Origin: Ceratodon purpureus
Lineage: Eukaryota; Streptophyta; Bryopsida; Pseudoditrichales; Ditrichaceae
Length of the DNA stretch: 64,000 nucleotides
Reading direction: 5' to 3'
NCBI GenBank assembly: GCA_014871385.1
Contig: CM026426.1
Coordinates: 99,341,966 to 99,405,965 of the forward strand
The notes below the pieces were generated by a model. The model searched no databases and was not told the origin of the DNA. It saw nothing but the letters and a program-made list of their open reading frames with translations. Positions within the stretch are counted from its first letter, which is position 1, and each line of letters begins with the position of its first letter. This document shows, piece after piece, positions 1 through 64,000 of the stretch. Made by a program: the position numbers and the translations under genes.

Positions 1-1083
1 CCACTTCTTTGGCACCTTCGTTTAGGCCATCTAAATCAACGTGGTGTCCGTCTCATAGGACCAAACCGTTTGGCAAGTGGCGTTCCTCTCATGCCTGGAT
101 CTGATAAGATCTGCGAGAGTTGCCTCATAGGCAAACAGAGCAGAGAGCCAGCTCGACAAACAACCAAACGACGGGCCACGCGGCCTTTGGCTCTTATTCA
201 CGCTGATCTCTGCGAGGACATAAAACCACCGTCCTTTGGAGGTTCCAGCTACTTCGCATCCTTCACCAATGACTTCTCTCGTTTCTGTGTCCTAAAATTG
301 ATTCGTCACAAGTCTGACACGTTGCAGGACTTCAAGACCTACAAGGCATGGATTGAAAATTTACTTCAAAGACAAATCGGAGCCTTACGTAGCGACCGTG
401 GAGGCGAGTTCCTAAGCGCCGAATTCTGCTTGTTTCTTGATTTGCATGGGATAGGCCGTGAGCTCACACAGAGCTATACTCGTATAAATGGGGTGGCTAA
501 GCGCAAGAACCGAACCTTACTAGAAAAAGAGCGGTCTATGGTGGCTGACGCTCACACCTCTGCGTGTCTGTGGAGCGAAGTAATTTCCACCGCCAATTAT
601 CTCACCAACCGATCTCCTACTCGATCCAACACTGGAGGTTCTTCCCCGTACCAACTCTTGTTTGGACAAATACCTGATCTATCTCACTTGCAGATCTTTG
701 GTTGTGTTGCTTATGTACACAACCGAGATGAAAAACGTACTAAACTCGATTGCAAGACAACTCCATGCGTCATGGTGGGGTATTCCGAAGAAACCAAGGC
801 CTATCGGTGTTACAACCCCGCTACTGGCAAGATCATTATTAGCGGCGATGTCAAGTTTAATGAACATCAATTCTGGTACTTCCAGACTTACGGTTCGTCC
901 TCTCCGAGCGTTTCCTTAGAGTTGCTGGGTTATGATCGAGCAACCATTGAGGTTCTCCGCACTATGCGACGTCTCCTCCGACTTCCACTGGTCACCCTAC
1001 TGATGCTCAACCACCACCTGGAACGCTTCCCCGACCATTGTCCCCTCCGACCTCGTTTTCCCCGCCCCCTTCCCCCGAGCTAA
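1..1083 (+). pseudogene. Copia integrase (GAG-pre-integrase plus catalytic core), 5' partial
   Basis: The frame is already open at base 1; a TTG at 70 is not a real start. The HHCC zinc module is visible as WHLRLGH followed by CESCLIGK. The DDE core follows, with HADLC, FTNDFSR and RSDRGGEF carrying the two aspartates. The usual copia motif NGVAERKNRT reads NGVAKRKNRT here, so the catalytic glutamate has become lysine (GAG to AAG). The C-terminal integrase region (FGCVAYVH, MVGYSEETKAYRCYNP) is intact. Coherence is lost after about residue 280, and the frame shifts before the Pro/Ser/Thr-rich spacer that starts near 1038. In an active element this enzyme inserts the cDNA into the chromosome; this copy could not do so. 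Confidence 0.93.
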
Positions 1084-2870
1084 CTCCAGCTCCTCTTGAC
1101 ACGTCTCTTTCGCCATCTGGCGTCAATGAGCCTGCCTCGCCTCTCGCTCATCCCTCCCTTCACGTTTACACTCGCAAGGCCAGGGAAGCTTCTCAGGCAA
1201 CCCCAGCGGCTCCTACTGCGTCACCACGCCAATCTCTCAGTAAGTGCGCCCCATCTACGTGGATCAGGGACTATGTCTCCCTTACCGCAACCCCCACTAA
1301 TTTACTCGCTGTTGTTCAACATGCGGAGGTACCTCTCTCGTACCGTCATGCGGCCTAGCACCCTGCATGGGTACATGCAATGGAAGCGGAATTAGCTTCC
1401 ATCAAACGCCACCAAACCTGGACATTGGTCGACTTACCTTCTGGCACCCGCCCGATTCATGCCAAATGGGTTTATAAGCTGAAATCCGGTGCAGACGACA
1501 CTCCCACATACAAGGCATGACTGGTCGCAAGAGGTGACGAGCAAGTTGAAGGACTCGACTATCAAGAATTTTTTTCCCATGTAGTCAAGTGGACAACCAT
1601 GCGGACCTTGGTATCCCTCGCTGCTCAACGCAATTGGGATATCACCCATCTTGATGTAAAATCAGCCTTCCTGCATGGCGTACTTCAAGAAGAAGTTTAC
1701 TTGTCGCAACCACCGGGCTTAATCAAGCCCGGCCACGAAGATCAGGTGTATCGCCTCCACAAGGCCCTCTATGGGCTCCGCTAGTCCCCTCGGGCCTGGA
1801 ACGAACGTATTGATTCCTTCCTACACCAAGTCGGCCTTACTGCGTCAGTCTATGATCCTAGCCTGTACATATTCCGTGACGGCGAGCACTTGGTCCTCCT
1901 TGTCATATACGTCGATGACTTAATGATAACCAGGAGCCATCCTTCTAAAATTCAGTGGCTCACTCGCCTTCTTTGTTCCACCTTTGAAATGACGGTACTC
2001 AGTAATCTTTCCTTCTACCTCGGTGTTCAGTTCCAACCTGCACCTGCTCGAGGTATCCTCATGTCACATAGCCGCCATATCCAAAAATGTCTCGCTGATC
2101 TCGGACTTACTGATTGCGTCGGAGCCTCAGTCCCCATGGACCCTGGCACCCGGTTGTCCGCTGACATGGGAGCTGAACCCGTGGATGCTACTTATTATCG
2201 CACCTGTGTTGGCAAACTGCTCCACCTCCAAAATACTCGCCCAGATATTTCGGTTGCTGTCTGCCTTCTCTCACGCTTTATGAACTCTCCTCAAAAGCCT
2301 CACCTCAAAGCAGCTATTTATGTTTTCCGCTATCTCAAGTCCCACACTTCTTATGCCATTCACTATCAGCGAGGAGGTGAGGTTATTCCAAGCGGTTACT
2401 CTGATAGTGATTTTGCAAGTGACCCTGAAGAAAGACGATCAACTTCAGGTTTTCTGTTTTCACTAGGAACCGGGCCTATATCCTAGCGCAGCAAATTACA
2501 AACAGAAGTTGCTCTGTCTTCTGCCGAAGCAGAATACCGGGCCTGGTCTGAAGCTGGGCGAGAAGCTCTATGGCTGAGAAATCTTCTCGATGATATGGGA
2601 ATAAAAGTGGAGGCACCAACGATGATTTATTGTGACAACCAATCAGCCATTAAGATGGCCAAGAACCCAGTCATGCATGCACGCACCAAACACATCGAAC
2701 GGCACTGCCATCTCATACGGGACTATGTCAAGAAGGGACGAATCCGCATCGAATTCATTCCCTCTCAGGAACAAGCTGCCGACGGCCTCACCAAACCGCT
2801 TAGCAAGGCTCGTTTCATCGAGGTAAGGAACATGCTGCACATGATAGATACTCAAGACAGCAAGATGTAA
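1038..2870 (+). pseudogene. Copia reverse transcriptase and RNase H
   Basis: One frame holds a Pro/Ser/Thr-rich linker ending in VYTRK, then the RT. RT landmarks are HAKWVYKLK, LDVKSAFLHG (first catalytic Asp), ALYGLR and the YVDD box in VIYVDDLMI. RNase H follows, with SDSDFASDPEERRSTSG, SSAEAEYRA, YCDNQSAI and ARTKHIERHCH, ending near LTKPLSKARF. Stops interrupt it at 1356 (TAG), 1518 (TGA), 1782 (TAG after ALYGLR, where copia has Gln) and 2484 (TAG, where copia has Trp). Each is explained by one C-to-T or G-to-A change. The natural end is TAA at 2868. The RT and RNase H active sites themselves look intact. Confidence 0.95.
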
Positions 2871-2927
2871 ATGTGATTTCTTTTGATACCATTACACATA
2901 TATTAATATTTTAGTAAGTACATATTC

Positions 2928-3551
2928 CTAAGAAAATTCCGCAGCTAGGCTAGTGTAGTAAGCTATCTCCAGGTCCATATCACTTTGGTGAATAGGCAAC
3001 AAGGGCTCTTCTATCACAGTTCTGAAATGATCCAATTCCATCTGAAACCGTTCACTCAAGGAGCGGTATCTCATGAACTGCTGGTGCCGTGCAACGTTCT
3101 ACACGTAACCTAGGGTGTCCATTCTCGTAAATTCAAGTGCCACCCACTCAACGGTGGTATCCATGTAGTCATTCCAAGCACAATTGAGCCCTCTCAATCT
3201 GTCTAATTGAGAAATTGTAGGAGGGGAATTCAATGCTCTCCATAATTGATCCCGCACGCTTCGAAACGAAGAAGAGGATGCTGCAAAATACGAGGGGGTC
3301 AGCCTCCCCTCACTATCTCAAATTGGTATCTCTTCTTCCTCTCCGGGATTTTGATCATCTAAGCTCGGAGAGGCAAAGGCATCTTGAAAGTCCTCGATCT
3401 CTTCTTCATACACTTCCGCAGAAAGGAAGTCTTTCACCTTCTGCAACAGAACAAACAGCAAAAGAAGAAAATGGACAAACGACTCCCACAGCGATGTTCG
3501 CTCCGTCCTCTTGGTCACCCAAGATTGCACAGCACGCCCATGTCTGCTCAT
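2928..3551 (-). pseudogene. Antisense ORF between copia pol and the 3' LTR, unknown function
   Basis: One minus-strand frame of 208 codons runs from an ATG at 3551 to a stop at 2928, opposite to pol. It is broken only by a TGA at 3318 and one TAG near 3105. The composition is protein-like: a hydrophobic patch near residues 28-36 (FLLLLFVLL), then an acidic stretch (VYEEEIEDFQ). The rest is helical and carries the recognisable strings SVRDQLWRAL and WNDYMDTTVEWVALEF. I do not recognise the family. Antisense ORFs between pol and the 3' LTR are known in several plant LTR retrotransposons. A captured or nested gene fragment is an alternative explanation. Confidence 0.45.
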
Positions 3552-3628
3552 CTTGCACGATGCTTACCAACTCTGTGTTTTCACTAACAAGGTAGTCGAA
3601 GAATAGAGAACAAGAGAATCTCGCGTGT

Positions 3629-3637
3629 GCGAGGGGG
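3629..3637 (+). other. Copia polypurine tract
   Basis: The purine-rich run GCGAGGGGG directly precedes the TGTTGG start of the 3' LTR. This is the expected place and composition for the primer of plus-strand DNA synthesis. Confidence 0.7.
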
Positions 3638-3882
3638 TGTTGGACAAAAGGTCCAGTCTTTGTGTACACACCTGGCGTCAGTTAGAAGTAATGAGTTTTT
3701 CACTTAGGTACAGCCACAGTACAATTAGTTTAGTTAGTGGTTTAGTAGAGGAAGTCTGTTACGCTCATGTAACAACCGTAACAATGTCTCACACGATCAG
3801 ACTGTTACACTTACAGTGTCTATATAACTCTGTATTAATTCCATGAAAGTACTTGAATAGCGAGAGAGGAATTATCCCAACA
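3638..3882 (+). repeat. Copia 3' LTR (245 bp)
   Basis: The LTR is bounded by perfect 6-bp inverted ends, TGTTGG and CCAACA. It follows the purine tract, and host exon sequence begins immediately after it. A TATATAA box lies at 3821-3827, about 60 bp from the right end, as expected for the U3 promoter of a short copia LTR. The 5' partner is outside the window, so LTR divergence cannot be judged. Confidence 0.88.
3821..3827 (+). promoter_or_regulatory. TATA box of the copia LTR
   Basis: TATATAA lies inside the LTR, 55 bp before its 3' end. Transcription from it would read into the truncated aldo-keto reductase exons just downstream. Confidence 0.45.
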
Positions 3883-4761
3883 CTCTTTGGACTCGTGATA
3901 TTGAAGAGACCGTCATTCCTGTTTGCAAGTACACTCAGGTCACTCTTGATCTCTTTTATGTTTCCTCATAACTCATAAATTGCACATAGTCTGAAGTGCA
4001 GACAATGCTTGGTTGCTACGTCTCTCCATCAGTCTTTTGAAGCCTTTCAATCAATATATATATGTGAAAGTTTGATTGTTGCAGAGAGCTGGGAAGTGGG
4101 ATTGTCCCATACAGCCCACTTGGACAAGGCTTCTTACCTGGTAAAGCAATTGTGGAGAAACTATTGGAGTACGCTAGCCAATTGAACGTAAGTTTTTGAA
4201 TTCAAGTTACTTGGTTAAAGTTTGAGAAGAAGGATACAGCACCAATCCTCTACTTTGTGAATAATGTTTGCTTAAACCACATAATCCTCACGATCAAAAG
4301 CAATCTGGGTTATTGTATGTAGTCTATTAATTTTGGGGGTGTTCACATTCAAGCTGTCCGTCCGAGGTTCCAAGATGAGAATTTAGAGAAGAACAAGGTT
4401 CTGTATGAGCGAGTTGCGGTGCTAGCCAAAAAGTATAATTGTACACCAGGACAACTAGCTCTTGCTTGGGTTTTGCACCAAAGGAATGATGTTCTTCCTA
4501 TTCCAGGTCGGCTTTGAAGTACCCCCATGTTCCATCTTACTGATATGTTAGTAGCCATTTTGCATGACATATGCGTATTGTTAATGTCTGATTTGCTGGT
4601 TTGGCATTGCAGGTACCACCAAGATTTATAATTTGAATGAGAACATAGGTGTTGCGTTTGTGAAGCTGACAGAAGTGGAGGTGCAAGAGGTTGCTGCGGC
4701 TGTGCCACTACATGATGTTGCTAGTGAACGATATATTGAAGCTGTTGCCAAGTTATCATAG
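3883..4761 (+). pseudogene. Aldo-keto reductase (plant PCNT115/perakine-reductase-like), 3' exons only
   Basis: Four exon pieces with consistent phase encode the C-terminal ~160 residues of a ~340-residue NADPH-dependent aldo-keto reductase. They are 3883-3928, 4085-4187, 4323-4506 and 4613-4761 (TAG stop). Family landmarks are LWTRDIEE, IVPYSPLGQGF, VRPRFQDENLEKNK, CTPGQLALAWVLHQ, and LPIPGTTK with NLNENIG, part of the NADPH-binding C-terminal region. Introns have GT/AG borders, for example CAATTGAAC/GTAAG at 4187. The catalytic Asp/Tyr/Lys exons are not seen. The first exon piece begins directly at the copia LTR end, in the middle of the usual EYSLW motif, so the gene appears split by that insertion. 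The upstream half should lie beyond the window. Within the visible part no stop is present, so the disruption may be recent or the tail may be expressed from the LTR. Confidence 0.87.
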
Positions 4762-7020
4762 AATAATGTGACAACTCCGCCCTTCAGCTCATAAAGCTCA
4801 ACATGATAGCTTTTCACATTCTATAACAAAGAATGGTGGCTTTTCACATTCTATAATGAAGAGTGGACATGTGGGTTTTTGTACTTACAAGTATAACCAT
4901 ATGAAACATGTTGCACTTAAATGTAAATATTGTATTGTTTCACATAATTTGCTTGCAAAATTTCATTGAATACCTTCTATAGAACCAAAGTAAACCCATG
5001 AGGTCAAATTTAGTGCATTCTGAGGAGATGAGATGCTTTTAAAAGTCGCATCCAGCACTCTTTGAGAGCAAATGGAACTTGTATTTGCCTCATTCGTCAG
5101 ATTGTTTGGACCCGTCAGTAACCTGCACATTACCACATGAGATCCAAATATTAGAGTCGCGCAACGTAATGGAGAATCAAAACTTTTAGACATTGATTTC
5201 CACATATAATATAATAGATCCTAATTTTTTTCAAAGTAATCTGGTGAATGGTTTAACATGTGACGGAGGAACAATGTAGATAATTATAGGTGGAATTATA
5301 CGTGATAAAGCTCTTCGACATGGAGACACGGAGGTTGTGACACCCTACACTTCCATCCCTGTTGTGATAATTAGAGTTCAAAGCAACATGTTTGCACTCA
5401 TACCCCTCACCAGCTTGCACTGGTGTACAAGCGTGCTTGGAGCAGGTACCTTGACATGACGCCAGTAATTCTAGAAAAAAAAAACAAATGTTATGATCTA
5501 CAAAACATGAAGACTTCTGAAACATGTCTAAGATACCATTTCTGGCACAAACTGAAAGGACTACTGAATGAAAGAAATGTAATAATACTTACCGCAAGAA
5601 TTCATGAAATTCGCAACAGTGGATATTGGCATTGACACCAAGCTGCTTCATTTCAGGAATTAAGCTACACAACTTCTCCAGCTGAAGAAATCCCACGTTG
5701 TACCGGTAAATTCACAGCCATACCAAAATCTTGACTACTTCACATATCACTCGAAAACAAAAACGAACATTATCTCCTGATCGCAATCCTGTAAGAAAGC
5801 ATCGTGTGACAAAGGCATGATTGTCGTCGTAAAGGACAAGCCGTGGGACTCGTGTTAGCATGGCTGGCGGCATCGTGTTCAGGTGCCTACTGCCATTAGT
5901 TAGAGCGAGATTTTTTTACGAGTGAGATTTAACTGATAAGGAGGAAACTTCAAGAACTTAGTCTAACTTCAACCAGAACATGCTAGCAGAGCCTGAGCTT
6001 GAGGACGGTAACAATAGGATCTGCTCAAACTTGCTACCCAATGTACTTCCGTTATCTGCTGCCGGGTGTCTCCAAAGCAGAAGGCTTTGGTATAAATTTT
6101 GTTTGCATATTACGGTGTTTTGTTTGTAGACTTGTGGTATCCAGTAGGAGCAGCTGCATTGGCACTCTTGCTCCTTACTGTTGAGTTATTAATTGCTTAA
6201 CTCACTTGGGAACCTTTGCATAGGTGAAAGTTTGAGGGCCCTTCAAATGGATTTCTAGTGCTCGTAGACATGGTTGCCGTGCACTCCTCCTGTAGGTTGT
6301 GCATTCATGTAGCTACCAAAGTTTGCTTGAAAGAAGAGGCAGTTGCTCCCAAAAGACCATGCAAGTGCACAAGCGGAGATGGATACATTCAATACCATTT
6401 ATATGTACGAGAGTGTGGCCGTTTTCTTATGGAGTCCGTATTCATCAAGTAAGCATTGATATTCCCATTTGAATTTGATTTGTGTCGTTTAACTTACTGG
6501 CGATCTAGGATGGACAGCCGCACCCAACAATCACCTCTTTGGCGCAGGTTCTCAAGCAACATCATGTAGTCATAGCAGCAGTCCGAGTTCTCGTTCTCAA
6601 TGTACTCTGATGCAACTCAGGCATGAGGGCTGGAAAGAGATCAGCCATCGCTGGCTGAGGCGTTACCCAACTCTGGCTGAACAAGTCAGTGATTTCTACG
6701 AAATCCATTCTACAGTTCTCAACCTATGAAACCTGGAAATGAAGTAGAAACAAAGTGATGACAGAAGTCTAGAGACAAACCTCAGATTATATCCCCCAAA
6801 CCCAAACAGCTTAACTTAGAATTCGCATATTAATGTTCAGTACCCTAAGAACATTGCAATCTAGTTTTTGGGTGTCAGATCTGACATCATGTTTTCAGTG
6901 ACTAAGATGTCCAAGGGTAAGTCGGGGCCTTCCAATTTCGAGAACAGTGACAGCTTGCCTTGGTGATTCTAAGGATCATTTTTAATATGTACAATATTTT
7001 TCCAATATATAAATATCACT
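4762..7020. other. No recognisable gene (aldo-keto reductase 3' flank)
   Basis: Sequence is AT-moderate with only short, unconvincing ORFs. A near-repeat (CTTTTCACATTCTATAA) occurs twice at about 4808-4858, just after the reductase stop, and may be part of its 3' UTR. I see no domain, RNA gene or element end. Confidence 0.4.
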
Positions 7021-7270
7021 GATTCTCGAATCTTGGTGTCTGAATTTCATTTGTCAACTTCATTCGCTCATGGATTTATAGGGACCCTGGCGGTAATTTT
7101 TCCCACGGTCATAGGGTCCCTGGTGCGTTTTTTGTCTTCTCACTTTTGGACCCCGGTGCGATTTTTGTGTGCTCACCGCTCGCTGCTCACTGCTCGCCGC
7201 TGCCACAACGCAAAGCCCGCATGTCAGAAGAGGGTGCTTTCTTCGGATCCAATACTTCCCCCGGACAGTC

Positions 7271-8205
7271 TTATGTGGAAGTCGGTCCTCCAACAGTGTC
7301 ACAGAGGGCAGACAACATCGGACCAATGTCGGCTATTGTACAAAGATGTGAGTCCGCATTAAAGAAGCACTCTGGTAGAAGTTGCGGCGACTGGTTACCG
7401 GTCGCAGTACTCTTTCTCGTGGTTTTCTTCTTTGCGACTTTACAAGCCTTTTTGGTGGAAGCTGGCTTCAATTCCGATACAAGAATTATTCCTAGGGGGG
7501 GGGGGGGGGGGGGGGAGACAACAGAGGTGACCATCTCCGGTGAAATGCCTCCTAAATTTGATATAGAAGGCTCTTCCGGCGTGTTTATTGGAGCGTCGCT
7601 CTCCGGTCCCGCATGCAGTGACGGTAAACTAGAACAGTTGTGGCCAATGTCACCATTCTGAATAACTCTGACCTTTTTTTCCCTTGAACCACGGGGTTTT
7701 GCGGGTTTACCATTACCTACAGTTCCCGTGACACTAGTAAAACCAGCAACCTCGGGAGCGCCATGTGCATCACATTTCTTTTTCTTTGGACCACCTTTTT
7801 TCACAACCTTTGGAGGTGGCACATCAAGGTTGCACACAATGGGAAGCTCGTTCAAGTCCAAGATGATGGTACTACAACAACCCACATTTCCTCCATGTGC
7901 CACACCACCTTTGGCAGAGCATCCCTTCTTCTTCCTCGCAAACCGCTTTTCGATGATTGTACAACGTTTTCCACCATCCGATCCATGGCATCAATAGATG
8001 CCGCTGGAGTCTTCGATATAAATTGACTAGGAGGCTTTCTTCCGTCGGCAGCCTTCACTCGCTTAGCTCTTGCTTCTTTGGTCGGCTCTACCAAGTTCCC
8101 CTCCGGAGGAACATCAGGTTTCCAGACCTTCTTCCTTAGCTTTGAAAGAAGTTTGGCGTGATTGATTTGACAGTTCGAGAGTAATCCTTCGGCCCGTACT
8201 CCCAT
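7271..8205 (-). pseudogene. Decayed basic, low-complexity ORF, unknown function
   Basis: Two minus-strand frames join into one protein-like unit. The first, from 8205, encodes a basic N-terminus (KLLSKLRKKVWKPDV, EARAKRVKAADG). A frameshift near 7900 leads into the second (ILDLNELPIVCNLDVPPPK) with several Lys-rich runs such as KKGGPKKKK. A proline run corresponds to an unusually long poly-G tract at about 7495-7515. The Lys/Pro-rich make-up fits a nuclear or nucleic-acid-binding element protein, but I recognise no family. It is probably a mobile-element remnant, given its surroundings. Confidence 0.35.
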
Positions 8206-9360
8206 TTATATCTGCCGGAACAAGAGTAATGAGAATGTGACTTGCTAATCACGTCAACACTTGAACGTAGTTCAGTCATTGTAATGACGATGACTCAACA
8301 ATGTTGTAGCACGACGTGGTACCCGTAGTCCTCTGGAAAGCACTTAATTGATACTAAATATCCTCCAAAGTAAACCACTCCGTGTTCGTTCCCACGAAGA
8401 CCTATAGTTTTCTTCCCTTTAGACCATAACGGTGATCACCACCCGGTTCCAACCGTCTTCCGTCCCACAGCCGGTTGTCCGGAACCGGTAGTTTTTGCCT
8501 CGTTCCTATTTTCCAGATTTTTAGACTAGTGGCCGGTTCCCACTGATCCGTCTATACTTTCAAGTGGCTGGATTCTCCACCGTCCCAAGACTTAAAGTGG
8601 CTGGACACTCCACTGTTTCTATCTACCACCCGGATGGGGGTGTAATAATCCTTCCGTATGACTAGAGACCGGTCCGGGTAGCTACTCAGTGTCGGTTATA
8701 GGGACGGAACTCATACTACAACGACATCACCGAACGGTTGCACGGTATCCTAACTATATCATCTCCCTTCTGGATTAGTTTGCACTAGGTAGTCTCGCTT
8801 TTATCCTTTCGACCGGAAGCGACCGGTCCGATCTCGGATTCCGGTGTACACACGACTCTCCGTGTCCTTAAGACTACCAGCCCCTGCTGCAGTACGTCTC
8901 TCCTTCCCTCCAGGCTCCTTCCGGTATTGGAAACTGCCAACACTTGACGCTTGACACCTCCCCAATCTCTCCGGGCGCTCTTCAAACTACCACACTGTTC
9001 AACACTCACCCGGAACACTACTAGAGACAATAGTAGCAACAACCATTACGGTAACGGGCCCGTCAGTGAGCCGGTCGACACAACAAATCAAAAGTATGTT
9101 CTCAATTGCAACAACAAAACGGCTTACAAAAACAAGGCCACGGCCTTGGAAAAACGTCTGGCTTAAGTACTAATCCTAACGGGCCTATAGCAAACAAGTG
9201 GCCAACCAAGATCCAGAAATTCCGGATCTTGAATCCTGGGTATCCCGGACCGGTGGCCGCCTTCTATTCCTAGTTACTGCCGCTATCTATCCGGATTGAC
9301 AGCCGGGTGCAAGTGAGCCCCATCGTTAGTCGCTGCCATTTTATCCGGTCCTTATCCAAA
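8206..9360. other. CCGG/ACCGGT-rich non-coding segment
   Basis: There is no credible coding region. The stretch from about 8430 on is very rich in CCGG, CCGGT and ACCGGT words, such as the AACCGGTAGT block near 8485 and repeats of AAGTGGCTGGA at about 8560-8605. The same words continue through the adjoining ORF (9.4-11.3 kb) and its far flank (to about 11.8 kb), so this is probably one flank of the same element. I could not find convincing terminal repeats. Confidence 0.4.
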
Positions 9361-9363
9361 CTC

Positions 9364-11275
9364 CTACTCCTTGTCCTTCTCGAACCTTGGACTGTGCCGG
9401 GTTCCATCCGGTCGTACCTTCTTTTGTGGCGCCTTCTTCAACTTCTTCAGGGAGGAGCCGGCCCTTGGAGTATCAGGTACCGGATGGTCGGTTGCCTTCC
9501 GGACTCGTCCTGCCTGTGTCGCGGGTGAGGGAGACCGTGTAGCCACCGGTGTTATAGCACCGAGGTCCGTCCGCCTACGCTCTGGGGATGGAGTTCCTTG
9601 CATCCGAACAAAGCTAGCTTCCGGTGGTGGTCCCTGGCTCCCCTCCAAGTGGATGTTCTCCGGGTCAACGACCTCAACTCCCTCCGGTATGTTCAGGTTG
9701 TGAAGACTGTCCAAGGTGTCCGGAAGAGGGTCCGCCAACGGTTGTCCATGCTCCGGTTGAACTGGCCGGATGGTCGACTGGACAGGAGAGGCTACGGGTG
9801 GCACCTGTGGCGGTCCCATGGTCGGGGCCGGCGGTTTGTACTCCTCTCGATCTGCCGGTGGCCCTTGTGGATCTGACGGACCGGCTTTACCATTGTAGAG
9901 GATCTCCACTAGGTTCCTCATCTTCAACCATGTCTCCTTCATCACCTGCGTCCGGTCGTGCATGGATCCGGGCCGGATCCGGTTGACGGGTCAAGAACTC
10001 TTGGTAGACGGCGCACTGATTGGCCACATCCACCGGAAGGGCTAAGGTGGTCTTGACCTCTGCTACAGTCTGGATGGCCTTGGCTGCCCGGTCACGGGCC
10101 TCCCGGAAGTCCACCTGTGCATCGTGCACCTCCTGTTGGAGTTTGACGATCGTCTCCCGGTACTGATCCAACTGTTCGACATGTTGGGCCTGTTGGCTGG
10201 CCAGGTCCCGGTGTTTATGAAGAATGGTAATGCATTCTCCCAACCGGTCGGTGCCCGTAATGTGAATCACCTCCTTCGCCAACCGGCTTTTGAGCTGACT
10301 ATTCTCTTGCAGGTACCAGACATATGCCGTCATCTGTTCCGACAAGTTGACCAAGTCTTGACACGGATCTCCGGTGTGGACCGGTGGGCGAGTAGGTTTG
10401 AGGACTTCCGTGCTCAGGTTACGTTTAGCCGGTGTGGGAGTCCGGGGAGAACCGGATGGCTGCCCCTTCTCCGGATTGGGCCGTGGTTTCTTCACCGGAG
10501 TGGGCGAAACTTCCGCCACATCGTCATCGTCCTCAGACACCTCCTCCCGTTCCGCGTACCGTTGGAGGCTTTTCAACTGGTCATACTCCAAAACCTCCGG
10601 AGGGTTCAGCAAACCCCTGTGCCGGTAGAAGTGGACAAGGAAAGTCGGAAGGCAGGTGGCCTGCTTCTTGGTCTTCCTCACGTTGGCCACCTGCCGGTTG
10701 ACTATCGTCTTAATCATAAGACCCAAGTCCATTGTGATATGGGCATCCATGGCTCCAACGAAGACGGATGCCCACTTGATGGTGATCCGTCTGGGTTTTT
10801 CCGGATGGAAAATTGGGTTCATAAACCCTATGACCCTCCGGGCTCTCGGGTCCTTGATGTCGTCTAAATCCCAACGCTCCTTCGAATCTCCGGACGTCTT
10901 GATGTAATCGAAGACGAACTCCCGGGTCTCCGGAGCCGAAACGTCCCCACCCTCTCGGAAGCCATACGTGTCCCTCCAATCCTGCGCCGTCCACTGTTCT
11001 GGTTCTCCACGGATGGTGTTTCGATTGTTGGGGTTTTTGACGAGAATTTCCTGCGCCGGAAGGGCCTGCTTCCATCCCCATGCCTTCTCCAGTAGTAACG
11101 GACAACCCATAATCTCTAAGGCACTCTGGAGAAGCTCCCACTCGTCGTCATCTACCGGCATCAACGGCATAATCCGTTGTACCTTCAGCAACGGTCCTTC
11201 TTTGACCGTTTCTTTCCCCTTTCTAACCATAGTGCTAAACGTCCTTGCGGTCACTTCGGTAACACTTGCACGCAC
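9364..11275 (-). pseudogene. Retroelement-associated ORF (plant transposon-protein-like N-terminus, coiled-coil middle), one frameshift
   Basis: The first reading frame starts near 11275 (alternative ATG in MVRKGKETVK) and runs about 460 codons. It shifts frame between about 9960 and 9890 and continues about 200 codons to TAA at 9364. Residues ~30-240 are globular and include TREFVFDYI, RWDLDDIKDP, PRRITIKWASVF and CLPTFLVHFYRH. This layout recalls the 'putative plant transposon protein' type found beside plant retroelement pol genes. Then comes a linker rich in Pro/Thr, and a long coiled coil (about residues 310-420, with QQAQHVEQLDQYRETIVKLQQEV). The C-terminal frame is Pro-rich and ends in basic patches (LKKLKKAPQKKVRP). 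No RT or integrase lies next to it. Function is unknown; a structural or DNA-binding protein of a non-autonomous element is my best inference. Confidence 0.55.
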
Positions 11276-11439
11276 GAATCTCCCCGCAGTCCCTTGACTA
11301 ACAGAAACACTTCCGTCTCACCGTCTCTCTCCTACCGTCCTAACTCGTACTGCAAACTACGCCGAGGAGCACAAGGTTCAGCTACTCACAAAACGACAAA
11401 AGAAAGGAGGAGCATGGTTGCCCTTCCTCCTTTTATACC

Positions 11440-11810
11440 CTGATTTACCCCAGGCCGTTCGTAGCTCATCATGGCGGACGGTCGTAGCCCTTCATCATTT
11501 GACGGTCGCGGCCGGCGGCGCTTTAATTGTCGCAGCCGTCTCTCCCGCGTGAACCACACCCTCCGATTGTTGCCCTAAGTCCGCTTGAGTGAGGGTTCCG
11601 TCGCGTAAACTGTTCTCCACCTTAACCGACTCTGTACGATCGGATCTAAACCGGTCACTCGTCCGGTTCTCTTATTCATTCAACTAACCGTCTTAACCGG
11701 TTGTTACCTATATCTACGTAATACTTCCGCGTTTCTATCACAATTTTTTTAATTTTTATCATTTTTTTCCACCGGAATTAGTATTCCGGTGTGCCAACCA
11801 TGGAAATCAC
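11440..11810. other. CCGG-rich flank upstream of the 9.4-11.3 kb ORF
   Basis: Words such as ACCGGTCACT, TCCGGTT and ACCGGTTGTTA recur on the 5' side of the minus-strand ORF. The pattern ends abruptly after CCACCGGAATTAGTATTCCGG (11771-11790), a short imperfect palindrome. This suggests the element boundary is near 11.8 kb, but no target duplication was found. Confidence 0.35.
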
Positions 11811-11819
11811 TTTCTACAA

Positions 11820-13765
11820 ATGCAAGTGGCCGCACTAAGTGTTATACAATAAGACATGACAGTGAACACTAAAAAATAAGACATTACCACCAGCATAGAC
11901 TGCCACCAGACTCTAAGTACAAGGAGAGTAGTATTTGAACATTTTTTTCATTAGACAGAGCATGGGCATGGCAATCGCTTATGTAAGAATCAAGATAAAG
12001 GAAACAATTACTAAACCTACAGTGGGTAGAAGTTCCGTACCTAATGAAATTGAGAGTAGTCCGAGGCCCATCTCGGGACACATTAGGTCTTCTATTCTCC
12101 TTATTAGGCCGGAACTTGCATTGCGCTCCTTCACGTCCACATTGCATACCTTCGATAAAGTCAGCCACTCTATTTGTTGAGATGAAGCATTGTTGAACAA
12201 CATGGGTCTTCTTGTACTCTCCACGGGGAAGGTGATACTCCAGATCCCACTTTAGATCACAAGGACCGAAAACTCCAAGGGGGGACAATGAACCTGATTT
12301 TTAATAATTTGCAAGTGCTGTTTGTGTATGTTGACGTTGCCTAGGTCAACATCACAATTGACATGGCCACGGACATTTTGCTTGCTTTCTACGCCAGCTT
12401 CATTAACACTTTCCATTGAACACAACAAGCATAAAGACCAATCAAGCGACGTGGCCATCGATGCTGGCTGACGAGACGCACGCTCGCCATCACTACATAG
12501 GATTTAGCGTTCTCCTGTTGTAGTCTACTAGATGCCGCTAGTACTGATCGCATATCTTTGAATAACGAGTTGATCCTGCTCATTTTTTTCAATTCAACTT
12601 TTATCTGACCTCTACGACATCGATGTGGAAGCTTCGGGAGTCCTTTGATTGCCTTATCCTTGACCATTCTTTTCAAAGATTTTAGTCGTTTCATTTAGAA
12701 TCTTCGTATGTACTAACTGTTAATTTTGATATCTACTCATAGTCACTTTTGGATGTTGGATTACAGAGTACATTGACACAATAGTGCACAGTCATTCCTA
12801 CATTTTGTATTATGATCATAATGTGATAAATTCTCTACATTGCCACAGAAATGTTTTTGATGACACAACTTCCTTGAACTGCGACTCTACAATGTTCATT
12901 TATAATATCCATTTGTACATTTTACAATATCAAAACTATAAAACAAAATATAAGCAAGTAAAAATAGAACCATTTTAAATTTTATGAATAGGAACTTAAA
13001 CTCAAAAAAATGGCAAATGACTAATTGAACGCAAGTGTAGATCGCATAGACTTTGAGGTTGTCAGCTGAAGGTTCAACATTTACTGATAATATTACAGGA
13101 GAAACATTGTTTCAATTATTCTGTGTTACATCTTCCTGGTTGTGTAAGACCATTATCTCTTGCTATTCCATGAACTTGAAATGTGTACACTCAGCATACA
13201 AAGCAGACCTCAAAAATTAGTTATTTTTATGAGGATAATGGGCACAAGAATTCTTGCTATTGATTAGTATGTCTTTGATCTAGCTATACAGAAGTCTATG
13301 TACTAAAAATAAGCCTTCACTCCAATGTTGAAGCAAAATTTCTAAATTGGCTCCATACACGATCTAAGACGTTGTCACAGAATTTGATTTGACATTGCTC
13401 AACAGCAAGAGAAGAAACATGAGATAATTAGAACATAGAACACCCACACATGAAGAAACCCAATCAAAGTGTTAAGCTTGCTGAATTGTTGCAAGTCATA
13501 AAGGTTAATAGATGATGTGTTGAAGCAGTACAAGACATGGCGGAGAGAAAATTCCACCTGTACATTAACTTCTACAACATTACTTCAAACCACAAGGAAC
13601 CAGCACAAAAAAGTGCAAAGATTTCCCATAGCGTGCTCCCAATCTGAATGCACTGCAAGGTATAAAATACCACACAACGTGTACAATATAGTATCCTATA
13701 AACATTTTCAGAACCTTCTACATCAAACACCATAGAAGACACAGTTGCATATTAAAAAAATTGGT
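11820..13765. other. No recognisable gene
   Basis: The stretch is AT-rich and holds only short minus-strand ORFs, the longest at 11884-12288 and 12389-12694. Neither shows a domain I recognise. They may be eroded exons. Confidence 0.35.
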
Positions 13766-14383
13766 TTACCAATTTTGAGGTTCACCATCTTCACTCGCTT
13801 TGATCTCCGCAACTGCCAAAGCTTTCATCTCCTCTTCCCTCTTCTTCTTCTGGCGTTGTACCTCCTTGAATCTGTTAGCTCGCATTCTCCACTCTCTCTC
13901 CATTCCCTTTTTTGGATATCCTAGATCAAGACAATCACGACGAATGCTGTAGATATCCTCATCAGGCTCAAATTCATCCTCGTCAATAGATTCCTAACGA
14001 CAGAACTTGTCAAAAGTAAGGTGTATGTCCCAAATCTCCAATGAACAATCGACGCTACAAAGATGCTCCTCATACTCTTGCAGCGTGCGATCAAATTCAG
14101 TTTCTCCTGGTGAGACCATGCTACCCTCGGACGATTTCTCCTCCTTCTCGCTCGAATTACTTTGATCAACCAAAGCGACATCCTCCACCCTGTTGACTTT
14201 TCTCCAAGGCCTCAAGGCCATCGAATTGCTAAATCCTCCTGCAAATCGGTAATCAATTCTATCTCTGCCTTCTAGATATTCCTCCATCTTCCGGTTCATC
14301 TGTGTCATTGGAGTAGTTGTCACCTCCTCAGGTTCTCCAGAGTTTCCTCCATCCAGCAAGTTGCGAATAGGTGACTTCGACAT
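13766..14383 (-). pseudogene. Charged ORF with one in-frame stop, unknown function
   Basis: One frame of 206 codons runs from an ATG at 14383 (MSKSPIRNLL) to TAA at 13766. It is interrupted once by TAG near 13994. The product is highly charged: an acidic middle (SSEKEEKSSEG), then DEDEFEPDEDIY, then a basic helical tail (RFKEVQRQKKKREEEMKAL). The tail looks like a coiled coil or a nucleic-acid-binding segment. No family is recognised. It lies directly downstream of another coiled-coil ORF on the same strand (14.7-15.4 kb), and the two could be exons of one decayed gene. Confidence 0.4.
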
Positions 14384-14745
14384 CTCTACAAAGAATCTCT
14401 TTCAAGATGAATTACGGAAAAGCAAAAGCAAGCAACAAAATGGAATCGCAACTCGGGTTAACTTGATTCCAAGCACACTATATTCACATGCATAGCATCT
14501 CCAATACGGAATTCCGAGTGCTACTTGTAGATTCAAAGAAGTAATGGACGTCACGAGATCGTCTACCACTCCTAAGTACTTGTTACAAACACATGACTCA
14601 ACGAATTCAGAAAAAATAGACCATGAATTAAGTGAGTACTTAACACTTTAATCAAAAAATCTGAATTTGATTGCTCTTTTGCAAAGTACCAGAGTAATGG
14701 AATAGAGTTTTCAACATCAATATCACTTGGATAGAAAATAGGATT

Positions 14746-15390
14746 TCAAAATTTATTGTGAATACTGAACACCAAAGCCGACCGTATCGCAATCACCGGG
14801 GTCCAATCAATGGACACTGTGGATATGTCACTGACTTGACAAAGTTGAATTTCTTCACTCCACTCCTTTTGAATTGCCTCGAACTCCACGGCAAATCGTT
14901 GCTTTCCCGCTAATGCAATGATTGTGGTCACCTACATAGCCTGCGTGGTTTGGATTGCATTTAGGATGTCCTCCTGAAGTTTCTTGCACGTATCTACCAG
15001 ACTCTTGACCCTCTCGTCGCTGGCCCCACTTACAACCGCAGCGTTGGTTCTTGACGCAAGGCGCATTGCCTCCTCCTGTAGCTGGATGTTTTCTGTTTCC
15101 AACGCCACAACCTTAGCAAAGTTTGCATCCTTCTCTGCCTCTGCCTCTGGTCGTGACAAAGTGTCCGATTGCTAGAAGACCTCCCTGATAGCGTCTACTT
15201 CGTCCTTTGTCCCCTTTGCCAACGCTTTTGCATCCGGTGCTCTTTTCCGAGCATTATCCAATTGGACTTCTAGCTTCTTGACGATGTCTTCTGCTGTCGT
15301 CGCTTTGCTATTAGCCTTCTCCACTTCAAGAAACAACATTTGAACTACTTCTTCAGCTGCCTCTAGTCGTTTCAGAGCCTCTTCTGGTCA
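14746..15390 (-). pseudogene. Coiled-coil ORF remnant
   Basis: One minus-strand frame encodes heptad-like sequence from about 15390 down to 14746 (EALKRLEAAEEVVQMLFLEV, ETENIQLQEEAMRLASRT). Stops lie near 15175 (TAG) and at 14932 (TAG). Similar Glu/Lys-rich helical text continues in shifted frames to about 15.7 kb. The make-up is like the coiled-coil part of the 9.4-11.3 kb ORF. It is probably another copy of that broad class, more decayed. Confidence 0.4.
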
Positions 15391-16256
15391 GACATTCAGC
15401 TCCTTGGATTCCGCTTTCGCCGATATTTTTTTCGTTTTAAAGCATCTTCAAGTCGAACCTTCACCTCCTTGGAATCCGTTTCCAACGCTATTGCTTGTAT
15501 TTAAGCATCTTCAAGTTGGGCATTTAGCTCTGTGGCACAAGCCTTGGCCGCACTCGCTACATCCATAGAGCTCTTCATATCATTTTCCCACATAGTTGCC
15601 CTGGCCTCCGCTCTCTCGGCGGAACTCATCGCCTCATCCCTTTTGCGTAACAAGACCGTATCCGGTCTTCCAACACTCTGGTCCTATGTGATCGACACGC
15701 CAAGCCTCTAGCGTAAGTTCTAATCCACCTATTGATGCTTTTAATTCACAAACATCCGTATTATGTTTGGCAAAAACACTCTCCAATAGCCGTCGCATTA
15801 TCAAGTCGTTTCCAAAACAATGTTTGTTGCACCTCTCAGCTATAGTAAATTGTGATGGGCCCTCCTAGTTGTTACTCGGTTTCCAAATATACCATGTTCC
15901 GACCCCTGCATTGACTAGTCAGGTCTAGTTGCCACTTCGACACTCCACCAAATCTCTTGTCTGACCCACCCAAACGCTAGTCAGCCCCACCGATCCGATT
16001 GTGCACCCCATTGAACTCCATGTCCAGTTCTGTTATGCCGGCTACAAGCGCGTTCACGGCGTCGTCCACCCCGACCATAGCGACATCTGGCCTGGAACTC
16101 CCCTCGCTTGCCTCGGATGCCCCCATTCTGAGCCCGACCGCTCGTTCCCCCCGTCCCTCGTCACCAATGCACTTGCAGCTCCAAAACTTTCTTCCGCACT
16201 CTCGCCGATGCTCGGGTTCGAGCCAGTTCCCCACCATTCGAGTTTGAGCATTCCAT

Positions 16257-16940
16257 CTATCTGATTATCGAACGTCGGACTCGAAATTGTGTGTTGCCGT
16301 GGTTCGCTGGCCCTCGATGGTTTCCTGTCCGCGGGTATTGCCCCTTTGGCTCGTCAACAAGTGAAGGATTTCTCTTGAACCAACCAAGGACATCTGTGTA
16401 AGGAATGTCCACCGGCTTCTTCGCTGTCAATCTCTCTCCAAGGCTTCCGAAGGTCCCTAAAGCCTTTAAAGTAGACCATAAGACTTTCTTCTTCAACACA
16501 TCATTCAGCGTACATCATGGAAAGGATGCTTCTCGGAATCTTGTTCTTCAGCCACTTGGGTTTATTGAATATTGCTCAAAGAATGCACAAGAACCTCCAC
16601 TTGACGTCCAAGTCTGTTAAGGCGTGGTACTTGGCATTCTTCTCCTTGCAATGTATGGCATGCTGACCTTCTAGCTAAAGTCGATCAAAGTGAGGAAAGT
16701 TGACAAACTTCATGGCAATCGCAGCGTTCCACAGCTTTGGTGCTGTCTCCCAGCCATCATATGCCAATAGAGCTCGCTTGTGGAAAATGTCAGGCTCCAA
16801 ATCTGGTTCCTTGCGGTCTCTCTTTTTGGAACCACTCGCGGATTGTGAACAGCTTGTGCACTCATCTCCACCGGGTCTGTTTAGCCTCTTTCTCGACGGA
16901 GTGCTAATTCTTCATGTAGACATCCTCGTGTTGTGAACTT
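16257..16940 (-). pseudogene. Decayed globular ORF, possibly N-terminal part of the same remnant
   Basis: Minus-strand text from about 16940 to 16257 is protein-like but shifts frame and carries stops. Readable pieces are AAIAMKFVNFPHFDRL, YHALTDLDVKWRFLC and IPYTDVLGWFKRNP. It sits upstream of the coiled-coil remnants at 14.7-15.4 kb on the same strand. This repeats the globular-then-coiled-coil order of the 9.4-11.3 kb ORF, which suggests a related retroelement protein. The assignment is inference only. Confidence 0.3.
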
Positions 16941-17189
16941 CGACCCTGTTTGCAGAAACGGACGAGGCGGGACGTACATATGGGTTGTGTTCAACACAAT
17001 ATTTGGGTTAGTCACATTTAATCCTCATCTAACTAAGCATAACCCTACATACAAACTTACTTCAACCAATTACGCTTGAACAGAAAGACATTCAGAAATT
17101 GCAATTTCCACTAATCTTAAACTCTCATTAGGGGAAAAATGGGGTCTCCTAAGGGCCTTGTAAGACAGCCCGGATTAGGTGAGCTTCCT

Positions 17190-17330
17190 GCCCGCTGACA
17201 CTTCTCTGCAAAATCTGATTGGTGGATATCCTGCCCGCTGACAACAAAATTTGCCCCGCTGACAACTGGATTTGCCCCGCTGACAACATGATTCGCCTCG
17301 CTCACAACAGGATCGCTGACAACTATCCAA
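17190..17330. repeat. Short tandem repeat, ~25-bp unit containing CCCGCTGACAAC
   Basis: Five to six degenerate copies of a unit built around TTTGCCCCGCTGACAAC lie in a row, with GCTGACA as the constant core. A diverged copy (CTCGCTCACAAC) and a short one (ATCGCTGACAAC) close the array. It lies in a gene-poor stretch and could be a minisatellite or a former promoter array. Confidence 0.65.
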
Positions 17331-18216
17331 TGGAATGAGAGCAGTGGGCACACGCTCGTTGACAGTGTCATTATTGCTTGTATTGTCCAATAAGGTGACA
17401 GCAGTGGGCAACGCCTTCGCTGCAAGCGATTGGCTGGACCCCCCAAATGCCAACTGTTGGCACTGCTGGCAGCATTTGGCAACCTGCGGGCACCATTGAT
17501 GCCACCAGGTAAAGTGCACGGGCATGGCCTAATTTTCAGGCACGGATTCCGACCAAAGGCCCTTAGGAGACCACGATCTTCCCCTAATGCAAAACACACT
17601 TTGCAAGTGCTGGACATGGATAAAAAATTCTCTTTACACATATGCTATGACAATTGTAGCCATTTAAGGCAACTAACTCCTTGCGGAATATTATGGTCCT
17701 CCAAAGACCCTACGCTCCACTCCGCACCCCGCGCGCTCGAACACTTAGAGAGAGGCAGGCGGTCTGGGAGCAAAAGTTGAGAAGAATGGGGAACAAATGT
17801 GCGTCCGCCCCTGCCTTTTATACAAGTCCGTCTCTTCCTCCCGCACCCACCTAGCCAAGTGCCCATCCTGCTCTCGCCTCTTTGTATTACTTGCTCCCTT
17901 TGACATACTGCGCTCCCTATCATGCGCACGACGTTCCCTTTGCGTTTGAGGGCGATTTGGACCTGGCCCTTGGACGTCCAGTCCACTCATCAGTCGGTAT
18001 TCCGCTCAATAGTCCATAATCCGACCTGCAGTCCGCATTGTAGTCCGCTGCATCGCCTCCATGTGCGAACATATGTGAAGAACCTCGTCATCAGCACCGT
18101 CCGACCTTGTCCATTGAACCACCCGTCCAAACTTTGGTATTATTCTGCTTCTGTCCGATCTTAACCCGCAAATTGCAAACGAGTGGGAATCGAGTCTTTG
18201 TTCGGCACCCAAATTA
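17331..18216. other. No recognisable gene; left flank of the gypsy element
   Basis: Only short unconvincing ORFs are present. Words around GTCCG and TCCGCA are frequent from about 17.95 kb and resume after the gypsy element (for example 26580-26640). This fits one original sequence split by the insertion. Confidence 0.4.
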
Positions 18217-18221
18217 TCACC
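18217..18221. repeat. Gypsy target-site duplication, left copy (TCACC)
   Basis: This matches 26554-26558 exactly, adjoining the TG...CA ends of the two LTRs. Confidence 0.93.
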
Positions 18222-18895
18222 TGTTAGCTGGGATCGAGCAGGGATATATTGGGCAGGGAGAGAGAAGGCTTTAAGGGGATGACGCAAGGTCTTCAAGGAG
18301 GCCACGGTTTTAGAGTTAGAAGAACACGGTCACCAGGACCAAGTGTCCTGGTGCTGGGACTCGGGCCGTTAATGAAATCAGTGTAAGTTAGCCAAGGTAG
18401 ACCGTGGAAGGTGAGGGGGTGATGCTCTACAAACCTACTCTACACTGTGAAGGAGAGTGCAATTCCTAGATGGTTTCTTGGAGACCGTGGGCAGGAGTGT
18501 GGGCCAAGGGAAGCGCAAGCGGTGTAGTATATTAGCAGACAGACACAAAGGCAAAGAATTTAGAGGGTTAGGGTTAGGCAATCAGAGTAGGAAGTCAAAG
18601 AGTTGTGACAGACAATCAGTAAGCCGCAAGGGAGCTCAGCATTTCAAAAGAGAGTACAAGTGTTTCCAAGCATCCGAGTCAGGGACACCAATGACCCCTG
18701 TTACCTATGCTGCGCATCGACTCTAACCAACAAAATATCAAGAGTGTGAGTCCTGGCCTCCTAGCTACCATGTTATAATTGTGTTTTCCTAAAATCTTGG
18801 CCGAACTGTTACTTCCTAGCGGCAACTGCTACTTCTTCTGCTAGTCTTCACTGCTCCTTGTTTTCCTTGGTTGTCGCGGATGTTGCCCTGTAACA
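18222..18895 (-). repeat. Gypsy LTR, left copy (3' LTR of the minus-strand element)
   Basis: It runs from TGTTAGCTGGG to CCCTGTAACA and is 674 bp, the same length as the right copy. It contains an 89-codon open frame duplicated in the other LTR; I regard that as chance. A GGGTTAGGGTTAGG telomere-like word sits inside. Confidence 0.96.
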
Positions 18896-18910
18896 TTTAG
18901 GCCTCCCTCA
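18896..18910 (-). other. Gypsy polypurine tract
   Basis: On the minus strand TGAGGGAGGCCTAAA directly precedes the 3' LTR, the expected site for plus-strand priming. It is interrupted by pyrimidines, so it is less pure than usual. Confidence 0.5.
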
Positions 18911-19282
18911 AAGCTTGCAATCCGTCCCAGATTGTGGATTTCCCACGCGTGCGTTGGTAGGCAGGTCTTCTATCGGGCTCGGTTTCTACCCTCGGTAGCT
19001 GGGCGCGGTGTCTTGGGGGTGCTTGATGTCCATTAATGGCAGCTATGGCTGCACCAACACCTCTATGAATCAGGTTATGGTTGGTCCGGGACGTCATGGC
19101 ATGTTGATATACATCATACACGGCTTTGCATCTTGCCAGAGACTATTGGCTTTGCATCTTGCCAGAAACTTCTGGCTCTGCTGCTCGAGCTTTTGGGCCT
19201 GCTCCCCAGCATTTGCTTTTTCTTTGAACAGCACGTCGACATGGTCTTGTGTGGCTCTTAGCTCAAGTTCGAGATTTTCTAC

Positions 19283-20641
19283 CTAGTGTCGCAGGTTCGT
19301 CAGTGTTTGCTCTTTCTCCTCCACCTGTTGACGATGCTCCATGTGTGTGTTTTCCATGGTTTGCTGTGCCTGCTCTCGGACTCCTTGGACAGCTGCGGCA
19401 AATTTGCGTTTGTACTTGTCTTCAATGCCCTTGTGCTCTTGTAAGATAGTCGCCTGCGCCTGCTCTGTGGTGTTGATCCATTGGAGCATCTCCCCCACGC
19501 AATTGGCGAGAGCAGCACTATGTGCTACGAACTTCGAGGTGCATGGTCCCATGGTTGTTGACGTCCCTGCCTCCTTGGTTGACTCTGTATCCTGTGGACG
19601 CTTGCTGGGCCGGGCAGCTCTGGATCCCGAGTCGCTGCTACTACAAGATCACGCTGGACATCGAGAAAGGTACCCATGAGGGGGCCTCGGTTGTGTTGCC
19701 GGTAGAATGCCAGGTAATTAGCGATGTAGGAGTTGAGGAAGGGCCCAATTGGGCTGCTATAGTCCGCACGCTGCCTGTGGCCCCAGAGCTGGATCCGAAA
19801 TTTCTCTTCGACCAAGAGACCTGAGTTGACCTTGGCGCCTTGGTCTGCCATAAGCAGGAGACACAATTGCTCCGGCAGAATGCCGTTGCAATTGTTTTTG
19901 AAGTAGACCTGACTCAAGACTCCACGCATACAAGAAAACCGAGGATCCTGCATATGATTTCCCAAGGTAAACACGTTGTACCTGCCATCATCCTTCAACT
20001 GGAGGTTGCCCACGCGGCCGCAATGTATGGCTTTGGATGTCCACTGGTCTCGCTCCACGCCGTGACTCCCAAGCCATCCCAGCCGAAGAATTTGTGCAAA
20101 TAGCGACTTGAAAACTGGACCTCGATACCTTCAACTACTCCTGAAGGGAACTGCTCGGTCTTGCTCCGGGTCTGCATTGAGGTAACAAACTCTGTACAAT
20201 GCTTGGATTTGACCTTGGGCTCTACCAATATGCAGTAGCGAGCTAATCCTACACCTGTGTTCCAGATGAGGTTGGCTGGCGTTTCCATTCCGAGATCATT
20301 CTGGGCAAATAGAATGGGGGCGTGATTTTCTTCCTGCGCTCCATGGTGGCTAACTTGTGAACTAAAGGGATAGTGTGCAAGGGCAGAGCAGCAATGCGGA
20401 GTGGCGCGCTGTAGCAACGGAGAGAGGGGAGCGCAGCGCTGGTTGGAACTAAGTGCAGGAGAGGGAAGAAGAAGGCAGCCCTTGGTACCAAGGAATTGGA
20501 GAGACGAGTTGGCCTTGGCGGCCTAGAGTTGACAAGGAAGGATCTCCATGGACTGCTGAGGCTGATGGCTGGGTATCCTTGGCCATGATGATGGGCTAGC
20601 GTGGTTCGTGGCGGCTGAGTCCCTATGATGCGATGTTCCAT
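19283..20641 (-). pseudogene. Extra ORF downstream of integrase in the gypsy element, unknown function
   Basis: Between integrase and the 3' LTR about 1.3 kb encodes protein-like text in three shifting minus-strand frames: 20417-19995, 20058-19525 and 19552-19283. Order and content: ARYCILVEPKVKSKHC and MQTRSKTEQF, then FTLGNHMQDPRFSC and LPEQLCLLLMADQGAKV, then SPIGPFLNSYIANYLAFY. It ends in a coiled coil (about residues 30-85 of the last frame, GIEDKYKRKFAAAVQGVREQ). It occupies the position of env-like or additional ORFs in some plant gypsy lineages. No signal peptide or membrane span is visible, so an envelope function is not supported. The globular-then-coiled-coil plan resembles the 9.4-11.3 kb ORF. 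Confidence 0.55.
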
Positions 20642-20647
20642 GGAGTC

Positions 20648-21235
20648 CTAGGTGTTCAAGAAGCTGATCTGGACCAAGCTTACATGGACTACCATGGTGT
20701 CCATGTCTTGTTGGGGCTGCGGGGCAGTATGGCTATCTTTTGAGTCTGTCGCATTTTGAGCCTCGGTTGCCAAGGTCTTGTAAATTTCTCCTAAGCTAAG
20801 CTGAGGAGTGGTTGTAGAATTTTCAGAATGATAATGTTTTAATTTTGTTGAGTTAACAATGGTTGCATGTGTGTCAAAATTCTCACCATTAACCAAGAGC
20901 ACAGTATTATTAGGTAATACTAATTGGACCCTATACGGCACGTACCATATGGACTCGAATTTGGTCTTGCGTATTTTTGGATCTCTGGGACACCATAAAA
21001 CCTGGTCACCTTTCTGAAATATGCGTGGAGGCTGGGAAGCTTGAAAATACCGGGCGCTCAATTCTTGTTCGTGAACTATATTTTTGATGGCGGATGCCCG
21101 AACTTCTTCCAGGGCATGAATATCTTGGATCCGGGCAGCAAGGACTCGATGAGGGCTGTAATCCTTGGGTTGCAGAGTTTGAAAAGTGGGCGCGATATAT
21201 TTTGTGGGCAAAAGAGGCTGAGTGCCATAAACCAT
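20648..21235 (-). pseudogene. Gypsy integrase C-terminal part
   Basis: This continues the integrase frame after a TAG stop at 21251. It begins with MVYGTQPLLP, the conserved gypsy motif after the catalytic core. A GPY/F-like region follows (FQKGDQVLWCPRDP, WYVPYRVQLVLPNNTVLLV), then a hydrophilic tail to TAG at 20648. The GPY/F region helps multimerisation and target binding in this family. No chromodomain is visible. Confidence 0.85.
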
Positions 21236-21250
21236 TTCAAAGGGACTGAC

Positions 21251-21826
21251 CTAAGTTGCAGTCTTTGTTGCTACCCTGTACGCCCACAAGGCTGCTGGGA
21301 GACAGTCCCCCCAATCGGACTGATTTGCATGGATGAACCTGCGTAACATGTTGATCAAGGTTTTATTAGTAGACTCTGCTTGGCCGTTCCCTTGGGGATA
21401 ATATACTGTACTTGTTCTATGTTTTATGATATGATTTTCCATCAAGTCCTCTTTGACTGCATTAACAAAATGGAAACCTTGGTCTGATATGATTTCCAAG
21501 GGGCAACCAAATCGAGTGGTAATGTTTTCATAGATAAAGGTCGCAGTTACCATGGCAGTGTTAGTACGTAATGGTTTGGCTTCAACCCATTTGGTGGTAT
21601 AATCCGTGGCAACTAGAATATATTTGTAACCCTGTCTTGTGGCTGGTTTAATTGGGCCAACAAAATCTAGACCCCATCGTTGAAAAGGGCCAAGGGGTGG
21701 GATGGATTTCAGGGGTACTCGACCTTGGTATTGGAAATTTGTTGTGGAAACTTGGCAAGCATGGCAGTTTTTAACATACTCATGGACGTCTTTGTGCAGT
21801 GTGGGCCACCAATAACGGGCAGCCAA
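21251..21826 (-). pseudogene. Gypsy integrase, zinc-binding and catalytic core
   Basis: [12 protein letters not shown] and CHACQVS mark the HHCC zinc-binding module. The DDE triad is preserved: Asp in [10 protein letters not shown], Asp in IISDQGFHF, Glu in [10 protein letters not shown]. The frame is the same as the RT ORF upstream and the C-terminal part downstream. It is cut off by TAA at 21854 and TAG at 21251, each within conserved text (ASGH*GPETT and KTAT*VSPFE). In an active element it would be one piece of the pol polyprotein. Confidence 0.93.
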
Positions 21827-21853
21827 GATTATTTTAATTGTTGTCTCGGGTCC

Positions 21854-23893
21854 TTAGTGGCCGCTTGCTGGGCCGTCATGGAGAATGGTCATGAGATTTT
21901 GCGCTTGCCCCGTGGGAACGCAAAGCTTGGTTTCTTGATCAATGCCTGGGCGGTACAATTGTCCCTGGACCATGGTGTAAGGTAATGTATTCCGGACAAA
22001 ACCAACGCGTCGAGTACTTGATAAATTGACGGGGGTTGTCCCTATGGTTAAGTATCGTATAATGTCACCCCGCCAGTCTGTGGGAATGCCCACGTCGAGG
22101 CTAGCAGCTTGAAGATATGGCTTGTTATAGGAGTCGTCGATGTCTTCCTCGGTAGCCTTGGAATCCCTGGATAAGTAGTCTGCAACTATGTGTCTCTTTC
22201 CTAGCACATATACTACTTCGAAATCGTATTCCAGGAGTATCATGATCCACCTTGCTACCCGGCCAGTGACCAAAGGCTGATTGACCAGGTACGATAAGCT
22301 GTGATGATCTACCATGAAACGGAACTTATTGCCTAGCAAGTAGTGACGGAATTTTTTAACAGCATAGATCATAGCTAAGGCTTCCCTTTCCGTCGAGGAA
22401 TAATTCCTTTCTGCTTGATTTAATAGTCGACTAGCATAGGCAATGGGCTGATCATATTTGCCGTTCAGATTCTGGGCTAACATGACCCCCACTCCAATAT
22501 TAGAGGCATCCGTGTGTACATGGAAAGGCTTGGTCCAGTCAGGGGCGATCAAAATTGGTGCATTAGAATATGCAACCTTAATTTTTTCCAAGGCGGCCTG
22601 GGCTGCAGGGGTCCAATCTTGGGGGTACTTGTACTTGGCATGGTTAAGTGCGGTTATAGGTGCAGTGTAATGGGCCAGTTTCTCGATATATATCCTATTG
22701 AACTGTGACAAACCCAAAAGCCGTTGGACACCTTTCTGATCCGTGGGAGGCGTGATTTCCATGATGTCCTTGATCTTCTCAGGGTCAGGAAGTTTTCCAT
22801 ACTTACAGACTATGTAACCCGAGATTACCCCAACAAAAAATAAAAACATGCACTTCTCGACATTTAAACATACCCCATTAGTCCTGCAAGCTTGGAAAAT
22901 CTGTTGAAGGTGAGTAATATGGTCCTTTATTTGTCCATACACGGTACCATCATCTAAATGGATTTTGAAGAATCTTTTTAAGTAGGGTCTAAAAATTAAC
23001 TCCATGACTTGTTGAAAAGTCATAGGGGCACTTTTGGCCCCAAATGGCATTCTTTCAAACTGATAAGACCCCCATTTAGTTGAGAAAGTTGTTTTATTTT
23101 TGTCTTGTTCTGCCATGGCTACTTGGTAGTATTCGGAAAAACAACCCAAAAAAGAATACATTTCATGGCCGGCTACTTCATCAATGATTTCTTCCATGTA
23201 AGGCAAGGGGTAATGGTCCTTCTTGGTGGCCGCGTTTAACTTTTGGAAATCAACACAGATTCGAAGTGTGTCGTTCTTCTTAGGGATGATAACCATAGGA
23301 GATAACCAGGGAGCAGCATCTACAAGCGAGATGAATTTAGCTTGGAGTAATTTATCAAGTTCGGCCTTGACCCTTACTGCGTAATTTGGATTCATGCGAT
23401 ACCTACGTTGTTGTACAAGTGTAGCGTTAGGTACAAGGTCTATAGTGTGTTCTGCTAGTGTGCTTGGGATTCCTTTCAGATCCTCATGTCTCCATGCAAA
23501 AATGTCCTGGTATTCATGAAATAGTTCGATTGCTGTTTTTTTCACGTGGTTTGGTGCATCCGCATTGATCTTGATGAACTTAGGCTTTTCCGAGGTGCCC
23601 AGATTTACTAGTTCTACTCTATCCTTGGCTCCATGGGTCCATCCTGTGATGACTTCTTGCTGCAAGGCTTGGGTAGCTGGCATAGCTTGTACAATTACTG
23701 TTTCTTGAATTTCTTGGGAAAAATGCAAGGGTATGTCCAGTTTATCCTGGTCAGTTACCATGCTAGCTAAATGAATTTCTGCTAAGGGAATCAGATCCGG
23801 CTTGGCCTGGAATACCATGGCTTCCTGTTTCGGTGAGAGTCCCTGTACCCAATTGGTTCCAGCTTTGTGACGGATCTGGTTAGCCTTAGCCAT
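21854..23893 (-). pseudogene. Gypsy reverse transcriptase and RNase H
   Basis: This 679-codon frame holds the RT (RICVDFQKLNA, PLPYMEEIIDEV, FERMPFGAKSAP, LDDGTVYG) and a gypsy RNase H (FHVHTDASNIGVG, REALAMIYAVKKFRHYL, MVDHHSLSYL, HIVADYLSR). The palm motif A is abnormal. The usual FLDGFSGYNQ reads FLGCFSEYYQ, so the first catalytic aspartate is replaced by glycine. The YxDD-type box reads HLDD and keeps both aspartates. The upstream part, from MAKANQIRHK, is the linker from the protease. The frame is open, but polymerase activity is unlikely with motif A altered. Confidence 0.95.
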
Positions 23894-23962
23894 GGTTCTA
23901 CAGCTATCTACAAGAATGATAACCGTTTTTCCTTGGCGCTGGATGCGGATCTGATTTCGTGA

Positions 23963-24604
23963 CTAGTCATGGATAGCATTCATGTCACGTAACCAAGGTC
24001 GGCCAAGGATTATCGGGAAGTTACTACTATCAGGCGTATCAATGATCACAAACGTAGCGGGTGTAGAAATACCATGGGTGGTAATAGCAACCGTGGAGAG
24101 TATTCCCAAGGGTGTAACCGGGGCATCATTTGCTATTCTCAGTATAAACTGTGCGAGCTTGGGAGAAGGTAAGCCTAAATGTTTTCTAAGATGATTGCTC
24201 ATGACATTAACACCTGATCCTCCATTAACTAATACATTAGTCAATTCATGGTTTTCAAGTTGTAAGTGAATGACCGCGGCATCAGGGTCTAACGTGGTGG
24301 CGTTGACTTCAGTGATTTCAAAACCTTTTGTTCCTTTAGGTAGCGAGGCTTGTTGTAAGTATTTTTGAAGCTCTGGACTCAACTGTAGTAGTTTGGACAG
24401 GGTGATGGTTACATTAGTATCTTCTAAAATTTGCTGGATAGGAGCGTCCTGGCTGGTGCTTTCCAATCCTGCTTGCAAGTTCTGACGGATTCGATGAAGG
24501 CGATCCCAGTGATTTTCTGGAAATGGTCTCCTTGGTTCTACTACATGGTCATCCGGGGCTCCTTCAGATCGCGTGGTTACTACTACAGTGCTGATCGTAG
24601 ACAC
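23963..24604 (-). pseudogene. Gypsy aspartic protease (retropepsin-like)
   Basis: About residues 105-205 form the retropepsin fold: LVNGGSGVNVMSNHL (active-site loop), RIANDAPVTPLG (flap region) and FPIILGRPWLRDMNA (second conserved block). The active-site triplet, normally DGG or DSG in this lineage, reads NGG here, so the catalytic aspartate is asparagine (GAT to AAT). A TAG at 23963 follows IHD, where related elements usually have Trp, and cuts it from the RT in the same frame. It is in a different frame from gag, so a frameshift would be needed to make it. Confidence 0.88.
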
Positions 24605-24711
24605 AGAGGTTTCAGTTCCATGTACTTCCGTCAGTGTGACACCTCCTCGCCTCGGATTTCCTGGATTTTGGAGTTTTCTTGGTTACCTTGATTCCCCGAA
24701 CGGTACTGTGC

Positions 24712-24969
24712 TCATCTCTGATACAGTTGAGGGCAGTCTCTGCGCCTGTCGGTTGTGGATCCACACTCCCAGCAGGCATCGTTCCTGCCAGGTTGAAAAG
24801 GGTCAACGTTAATTTCCTCGGGGTACACGGCCGCCGTGGTAGGACGAGGGCGCCGGTTGTCTTCAAGGCGAATTGGATTATTGGCGTACCAACATCGGCC
24901 ACCATGAATTTTCCCACAATTAGAACATGGTACCAAGGCGGGTCGAGTTTCTGGGCGGACATTGGGCAA
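24712..24969 (-). pseudogene. Gypsy gag nucleocapsid region (zinc knuckles)
   Basis: This lies in the gag frame, after a TGA at 25003. The first knuckle reads CSNCGKIHGGRC, the short CX2CX3HX3C form common in plant gypsy gag. The second reads CWECGSTTDRRRDC, a CX2CX4HX4C knuckle in which the histidine has become aspartate. The RNA-packaging role is inferred from the family. Confidence 0.8.
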
Positions 24970-25002
24970 GGGCAGCAGAGGAGCTTGGATTTTGTTTAAT
25001 GC

Positions 25003-25818
25003 TCATAGTTCCCCACTAATATCATTAGCTGCAGTTTCGATATCCTGCAAGGTCTTGACTCCACGGATCACTATTCCTTGTTGTATCCATGGTAACAATC
25101 CCTTTTTGAACCATTCACAAAGATAATCCTCCTCAAGATGTTGGCTTAATTTGTCTGCCAATTGCTTGAAGCGATCATAAAATTTGTCCACTGGTTCGCT
25201 TTTTTCTTGTGCAATGCTTCCCAAGGCTCTCAATACTTCCGAGCTGGTCTTGAGTTTTCTGAATTTGTGTAGAAAACTTTGCTCCATTTCGTCCCTAATG
25301 GCATGGGAATGTTCAATCTCAAAGTCAATATACCAATTGATGTGTTTGCCTTGCAAGGTTGTACCAAAAATATTTTGTAAATCGGCAGTATTGGTGACAC
25401 CATTTGTTTGAGCGATAACCTTGAATCTTCTGACGTGCCAATCCAGATCACCAGACTCATCAAACACTGGGTAGGATATCTTGGGAAGCTTAGAATGTTT
25501 GTGTGTGTCATTCTGACTAGGTAGCGTGGCAGCAGTGTGATTTTCCTGAGGGATAGTAGCTGATCTGAGTGCCTCAGGAAGAGCTTGGGAAGCTTGTGGT
25601 GTGGTGTTGATAGTTTCTTGGTTCCTGCTTTCTTGTAGAGTTTGATACTGCGCACTAAGCATTTCCAGTCTGGCATTAGTAGCCTCATTCTTGGCCACTA
25701 GGTCGGTCATTTCCTGTCTCATCCATACCAAAAATTCCTTGGTGGTTTCTTGGTCATCTTGGTTGGCAGCTTCTTCTGCTTCGTTTATTTGTTCCAGGGG
25801 GAGTTTTTGTTGAGGCAT
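25003..25818 (-). CDS. Gypsy gag, capsid part
   Basis: It starts at an ATG (MPQQKLPLEQ) about 60 bases inside the 5' LTR and runs 271 codons to TGA. A coiled coil in the first ~80 residues (LVAKNEATNARLEMLSAQY) is followed by the Retrotrans_gag-type domain at about residues 115-265: FDESGDLDWHVRRFK, EMEQSFLHKFRKL, KFYDRFKQLADKL, CEWFKKGLLPWIQQ. Gag packages the element RNA into cytoplasmic particles. The TGA fits a lost Arg codon (CGA), because knuckle-coding text continues in frame. Gag itself is open and might still be translated. Confidence 0.88.
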   Translation of the reverse strand: MPQQKLPLEQINEAEEAANQDDQETTKEFLVWMRQEMTDLVAKNEATNARLEMLSAQYQTLQESRNQETINTTPQASQALPEALRSATIPQENHTAATLPSQNDTHKHSKLPKISYPVFDESGDLDWHVRRFKVIAQTNGVTNTADLQNIFGTTLQGKHINWYIDFEIEHSHAIRDEMEQSFLHKFRKLKTSSEVLRALGSIAQEKSEPVDKFYDRFKQLADKLSQHLEEDYLCEWFKKGLLPWIQQGIVIRGVKTLQDIETAANDISGEL

Positions 25819-25864
25819 GGTGTATTAGTCTCTGGTTTCGAGGCACCTCAGTATTCCATCCCTA

Positions 25865-25879
25865 GCATGGTCGCCAAAA
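25865..25879 (-). other. Gypsy primer-binding site
   Basis: On the minus strand TTTTGGCGACCATGC directly follows the 5' LTR, where a tRNA 3' end would prime minus-strand synthesis. The same core (TTGGCGACCATGC) sits in the same place in the nested element at 56537-56549. The tRNA was not identified. Confidence 0.6.
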
Positions 25880-26553
25880 TGTTATCTAGGATCGAGCATG
25901 GAAATACTGGGCAGGGAGAGAGAAGGCTTTAAGGGGATGACGCAAGGTCTTCAAGGAGGCCACGGTTTTAGAGTTAGAAGAACACGGTCACCAGGACCAA
26001 GTGTCCTGGTGCTGGGACTCGGGCCGTTAATGAAATCAGTGTAAGTTAGCCAAGGTAGACCGTGGAAGGTGAGGGGGTGATGCTCTACAAACCTACTCTA
26101 CACTGTGAAGGAGAGTGCAATTCCTAGATGGTTTCTTGGAGACCGTGGGCAGGAGTGTGGGCCAAGGGAAGCGCAAGCGGTGTAGTATATTAGCAGACAG
26201 ACACAAAGGCAAAGAATTTAGAGGGTTAGGGTTAGGCAATCAGAGTAGGAAGTCAAAGAGTTGTGACAGACAATCAGTAAGCCGCAAGGGAGCTCAGCAT
26301 TTCAAAAGAGAGTACAAGTGTTTCCAAGCATCCGAGTCAGGGACACCAATGACCCCTGTTACCTATGCTGCGCATCGACTCTAACCAACAAAATATCAAG
26401 AGTGTGAGTCCTGGCCTCCTAGCTACCATGTTATAATTGTGTTTTCCTAAAATCTTGGCCGAACTGTTACTTCCTAGCGGCAACTGCTACTTCTTCTGCT
26501 AGTCTTCACTACTCCTTGTTTTCCTTAGTTGTCGCGGATGTTGCCCTGTAACA
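25880..26553 (-). repeat. Gypsy LTR, right copy (5' LTR of the minus-strand element)
   Basis: It runs from TGTTATCTAGG to CCCTGTAACA. Of about seven differences from the left copy, five fall in the first 30 bases and two in the last 50. The middle ~590 bp is identical by eye. Confidence 0.96.
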
Positions 26554-26558
26554 TCACC
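26554..26558. repeat. Gypsy target-site duplication, right copy (TCACC)
   Basis: This matches 18217-18221 exactly. Confidence 0.93.
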
Positions 26559-27165
26559 CCATCAAGGGTAGTGATCCGCAAAGTCCGAGCGGGCGTTGGA
26601 CTCCTAATCATACAGGTTATCCGAGGTAGTCCGCTCTACAGTGAGTAGTTTCTGAACAACATTACATCCAAAGCACTATTCAGTAGAAAGATATATACAT
26701 ATTTAAGGAGGCTGAATTCACGAGTTTGTCACACATTGCCCATGCCAAAATAACACTCCCATACATGAAGGTGATATGTGACAGAAGTGAACATCGAGCA
26801 GGCAATAGCACATACACATGACAATTGTGAGATGGCATTTTACAACATGTTAGGGATTCCATCTCACGACAATAAACAATTGAAAATTAATTAAACGCCG
26901 CCAATTCCTTGCAATGACGACCTGACAAAATTGAGAGTTTATTACATGCCGCCAGAGCATTTTTATTACATTATAAAAGGTTTTCATAAACCGATTGCTG
27001 TCCAAGAAAATAAAGGTTTGTGCAAGTTTAGACCGGTTGAGTAATCCAAAAACTAGATTTCATGGATTAGATTCCCTAATTGAAAAACATAACTGCAAAA
27101 AAGGATCTACACAAGGTAGCATAGACAATACTTCTCAAAATCAAATATTATCCTGCAAGAGCCAC
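26559..27165. other. No recognisable gene; right flank of the gypsy element
   Basis: Continues the TCCG-rich sequence interrupted by the gypsy, then becomes AT-rich from about 26.65 kb. No ORF of interest. Confidence 0.4.
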
Positions 27166-27990
27166 TGTGCGTGTAAACTCAGGAAACGGCTCTAATGCAA
27201 GTGTCATTTGCAATGGCGGCTTGAATTCCCACAAAGTCCTTCCTTCGGATCTCGGTCCCGTTGTCCTTGGCGCGGACACCGTCGTAGATTCTTATAAGCC
27301 CCTACCGTACTTCTTCTACAGCATTGTAGTTGCATTTCCTAATTTCTCAATAGGATGCCCATGTATCGCGGTTAAAGCACGTACATTCCCGATCCAACAT
27401 GTGATCTTGCGGATCATTCTGCGTTGCCTGGTCACAAGTATCGCGCTTGGATGTGGTGGAGGCGACAAAAGCAGGATATTGGCGCTCAGTACCTTTGTTA
27501 GGGCGGCAACGCCGTTGTCCATGACTTCAATGCAGCACTGCGACGCGACGCCCTCGGTGACAATCCACGTAGCTCTATCAGATTGTTCCGGAGCGAGGAT
27601 CAGAAAGTCGGGCTGGGCGTTTGTCTGAGCACTGACTTGCACGTGGATCGCGATGTTGGCCACTTGATCGGGAGAGTTTGCAGCTCCGGCTAGGAGCAAA
27701 TTGCGTAGCACAAACGTGTGGTTCAACACATTATTGACGTTGGTCAACTGATCCTGCATACCGAGAGTCCACACAAAATCTCGAGAAGTGTTCAACAACG
27801 CCAAGACAATATCCTGGTGATCTGGTATGTATCGGAAATCTCGAATTTCATGCATCATTCGAGTTACTAGCAGCCACAGCTGAACATCTGTGGCGGACTT
27901 AGGGTGTGAAGAGAACTCTATCGGGATTGGCATTCTAAAGAAAGAACTTATGATGCTACTACGGGACAATGGGAAAATCAATAGAGACAA
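27166..27990 (-). CDS. Hypothetical protein, unrecognised
   Basis: A 224-codon frame starts at ATG 27990 and ends at 27316. Protein-like text continues in another frame to about 27167 (EIRRKDFVGIQAAIAND), so a frameshift or intron may join them. The product is mostly helical and hydrophobic: VQLWLLVTRMMHEIRDF, DIVLALLNTSRDFVWTLG, NHTFVLRNLLLAGAA and CWIGNVRALTAIHGHPIE. There are Cys residues but no clear motif, signal peptide or strong membrane span. It is the longest open frame in a ~3-kb space between two mobile elements and could be host or element derived. I cannot assign a function. Confidence 0.4.
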
Positions 27991-27999
27991 ATGAGAGCG

Positions 28000-29568
28000 G
28001 AGATAATACGCATCTTACCAAGCACTATTTAGTCTTAAATGAGAGTCTCAAGGATTTCAAAAAGGAATATATTCATAATTTGGGAGGGCGTAACCAATCT
28101 ATTGTATGAAAGAGGGACTCCCGCTGAAAAAGAATGAGTGAATAGTGATATGTTGGACCAATGATATGATATCCTAGGGCAGCGAAAGAGTGGCGATGAT
28201 TGAGATTAAACATGTTCCTCCTAATGAGTGATGATTTTCCGGGACTCAGGACATCTTAGTGCATGACATGCAAAAAATCATCCACTTAATTCCGACGTGT
28301 CACTTCTGTCCTCCCATCGTGTTCTCCACTTGACCCCTGGCTAAACCCAATTCCACCAAGACTTATCCACCCACCCGTCCGACTCACTGTCCGCATGTAA
28401 TGTCCATGACCGAACGCACTGTCTGATTGTACTCCATCTCCACCCCAACCCCACCACCTATTACTTTCCCAACCACATTCCCTCCCCTACCTCCTTCCAA
28501 CAATGGCTTTTGGCTTTGTCGTCCAAAGTCCAGTCGGACTGAGGAGCGCAGAGTTGGCCTAACTAAAACCATAACCTCTGAGTGATATTCCATATGTTTC
28601 TATACTTTTGTTGTTCTATCTCAACCGCGAGGTTATTAGATAACAGAATATTCTTCTTGCGAATATGGGCAATCTGTTTGAAACTCTTACATGTTTGTCT
28701 CTTCCCAATTTTTTAAATATAATTTCCTTACTTTGAGAGATATCCACTGGTACAATTTCAGAATCATTCAAAATTACGCCTAGGTTTTAGATAAAAGGGT
28801 ATTAAAGCTAGTGGCAAGATAGTGGAAGAACTAGTAAACAACATTGGTTGTCCTTTTTCTAACTATTTTGTATGTCATCCACAAGGACAATAAGGCACTA
28901 AATTATACATGATATGAACTCATAATAAAGCATGAAATTATATAATTACCTTCACAAAACATAATTAAAGTTATAACGAACTGATATTGTAATCCTTCAA
29001 GGTTATTTTTTTATATTAAAAATGTATTTTGCTTTAAATCCTTAAAGTGTCTAGATTGAGATACATCCGAAAGAAGGGTTTAACTAAAAATAAAAATTAT
29101 AGAGTGGCAATGACCAAGAGGAAGGAAGGAGAGTCAAATAAAACTAAAAATAAATTTGAAAAGAACAATTACAAGATCAAGGAGGTAAGGTGAAAAATGT
29201 AAAATAAAAATTTAAGAAGAATAAAAACAGGAGACAAAAATCAAAATAAATTGAGGAAGAACAAAAACAAGAACAAGGAAGATAAAAGAAATATAAAAAA
29301 AATAACAAACGAGGAACACAAACAATAACAAGGAAGAGTGGAGAAACATAAACTATAAATAAAAAAAACTATGAACAATACGACCATTTGATAATACCAA
29401 ATAGGCATATCTGAATAGTTTCTCAATTGATTTGGAATGGTATTGTTTAACTATTCCCATACCAAAGTTCAACAGTCCAAACACATCTTTCCTCTTCGAA
29501 GACGACGTGTAATTGCCAAATTCGATTGAAAGATTCATATAAGTTCCTTTATGACATGCTTCATTTGA
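28000..29568. other. No recognisable gene; A-rich tract at 29.0-29.35 kb
   Basis: Unremarkable sequence to about 28.6 kb, then increasingly AT-rich. Between 29050 and 29350 the + strand is strikingly A/G-rich with repeated words such as AACAAGGAAGA and AAAATAAA, giving an asymmetric purine tract of about 300 bases. Confidence 0.4.
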
Positions 29569-29576
29569 GTCCACAT
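29569..29576. repeat. hAT target-site duplication, left copy (GTCCACAT)
   Basis: An exact 8-bp match to 32426-32433, directly outside the CAGGG terminus. Confidence 0.88.
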
Positions 29577-29789
29577 CAGGGTTGTTCATGGGACATAAGG
29601 ACCGGTCCGTCCGTCCGGTCCGCTCGTCCGTCCGTTAAGGGTCAGGGGAGGTCCGTTTGACCAAGACTTACGCTTGACCATCCAAATGGTGAAATGGGAG
29701 TTACCTTGGCCACCTAGGATGCCACGCGTCTGACATGTCACCAAATATTCCAAATATAGAGTTGATACGGGGGATGACGTGGCTAAGAG

Positions 29790-30070
29790 GAAGGGCGCCA
29801 ACGCCTTGGGGGATGGGGGCGCCCGCATCTTGGGGGGGCGCGAGCTTCTTGGGGGGGGCGCGAGCTTCTTGGGGTGGGGGGGGAGGGGGGGGGCGCAAGC
29901 TTCTAAGGGGAGAAGGGGCAGCGCTTCTAGGAGGGGGGGGGGGCGCAAGCTTCTAGGGGAGGCGCGAGCTTCTGAGGGGGCGCGAGCTTCTAAGGGGGGC
30001 TAGAGCTTCTGGGAGGGGGGGCCAGAGCTTCTTAGAGGGGAGGCCAGAGCTTCTGGGAGGGGGTGCGCGA
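29790..30070. repeat. G-rich minisatellite, left arm
   Basis: Fifteen or so copies of a unit like GCGCGAGCTTCT followed by a run of 5-10 G. The unit length varies with the G run. The runs could form G-quadruplexes. The complement of the same unit fills 31765-32215 on the other arm. Confidence 0.85.
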
Positions 30071-30663
30071 GGTTATGGGTTTAAGGTGATTCTGGAGAAC
30101 GGGGCATACAATTGATATTTTATTTTTTTCCGTTCCATTACAAAAATAGCAATAAAATTTTATTCTCCACAAGAGTACACTGTACATAGCCGTCAAAAAA
30201 AGATTTATTACGATTTTGCAAACGTGTAAACAAAGCCATATAGGCAATCAAAATGTTACATATGCAATTCACTATGGTACTACAATGTGCCTCTAAAACA
30301 ACTATCGGGAGCTTTGAAGTTGTAAGGGGGACTCATCAAATCATCCACAACTCTTGCAAGTGATAGCCTCATCGTGGGGTCTTCGTTAAGCAAGCCATTC
30401 AACTTCGTTGAGAATGCAATCATTGACATTGTATCCTTGAAGAGGTATGGGCATTGTTTGTCCCTCCATATCATCTTTGCCAAATAGCCTACCAAAAATG
30501 CATAAGATCGCTCCATCTTGGAACTCTAAATTTTATATTATAATCCCCTTTCTCTTCCAATATTAATGTTTCATCTCTTAATGTTTTGAACATACTTCCC
30601 TCTGTAATGATTCATTTATTTATTTCTCTTCCAACCTTGTTCCACTCTATACTATTTTTTATT
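30050..30663. repeat. Left arm of the fold-back palindrome
   Basis: Pairs with 31161-31774 in inverted orientation with few mismatches. The inner edge lies in the run CTATACTATTTTTTATTTTT, matched by AATAAAAAATAGTATAG at 31161-31177. Confidence 0.88.
30280..30516 (-). pseudogene. Kinase-tail-like gene fragment, left arm copy
   Basis: A 78-codon frame is duplicated in inverted orientation at 31308-31544. The text LNEDPTMRLSLARVVDDLM resembles the last helix region of plant receptor-like kinase domains, where CxxEDPxxRPSMxxVVxxL is usual. The preceding FKDTMSMIAFSTKLNGLL fits the helix before it. No catalytic kinase motif is present. The likely explanation is a captured host gene fragment (transduplication) inside the fold-back element. 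Kinase origin is a family-level inference from a short match. Confidence 0.4.
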
Positions 30664-30670
30664 TTTTTTA

Positions 30671-31160
30671 TCTCTTCCATTTATTTTTAAACATAAAATG
30701 AAAAATAAATGGAAGAGATGAAAATAGATCGAACTTTAATATTGAAAAAGAAAGGGAAAAATATAAAATTAAGAATATAGACTAGAAGAAGGTTGCAAGA
30801 GAAATAAATAATCATGAAAGGAAGTATGCCAGAAACAAACAATGAATTAACATAGGATTAAAAATATTTAGATAATTAATTGATTTAGTACGGAAGAAAC
30901 AAACAATGCTCTAACATAGAATTAAAAATAAATGGTAGAGATTAAAAAAAAAACAAAAAAACAAACATTAAAATCAGAAGAGAAAGGGATAATATAAAAT
31001 CAATAGCATGGGATGGAAGAAGGTTGGAAGAGAAATAAAAATTTGAATAATTAATCAATTTAGTACAGAAGAAACAAACAATGCTCTAATATACAATTAA
31101 AAATAAATGGAAGAGTTCAAAAAAACACAAATATTAATATTGAAAGATAAAGGGAAAAAA
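30671..31160. repeat. A-rich tandem repeats in the palindrome loop
   Basis: The loop opens with a small hairpin (TCTCTTCCATTTATTTTT and its complement, 30671-30718). It then holds about three degenerate copies of a ~190-220-bp A-rich unit marked by AAATAAATGG(A/T)AGAG, ATTAATATTGAAA, AGAAAGGG and GGTTGGAAGAGAAATAAA. Part of the unit is continuous with the right arm, suggesting that the loop grew by duplication of arm sequence. Confidence 0.6.
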
Positions 31161-31774
31161 AATAAAAAATAGTATAGAGTGGAACAAGGTTGGAAGAGAA
31201 ATAAATAAATGAATCATTACAGAGGGAAGTATGTTCAAAACATTAAGAGATGAAACATTAATATTGGAAGAGAAAGGGGATTATAATATAAAATTTAGAG
31301 TTCCAGGATGGAGCAATCTAATGCATTTTCGGTAGGCTATTTGGCAAAGATGATATGGAGGGACGAACAATGCCTATACCTCTTCAAGGATACAATGTCA
31401 ATGATTGCATTCTCAACGAAGTTGAATGGCTTGCTTAACGAAGACCCCACAATGAGGCTATCACATGCAAGAGTTGTGGATGATTTGATGAGTCCCCCTT
31501 ACAACTTCAAAGCTCCCGATAGTTGTTTTAGAGGCACATTGTAGTACCATAGTGAATTGCATATGTAACATTTTGATTGCCTATATGGCTTTGTTTACAC
31601 GTTTGCAAAATCGTAATAAATCTTTTTTTGACGGCTATGTACAGTGTACTCTTGTGGAGAATAAAATTTTATTGCTATTTTTGTAATGGAACGGAAAAAA
31701 ATAAAATATCAATTGTATGCCCCGTTCTCCAGAATCACCTTAAACCCATAACCTCGCGCACCCCCTCCCAGAAG
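31161..31774. repeat. Right arm of the fold-back palindrome
   Basis: Inverted partner of 30050-30663. A transcript through either arm and the loop would form a long hairpin. Confidence 0.88.
31308..31544 (+). pseudogene. Kinase-tail-like gene fragment, right arm copy
   Basis: This is the inverted copy of the fragment at 30280-30516. The two 78-residue translations differ at only about six positions, and the coordinates pair without indels (each pair sums to 61824). See the left copy for the kinase-like motif. Confidence 0.4.
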
Positions 31775-32215
31775 CTCTAGCCTCCCCTCCAAGAAGCTCT
31801 AGCCCCCCCTCCCAGAAGCTCTAGCCTCCCTTAGAAGCTCGCGCCCCCCTCCAAGAAGCTTGCGCCCCCGCCCCCCCCCCCCCCCCCCCCCCCCCCAAGA
31901 AGCTCTGGCCCCCCCATCCCTCCTAGAAGCATTGGCCCTCCATCCTTGAAGCGCTTGCCCCCCCCCCCCCTCAGAAGCTCGCCCCCCCCCCCCCCTAGAA
32001 GCTCGCGCCTCCCCCCTCAGAAGCTCGCGCCCCCCCCCCCCCTAGAAGCTCGCGCCTCCCCCCTCAGAAGCTCGCGCCCCCCCCCCCCCCCCCTCAGAAG
32101 CTCGCGCCCCCCCCCCCCTTAGAAGCTCGCGCCCCCCCCGCTCAAAAAGCTCGCGCCCCTCCAAGAAGCTCTGGCCCCCTTCTCAGAAGCTCGCGCCCCC
32201 TTTGAACCCGCTCGC
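31765..32215. repeat. C-rich minisatellite, right arm
   Basis: About twenty copies of AGAAGCTCGCGC or AGAAGCTCTAGC followed by runs of C, some 14-30 long (31866-31896). It is the inverted counterpart of the left-arm array but about 170 bp longer, so the two have expanded independently. Long C runs make the assembled length uncertain. Confidence 0.85.
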
Positions 32216-32425
32216 GCACCCCTTTGCATATGTGGAATTCCCTGTCATCGTTCGTTGTCCATGTCATCAATATGTTTCCCCTATAGGTAAGTTGTAAAAA
32301 AAAAAAACTAACCCAGTAATTTTCCTCCCCTCAATGTCCGATTATGTCCAGGGACCGACCGGTCCGTCCGTCCGTCCGTCCATGTCCGGAAATTTTGCCC
32401 ATGTCCGTCCGATAAGACAACCCTC

Positions 32426-32433
32426 GTCCACAT
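32426..32433. repeat. hAT target-site duplication, right copy (GTCCACAT)
   Basis: An exact 8-bp match to 29569-29576, directly outside the opposite terminus. Confidence 0.88.
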
Positions 32434-34660
32434 TGAGCTTCATTATGCACACAACGTAAAGATGCTGCACTATTTGATATTAGAGCAAATGCAATAGAGT
32501 CGCACTTGACAGACCAATCTAGTTTCTTTTATATATGCTCCATTCCAATCACCAATTGCCATAGTGGTAGTTATATAGTAAAACAAAGCGCTCCTCAATA
32601 CCCTCTTTTTCCTGCAGTTAAATTGAGAAACATCCGGGTTGTATTCTCAGAATCAAATTGGAATTTCACTCTAACTTTAAATCAACCTTTAAAGCTCTAA
32701 ACCTGCACACACTTCCATGCACAAAGTGGGTATCAACTAAGATGATCTAAAAAAACCAACACACAGCTATGAGATGGACTAGATGCAGAAGTTCTGGCCA
32801 TGCTTATCTACAGCGTGACCCATGGGTCATTCCTCTTTCTTTCGTTCAAAACACACCATTCAAATTCTTGAGGCACAAGATTTCATATCAGGTGCAACTT
32901 TTATGGTAGAAATACACCATGACCTGTTACATGTTGTTTTGTACAACAAAAGCCAATGAACTCTCTTAGTGTGGCACTATAACCTCTTAATCTACCAAGT
33001 ACTATCGCATGACTATGAAAATTAATCAGATGAGAAATGAGAATTTTTAATATGAAGTTGAGCTCCGATAAATTGTCTCGGATCTTGCCAAAAAGCCGGG
33101 TTATTGGACCTTCACAAATTTTGTATTAAAGAACAATAACAATAATAAGGAAGAAGGGTGAAACAAAAATCAAAAAATGAGAAGAATAGTTAAAACAAGT
33201 ATAAAGAAGAAAACAAAAAATGAAGAATCTTTAGTAAAAACAGTGAAATATCAATCTTATTGCATAATGGTAGTTATATAGTAAAACAAAAGGTGCCTTT
33301 TAATTTTTTTGGCACAAGACTGTCAGTTGTGGTAGCACGAGAATTGTGGAAAATAACTTGAAAATCCTTGAAGACTCCACTCTTGGGCATCTGGAAAATA
33401 TTTTAAGCCTATCTTCATTAAAATATGAATCTCATGGATAAACATTATTCCGTTGCCATTGAATCGATCTTATAAAAAAAGTTCCTAAATAAACAAAGTA
33501 GAATAACCCCAAAACCGGTCCTTCAGTCTCTTATGTTTCTATTACATTGGTAATAATGGTACCATTTGTCCAAAATAAAAATAAAAATAAAAATATTAGT
33601 CCTTCACGGTTTTTGTAAAAGAGGCCCAATTTCATCCAGATAATAAATGATATAACAAATGGGACTTGCTACGTTGCATGCTCTACAAAAAAATGAACTT
33701 TTTATTATTGAGAACATGTGATAGGAGAACACGTATAAGAGATAGAATTGAGAGGCGAAGTGCAGAGGTTGCCAAAAGATGCGCACGATAGGAGGATTCA
33801 TATAGAGCGCAAATTGATTTGGACAAGAGTCACACACTGACCGACTTGCAGCGGACAACATGCAACATCAATGAATGCTGCGTCACAAATGCAGAATATC
33901 AGCAGGATTACAAGCAAAGGAGAAGAGAAGGCGTTCAATGGGAGAATGGAATGGGGCTATATACGAGGGCGGACAAGAGGCGGACACCGGAGTGATAGCA
34001 ATGGATTTCCGAGGATCAGTGACATGGACTAGGCGCCGGATAGTGTGGCAAATATGGGAAAGCAATGGGGAGTGGCAGATATGGGGAAGCAATGAGCAAC
34101 GAGCATATGTCCAGCATACAAATGTAAACAGGTGGAGGAGAAGGAGGGGTGAGGGATTGAAAACGGGTGAGGCATAATTTTTTTTGACTAGGCAAATACG
34201 GGATGAAACATGGTGGACAAGGTCGGAGCTTCCCTAGACGGGAGTAGGGTCGTGGGCGGGCAGGGTTCCACATGTGTCAGAGGATAGCCGGATTAATGTG
34301 CGGACGGGGTTCCACGGGTGTGGGCATCGGGTTTGATAAGTTTGGAAGGGAGATTTGTAGAAGGCATGGTATGCAATTTTCACCCCTGGTTGATGTCTAG
34401 CGTTCACTCTTAGATTCGCACAACATGATCATTAGCTTTGTTGCAACGCGAGTCCTCTTCAGAGTCGTCTGTGCTCATGTTGTCGTTCGGTCGTGGACTT
34501 TTGCTCCTTAGGTGCAACTCAACGTTTTATGTGATAACTAGCTTCTTCGTAGGCTAGGACCCTTCGGGGTCGCGTATTCCATTTTCATCAAGCTCTGGTC
34601 TACCTTCAGTGTTATCGTAATCATACACAGCAAAGCGAGACGCCACCCCCTAGAACCTTT
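32434..34660. other. No recognisable gene
   Basis: AT-rich, with a 2-3 times repeated word (TGGTAGTTATATAGTAAAACAAA at about 32563 and 33268). Small ORFs near 33.9-34.2 kb overlap on both strands and look like chance. Confidence 0.4.
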
Positions 34661-34854
34661 TATGTTGTTTTACACCTTTTGGAGTTCGTTGGATACAACC
34701 TTCTCTTGCACGACTAGTGGGCACTCTCTCCCCAAGCAAACAATTAGGTGCACGTACCATAGAGTCTTGGATGGACGTAGATGGAACCCTCCTCCGCACA
34801 GCCCAGCTCTGTAAAGAGGATGCGGACAACGCACCAGATTGACCATCGTAGGTG

Positions 34855-35535
34855 TTAGCAGGTTCTGCAAGTCCGTCGTGTGCGTCCCTGACGGGAGATT
34901 TGCCGCCGAAGGATATTCCTAGCGTTGGGGGTGGAGAGCAGGGCAGAATGTGGTTGTTGCTCGTTTAGAGCCGTATTACACATGTACCCCTGTAACTGCG
35001 TCCGAACCCTCTGATTGGCCAAGCGTTTGCTTACATCATTCTCACATATTGCATCTTCCTCGAAGTTGGTAGAGGTCAAATCCTCCTGATGCAGAATTCG
35101 GATCTCTCTCCCTATGTTTGCTAAGACTTCATCGTAGTCTTGCTGGCCAAATGACAAGGAATCACTTTAAGGCTGCAAGATGTCCAGATCGACTATAGGG
35201 GTCCCTCGAGTCGGGCTATCATTGCTTTCGTCCGGCTGTAGTTCCGTTGCATTGATCGGACAATCAGCTCGATGTTCATCTCCTGCCTCTGCCTGCTGTC
35301 TGTTGGAAGTATCTCGATGGAGGCTATCTTTAGCCGCTAGTCAACGGTATCCTTCATCAAGCAAATTGTGGAGCTCGGCGATTCCGACATCGCCACCGTC
35401 GTCACCGTCAGATCCAACATCGTTTGATCCGAACTCCCCATTATCGATCTCGGGTAGATCATCGTCTGCAAGTCCGACGCCACCCATAACAAATCCGCCT
35501 TGTCCAACACCGTCCATGTAGGCCGCATCCGGCAC
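34855..35535 (-). pseudogene. Decayed acidic ORF, unknown function
   Basis: One minus-strand frame runs from ATG 35535 (MPDAAYMDGVG) to 34855 and is interrupted by stops at 35341 and near 35168. The N-terminal part is very acidic (DDDLPEIDNGEFGSND), then comes a helical, charged region (QQDYDEVLANIGREIRIL). It ends in Arg-rich text (RNILRRQISRQGRTRR). More protein-like text lies upstream in another frame to about 35.83 kb. There is no recognised domain. The acidic-then-basic layout is common in the N-terminus of plant transposon proteins, so an element remnant is plausible. Confidence 0.35.
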
Positions 35536-35710
35536 ATGGTCCCCTTCCTATTCAACTCCTTCCTCCTTCTCATCTTTGTGTGTATCTTCGCCATCTAGAT
35601 CATCATTGGAATGAACCTCCTCCAAACCATACCATTGCGCGGGACGTGGGGCCTGGCAGTGACAAACAAGTCTATTGTTGGTGTAGATGTACACTAGGTC
35701 CTCAGCTCGG

Positions 35711-35781
35711 CTATGCACGTAGGAGTACATGCTATGCACGTAGGAGTAATCTATTGCAAACCTTGCTATGCACGTAGGAGT
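35711..35781. repeat. Three copies of GCTATGCACGTAGGAGTA
   Basis: Exact or near-exact 18-bp copies begin at about 35711, 35731 and 35764. The third is separated by a short unrelated spacer. Confidence 0.75.
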
Positions 35782-35829
35782 ATATGCTCTAGTTGCGCTC
35801 ACATGTAGAGACAAAGTATACCTATCCAA

Positions 35830-36711
35830 GGATACGCTTGGCTATTGATTGGAGTGCCTTGACCCCACCCTTCATTGCATCCCACCATTTGTAAATAGCT
35901 GCGCCAAGCGCCACTAGATCACTTGAATCGGCAAAGGCCTTTCAATTTTTGAGGAGATCCTGGTACTAAACGAGGATTAGGACGTAGTTTTGTTCATTTG
36001 AGGCTAGTTTTGTTGGAACACAGAAACTTGCTTATCTTCCGTTTAGCACCAATAACAAGTAAAACTCCCAACCTATCCGTGGAATTCCGAGTATTGTTCC
36101 AGGGACTCAATAGTGCTTTATCAGGTGTCCTCTCCTAAGCAATCATGTTTCTCTTGTCACTACCCGGATTGTATTTGGAACTGGATACTTCTTCTTTTCT
36201 CTTCCCTCTCTCTTATCTTCTTCTCTCAATAGTTTGGTCAACCAACTCCAACGTACCCAATGAGGCATTACCTCACAACTAACCTAGAAAACTCTCATTA
36301 GCAGGTCACAAAAGTGATTCCTCCCAATCCATGAGACTACAACGACACTCCCATTCGGATCCAGGAGAACTAGGATCTAGCTATCTCTAGGCGACCCGTT
36401 CCACTTTTCAACTCTCTACTCACTGACTACGGAACTCTTTCAAAAGTTCAGGGAGTCCGATCAAGTACCCCTCGATTCGCTGCAACCCTAGCAAAGGCTA
36501 TTACGGGTGAGAAATGTTAGAGACTTAGAAGGTGAGGCTTCCTGTCGTACGACAACTTGTTCAATCCTTCTGCTCAATCCCATAAACGTTACGATCCGGG
36601 TCTTGTCCAACAACTTCCATCACCTTCACATCCGGTCTACAACAAAATTCTTACTATGCTCTCGGATCATTCACACTTAGACAGAAGTCATGTAGAGTGT
36701 AGGAAATCACC
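35830..36711. other. No recognisable gene; left flank of the CACTA element
   Basis: Ordinary sequence up to the target site, without ORFs of interest. It lacks the GCGTT/TGACG words that fill the adjoining element. Confidence 0.45.
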
Positions 36712-36714
36712 AAT
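36712..36714. repeat. CACTA target-site duplication, left (AAT)
   Basis: Directly outside the CACTAGAG terminus; matches 60657-60659. Confidence 0.85.
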
Positions 36715-36740
36715 CACTAGAGCAGAACAACATTATGTCC
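36715..36740 (+). repeat. CACTA left terminal inverted repeat
   Basis: CACTAGAGCAGAACAACATT pairs with the right end over CACTAGAG, then A, then AACA, with TGTCC shared slightly further in. Confidence 0.9.
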
Positions 36741-37545
36741 TGCGTTAAACTACGTCATCTGAAACGTAAACCTGGGATTATGGAAATTAGTGTGGAATTG
36801 TGATCCAAAAAAACATATTGCACGTTAAACGTTTTAACGTGCACGCGTCACTTTTGACGGCTTCAGTCAAAGAGTGTCAACTTGAATTTTGAAGTGACGG
36901 TCCACTGTTAACGATAACGCCATGAGACAGGGGCACGTCAACTTAAGCAGAGCTCTGCTTTGTGGAAAGTAACTTTTCTGAAGAGTTTTTTACCTCACGG
37001 TAGTTTAGTGATGGATGAATGTAGTCACATCCCACGTCAGCACGTTTCTTTTAACGTTTCTTTCTGTAGGCTACATCCTAGGGGGTGTCAACAGTGACGC
37101 ACACGTTTTGGATGACATAAAAACGCGTCACACTGCGTTTCAAGAAACATATGGACGTAATTGACGAGTCCCCTATGCATGTAAGCTACGGTTGACGTGG
37201 CGGCTAGGTTTTCACAAGGTCTATGTCCTAGGGGGTGTTAATAGTGACGCGCTCGTTTTTAGTGATGCAAAAACGCGTCTAATTGATGCGTGCGTTAACT
37301 TAAACGTGAGATGCATTTCGGTATGTTTTGATGTGAACGTGTCACTACTGACGTAGTTTGACATTGGACTTGACAGATTGGACGCAGGTTTAACGTGATA
37401 GCGTCACAGTCAACAACGAGATCACGATTATAGGTTTTTTAACGTTCACGCGTCATGGTTAACGTTGCTTAATCATGCATTGCATTGTGGACGTTACTAA
37501 AAACGACAAGTGATGTTCAATAGACGTTGAACTGCGTTACTTGAA
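36740..37545. repeat. CACTA left subterminal repeat zone
   Basis: Dense, both-strand copies of GCGTTA, ACGTTAA, TGACG and ACGCGTCA words, for example CACGCGTCACTTTTGACG (36841-36858) and GTGACGCACACGTTTT. CACTA transposase-partner (TnpA-type) proteins bind subterminal repeats of this kind. Confidence 0.8.
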
Positions 37546-37584
37546 ACAACATGATAAGTCATTTGAGATCAAATCTGTGGAGGG

Positions 37585-38343
37585 TCAATGCTCACTATCT
37601 GATGAATCGCCGAGGAGGTGGTCAGCTCCCTCATCGTCAGTGGCCGCTGCTACGGGACCAACCATGTGCCCTTCTACAAAAGACCCGTTCACTATGAAGT
37701 CCTCTGAATCTGATGCTTCGCGTCTACTGGTCTCTATGTTATTGGCACGTGATGAAATAGGGCCGCTGATCTGTGCATCTGCGTCGTCATCTTCTTCTGC
37801 AGATGCGCGACCTCGACGGCTGCCTCGAACATCAACCTTCCACGGCCCGTCGTCGGTCGCAAAAACCACTTGCTGTGCATGAATGGGAAAAGCAAATGAC
37901 CGGGGACCCAGAGGTGCTCTGTACTGATCTGCAAAGTTGACAGAAAGGAACCCGTGTTCATCCCGCTTCATTGTAGGAGTAGCACCTCCTGTTCTTCCTT
38001 TAACCCATGAACATACAAGAACCACGACGCACGTATGCCTATAGTCTAATTCCAGTATTTCTTCAACATGGCCCACGTACTCTTCTATCTCTGCCCCTCC
38101 ATCATCTGTAAAGGATGCATGCACTCCACTGTCCATGGTGGTGTTTGAAGCTTCGACTGAGCGGCAACGAAAGTGCATGCCATAAGCCTTCATTGATCGA
38201 TACGCGGTTGCATTAAACAACGGAGGCCTCGACAGATCAAACGTGGTTTGGTCGATGCTCCTCGACCCAGTGGCACGGTCGGTGGCAACCGCGGCAGTCA
38301 GCCATTCTGGAAAGGGTGGCAAAGCCCGCAGCTGTGAAGGCAA
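37585..38343 (-). CDS. CACTA transposase gene, DUF4216-type C-terminal exon
   Basis: A 252-codon frame downstream of the transposase exons on the same strand. The core at about residues 80-175 has the DUF4216 pattern: YVGHVEEILELDYRHTCVVVLVCSWV, then a GFLSVNFADQY and an FAFPIHAQQVVFATD segment followed by WKVDV. This module lies C-terminal to DUF4218 in many plant CACTA proteins; its biochemical role is not known. The last ~60 residues are acidic and Ser-rich (EEDDDADAQ). The frame is open to TGA at 37585. Likely the last exon of the TNP2 gene, joined to the exon ending near 38680. Confidence 0.75.
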   Translation of the reverse strand: MPSQLRALPPFPEWLTAAVATDRATGSRSIDQTTFDLSRPPLFNATAYRSMKAYGMHFRCRSVEASNTTMDSGVHASFTDDGGAEIEEYVGHVEEILELDYRHTCVVVLVCSWVKGRTGGATPTMKRDEHGFLSVNFADQYRAPLGPRSFAFPIHAQQVVFATDDGPWKVDVRGSRRGRASAEEDDDADAQISGPISSRANNIETSRREASDSEDFIVNGSFVEGHMVGPVAAATDDEGADHLLGDSSDSEH

Positions 38344-38677
38344 AGCCCGCAGCTCTTCAGAGGGCCTCCGTCTCCTTCAAGAAGGTCTTCCACGATGGCG
38401 CTGGCGACGTAGTGACGACCTAGACTCTTGTTCCACCTCGTACGCTCTGAGGTGGGGAAAATGAAGACATTGTTAGAGCTGTTGCGTTAGATTTAAAGAA
38501 AACAGTGTACACAGTGACACATTCTAACGCATTTGCAGCCATTTTAACGGGTGTTAACACAAATTCTGGTGACGTGAACGTAAACTCATGTTTTTGGCAA
38601 CATTAATTCATTTTTACGGACGTTGACATATGAAGGGGAAAAAAAGCAGAGAAGGGTCACTGCCACAGTTTAAGGTG

Positions 38678-39247
38678 TCACCGTCTGTAGTGCTGAAGTG
38701 AGGCGGCGTTTGTGATTACAAATTTGTGAATCCATTCACGAAGGGTGCGGGACATCACTCGCCTTACTACCTTGCCCTCCACCATTTCATCGTGCATTGC
38801 CTGATCTTCATTTGCGTCCCACACTCTGCGGGATGTAGCGCCATAACGTTCCATATACTCTGAGCAAAATCCAAGTGTTTCTTCCATAGAGTATGCCTCT
38901 GCCATGCAACCCTCGGGCCGAGCATACGAACGCACATAATCCTTGAGGGTCTTCATGTATCTCTCCATTGGATACATCCAACGACTCTGGACTGGGCTGC
39001 ATAGAAATAGCTCCTCCATAAGATGCACAAGAAGGTACGCCATGATGACCATTGAACCTAGAGGGAACTCGCGCTCAATCATACAAACTGTCTCATTTGC
39101 GTCTGCAACCCACTCTTGTTCTTTGGACGGGTTGACTGTGCGACTGCACAAGCACTTAAATATCCTGCTGACTCTCATGATGCAGGTCCGGACTTTGCGA
39201 TTCATATCAACATTCCTTAGTGACACGGGTAGTATCTGCGAATGCAC
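38678..39247 (-). CDS. CACTA transposase gene, DUF4218 exon
   Basis: The text matches the plant DUF4218 pattern: MIEREFPLGSMVIMAYLLVH, LCSPVQSRWMYPMERYM, LKDYVRSYARPEGCMAEAY and GFCSEYMERYG. In CACTA transposases this block directly follows the TNP2 catalytic domain. The first part (LPVSLRNVDMNRKVRTCI) is the usual lead-in. The frame is open. The order with neighbours on the - strand is TNP2, DUF4218, DUF4216, as in full-length CACTA proteins. Confidence 0.85.
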   Translation of the reverse strand: MHSQILPVSLRNVDMNRKVRTCIMRVSRIFKCLCSRTVNPSKEQEWVADANETVCMIEREFPLGSMVIMAYLLVHLMEELFLCSPVQSRWMYPMERYMKTLKDYVRSYARPEGCMAEAYSMEETLGFCSEYMERYGATSRRVWDANEDQAMHDEMVEGKVVRRVMSRTLREWIHKFVITNAASLQHYRR

Positions 39248-39664
39248 CGACAGCGAGTCAAATATGTTTGTCAGAAAGTACGGAGTTAATATTTCGAAAT
39301 CATACTACAAAAAGGACCTACACGACGTCAGATTGTTTTCGTAAGGGTGACAATAGTCTGGACACGTGCTTTGTTGATAACTTGGGGTTATTCCTTGTTT
39401 CCGATAACGTGGACTCCGCGATTCATATCGAGTTTAAAACAACATGAAGCAACATCTTTTACCGTCAACATTACGATACTAATTGTTTCAAGTAACGTTA
39501 CACTGCGTTTCCGAGGAATTTAGCGTAACAGGGCGGAACATGCTCTGACGTTAATTAAAACGTTCCATTGACGAGAAGTAACGTATTGCATGTATATCTA
39601 TAGCTGACACACAATCAATACGTCAACTTAAACATAATAGCAACGTAGAATTGAAATTCGCTTA

Positions 39665-40050
39665 CCTGTTGCATTAGGATGTGAAAGTCATGAGATTTAA
39701 GAAATCTCAATCTTCCTTCGAAAACCCTTTTGTGAATGGCGCCTGCATAATTCTATGGCACCTTCGTCGATCCTATTACAGCTAGCATGTCGTTCTTCGC
39801 TTGTGGTAGGAGAACATAAGGTGCGTGTGGCATGAATAGCCGGCCGTCTGTGCCGTCGGTCTATCTCAACCATAAGTTAGACCTCACTCCCATGTCTTTG
39901 AAGTCCATGCGTCCTCGAGGAAAGTCAGTCTCCCCAAACAGAGTCTTTATTATATTTTCACATAGGTTTTTCTCGCAATGCATGACGTCCAAGGTGTGCC
40001 TGATGAGCAAGTCCTGCACCACACATTGAGGGCCGTGGTCAAAATTCTAT
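39665..40050 (-). pseudogene. CACTA TNP2 transposase exon, C-terminal catalytic part
   Basis: The minus strand reads the conserved TNP2 end: RHTLDVMHCEKNLCENI, GRMDFKDMGVRSNLW, then GRLRFLKSHDFHILMQQ followed by a clean donor (CAG/GTAAG at 39665). The acidic residues of the MHxEKN block belong to the transposase core. TAG stops interrupt the exon at 39861 and 39753, 36 codons apart in the same frame. It continues from the exon at 40228-41180. Confidence 0.82.
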
Positions 40051-40227
40051 AATTTTAAAAATTTCTTTGGAATGCAGAAAGTGACGCGTTGAAGTGACGT
40101 AGGTTGACAGAGTTTAACGGTGTTCTGTGTTTAAGGTGACGGTACTCTATGTCATAGGTTCATGTTGTACATGACATCGTCGTGACGCGGTTTAATAGAG
40201 TTTTACGTTACGCTTTGTCTCGTGCAC

Positions 40228-41187
40228 TTAAACATATTGAGGATTGGAGCAGAAATAAAAAGTGGTAAGCGACATGGCCCAGACCTTCCAATATGGAAGG
40301 GAGTAAAGCGCGGAAATTCTCTTCACCCCGTGCCTCCTCACAGGATCGGCTAGACCGTCTGCCCTGCCACCAGAGGCGATGTAGGCCTCCCTTTCTTGTG
40401 CAAATTGCAGGACATCATTGCCAGTCATGCTTGAACAGGAACAACCGTTCTCTTCAAGACCGTTGAAGCGCATATCGGTACGGAATGCATGGTCCTCTGG
40501 AAGACGTTGGCGTGCACCTACGTACACTATCTTCTGGCCGTTCGGGCCCCTCGCACTGCTGGAAACAATGTTTGGGCCACAAACTGGGCAAGCCTTGTAG
40601 CCCTTGGTTTGTTGTCCAGAGATCAAGCCATACGCGGGGAAATCCAAGATTGTCCACAGTAATAGGCCACGAAGTGTGAAGGACCTCTCTCCACGATCTG
40701 CTGAAGCGTCCACGGCTGGTACGCCTTCCCTAAGGGCATGCAATTCTTCCAGAAGTGGCACCATGAAAACATCTATGTTCTTGTCTGTTGGTGACTCCTT
40801 GCCCGAAATTAAAATGCTCAGCACGATGAAAAAGCGTTTTGTAAGTAACCACGGCAGTAGGTTGTAAATTATCAAAAGAACAGGCCACGTTGAATGTGAC
40901 GTACTACCACCCGAAAAAGGGTTCAGTCCATCAAATGACAGTGCCATGCCGACGTTCCGGTTCTCTGCTTGGAATGTAGGATCTATCACTCCATTGTGTT
41001 TCCAAGCGGGACTGTCGACAACACTCTCCATTGCGATCTCGCCATCCCCGTTCGTGCTCACCCCACGCTGTGAAAGCCACTTCAGAAGCTTTGCAATTGC
41101 TGGAGAGCCAAACATGCGCCTCAACCTTGGAATAAGGGGAAAGTGCCTTACCACCTTCATCGGTGTTGTCTTAGTACCTGCATACAT
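40228..41187 (-). CDS. CACTA TNP2 transposase exon, central catalytic part
   Basis: Classic TNP2 text: HFPLIPRLRRMFGSP, ALSFDGLNPFSGGSTSHSTW (catalytic-region Asp), NLLPWLLTKRFFIVLSILI, PLLEELHALREGV, WTILDFPAYGLISGQ (second Asp) and YKACPVCGPN. The acceptor (TGCAG) is near 41179, so the MYAG start is intronic. The true end is probably near LYSLPYWK, where related proteins run into RHNLDVMH. TNP2 binds the element ends and cuts and rejoins DNA. The frame is open across 300 residues. Confidence 0.9.
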   Translation of the reverse strand: MYAGTKTTPMKVVRHFPLIPRLRRMFGSPAIAKLLKWLSQRGVSTNGDGEIAMESVVDSPAWKHNGVIDPTFQAENRNVGMALSFDGLNPFSGGSTSHSTWPVLLIIYNLLPWLLTKRFFIVLSILISGKESPTDKNIDVFMVPLLEELHALREGVPAVDASADRGERSFTLRGLLLWTILDFPAYGLISGQQTKGYKACPVCGPNIVSSSARGPNGQKIVYVGARQRLPEDHAFRTDMRFNGLEENGCSCSSMTGNDVLQFAQEREAYIASGGRADGLADPVRRHGVKRISALYSLPYWKVWAMSLTTFYFCSNPQYV

Positions 41188-41293
41188 GTACAGAGAAAAC
41201 TACATCACGTTACAGATGGCACAAATTGTGTTACAGGTGACAAACTCTGCGACTAAAGTGACATGAATGCATTCGAGGAAGGGTGACATAAAG

Positions 41294-41425
41294 TGCGTTT
41301 CAGATGACATACAGTGAGTTACTAATGACTTAAATTACGTTTGACATGACATATACTGCGTTACAGATGTAGAATACTGAGTAGCAGGTGACATGGGATG
41401 CGTTACGGATAACACACGTTGACCT
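41294..41425. repeat. Six-unit degenerate tandem of the CACTA motif (20-22 bp)
   Basis: Successive units TGCGTTTCAGATGACATACA.., GAGTTACTAATGACTTAAAT.., CGTTTGACATGACATATACT., CGTTACAGATGTAGAATACT.., and two more lie in the intron between the first two TNP2 exons. Confidence 0.8.
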
Positions 41426-41464
41426 CCATATGACACACAGTGCGCTACAAATGACACACGCTAC

Positions 41465-42332
41465 CTTCTCTGTATCTGCTTTTCCCGCAGCGGGGACATG
41501 ATTCGCAAGCCTCGTGCTCACCACGAAATAGAACACAACCTGCGGGACAAGCATGTATAACATTGTACGCTAGTCCGAGTGCTTGCAGCATTCTCTTCGC
41601 GCTATAGTGCTTTGCAGGCAATACATTTCCTTCTGGTAGAAGCTCCTCTGACAGATAATGAAGTAGCTCAGTTACAAATGCGTTGCTAACCCCGTGCGTC
41701 GTGCACAATGTCATGATGACAACCACTGCTGAAATTAGGCTCACAGTACTACGTGGATACACTGCATGTGATGCCTGCGAGTACAATATCTCCAACGCTT
41801 CCACCGTGCTATCTGCAAAATCTGCCTCATCAGTGTCCCCATTAGTCCTATTCTCGGAATCCTGGGCGATCTCCTGTAACTCTTCAACGGTTCGCAGAGC
41901 GTCCTCAAACTGCTTGTAGACATCGTGGTGGCCAGGCGGATCAGAAATCGTGTCTTCAGGTAGAGGATGCTCAAAAACCTCTTCATCGCGTCCATTACTG
42001 TCGACACTCCACTCCTCATCGCTGTGGTACCATGCTTTGTCCTCCGGGTACCCCTCTGGGGGATCTCCTCCAATCATAGAGCGGTACAGAAATTTGTCAT
42101 GGCCATAAGATTGGAGATGCTTTGTTATTGCGCGCACAGGCAAGCGTCGGCCTCCATGACAGTACGTGCATGGGCATGACCATCTCATTATAGGAACCTC
42201 CCTGCTTGCAGCAAATTGGAGTTCGTGATGGTGAATGATCTCCTCAGTCGACCTCCACTTGCGTTTTCTATTGGGAATCGCCATTTCTGCACAGGAGCCC
42301 CTCTGATAGGTTAGGATGCAGCCTTCGTACAA
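41465..42332 (-). CDS. CACTA TNP2 transposase, N-terminal exon
   Basis: The likely start is the second ATG, at about 42284 (MAIPNRKRKWRST). The CPCTYCHGGRRLPVRAITKHL block is the cysteine/His-containing N-terminal domain of CACTA transposases. An acidic linker follows (DEADFADS). It ends with LSEELLPEGNVLPAKHYSAK, LGLAYNVIHACPAGCVLFRG and CESCPRCGKSRY, the conserved zinc-ribbon-like lead-in to the catalytic domain. The donor follows AGAGAAG at 41465. The frame is open. The gene starts near 42.3 kb and is transcribed leftward. Confidence 0.87.
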
Positions 42333-42732
42333 CTAATGGCGTTCATACGCATGTGTAATTTTATCAAACTACGTTTAAAGTGACAGTACATTGCGTTTTA
42401 GGAGTCGTAACATGCCGTTTAAAGTGATGTAAACAATAACTCTCGGACACAGCAGAGAAAGAGAATATCGCGTTTCTAGGGTGGCCTCAGGACGTCTCAG
42501 TATATGTTACATTGTGTCAAGACACGTTTTCGATGACGCAAAACTACGCCATGAAATATCACGTACTCAAATCATTTATCCATAGAGATATATAGATTTC
42601 CAGGGGTGAGTAGAGGATGCTACAGCTGCTGTTGCTAATGCGTCTCGCTGTTTAAACATTTTGGTAGCCTTCTGACAGCCCATGAGCTGTACTTATTGCT
42701 CCGTCAACATCGAAGTCTAGTCTCTCCCAGCC

Positions 42733-43227
42733 TTAGTGATCTTCAAGACTGATGGCATTTTCTGCACCTTCGGAAGTGGTTGAAGGTGTAGGCAGCGGTG
42801 TACACTTGGGCAACTGCGACGCGTACATCTTTTTGTCCCCAACGGCACCAGCATATGGATTGGAGGAGCTTCGGATTGTTCTTTTAGCAATCGGTTTTGT
42901 CAGTTTTGGCGGCCAACGGGAACTTGAGATCCTAGGGATGTTCCTCGACCTGCGAAGCTCAGAATATGGGCCTCGACGCAAAGGATTCACGGTGTCCATG
43001 TTTTCTGCTTTCTTAATCACAGCCTCTTTCCTTTCAATGGGGATCAGATAGTCATCTAGGTTTAAGAGGATATGGATGACTTCGTACTCTTCAGAACTCG
43101 GAATCCAAACTTCACTCTCCTCTTCTACCATCCCCATACTGCTTGTATCTTGCACACATTTAAGGAACCTCACCGTTTTGTGCTCGCCCATATCTTGAAG
43201 CTTACAAGCTGCGTCAGGTGACCGCAT
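42733..43227 (-). CDS. Hypothetical ORF inside the CACTA element, unrecognised
   Basis: A 164-codon frame lies 400 bp upstream of the transposase N-terminal exon on the same strand. The N-terminal half is mixed with an acidic helical segment (YEVIHILLNLDDYLIPIERK). The C-terminal half is basic and Ser/Pro-rich (RRSRNIPRISSSRWPPKL). There is no recognised domain. The surrounding DNA contains the element's 22-bp motif, so it belongs to the CACTA. It could be a captured gene fragment or a small accessory protein. Confidence 0.4.
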   Translation of the reverse strand: MRSPDAACKLQDMGEHKTVRFLKCVQDTSSMGMVEEESEVWIPSSEEYEVIHILLNLDDYLIPIERKEAVIKKAENMDTVNPLRRGPYSELRRSRNIPRISSSRWPPKLTKPIAKRTIRSSSNPYAGAVGDKKMYASQLPKCTPLPTPSTTSEGAENAISLEDH

Positions 43228-43599
43228 GTGACGCCGTAGTAGATTTTACACTCTGTTAGAATGCGTTTACAATGATGCAGAATAATGACCCCGGCCATGA
43301 CGTGGTCAAATCATATAACCAAGCCTACAATATTCATAACATTGGTAACATGTTCATCCAATGAATTTTGTAATAAGTGGAGAGTGGGGCTGCTATCTGG
43401 ATGCAGGGAGTCCTGTTTGTTTTGGGTGTCCAAAAATCCAGGATCAATGTCCCTAATCCCTGTTTCAAGACAAACTCAGTTCAACAGGGCAGACATCGTA
43501 ATTCAAAGCAATAACATTGGGAGAAACAAGGCAGATGACAAAGATGGCTACTAGGTCCAATGCTCGCAATCAGAATCGATGAACCATTGTGACCACGCT

Positions 43600-46500
43600 A
43601 GTCCATTTTGATGGCTATCAATAGGTCAACATATGCCGTTCTTCTGTTTTATCGCGTTAAACATTACGTTATGTCGCATTATGCATGACAGTTGATCATG
43701 CTCTATCAAGTCAATAATGACGCTACACTGCATTAAACGAGACTTAAATTTGTGTCATAGAAGACAATATAAAGCGTTATATCGCTTTTGTCAAAGACAA
43801 TGCAACAAAGGATGAGAAAATCCCACAGTCCCCGTTTACTGTTGGTCAGCAGAATTCACACCGCGGAGGGTCGTAGGACAGTGAATCGTCTTCTTCTTCC
43901 TCCTGTGCTTGTACAGAACCTCACCTATTTAGTTGTAGACGAGACAGTCAGACAGAGCTATAAAATTACTCTATGGTGATTGAGATATCACGAGTGCACA
44001 TTCCACACGTGCAGAGGACTGTGTGATCAATCCGAGGCACTATACACACGGCATCTGGAATCAAGTGAATAGATTTCATGTACATATGGTACCTGCAATC
44101 AAGTGACTAGATTGCATGCACGTTCCGGTTTCAGTCAATTTTAGAGGCCTGGTACAACTCTAATAGCTAGTTCAGTACGCATTCTTAGACAGTGATGATT
44201 TCTGTTTTGTCCCCTGTACCTCCACTCCAATCACCTTCGAAGCATGCAGTAATATTTTCACGCAAATGAGAGATCATGAGTGACATACAGCAAATCCATA
44301 GGACCTATTTGACCTTGGGCTCCATGCGCCTCTTTCTTTTTTCAGCATTGGGTGCGATGGCACATCACGTACCTCCCAAGAGTTTTACAGAATAGTTGTC
44401 TTAGCTCTGATTGGTTATTTGGCGGAGAACTCGTGCTTCCTCCCTTCTTCAGTTCCGAGAGAGGCTGTTCAGCTTGACTGCTACACTGTTCCGCTGCATT
44501 TCCTCCGTGCTCCGATTTAAGGGACGTGGCCGTGAACTGGAAATAGAGAAACACGAGTTCTTTAGGTGGTTGTCTGAGGTCCACTTGAGACAACTAACAC
44601 ATGGTGTGGAGCTTCCAAATGTCCTAGTCCTTGCTTTTTTTGTTCAATTTACTAACGAGTTCAATTGGAGTGATTTTTGTTACCAGGAGGTGCTGGATCT
44701 AGGGGACGCATCCGGCATCCATTTGGCCGACTTCTTACGTCTCCACCATCACTCCCCAAGCATCCGTAGAGCCTCCCCTGCTGATCCAATTCTCCTCAAC
44801 GATGACACTGTGGAGGATGTCACTGAGGACACCGGAGACTCTCGCCCATGGTCTCACTCATTCAGAACCTCGGACTGTTCTTCTCCGATTGTACGCTTGA
44901 ACACATCGTCTGATGTTTTTTTGAGTGCCAGCCAGGGATCATGTACCGCACCGAACTAGATGTTGGCCGCGAGGTGGGCTCGGTCTGGTATAGCATAGAG
45001 AATCATACGGTTATGTTAGATTACGAGGCATTAGCTTCAGCATCTCAGACTATAGGACTGCCTTTCTGAAAAACTATAATTACGTTCATGTTTTTGTGGT
45101 CGGTAATGTGTTTTCACTTCTGTACTATCCAGTACCTAACGTATTGGCTGTTTTCTCAGTACAACTATGAAACGTAGACAGAGACAGATATATCACTTTG
45201 TCACGCTTCTATTTCTGAGACTTCCTGTTTAGTTTGAGTTCCGTTGAGGCTAATATTTGCGGGAATCGTCTTGATTTATTTACTCAAGCTCCTTTGCTCG
45301 TTTATCCCTTTGGTGTATACCTACGTTACCTCGCGTTTAAATCATGATCATGGAACGTCTTCCATGACAACCGACCACGTTCTGTCACGTTAATAATGAC
45401 GTAACAGCCATTAGGGTTGACTGTATGTCAAGTTACAAATGACATGCGAGTAACAGTTATATTCCGTTAAAAAAGGCAGTACTTGACGCTCTGTGTGATC
45501 AATAACCGAGAACAGTCATAGCTTTCGTGAGAACACTAGAATTTGCTACGATAACAATAGTCATACTTCTGAGTATGAATTACTTTAACAGTGGCTACAC
45601 CTTTTTCTCCGGCGCGTACCTGGCATGTTTGGTCAGGCAACGTTCCTCTTCTTGATTCGCATATTGTAGAGAAAGAGGGCTTTTTCCGCTTCCAGAACCT
45701 GCTAAACAATTTGAAAGTTAGAAGCCATGGTATAATCTCAACACACCTCACTATTGAATGTCTGTCTAGAAGCAGCATGTCTAACAGAATTCCATTAGAA
45801 GAACGTAGCTTGAGAGACATTTTCGAGTTTATGCTTGCAATAACTGAAAGCAATCCTTGGAAATTGAAGATTCACACCTCTATCAAAGCTTGATGAAATA
45901 AATCTCGCGCACGCTCTAATTTCTTCCCTTTATAGCGACCCAGGAACTTATCTACGACATGGAGCAGCGTGCGTTAATATTAGGATCCTTCAACACGTAA
46001 ACAAGTGATGAATTACCTACATCACGTCACCACTGACATTACATTGCGTCACAGTGGACAGTATATGACGTCACAGGAAACATCACAACACGTCTTAAGG
46101 TACATTTCATCACGTTACATATGACATTGGATTACATTGTATCACGTTAAAAATGACAAAAGATCACTTCCACGTGGTCGAGCATTCCTGGATTTAACGC
46201 CGACTCTCACCTCCTTCAATGTCTCACCATAGCCACATCTCGTGCACGCTCTAATTTCTTCCCACCATAGCGACTGAGGTACATAGATACGATAAGGTCA
46301 ACATGAGGATACTTAAATACTTGTACACCTCTCTCTTAAACTTTACATGCATTTTCATAGAACTTCTGCTCCTGCATTACCAACTATATACAGGCTGTTA
46401 CCATGACCATGTCCATGAACTTATCTATGGAAAACGTGACATTTTGAAAACATTAGAGGTAGTAAATTCGACATGCCTACTAGAATACCCTACTAATCCT

Positions 46501-47000
46501 CGTTATGAAAAGCCTCTGGATTATCGGACACGTAGGCGCAAGGCATTGGACGATAAAACATCTCCAAAACATTGTAACACTTAGCATCAACTTCAATCCA
46601 TTGAGGCAGAGTTGGGAACCATTTACATTGACTAACAATAGCGGAGTTACCTTTTTTCTAACCAATTACATTGACTAATTAATTAATTTTGATTACTCAC
46701 ATGTAGGCTATGAAAAGCAAAAGCTCTGTCCACACAACAATTACCAGCCGTTATCAAAGAGCACCGGATATGTTAAATGTTACATAAAAACGCATCACAG
46801 CTGACATTAAATCTCTTCACAGGCGACATTAAATTATGACATAGTTGACATCATATCACATTTCAACAGGTTAAAGATGACAAAATATTATGTTAACATC
46901 CCGGTACAGTGGACAGTATACCATGTTACAGATGACAGGACTTTGCGTCTCTCTAGACAGTATACTCTGTTAGGAAAGAGGTGTGAAAACATAAACGCAC
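43600..47000. other. CACTA central spacer with scattered 22-bp motif copies
   Basis: Apart from the ORF at 44.4-45.0 kb no gene is supported. Runs of the GCGTTAC/TGACAT motif occur at 43.62-43.80, 45.34-45.50, 46.01-46.18 and 46.78-46.97 kb. This region separates two divergent genes and should hold both promoters. Confidence 0.5.
44411..44959 (+). CDS. Hypothetical ORF inside the CACTA element, unrecognised
   Basis: A 182-codon + strand frame. Residues ~55-110 look globular and helical: EIEKHEFFRWLSEVHLRQL, LVLAFFVQFTNEFNWSDF. The rest is Ser/Asp-rich (EDVTEDTGDSRPW). No domain is recognised. It sits between the two divergent transposon genes in a 5-kb spacer and is not similar to CACTA proteins I know. 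Captured host sequence is plausible but unproven. Confidence 0.4.
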   Translation: MVIWRRTRASSLLQFRERLFSLTATLFRCISSVLRFKGRGRELEIEKHEFFRWLSEVHLRQLTHGVELPNVLVLAFFVQFTNEFNWSDFCYQEVLDLGDASGIHLADFLRLHHHSPSIRRASPADPILLNDDTVEDVTEDTGDSRPWSHSFRTSDCSSPIVRLNTSSDVFLSASQGSCTAPN

Positions 47001-47465
47001 AATCCATTCACAGCACGAACGTAAGGGATAATTACCCGATCACCGCCGGATAGTTGGACATGCGCACGCCCTTAGGGTCAGCAATTGGAGATAACTCATG
47101 GCAGCCGGCGTAACAAACATCATGAAGGATCCATACTCGAAATGGCGGCGGACAAGTTAACTCCTGCATACGAGGTCTTGCGTGATGCGATCGTGGACGC
47201 CAACAGGAGAGAGGTGGCGCTCCGATTGAAGGACGCAAGTTTTGGCCCTGACTTGTGTGGAGACTTGTTTCCTTCGCGTGGATGCTCGTCAATTAGGTCG
47301 TCTGCTGCTCCAACCGCACCATGAAATCGGAGTAGACGCCGATCCTCCTCTGTGGAATCGGACTTCCAACCGAGGCGGAGCACACGCCAACGCCGTCTTG
47401 TATCGCACCGAGAGGGAGCGGAGGCAGCACTGACGAAGCCGACTGCACACGCAAAGACCGTGAGT

Positions 47466-47480
47466 AAACCCTAAACCCTA
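47466..47480 (+). promoter_or_regulatory. Telo-box-like motif (AAACCCTAAACCCTA)
   Basis: Two fused AAACCCTA words lie about 200 bp before the + strand CACTA gene. In plants such telo boxes are common in promoters and 5' UTRs of genes active in dividing cells. Only two units are present, so this is not a telomere tract. Confidence 0.35.
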
Positions 47481-47680
47481 TGCAATTAGTATCTGCTGTT
47501 CAATCCGAGAGCGCACCATCTGATTTCCATCTTCTGTTAGAGTAGAATTGCGGTTTGTTAGTGTATGCTCACTTTGTGGATGGCAATTAACGCATTCTCT
47601 TGTTGAGGGTACACATTATGTTGTTGAGGGTATAATTCTTGTCAAGGTTTCTAGACGGGGCCGTCATCTCACATAGTTAG

Positions 47681-48817
47681 GTGGGCGGCTTTCACCAAAT
47701 AAGGGTGCATTTCATTCGCATTTGTCAGAATCCGAAGGAGGGAGGCGAGGTTTTTGCAGAGTGGAGGCAGCGTGCTTCAAAGCTCGTTTCTCGAAGGAAT
47801 ACGCTGTCGGTGGCGGCGCTTCAATCGGCGATTGGAGGAGAATTCCACTCGCTCTCAGAGATGGAAGACGACCAGGATGATCCGAGAGGGAAGTCCCGCG
47901 CTCGCAGCCGTAGCATCATCACCAAGCCCCGGCGCGTGGAGACGAATTGGATGGACCGCGAGATTGGAGGATGCCCACCTCGGTCCAAGGCAGGGAGTGC
48001 AGGTGGTGGGAGGGCGTCTCCGGGGCCAGCTCACCGGAAACCTGCAGGAGTTCTGAAGAGAATCCGCGGCGTGGAGAGGGGAGCATTGCAAGACGCCGAA
48101 GAAGACCTAACTTCTCCAAGGCGATGGCGTCCTACATCGGATATCTCCTCTCTTGTGGGGCGTTCCTCAGGCTCCCGCACCCCTATTGTGTTGGGGAGGT
48201 TGCCCATGCGCACAACGAGGAGCGACTCCCACAGCTCGCAGGCAATTCAGTCCGAGGAGTCTGGATACGAAGACGACATGGACGACGAATTCAAGGAAGA
48301 AGACATGATGGAAGAGGAGGAAGACATGGAAGGGTACGAGGAGGAAGACGACGGGTCACCGAAGGAGCCGATGTGAATTAAATTAGATCGCTATGGCGTG
48401 CCAGTGGGATCCCACGAATCACTCCTTAACGCGGCCCTACAGAAGTTTGCACGCCCCCTGGATCCGACTGCAACACCGGGTTGGAAGGGACAACAGAAGG
48501 CGGCGAAGGCGTCTCTGATCGAGCGAGTGCGGACAGAGTTTGAATTCTACGGTGACAGTAGTGAACTGAGTGAGAAGTGGTTCAATATGAGGATGTCCAG
48601 GTGCGTGACTCGGGTGAAGTTCACTATCAACAAGCTGATCAGGTTTGGGCATTCGAAGCCACCAGACATCGCCATAGACCACAAGGATAAGCTGGTGGAG
48701 ATGCGGGATGACCCAGCAGTCCAAGAAAAGTCGCAGATGATGTCGAGCATCTCACTTGGGCGGCCTTCGAAGCATGGCCATGCATGGAGCCAATCAATAG
48801 CGGCAGTGTCCGCGCTG
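47681..48817 (+). pseudogene. CACTA second gene (TnpA-like), first exons: acidic N-terminus and Transposase_24-like domain
   Basis: One frame holds a basic, Arg-rich N-terminus (RGKSRARSRS), then a Glu/Asp-rich stretch (EEEEDMEGYEEEDDG). A TGA at 48374 follows, then the conserved domain, entered by LDRYGVPVG. The domain reads SLIERVRTEFEFYG, NMRMSRCVTRVKFTIN and LVEMRDDPAVQEKSQ, in the style of the plant Transposase_24 (PF03004) proteins that accompany CACTA transposases. The usual Trp pairs are only partly kept. The exon ends at GCGCTG/GTAAG (48817). An earlier short ORF at 47139-47322 (MAADKLTPAYEVL) may be a 5' exon. The product is expected to be nuclear and to bind element DNA. Confidence 0.68.
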
Positions 48818-49475
48818 GTAAGTTCGTTTCTAACTCTCTGTCCTGCATTTGTAACTATGTTGTGATTCTAGTGGCAGCATTTTGCGTTTACTTCTAGTGA
48901 CACTGTTTTCCGGTTTCGTTTTTGATGAAGATGATGTCTCTCCTCATTTCCAATGACAGTAGCTTATGTTTACTGTGACGTTAGGTTTGACATTTTCTCA
49001 GTGCCGAAACCCTCTTCAAATGTTTGCATTTTTTTTTTTTTTTCCTTCAATGTCTGCAAGTTTTTCTACTCTACAAATTCCGCTGCAACATTCCCATGTA
49101 ATGTCCCCCTCTCGTTTTTATTCTGAAGCCATGTCACCGGTTCTAGGTAGGAGTATGTGAATGCGTTGTTGGTAATGTGTTTTTTTGGCATTTTTTTGGC
49201 TTTTTCTGTGACTTCTAACCTGCCTCGCACTCCACTGACCGCACTGGTAAGTGTTCCTTTCACTACTCTGTCTTTGCTTCTAGTTAAGTTGTGCTTTAGA
49301 AGAAGAGCAATTCTAGTTTACTTTGCCCTCTCATTGCGTTTCTGCTGACGTCCGCGTTTGGAGTCTCATTTATGTGGGTGTCACCAGTGACCCTTCTTTG
49401 CGTTACTTATAATGATTCTTGTGACACGACCTCGGGTTTCAAGTGACATGAGTTTGCGTCTAACCAGGACAGGAG

Positions 49476-50199
49476 TGTTAAAGGGTGATTTAGCTCACCC
49501 TTAGAAAGCTAATTTACTGTCGAAGCAAAAATGAAAACCCTCAAAATTCTAGTGCCCACCTAGTTCCTGCCACTGTAACTGACCTGCTCCTGGACTATAC
49601 CAGTATACTGGAACTTCTGCCACCTTAACCCTCATCAATGCAAGTACACACCATACAAATCCACCCCCAAACCCTAACAATCAATGTGCACAAAACCATA
49701 TGATCAAAAGGTCCCCTTCCATGTCAGTAATGCTCCCCAAGTACATTCAGTCCTGCCCTCAATCATCCCTGCCCTAGGACAGCAACTAATCTCCTTCTAA
49801 CTCCAAAACCTAACCTCCATAGCCTAAACTCCAAGCCTACACTCTGAAAACACACAAGAGAGCTCACTTGAGAGCCCTCAGCCCAAGAGGGAGAGAGAGA
49901 GAGTGAGAGCCACAGCCCCCTTCCCTACAACCCCATCCAAAACCCTAGCCGCCACCCTAGCCGCCACCAGCCGCCACCAGCCCTAACCCTGGCCGCCGTC
50001 ATCCAACAGCAGTTTTCATCCGTCAGCAGCTTTCATCCGTCGGAAGTTTTCATCCGTCTGGCAGTTTTCATCCAGGACAGAGTTACTGCTGTCCAGCATA
50101 GTAACTGGCAGTTTACTGCTGCAGTTAACAGCAGTTTTACTGCCCCCTACAGTTTACTGTTCCTGCTCTTTTAACCTACCTGTAAAAATCCCGTTAACA
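49476..50199 (-). repeat. LTR of the nested element, left copy (3' LTR)
   Basis: From TGTTAAAGGG to CCGTTAACA. It contains short direct repeats of GCCGCCAC and of TTTTCATCCGTC. It is 17 bp longer than the right copy, the difference being one extra TCATCCGTC-type unit near 50030. Confidence 0.93.
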
Positions 50200-50213
50200 T
50201 TATCCCCCTTTTA
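50200..50213 (-). other. Polypurine tract of the nested element
   Basis: On the minus strand TAAAAGGGGGATAA precedes the 3' LTR. Confidence 0.6.
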
Positions 50214-50335
50214 GTTTGCATTTGCCCTCAGATGCTCCGGTTTTATGAAGTTAACGGAAAAAAAACTAAGGGTAGCAAAAAATCAAAACGGAAATTCCTA
50301 GTGGTCATACCGGTATTCTGCCCTACCCCCACTAT

Positions 50336-51892
50336 CTAGCCACTAACTGGTGTCGTCCCTCCTGCTATTGGTGTTGGTCCTCCTGGTACTGCCTCTGGTT
50401 CTGGTGTTGCAGGTATTGGTGGTACAGCAGGAGCAATACCTGTCAGTTCTCCCCCTGAGTAGGACCCTGTACCTGAAGTGGTCTCCATGCCACTGCTTAA
50501 AGCTCCTCCACCATCAAAAGACCTTCCCACCATAGGCATCTCCTAGTCTTCTCCCTCATCCTGGTCATCATCAGACCAATAAACGTAAGATGGGTAAGCC
50601 TCAGCAAACCTCATCAAATACCACAAGTACCTGGCGTGGTCCTCCGAATAGACAGAGATCTCGTCCAACGTCTGCTTCTTAGAAGTAGACAGTAGATGTC
50701 TGGTCAACCCCTTAGAAGCTTGAGTAGAACTAACCTCTGCCAACTTCACCTTCTGCTGGAGTTGTTGGTTCTCCAAGGCCAGCCTGTTAAAATCCCTGAA
50801 CCTACCGCTCATCCTAGCCTCCAACTCCAACGTCCTAGTGCTGACTACCTTTTCTTCGACCTCCTGATCAACCCAAGCCTGTCTCTCCTTGTGTTGGTTC
50901 TCCTGAAGTACCACCAACTGCTGCTGTGCATGCTGAAGCTGGTCAGTCAACTCCCGGATCCTCTCATCTTGGCCAAGTTTGATGTTTAACAGTTCTTGAT
51001 AACTTAGACCTGATCCGTCTTCTTGCTCTAGCAGCTTCTTCTCCCTTGAAGCCACTCCAAACACCAAATGTAAGTGCTCAACCAACTGGTCCAACATCTT
51101 CATAATGCCACCCTGGTCTTTTAGAGCCACCTGTCTTGCCCCTCTAGACCCCTCTGGCGTCTTAGACTGGTCCTTGGCTCTTCGCTGCTCTTGTTCTACC
51201 TCCTGCAGGTCCCATTTCTCTTGGTCACTTCCTTTATTTTTCTCTTTTTTATTTTTCTTACCTCCTCCATATCTGGTCCATGTTGGCTGGTCCCTGTTTT
51301 CCTGGTCCAACCTGTCCATTCTCTTTTCGTGGTCATTTGGACTGTTGTCCTGCTGGTCCTTCTCCAGACTTCCATTCTCCTGGTCTTCTAACTTGGCTTG
51401 AGTCTCATCTTCTTGGTCTCCAAGCTCTTGCTCCTGGTCTTCAAATTCTTGCTCATGGCCTTCAAACTCTTGCTCTTGGTCTTGTCTTTTCTTGTTCTGC
51501 TGGTCTTGATGTGCCTCCTTATCCTTGAGAAATCTGCTGTCCTGGTCCTGTAAACCTCTTGTCTGCTCTCCTTTGGCACCAGCTTTGTCCTGATCACCTA
51601 GACTGGTCCCTTCTTGGCCTACGTGGCCACTATCCCCCTTTTGCTGTTCGACCAGTCCCTTGGTCGACTGCCCTAGTGTGGTTGTCACAGACTGGTCTAG
51701 ACTGGCCCTTTCTGCCTCTACAACCGGCTCTGGGTCTCTATCTTTTTGGGGCAGTGCCACTGTCCCAATAACCAATACGTCCTGGTTTGTGGTTAGACAA
51801 TGTTCCTCCTCTTCATCTCTGAGTCCTTCAGTAAAGTTGGAGCAGACCAGTACCTCGGGTAAATCTGGTCCAGACCCCTTCTTCTCGCTCAC
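50336..51892 (-). pseudogene. Gln/Asp/Glu-rich coiled-coil ORF after the protease, novel
   Basis: In the protease frame, after a TGA at 51920, a 449-codon stretch is followed by a stop at 50543 and 67 more codons in the same frame. Residues ~110-225 are saturated with DQ and EQ pairs (DQEQELGDQEDETQ-like). Residues ~300-400 form a cleaner coiled coil (LTDQLQHAQQQLVVLQENQH, NRLALENQQLQQKVKLAEV). The tail is Gly/Pro/Thr-rich (PAVPPIPATPEPEAVPGG). It stands where RT and integrase would be. The stretch 'FAEAYPSYVYW' near 50.6 kb is the only globular-looking part. I recognise no family. Confidence 0.65.
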
Positions 51893-51919
51893 TGATACTG
51901 TCTTGACTGTCCCGTTGCC

Positions 51920-52729
51920 TCAAATTATGACCAGATTTCTACCCCAGTCATGATTGACCTTAGCATCAATTAACCAAGGACGACCTAACAGCATACTATA
52001 CTCCTCATTTACTTCTTTATTCTTGATCACAGTTAGTGTAATCAGATAAGGAATGCTATGAATGTGTACCTTCACATTTCTGATTATCCCTACTGGTTCC
52101 ACCACTGTTTGGTCTGCCATCCTCAATCTGTAAGGTGCAGGTTGCAAGTCCTTTAGTCCCAAATGCTTCTGCTCTTCTTCAGTAATGAGATTGACACGAG
52201 ATCCACCATCCAGCAATACCTTGTCCAAGGTCCTGTTGCCAATCTGCACAGTTAACATAGGCAATTCCGTGTCAACATCTACTGCCAAGCTGGGTATTAG
52301 ACGTGGTAGACCTCCATTTCTGTTCATCTGCTCCACCCCAGCCGTTTCTTCTGGACCAGAATCATTACTAGTCGTTAACTCCGGAAACACATAAGCCTTG
52401 ACAATCTCAGTCATATTTGGAGCCATCTCTTGTAGCTAACCCAATGGCACAGTGATTGGACTAGCCAATATCCTCCTGCCCACCAAGTTTGCATAATCCT
52501 GCTCCTGGTCCCCCCTTGTACTGGTTTCTGCAGGTACTCCTGGTCCCTCTTGATCAGTCTTAAAGCTGTAATTGAGGACGTTAGCATCTGGGAATCCTGC
52601 CCACTCACTGTCTTGTATCTCTGCTTCAACCATCTTCTGAGCTTCATGTGAGTGAGCAGTCTTGGTCTGCTCTGCTGCTCTGGCCTCTTGCTCCTCCTTG
52701 AGCTGAATCTCTTTCAGGGCTTCTAGCAT
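51920..52729 (-). pseudogene. Aspartic protease of the nested element (retropepsin-like)
   Basis: The frame begins near 52729, overlapping the end of the gag frame by about 7 bases in a different phase. A Glu-rich lead (LKEEQEARAAEQ) is cut by a TAA at 52436. The protease core follows with KVLLDGGSRVNLITEEEQKH (catalytic Asp preserved), LRMADQTVVEPVGIIRNVKV and SMLLGRPWLIDAKVNHDWG. TGA at 51920 separates it from the coiled-coil ORF in the same frame. Retropepsins cleave gag polyprotein; retention of an intact active site in an element without RT is notable. Confidence 0.88.
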
Positions 52730-55700
52730 AGAATGCTGAGCCGTTCATCCTCCTTCAAGTCTTCCTTGGTCTGGACCTTCCTTGGTTCTGGTTCCTTGGA
52801 CTGGTCTTCAATAGGAGGTAATCCTGCCTTCTGCCCCTGGCTTCTGGTCGTACTAGCCACGTCAATTGGGTCCTCTGGCTCATTGAGCCATTCAATTTCT
52901 ACATTCGTCACATGGTGGTCCTGCTTCTTGGTCGCCTGGTCCTGTTGTGCTCGAAACTGGTCCCATTGTGATTTCACGAGGCAGTTCCAACTCCTGTGCC
53001 CTGATCCACCACACAAATAACAACATTCTGGCTTGTCACCATAACTTCCCTGCTGGCCATTACCTGGTCTTGGATTGGATGGCCTCTAATATCCAGGGGT
53101 GTACACTGCAGCAGGCTTCTATGCAGACACCACATTCACTCCTACTGGTACATCTCCATCTTTCGCAACACCTGGTCCCCTCTGGTTTGCTGGGTTGTAC
53201 CAACAGTCACGATCTTCATGGCCTAGCTTCTTGCATATGCCACAGACTCTCCTAGACGCGTCCTGACCTGGTTCCTTCCTGGTCACAGTCGCTGCCTTAC
53301 TGGTGGTCTTTACCTTCTTGACTTCAATCTTGGTTGGCTTACCACTTGAATCAGTGCAGTTTTCTTCACACCTCAGAGCAGCATCCACCAACTCTGTCTG
53401 GGTCTTGACTGGTGCTACACTGGTCGTAATCTTGATGTACTCCAGTAAACCTGCCCTGAAATTGGTGATCCGAAATCCCTCTCCTGGATCTGACTGCAGA
53501 CACTTGATCAAGGTCATAAACCTGTCATAGTAATCCTGCACCTTCTCCCTGTCTCCTTGCTTAAAAGACTTCAGCTCCCTATACACTGCTTCATCAGTTG
53601 TTTGATTCCGATACCTTCTCCTGTAAGCAGCCTTGACATCCTCCCATGAGCAGTATAGGTGATTCTCTAGAAAATTCTCATACCAGGCACCTACCTTATC
53701 CAGTAGGGTAGTACCCATCAAATTGATGATGACCTGCTCATCTGTTTCTCCGTTATGCCACAGGGTCCGCTCAAACTAACGAATGTGAGCATCAGGATTT
53801 GTACCTTCCTTGTACTTGGAGTAGGTCAGTGGTTTTCTCTGTGCCACACTGACTAGTCCTGATAATGGTGGTATGCCTGGTCTGCCAACTGGTGGGTAAA
53901 CTGGTCTTACCGGCCGTTCAGGGTAACTGCTGGGTGCTGTGGCCACTAGTACGCCAATTCCCACGGGTGGTCTGGTTCCATACATTGTCCCTCCAACTGG
54001 TTCTGCTTATCTTCGGAACCCTGTCCCTACACTCGGCGCTCCTACTCCAATTTCTGCTCCTCCTCCTGGCCAGGCTAGCCTGTGTACTGACTTCGGTGCC
54101 TCTGGCTGGTACAGATCACCAGTCAGGTGATCCACATAAGTTGTTGGTGCTCCTCCTTCTCCCAATGAACCTGCTGGTCTTGACTGGTTAAGGAAGTAGC
54201 TCTCTGCTGGTCCCTGGGGTATAGTAGTCGCTGGAACTGGTACCCCCATCACCTCTGCTGATCTTGCAGGACCAGTTCTTCCACCCTGTACCTCACACTG
54301 TTCATATCCTGGCCATAGACTCCCCTTTTGCTGGGCCTGGAGCTTCTGGCTTTCTTCCCTCAACGCCTCCTGCCACGTGTACAAGGTCGTCTGGCGGGTT
54401 GCTTCTCGTCTCTCCTCCTCATTTTTCTTCTCGTTCTCCAATCTCTGGGCCTCCTACCTCAGGCGCATAGCCTCCTGGCGTAACAGGTCCTGATGTATGG
54501 CCTCTTGCTTCTATGCTGCCTACTTGATCTCTTCCCTCCTTTGAGCCTCCTGCCAGGATCTAAGGGCTTCTTGCCTCTGTCTCTCCTGGACCTGCTCCTC
54601 TATCCTCTTGGTCTCCTGCCATAACCTCATGGCTTCCTTCATTTGAAGTTCTAATCTCATTTTCTGCTCCCAAGCCTCCATTGTTTCTCTGAACCTGGCT
54701 GCTTGGCCTAGTTCCTCCATCTGCCTCCTATAGAGGTCCTCCGTTGCCTGCTGGTTTCTTCTCTCTCTCTCTGCTTGTCTTCTAGCCAGCTGTCGAGCCT
54801 TTAACTCCTCCAGCTGTCTTCTGTCCTCCTCGTCTTCTTCTATCTCCATTCCTTGGAACAGAACTGTCTGCTTCCTGATGGCCTCCTGTCCCTGCGTGTT
54901 GGTCCTGGTCGGGTCTGAAGTGAGTACTGCTTCTCCTGTGACCTTGTCTTCACTCTTGACCTGGTCCAGCTTCTTCTTCAGTGACTCCAGCGTCTCCACC
55001 AAGTCTCCTGGTGTCTGTATTCTAGGTCTTGGTGTATTAGGTCGGTTGGTGCTTCTCCTCTCCTCCTCTTGAAACTGGTTGTACGGTACTGTTGTCTCCA
55101 GTTGAGGATTCCAACTGTGCTGGGTGTCTCCATCGCCAGGTCTTGGAAACTCCCTTCTGCTGGTCCTTGGTGATGGCATTGAGCCATCATACTTCCTGAT
55201 ATCCTCATCCTCCTTCCAGTTCTTGAAACTAGGACCAGGTTCGCCCATAGCCGATCCTGTCCTCCTGCTAATTCCAAGCAGTGTCTCCTGGCTTGAATTT
55301 TCTCCTACCAGGTCCATGTCTATCAAGTCCCCAGTCCCTCCCTTGGCAATGCTCTCCTCAGAGCTAATCTGCCCTTCCATGTTCCTGTCTGTATCAACTG
55401 CTGCCCTCTGCTCCCGGAGCTGGTAACTCGCTAGTCTTGCTGCTGCTTGTCTCATGGCTATTTCGTCCTTATCCCACCCTTGGTAGCATTCCTCCATTGT
55501 AGTGCAGTTACTGCTTCTCCTTCCTGGTACTCCCTGGTAGTGATCTTCTAGTCTGCCTGCTTTTCCAGTAAGCCGAGTCTGCCCCTCCAGGTGATCTCTT
55601 GGGTAGGTGCTGTGGATCTCTCTCCCAGCCCTCCTCTGGTCCCTGCGTGCTAGTCCTTCGTACTCCTGGTACATTCCTTTGCCACCCACTCTGGTCCTAT

Positions 55701-55782
55701 GTGGATCTGTCAGTAGCTTCTGCTCCCACTTGGATTTTTTTTTACTACCTTTAGGTTTTCTAAGTTTCTGCTTATGGACCAC
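52723..55782 (-). pseudogene. Very long gag of the nested element (~1000 codons, many stops)
   Basis: All gag pieces lie in one minus-strand frame from ATG 55782 to 52723: 55782-54520, 54441-54007, 53985-53776, 53721-53119 and 53016-52723. Stops lie at 54520, near 54511 and 54450, and at 54007, 53776 and 53119, mostly TAG. The first ~420 codons are charged, with a coiled coil rich in Gln, Glu and Arg (ELKARQLARRQAERERRNQQ). The capsid domain is at 53.2-53.8 kb (WYENFLENHLYCSWEDVKAA, VQDYYDRFMTLIKCLQ). Two perfect CX2CX4HX4C knuckles follow: CGICKKLGHEDRDC and CYLCGGSGHRSWNC. The N-terminal extension is far longer than a typical plant gag. Confidence 0.85.
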
Positions 55783-55999
55783 GATTTTTACCAGATACTA
55801 CTCGAATACAGTCTTACAAGTCTATCCCTAGAGGTCTGTCCTGGTTTTTCCAGTCCTGCCCCTTTAGCTTTTACTGAATCTAGTCCAGTTTTACACTTTC
55901 CTGGTCCTGTATTCACTGTTTTTCCTAGATTTCGTGATTTACTAGTCCAGTTTCCTTTCCAGACACCTATCACTAGTCCCTAGGTTCCTTTCCTACAGT

Positions 56000-56200
56000 C
56001 ACCCCTGGTATTCGTTTTTACTGCCTTTTTTTTTTTTTTTTACCATAATTTTTTTACTGTTTTTTTTTACCTTACTTTTTTACTACATCATTTTTACCTT
56101 ACTTTTTTACTGTATGATTTTTTTTACCTTACTTTTTACGACTTCATTTTTTACCTTAGTTTTTTACTGCGTCATTTTTTTTTACTGCACATACATTCAA
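56000..56200. repeat. T-rich tandem repeat in the 5' leader of the nested element
   Basis: About six degenerate ~30-bp units of (T)nACCTTACTTTTTTACTG on the + strand, lying between the 5' LTR and gag. The CAGTAAA word also recurs in the LTRs. Confidence 0.7.
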
Positions 56201-56536
56201 CTAGCCAGTAAATCTAATATGTTTTTACTGACTGTTCCATTAGTTTACTGCTGATCATACATTCTGCCTATTGTTCCATGCAGTGCAAAATCAGACTAGT
56301 AACAAAATACTTGCCTCATCATAGATGACTATGCCCCTTTTGCTCTTGGAGCTGCCCTCAACTCCTTTGCTGGAGATCCATCAGCCACATGAGCTCCTCC
56401 GTTCAGCCACTGCTTGAGGCGGAATCTGCCACAGGCCTTCTTCCTTGGTCTGCCAGTGAGCCTGCCTTCCACCAACGTACTGCTGCAGTAGCAGAATCCT
56501 AGCTGGTGCAGCAAAAGCCACATGATCCGAACTGTT

Positions 56537-56549
56537 GCATGGTCGCCAA
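56537..56549 (-). other. Primer-binding site of the nested element
   Basis: On the minus strand TTGGCGACCATGC follows the 5' LTR directly. It is identical to the 13-base core at the same place in the gypsy element at 25865-25879, suggesting a shared primer tRNA and related lineages. Confidence 0.6.
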
Positions 56550-57256
56550 TGTTAAAGGGTGATTTAGCTCACCCTTAGAAAGCTAATTTACTGTCCAAGC
56601 AAAAATGAAAACCCTCAAAATTCTAGTGCCCACCTAGTTCCTACCACTGTAACTGACCTGCTCCTGGACTATACCAGTATACTGGAACTTCTGCCACCTT
56701 AACCCTCATCAATGCAAGTACACACCATACAAATCCACCCCCAAACCCTAACAATCAATGTGCACAAAACCATATGATCAAAAGGTCCCCTTCCATGTCA
56801 GTAATGCTCCCCAAGTACATCCAGTCCTGCCCTCAATCATCCCTGCCCTAGGACAGCAACTAATCTCCTTCTAACTCCAAAACCTAACCTCCATAGCCTA
56901 AACTCCAAGCCTACACTCTGAAAACACACAAGAGAGCTCACTTGAGAGCCCTCAGCCCAAGAGGAAGAGAGAGAGAGTGAGAGCCACAGCCCCCTTCCCT
57001 ACAACCCCATCCAAAACCCTAGCCGCCACCCTAGCCGCCACCAGCCGCCACCAGCCCTAACCCTGGCCGACGTCATCCAACAGCAGTTTTCATCCGTCAG
57101 AAGTTTTCATCCGTCTGGCAGTTTTCATCCAGGAGAGAGTTACTGCTGTCCAGCGCAGTAACTGGCAGTGTACTGCTGCAGTTAACAGCAGTTTTACTGC
57201 CCCCTACAGTTTACTGTTCCTGCTCTTTTAACCTACCAGTAAAATTCCCGTTATCA
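56550..57256 (-). repeat. LTR of the nested element, right copy (5' LTR)
   Basis: From TGTTAAAGGG to CCGTTATCA. Nearly identical to the left copy apart from the 17-bp unit and about ten scattered differences seen by eye. Confidence 0.93.
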
Positions 57257-57435
57257 GGGAGGTAACATGTTTGTGTCTTAGTAAACGTATTTGATCCGTT
57301 CAATGTTACATGTGACACACTACAAACCTTACTAGTGCGGTTTTCTAGGAGCACTGAAATTGACAAAGTGGGAAACTTCTGTGGCAAAGTATAAGACTTG
57401 GACGGCAGCCGTCAGAAGCGGAAGTTGCTGCAGAG

Positions 57436-57678
57436 GTGAAGGCAATGCGTCAGAAAGACTTGGAAGAACGCATAGCTGCAAGGAAGCAGAAGTCTGAAGG
57501 TACTCAGGATGCGAGGATGGAAAAGCTTGAAGCTCTGTGTGCGGCCCAGGAGTCCAGGTTGAAGAAAGTCGAGGACATGATGACGGAGTTACATGCCAAC
57601 ATGACGAGGGTGTCTACTCCACCACTTGTGGAGACCGTGCCGCCCAAACAGAAGGCCTCCAAGAAATCTGGAGCCTGA
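57436..57678 (+). CDS. CACTA second gene, coiled-coil exon
   Basis: The frame encodes a strong coiled coil (KDLEERIAARK, RMEKLEALCAAQESRLKKVEDMMTEL-type heptads) followed by a basic tail (PPKQKASKKSG). It opens upstream near 57420 (EAEVAAEVKAMR). The exon lies just right of the nested LTR element. That element is therefore in an intron between the Transposase_24-like exon (donor 48817) and this one. A coiled coil after the conserved domain is usual in this protein type and probably mediates dimerisation. Confidence 0.6.
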   Translation: MKAMRQKDLEERIAARKQKSEGTQDARMEKLEALCAAQESRLKKVEDMMTELHANMTRVSTPPLVETVPPKQKASKKSGA

Positions 57679-57998
57679 CCCCGGCCTAACCGGACCAGCA
57701 GCAAGGCAGCAGAGGAAGTCGTGGCGCCTCCAAACACTTTGAAGGCTCCCCCGATGCCGCCGGGGACCTAGGATGACATCACAGCAGGGGAGGACGCTGC
57801 CGACCCAAACCTATGCTGACATCAGAGGAGAAATCAGCCACCAAGTCGGATGTCATATCAGCATGTCTTCAGACAACGCAGGATGAGGGGGCTGTCCCGA
57901 CAACGGAGACGATCCACAGCACGGATGCACCCGAGGATATGGTGGAAGATGGGCGCGGGGAAGGTGCCACCACAGAAGAGAGGGGCTGAGAACAGCAT

Positions 57999-58195
57999 GT
58001 GGAGGCGAAGGAGTCGGAGACGGACGACGACGAACATTCTCCAGCTCAAAATCCACGTGACAGTACTTCCGGAGCAGCTGCACCTTTTGGGGAGAAGGTC
58101 TCCTCACCAGAGTCGGACGAGCAGGAGGTCGTCGACACGATTGCAACCCTCTCCATCGAGAAGCCGGCTCCAGATGATGTAGGCACCTCACGTTG
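57999..58195 (+). CDS. CACTA second gene, acidic linker exon
   Basis: A short open frame rich in Asp, Glu and Ser (KESETDDDEHSPAQN, SSPESDEQEVVDT) between the coiled-coil exon and the DUF8039-like exon. It ends near GTAGGCACCTC. Frame choice is uncertain because the + strand has two other open frames here (57850-58182). Confidence 0.35.
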
Positions 58196-58332
58196 TAAAC
58201 GACTACGTAGATCACCCTTTACTTTCCATATTAACTCTGTTACAACTAAGTTAGAAGCTGCGTCATCCTTTTGAACCACTCCCCTCTGCCCGTCTTCTTT
58301 GACAAACATGTGCGTTAAACATGACATGAATT

Positions 58333-58398
58333 TGCGTTTCTTCTGACGTAGAATCGCGTCTTTAATGACTTGAATTTGCGTTTCTAATGACATACGCG
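58333..58398. repeat. Exact three-unit 22-bp tandem of the CACTA motif
   Basis: Units begin at 58333, 58355 and 58377: TGCGTTTCTTCTGACGTAGA.., CGCGTCTTTAATGACTTGAA.., TGCGTTTCTAATGACATACG... All three are exactly 22 bp with GCGT at positions 2-5 and TGAC at positions 12-15. It lies in an intron of the + strand gene. Confidence 0.85.
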
Positions 58399-58469
58399 CA
58401 CGTATCAAGTGACGGTACCAAAACGTAACCATTTGTAAAAGTTAACGTACCTGTGTTCTCGTATGTACA

Positions 58470-59000
58470 TTGTTGGCGTTCCAGAGGACATTCACAAAAG
58501 GAATGGCGGTGGAATTGCTGAGTAGCGCCTATGACGACGCCTTCACCACTTTGGTTGGCTGTGGAGTGCTGCACGGAATGCCAGGGGAGTCGGTCCACTG
58601 CCAGAGAATAGAGGATGACGAGTTCTCCGTGCAGGTGACTATAAGCATTAAGGACGACCACGACCTCCAATGCCCGCTAGAAGATGAAGACGTCCTGACC
58701 ATGAATCAGGCCATCGGGTACTTCATTCGGTGGCCCGCGACCGACCTAAGGCAAGCACCCGGTGACGGGGTAGCGCCGGCACTGGGGACAGTGGGGGCCG
58801 TCGAAGGGATAGTAGTGGCAGTGGGGGCTACTGGTGAAGACCCTTCCCCGCAATTCCAGACCATTTTCAAGTTTCAACACGTGCCGCCTCGAAGAAGCTG
58901 AAGTACCCGCCCCCTAAAAAGAAGGCGCAGTCCAAGCGACCGCAGAGTAAGGACGAATCCGCAAACTCCAAAAAAAGAGTTGCCTCTGAGGCAACACAGG
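58470..59000 (+). CDS. CACTA second gene, DUF8039-like exon and basic tail
   Basis: Residues ~10-95 read GMAVELLSSAYDDAFTTLVG, GVLHGMPGESVHCQRIEDDE, FSVQVTISIKDDHD and MNQAIGYFIRWPATDL. The order (hydrophobic start, V/A-x-G, HG, V-V, P-x-E, AxGxFxxWP) is that of the DUF8039-type domain at the C-terminus of plant CACTA-associated proteins. A low-complexity Gly/Val stretch follows. Text in a shifted frame then gives a lysine-rich tail (SKKLKYPPPKKKAQSKRP), a likely nuclear signal, up to a donor at CACAG/GTAAG (59000). Either an indel or an unseen small intron lies near 58880. Confidence 0.6.
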
Positions 59001-59589
59001 TAAGTGGTCACCCTCGTCTTTTCTCGCACACCTTAGAGGGGGGTTTGAAAAGTGAATTGACCATCATTTTCCATATAGACTGCCCTTTGTATTCGGTTGA
59101 GTTGCAGGTCTCTCTTGGTAAAGCACGGTGTCGCAGGGTTCCCCTACAATCCGAACTGGTCAGTAGATCCCGTTTGGAGGCGTTGACGCAGGCTGTTGCT
59201 TTCCTCTACCCTTGTGATGATGAGTCAATTGTGTATACAGGGAGAAGCTGGGGGTTTGGAGAAGTCAACGGTTGAGAAACCCACAGGACCTGTGAAGTGC
59301 TACAAGAAGGTACGACAGATCTACTCTCTTTTAAAATCCTCAGCCGATCCGATTTCTCATGAGACCTCTAATGCTATGTTCTCTAATTGTTTTGTATATG
59401 ATGTGGATTGTGCAGATTAAGAAGAATCCGGCACAAGAAACCAGCATCACCAACAAATAGACTGTAGCCATTTTCTGTAGGAAGGTGCTCGCTGTCACAA
59501 CGCACAGGTAGCCATTTTGCATAATGCTATAGAATGACTGTCCATTGGAACCTAGCGTACATACTATTGGAACTACTGTGCAGGATCTG

Positions 59590-60640
59590 TACTCATTAGT
59601 GACATTTCAGTCGCGTATCGCAATAAACGTGATTGACTTTGTTATATTGCGTTTCAAGTGACGTTTATGTTTGCGTGAATGTACGTTATATATGACCTTC
59701 GAGCTGCGTCTTGCAAAACCAGTTTTTGCGTCACTTTTGACGTTGTCGTTCAACCTTACAAGTGTTACTGTACGTCACATTGAACGTTGTCCATGCGTCA
59801 ACATGAACATCGTATTCTGTTTCATTTAACAAAAACTTGAAAATGGATGCCTGAAATGGTTGACATTGCCCGTGTCACAGTACGTCTAAAGCCGTCTTAA
59901 TAAACGCATTATTCCCGGTCTATGTGTTTAGCAGCGTCAACTTCGACACTATATTCTGTTTCTTTTGACACAAAATTCTAATTGGGTGCATGAAATGCTA
60001 GTTTTCTCTTTCATAATTCTATGTCTAGAGACGTCCCTGTAAACGCGTTCAACTACTTCCAATATGTTTATCTGCGTCAACCTTGACATAATGCTATATT
60101 TCTTGTGACACACGATTCAAATTGGGTGCATGATCTGCTTGTTTTCTCAAACATAATCCAATGCTTGAAAACGTCTACGTAAACGCGTTCAAATAGGCAT
60201 TGACTGCGTTAAACTGCGTCACATCACGTCAAAGATAACATCCAGTCTCCACCATAAAAACACGTCACACTGCATTTACATTAACAGAGAATGCCGGAAA
60301 TCAAAGATCACGCCACGTGTCACAATCTCGGCCATTGAAAACTTCAGCCAGACTTCTGATTTCCGTGCCATGTCAGCCAATTTTTCATCCATCAGAGACG
60401 CGGGAAATATCCACGTCACCGTCGAAGTTACTTACCCTGGGTAACTTCCATAATTTGTGTTTTGCGTCACTTTTAACATAGCGTCAACTCCTGTTAAACG
60501 GGTTAACATAAGGTTGACGCAGCACGTCAAACCAATGCGACGTCCATGACCTTTTTGCCATTTTTGTGTCACAAAAACTGTCCACATTAAACTGCGTTGA
60601 ACCGCGTTAAAAACCGCGTTAAACGACGTCACTCTGGACA
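59590..60640. repeat. CACTA right subterminal repeat zone
   Basis: About 1 kb with the same GCGTT/TGACG vocabulary. It includes AAACGCGTTCAA at two places, and a ~120-bp segment repeated two to three times near 59.9-60.2 kb (words TGTTTATCTGCGTCAAC, AAATTGGGTGCATGA). Confidence 0.8.
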
Positions 60641-60656
60641 ATGTTTTCCTCTAGTG
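60632..60656 (-). repeat. CACTA right terminal inverted repeat
   Basis: Read inward on the - strand it is CACTAGAGGAAAACATTGTC, the partner of 36715-36740. Confidence 0.9.
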
Positions 60657-60659
60657 AAT
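60657..60659. repeat. CACTA target-site duplication, right (AAT)
   Basis: Directly outside the opposite terminus; matches 36712-36714. Confidence 0.85.
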
Positions 60660-60699
60660 ACTTTACTGTTAAGGAATATGAGAAGGAATTATGCAAAAA

Positions 60700-61450
60700 C
60701 AAGGACACAACAGTTGCCGCTAGTCCCACTTACATAAGCAAAGGCTTTCACAAAAGCGGTGGCGCCAAAAGTTCATTTAAAAATCCTGATTCCCAATCAA
60801 CTACCTAGAATCCTATCACTGCGACTAATCTAGATCTCAGATCCGATTTCTACTCCTGTAAAACCAAAAAGTGACAAGTGGTGAACTATTGGGTCTTCGT
60901 CTTCTTTGCCTTTCCCTTGTCGTCCATTGACCGCTTTGAATACTGCTCCGATCCTCCCGCCTTGTGCTCTTTACGTGCCTTCCGCGTAGCCTTCTCCTCT
61001 ACCGTCTTTGCTTTTGCCTTGTCGTCCTGAGACTGGATGATGATCCGCTTCTGGGGAGACTTCGTCAAGGTACCAACTGGGGTTGAAGTCCGCGTAAGAG
61101 ATCCGGTCGTGTCGGAAGGGGAACTCCGGGAGAATATGAATCTGCTGACTCCTTGTCGGACCTTTCTTGAGCTTAACACAATGTCAACAACGGGAGCTGG
61201 TGCAGGAATGTAAGTCTACGTGGTCTTCTCCATCACCATACGCTTGCTCAATTGAGAATGGATCACTTCCGTGTCGGAAAGGTGGATTGTCACATCCGGC
61301 ACCACTTGGCGAGCCTCTGGTGATCTCATACGCGCCTCTTCTTGGCGGATCATTTCCGCTATCTTCTCCACTGGAGCTCGCATTGGAGATCCGATCGGAG
61401 ACCGGATCGGTGATCGGATTGGAGACCAAATTCAGGATGACTCTCTAGCC
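60700..61450 (-). pseudogene. Basic ORF pair right of the CACTA element, unknown function
   Basis: Frames 61429-61184 and 61179-60886 abut on the - strand with a frame change. The first is Asp/Ser/Pro-rich with a direct repeat (ITDPVSDRIS). The second is Ser/Thr then Lys-rich (EEKATRKARKEHKAGG), ending in KKTKTQ. The short DNA repeat GATCGGAGACCGGATCGGTG sits at 61395-61425. No domain is recognised. This is probably a degenerate element or host remnant. Confidence 0.3.
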
Positions 61451-61459
61451 AATTCCTAG

Positions 61460-62020
61460 TCATCCGTGATGATCGAAGTGTCTCCTTCTCTGCCGACTTG
61501 GGCAACCTAAACTCCGTCGTCTATGGCATCGCGCTGGACAAGTTCACAAAATCATATGTAATAATATATTCTATAGCATTCACTCCCTTTTTATATCCTT
61601 TCCACCTTGCCTACTTGCTTTTATTTTTAAGTTTATAAACTTAAAAGTGTACTTATCTTTTACTCTATAAACTTAAAATATATGATCTTTTACTTTATGA
61701 TCTTAAAAATACATGTACCAATCAATTTGTTTCTAAAATGGAATTCTAGGGTTACTTTGTACCTAGAAACTATTACTTGATCTCAAAGTTATCTCTCTCC
61801 AAACTATGGTTCTTACAAAAGTGCTTTTTTAGAAAGTTATCACTTATCGAGGTAAATCTAACAAAGTGGGGAGCACAACATTACATAACACTTAACACGT
61901 AACACTTACTAGTGTTAATTTTAAGGGAGCGGAATTCTCCATAACACATATAGAGTTTTAACACTTATCGAGGTAACACTTATCGAGGTGTGACTGTACC
62001 AAGGAATCACGTAAATCTGG
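61460..62020. other. No recognisable gene; AT-rich
   Basis: Contains a locally repeated phrase (TTTATAAACTTAAAA, CTTTTACTTTATGATCTTAAAA) at 61628-61710 and ACACTTATCGAGGTAA-type repeats at about 61845-61990. Confidence 0.4.
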
Positions 62021-62021
62021 T

Positions 62022-63430
62022 GCTTGCAATCAAGCATGCCACTGACTGTATGCTCAATTCGACCCAGCAGTCCATTCTGCCATGTCAAAAAAATTCACGA
62101 CCACGTCAGCAGCCTTAACGGGCACATCAAAAGCTGCAAATTAGCTAAACCTGTATCATTCCATTCGCAAATGGCATGAACATATGCTGCATGCATATGT
62201 CGTAGGATGATCCAGGTCGGTACATGTAGTTCCAGCTACATCCCATTCATAACAGTCGACACCAAAACTGTGACTATAGGACAAATGCAATCCTGCTGCT
62301 TATTATTGAGCATTGAGGCCAATAGGAGCAAGTTTCAGCAGATTAAAAATCAGAAAATTAATAACTAGCTTTCAGTCGTTACAGATACAAAACAGCTTTC
62401 AGTCGTTACATGTGAAAAGCCTTCAAGACAGAGCAAAGCTACTGCTAGGCGGTTGTGATGTCGATGATCAAAGGAATCGGGGTCTGCATTTACAGCGCTC
62501 ATGAAGGAGGCCGTGGTACAAAATGCGATGAAGAGCAGTCTCAACATAATGGCACAACTTAAGCATGTGACTGACTGAATGCTCAATTCAACTCACCAAT
62601 CCTTTCTGCCATGTCGACAAATTTCATAATGGTCGTCTTCTCGCATTGTGAGCTTTCCATTATAATTTGTGATGACTATTTAGTAAGGAGCCTCCAAGCT
62701 TGTTCAATTGGATTCCATGGACCATAGATGGACTCAGTTTCTCGTTGCAGGTCCCAGAGATTTTGCCAATACTGCTATCAAACAACCCAAGGCTGTAGAA
62801 GCCAAATGCAGCCAACGAGAACGGTCAAGTGTTCGAGGTGGAGAAATGGTTGGACCTCAAGCCCCTGCATTGGTTATTTACAAATCCTTTGGCAGTCTTG
62901 CAACTCTTCCTGTGTCTGAACTTCGTACAAAAGTTCGAACCATTTGTGGAAGATTCAACCATGTGCCTCAACCAGTCAATCAATTTACATCAGACCTGAA
63001 TTATTATTCACATGGCAAAGTGCCACGAGTAAAAAGATCGCTTCGAGCACAAGTCATTGAATCCGTTGTGCTTTAAATCTCAACATAATCTCAACAATTG
63101 CAGCTGCATTTGCCATTAGCTTGTCAATCCATGAGAGCAAAGCAAGAGTACTAAAACTGCAATTAACCTGTCTAGGAAAAAATTCTGCTACAGTTGAGGT
63201 ACGAGTGAAACTATCGTGGCTTCCATACTTGTCTCCAACGGAATTGCAAGAGATAGCATCCAACCCAACCTCAAGGTACAAACGTCAAAGCTTTAAGTAA
63301 ACACTCTGCATTTAAGGAACCAGAGCTTTCGAAAGTCGGAAAAACTTCCCGAGCATTGAGGTCATTAGGAGCAAGTTTCGGCAGATCAAAAATCCACAGA
63401 TTTAATAACATGCTTTTAGTCAAAACAGAT
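62022..63430. repeat. Two short segments, each present twice
   Basis: Segment A (62022-62085, ATGCCACTGACTGTATGCTC...) recurs at about 62556-62625. Segment B (62310-62375, ATTGAGGCCAATAGGAGCAA...) recurs at about 63355-63425. Both are ~80% identical and direct, which suggests an old local duplication spanning the order A-B-A-B. Confidence 0.6.
62708..63076 (+). CDS. Hypothetical ORF, unrecognised
   Basis: A 122-codon frame (MDSMDHRWTQFLVAGPR start) lies between the two A-B repeat pairs. It is moderately protein-like (GPQAPALVIYKSFGSLATLP, RTICGRFNHVPQPVNQF). A second + frame across the same DNA is also open in part (VEKWLDLKPLHWLFTNPLAV), and I cannot tell which, if either, is real. No domain is recognised. 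Confidence 0.25.
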   Translation: MDSMDHRWTQFLVAGPRDFANTAIKQPKAVEAKCSQRERSSVRGGEMVGPQAPALVIYKSFGSLATLPVSELRTKVRTICGRFNHVPQPVNQFTSDLNYYSHGKVPRVKRSLRAQVIESVVL

Positions 63431-63514
63431 TCTACCATAGCTCAAGGCTCGCAAAACAAGAGCTAATTCTGCGCTGTCTGCAGCTTGATAAAATACTCAA
63501 AATCAAATCACCTT

Positions 63515-63605
63515 CCAGCTTGATCATAAATAGCATGCAGCTTCATCGTAATCAGCATCCAGCTTAATTGTAATCAGCATGCCGCTAGATCATAATCAGC
63601 ATTCA
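63515..63605. repeat. Four-copy ~23-bp tandem repeat
   Basis: Units like AGCTTGATCATAAATAGCATGC, AGCTTCATCGTAATCAGCATCC, AGCTTAATTGTAATCAGCATGC and GCTAGATCATAATCAGCATTC lie in a row. Confidence 0.8.
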
Positions 63606-63942
63606 ACATATGGAATTACTAGCCCAATTCAGGTGCAAACTAATCAATTCATCATTGCCGGGAGATTAGTCTGATCGGCCTAAACAATACAAATTGCAAT
63701 TTGCAATTTCAAAAGAATTGCCATTACATTGTCAGCAGAACATATGTAATTCTTGGCATATCCATATCATGGCATGGTGAGGTATAGAAGAAGTTCATAC
63801 CCTCAGGATGCAAATTGAAACTGAATCAGTGCAAATAGTATATTTTGATTGAGATAGGATTTTGTCTATAAAAGAAAATTTTCCTTATGTTTGTGGTATA
63901 TAAAAATTAAAAAATGTATAGTCTAGGAAATATCCAAACTAT

Positions 63943-64000
63943 GGGAGAGGGAGAGGGAGGGGAGGGGGAGAGGAGAGGGAGAGGGAGGAGGGAGGAGGGT
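63943..64000. repeat. GA-rich microsatellite at the window end
   Basis: GGGAGAGGGAGAGGGAGGGG-type purine repeat running off the right edge. Confidence 0.85.

Follow-up and report, generated by a model that had tools for sequence, protein, structure and literature searches.

INTRODUCTION

In the CACTA element En/Spm, the sites of TnpA are subterminal. As far as the available parts of the accounts go, the TnpA motif there is 12 bp long (PMC2613891), and activation of Spm by TnpA goes along with demethylation (PMC10398659). The large soybean CACTA elements Tgmt* and TgmR* are described, in the parts available, as having palindromic or stem-loop subterminal repeats whose motif varies between subfamilies (PMC2613891, PMC4219821). 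For VANDAL21 with VANC21 and VANDAL6 with VANC6 in Arabidopsis, the portions consulted report a dense, short, family-specific motif in the non-coding parts, introns included, which is often in tandem and only sporadic elsewhere (PMC5735166, PMC10398659).

Here we study a CACTA element, W, within the window, which is the whole 64-kb stretch of DNA analysed. Its non-coding DNA carries a dense palindromic motif (dyad) typical of its family. We propose, with a probability of about 0.6, that these dyads are putative sites of a dimeric protein that the element itself encodes, most likely in its + strand gene, and that they would act in transposition at the ends and in anti-silencing or expression inside.

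RESULTS

Structure of the element

W extends from 36715 to 60656, with ends CACTAGAGCAG.../...CTCTAGTG, and has the TIRs, 3-bp TSD, TNP2 transposase (Transposase_21) and repeated subterminal motif of a CACTA (En/Spm) element. TIRs starting with CACTA are present at both ends in W and its siblings S1-S4, and all five of these two-ended copies have a 3-bp TSD (W AAT, S1 GTC, S2 TCT, S3 AGA, S4 TGT); for siblings S5 and S6 a single end each is visible. Exons are the blocks detected by homology and the introns of both genes are putative; conserved splice dinucleotides between copies gave too many candidates to fix exon ends. The main features are as follows.

36715..36735, + strand: left TIR (CACTAGAGCAG...), TSD AAT at 36712-36714
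37585..43245, - strand: TNP2 transposase gene, ORF blocks 37585-38376, 38678-39304, 40228-41199, 41445-42332, 42733-43245
47681..59275, + strand: second gene, candidate dyad reader, blocks 47681-48865, 57364-57678, 57990-58274, 58446-58901, 58838-59275
49476..57256, - strand (presumably, from gag/protease-like ORFs): nested LTR retroelement, a control with 0 dyad sites
60636..60656, - strand: right TIR (CTCTAGTG), TSD AAT at 60657-60659

In the TNP2 gene, Pfam detected Transposase_21 (E 1.1e-59, block 40228-41199) and DUF4218 (E 1e-27, block 38678-39304), as well as DUF4216 below cut-off (E 3.9e-5, block 37585-38376).

Form and density of the dyad

A first-pass annotation had read a motif TGCGTTnC-n-ATGACAT in W. 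De novo discovery by EM on W without the LTR element recovered this motif as a palindrome, RYGTYW-N4-WRACRY, with the core GT-N8-AC; the motif thus exists, but the form read earlier is one polar version of the palindrome, whose constant part is GT-N8-AC. Five of five chosen seeds converged on one palindrome, one seed in another register, and among the best 15 of 60 random seeds the palindrome took the first 8 places and a 3-bp periodicity the remaining 7.

Matches above 8 bits numbered 103 in W, where a Markov-1 model predicts 8.2. At the same threshold, 99 of the 102 non-overlapping sites lay outside the homology-detected exons (10.12/kb), and the exons, with 3 of the 102 (0.47/kb), were close to the shuffle null of 0.50/kb. 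The flanks held 13 sites in 40058 bp (0.32/kb) and the LTR element none in 7781 bp, which bears out the earlier remark that the motif is missing from the nested LTR element and, by eye, from the flanks; a background of the LTR element or the flanks was rejected on these counts. The dyads of W have a weak polarity (27 CGT..ACA vs 10 TGT..ACG). CpG o/e was 0.98 in the non-coding DNA of W (0.84 once the motifs were masked), compared with 0.72 for the left flank and 0.27 for the LTR element, and the high value in W may be a mere sign of youth. Some kilobases of the flanks match the high CpG of W.

Dyads are distributed over W in the following arrays and clusters (no strand assigned).

36749..37552: left subterminal array, 16 sites
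38481..38606: 3 sites, putative TNP2 intron
39392..39638: 5 sites, putative TNP2 intron
40124..40180: 2 sites, putative TNP2 intron
41204..41460: 8 sites, putative TNP2 intron, 21-bp spacing
42368..42542: 4 sites, putative TNP2 intron
43260..43806: two clusters (2 + 5 sites), 5' part of TNP2 gene / central region
45352..45482: 4 sites, central region
46021..46162: 5 sites, central region, 22-bp spacing
46767..46963: 7 sites, central region
48963..49452: 8 sites, first intron of + gene, 5' of nested LTR element
57270..57321: 2 sites, first intron of + gene, 3' of nested LTR element
58287..58494: 8 sites, putative second intron of + gene, 22-bp spacing
59612..60644: right subterminal array, 21 sites

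Each of the 13 motif stretches given in the first-pass annotation contains sites, and together they hold 87 of the 102 by site centre, or 91 at 11-bp tolerance. The spread over the whole element is therefore real, but to say that the motif fills the non-coding parts was an overstatement, because sites are absent or nearly so from some stretches without a detected exon, for example those at 43.81-44.81, 45.48-46.02 and 46.96-47.68 kb. These stretches may contain undetected exons or promoters. At 58333-58398, where an exact 22-bp tandem had been described, the period is regular but the letters are not exact (TRF 58321-58393, 3.3 copies, 69% matches). The last site of the cluster at 58287..58494 extends into the next ORF block.

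Helical phase and palindrome halves

Spacing between dyads in W has a period of 10.9 bp, with a Rayleigh value of 60.2, where 300 jittered sets reached no more than 10.5. S1, S5 and S6 have this period too (the period alone, the null model having been run for W), and the dyads of W are spaced at odd multiples of 11 bp too. By this spacing, the dyads lie on one face of the helix.

Palindromes are foldable, and the available part of one account describes stem-loops in the subterminal repeats of soybean Tgm (PMC2613891), so that the dyads might instead form hairpins of RNA or single-stranded DNA in introns and ends, for splicing control or as stem-loops. Among 108 sites, none of five half-site pairs was complementary above shuffles (p 0.26-1.0), and helical phasing belongs to the double strand; two flanking pairs were slightly more complementary than shuffles (p 0.027 and 0.039, with 11 pairs tested). 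Because the dyad halves lack covariation at the core, hairpins are disfavoured, and we rejected this reading as barely credible.

Conservation among sibling copies

Between W and S1, identity was 0.941 in the dyad core vs 0.828 in spacer and outer positions (bootstrap CI of the difference 0.080-0.148). The core also changed more slowly than the spacer in TNP2 introns alone and in the central region alone (W compared with S1 and with S5), and the CI of the core-spacer difference includes zero for the W-S1 second-gene introns, the S1-S5 TNP2 introns and the S5-W central region. From S1 to S5, conservation of N8 words did not exceed that of N5 or N7 words. In S6, whose second gene differs from that of W by a dS of 0.39-0.83, the same palindrome was found de novo at 9.15/kb. 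When EM was restricted to the second-gene side of S5, poly-T came first, and after masking other simple sequence outscored a palindrome with the same core. Taken together, sequence comparison indicates that the dyads of W are maintained by selection.

Tandems of 22 bp are present, and identity outside the core of the 22-bp units is 0.386 for adjacent vs 0.302 for distant ones; neighbouring units are thus slightly more alike and local duplication has contributed. That the whole pattern is a neutral by-product of tandem repetition and common descent is nevertheless very improbable, since conservation is position-specific, exons are at background, odd 11-bp multiples occur in the spacing, and the dyads persist at the high dS of S6. 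Sharing by descent alone, which the first-pass annotation had named as evidence against its own reading, is not what the siblings display: the core is conserved in them and the motif was recovered in S6. Simple descent and neutral tandem repeats were rejected on this core-spacer contrast and recovery.

Three short derivatives (2.3-3.3 kb), each flanked by a perfect TSD, align with W at its two ends only and retain dense arrays (8.3-12.5 sites/kb). Such deletion derivatives have moved, and subterminal repeats are a known CACTA pattern in the available part of the literature (PMC2613891); both are consistent with dyads that serve only transposition, in TnpA-like synapsis of the ends, with the intron and central copies as passive spill-over. 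We consider this unlikely, because cores in the TNP2 introns and central region are conserved above spacers from W to S1 and to S5, and because S6 retains density and phase despite its distance from W.

Other TNP2 families

A TNP2 search gave 126 matches. Dyads with the same 8-bp interior were found in three further families, B, C and D (one 10-kb stretch of one copy each, which in C and D may stop short of the second gene). Compared with W, the dyad is near-identical in B, related in C, and different and weaker in D, whose motif is the weakest of all and lacks a lattice. In cross-matching, B and W recognised each other, C and W did so partially, and D alone was well separated, with almost orthogonal letters; specificity of the motif for its family is hence clear for D, partial for C and absent for B vs W. 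With unmasked sequence, the leading EM motifs were of low information; the palindrome followed in B and was missing from the motifs listed for C and D. With ORFs and simple sequence masked, it was recovered in all three; in another run the top D motif was only loosely of this form. A nested TNP2-like element had 0.19 dyads/kb and no palindrome among the motifs recovered from it, and on this we rejected dyads as a general property of TNP2-type DNA. These comparisons suggest that every family labels its own DNA for a self-encoded protein.

They also bear on a host transcription factor whose sites would be used as enhancers. TGACG/CGTCA is enriched, and the half-site contains TGACG, which we take to be a bZIP-like word. 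In a bZIP site the halves adjoin, unlike the dyad, in which the half-sites converge across a 4-bp spacer. Moreover, the dyad letters vary among families, to near-orthogonality in D, and the nested TNP2-like element lacks dyads, so we regard a host factor as quite improbable.

The second gene

The W copy of the + strand gene is broken by two premature stops and one frameshift, and the LTR element sits in its first intron. A reader would therefore need to be supplied by siblings, in some of which the same blocks are open. With dN/dS of 0.04-0.51 in five blocks and 0.43-0.92 in the last, the gene is, as far as substitutions tell, under purifying selection. Pfam gave nothing above any family's cut-off and no recognised DNA-binding domain, and one protein search of a database with uncertain plant cover returned no homologues; neither a VANC relative nor a TnpA/TNP1/ORF2 relative was found in these searches. 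A 150-residue part matched no DNA-binding fold among PDB sequences, and its low-confidence model (mean pLDDT 66.8) gave no Foldseek match at E <= 0.001. It is plausible, as the first-pass annotation had proposed, that the product of this gene reads the dyads; purifying selection on the gene and the variation of dyad letters among TNP2 families at constant geometry lend this indirect support.

DISCUSSION

In the reading that we prefer, the reader would be the element's own protein, most likely that of the second gene, which by position could be the counterpart of TnpA/ORF2, and its dimers would bind cooperatively on a single side of the DNA helix. The end arrays would serve transposition, because short mobile derivatives retain them, and the internal arrays of autonomous copies would mark the genes of the copy itself against silencing or control how these are expressed, in a VANC-like manner. 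A dense, family-typical, element-wide array suits any self-recognition, including sites of an element-encoded repressor, target immunity or copy-number titration of transposase. Sequence gives nothing to tell such self-regulation from anti-silencing, and we think it rather doubtful.

Extending self-encoded recognition of the dyads to all these families leads to a more tentative idea, possible but somewhat improbable: that CACTA families here independently evolved VANC-like self-marking, each with its own dyad in a shared geometry, phased in at least W, B and C, where a dimer of the second-gene protein would coat and shield the element, code and reader would drift together, and W/B, C and D would be under separate control. 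Since several diverged families sit side by side in a single genome and have a common geometry with half-sites that differ in part, co-evolution of protein and DNA in such a code can be tested directly.

Our literature searches returned no report of element-wide CACTA motifs. W shares with En/Spm the CACTA structure, a second gene and a repeated subterminal motif, and differs in that its dyads are element-wide, palindromic and phased. The Tgmt* repeats are placed at the borders (159 and 732 bp), with introns not mentioned in the available part of the accounts (PMC2613891, PMC4219821), while the dyads of W are in introns too. With VANDAL/VANC, as described in the portions consulted, W has in common a family-specific motif concentrated in non-coding DNA and a second gene beside the transposase; the VANDAL motif is the 9-bp YAGTATTAY in one orientation, with a MULE transposase (PMC5735166, PMC10398659), whereas that of W is a helix-phased palindrome with an N4 spacer, with a TNP2 transposase. 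If our reading is true, sequence-specific self-marking of a whole transposon extends beyond the VANDAL elements of Arabidopsis and arose in the CACTA superfamily too.

Setting of the element

The window occupies 99.34–99.41 Mb of a 110.5-Mb contig (genome 362.5 Mb), and exons were defined as ORF blocks matching between copies.

Features of the window
36715–60656: CACTA element W, with CACTA ends and target duplication AAT
37585–43245, − strand: TNP2 transposase gene, within W
47681–59275, + strand: second gene, within W
49476–57256: LTR retroelement, in the first intron of the second gene

The second gene of W is broken by two premature stops and a frameshift, and sibling copies with the gene open over the same blocks exist. 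Across 42215–45215 the identity of W to sibling S1 is only 0.60–0.76, compared with 0.88–0.96 across the next 3 kb, as if a segment had been exchanged.

A palindromic dyad in the non-coding DNA

The first-pass annotation had claimed that a ~22-bp motif recurs in 13 stretches of the element's non-coding DNA and is absent from the nested LTR element and, by eye, from the flanks. An EM search of W minus the LTR element (chosen seeds and best random runs) recovered this motif as a palindrome, t.acGTca....tgACgt.a, hereafter the dyad. Using a symmetric matrix trained on W and a cut-off of 8 bits, 102 non-overlapping sites were called, 87 of them centred in the 13 stretches; 99 lie outside the detected exons (9.8 kb) and three inside (6.4 kb), compared with 13 in 40.1 kb of flanks and none in 7.8 kb of LTR element, in agreement with each of these claims. 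How many sites fall in exons varies with the mask: under a cruder one (any ORF of 120 aa) the masked DNA of W holds 15 sites (2.10 per kb). Training on W inflates the score of W, but the siblings, none of which entered the training, show the same pattern. With the W matrix, S1, S2 and S3 have 10.2–10.4 dyads per kb outside exons, S5, whose stretch perhaps includes some flank, has 7.9, and S4, which is 6.8 kb longer with insertions, has 6.2, and exon density is 0.50–0.64 per kb throughout S1–S5. EM recovered the identical palindrome from the TNP2 introns and central region of S1, ends excluded.

The invariant letters are GT and AC separated by eight bases, with RY and YW around them. Across 108 sites the half-site pairs show no covariation between the halves, which is what a protein dimer predicts and a hairpin does not. 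Distances between dyads show maxima at 22, 33, 44, 55, 66 bp and onwards with troughs between, and the best period in W is 10.9 bp (Rayleigh 60.2; maximum 10.5 in 300 jittered sets); values in S1, S5 and S6, computed without a null, were 94.0, 48.5 and 90.9. Because odd multiples of 11 bp occur, phase is kept, and 22-bp duplication is not the only source of the spacing. CGT..ACA outnumbers TGT..ACG in W (27:10), S1 (47:17), S5 (27:15) and S6 (19:11). Dyad polarity along the element (CGT left, ACA right) is weak and is significant in W and S1 only, not in S5 or S6. In W it is present on the TNP2 side and at the right end, though the genes run in opposite directions.

Genomic copies and conservation

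The exact dyad 16-mer TGCGTCACTTTTGACG has 55 genomic occurrences, against none for its backward control. Of these places 25 were examined, counting the window itself. Alignments to W, S1 or S5 cover 24 of them; the other (L031), whose locus has 26 dyads, is separated from the nearest such alignment by 133 bp. Three deletion derivatives, of 2407, 2324 and 3254 bp, are flanked by perfect 3-bp duplications and carry 29, 29 and 27 sites, respectively; their alignment to W is confined to its two ends. End arrays thus go with mobility, which does not require the intron arrays; hence conservation of the latter in longer copies needs another reason.

We compared the six core positions of each dyad with the ten outer and spacer positions. 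From W to S1 identity was 0.941 in the core and 0.828 outside it (bootstrap CI of the difference 0.080–0.148). From W to S5 it was 0.861 and 0.706 (0.112–0.196), with zero excluded in all five compartments, although at the divergence of S5 the motif itself may pull the alignments, which makes the W-to-S1 comparison (87% identity) the safer one. Besides the W-to-S1 second-gene introns listed below, zero falls within the CI for the TNP2 introns from S1 to S5 and for the central region from S5 to W.

Identity of W to S1 by compartment (core; outer and spacer)
Left end: 0.929; 0.750
TNP2 introns: 0.897; 0.734
Central: 0.939; 0.823
Second-gene introns: 0.964; 0.921 (CI includes zero)
Right end: 0.982; 0.921

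As a control, GT-Nk-AC words were counted in W: N8 gave 115, and N4–N7 and N9–N12 gave 19–33 each, counts lowered by skipping words that overlap called sites. Between W and S5, in either direction, no other gap had cores as well conserved as N8. From W to S1, N7 (0.942, n = 22) equalled N8 (0.943), and from S1 to S5 both N5 (0.830) and N7 (0.845) were similar to N8 (0.837).

Sharing by descent alone had been named beforehand as an outcome that would count against the motif. The second gene has diverged among lineages W/S1, S5 and S6 (dS 0.27–1.46 in six blocks, mostly 0.5–1.0), yet a de novo search of S6 non-coding DNA returns the palindrome of W, with 64 dyads outside detected exons (9.15 per kb) and one inside. 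This retention, together with the better conservation of core than spacer, argues against descent alone. S5 (L020–L021) is a mosaic relative to S1, with dS of 0.09–0.32 in the TNP2 half and 0.75–1.07 in the second-gene half (last block 0.27), as if the two gene modules were exchanged between lineages.

Dyads in other TNP2 families

When the genome was searched for TNP2, at least 126 matches reached E <= 1e-20, a lower bound because 124 of 2129 first-look candidates were scored; they form bands of identity that extend down to ~50%. One 10-kb stretch from each of three bands, in which element ends were not found, represents families B, C and D, and EM was run after masking ORFs and simple sequence.

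De novo dyads (TNP2 core identity; dyad; non-coding sites per kb with own matrix, with W matrix)
W: own 9.31
B: 78%; acGTta....taACgt; 10.54, 10.09
C: 52%; gAtGTct....agACaTc; 10.92, 5.08
D: 49%; atgaCta....taGtcat; 4.63, 0.74

In all three the innermost core letters are eight bases apart. A model-free count of converging half-site words, themselves chosen from the EM result, placed 12 of 31 pairs at the geometry peak in W, 11 of 28 in B, 10 of 23 in C and 6 of 14 in D. Site numbers exceeded the maxima of 20 retrained shuffles each (B 45, maximum 22; C 43, 19; D 22, 14). An earlier free search, whose shuffles had fewer starts than the real stretches, gave 89 and 96 ll/kb for B and C against at most 38 and 27 in eight shuffles each, and 40 for D, slightly above 31.5. 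The D matrix found 0.44–0.51 non-coding sites per kb in W, B and C; the cross-matrix comparison thus indicates one code for W and B, a related one for C and a separate one for D. Within ORFs of >=120 aa the dyad of C reaches 3.13 per kb, perhaps because this mask takes in chance ORFs. Phasing was strong in B (34.4 versus 11.2 in 100 jittered sets), less strong in C (22.7 versus 17.7), and none was found in D (2.0).

As controls, a nested 10.3-kb TNP2-like element had 0.19 W-dyads per kb, and the best motif was not a palindrome in this element, in part of the left flank or in the LTR element, although a C-rich simple-sequence motif of the LTR element has a higher score per kb (114.8). The nested element (L030, L035, L036; C6:23.78–23.80 Mb), without dyads, has a TNP2-like ORF that is 42% identical, across 206 residues, to window 40228–41199, and its long terminal inverted repeats lie around GTGCAAAAA[T/C]AGGTCTCCAAAAGGCCGTGTAAGC, not CACTA. 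Family-B TNP2 ORFs near 77% identity are many, 607 aa long, stop-free, of near-equal score and spread over many contigs, which suggests a recent burst.

Candidate reader and known systems

At the sequence level, the analysis establishes a phased palindrome at background in exons, under constraint and with family-typical letters. The second-gene product is the best candidate for a protein reading it, because its gene, the one in the CACTA element that does not encode the transposase, evolves under purifying selection. B has a 40% match over 110 residues to the first block of this gene; in the C and D stretches, which have TNP2 matches and may end before a second gene, no block gave a match at E <= 1e-3. 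For W, with its broken gene, the reader would have to be supplied in trans. CpG o/e is 0.98 outside the exons of the element (0.84 with motifs masked) and 0.27 in the LTR element; the undepleted CpG of the element fits low past methylation, and some kilobases of flank also reach 0.9–1.1. Per kilobase, the LTR element (49476–57256) has 0.20–0.34 over 50–57 kb and the surrounding CACTA element 0.67–1.15, a strong contrast of CpG decay inside one locus.

Element-wide motifs in CACTA introns had no report in the literature searched, whose coverage leaves out most subscription journals, and the available parts of PMC2613891, PMC4219821 and PMC4158355 place CACTA repeats terminally or do not discuss them. 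Spm is activated by TnpA together with demethylation (PMC10398659), and W belongs to the superfamily of Spm. VANC proteins bind family motifs within non-coding parts (PMC10398659 and PMC5735166), and the layout of the W dyads resembles that of VANC targets.
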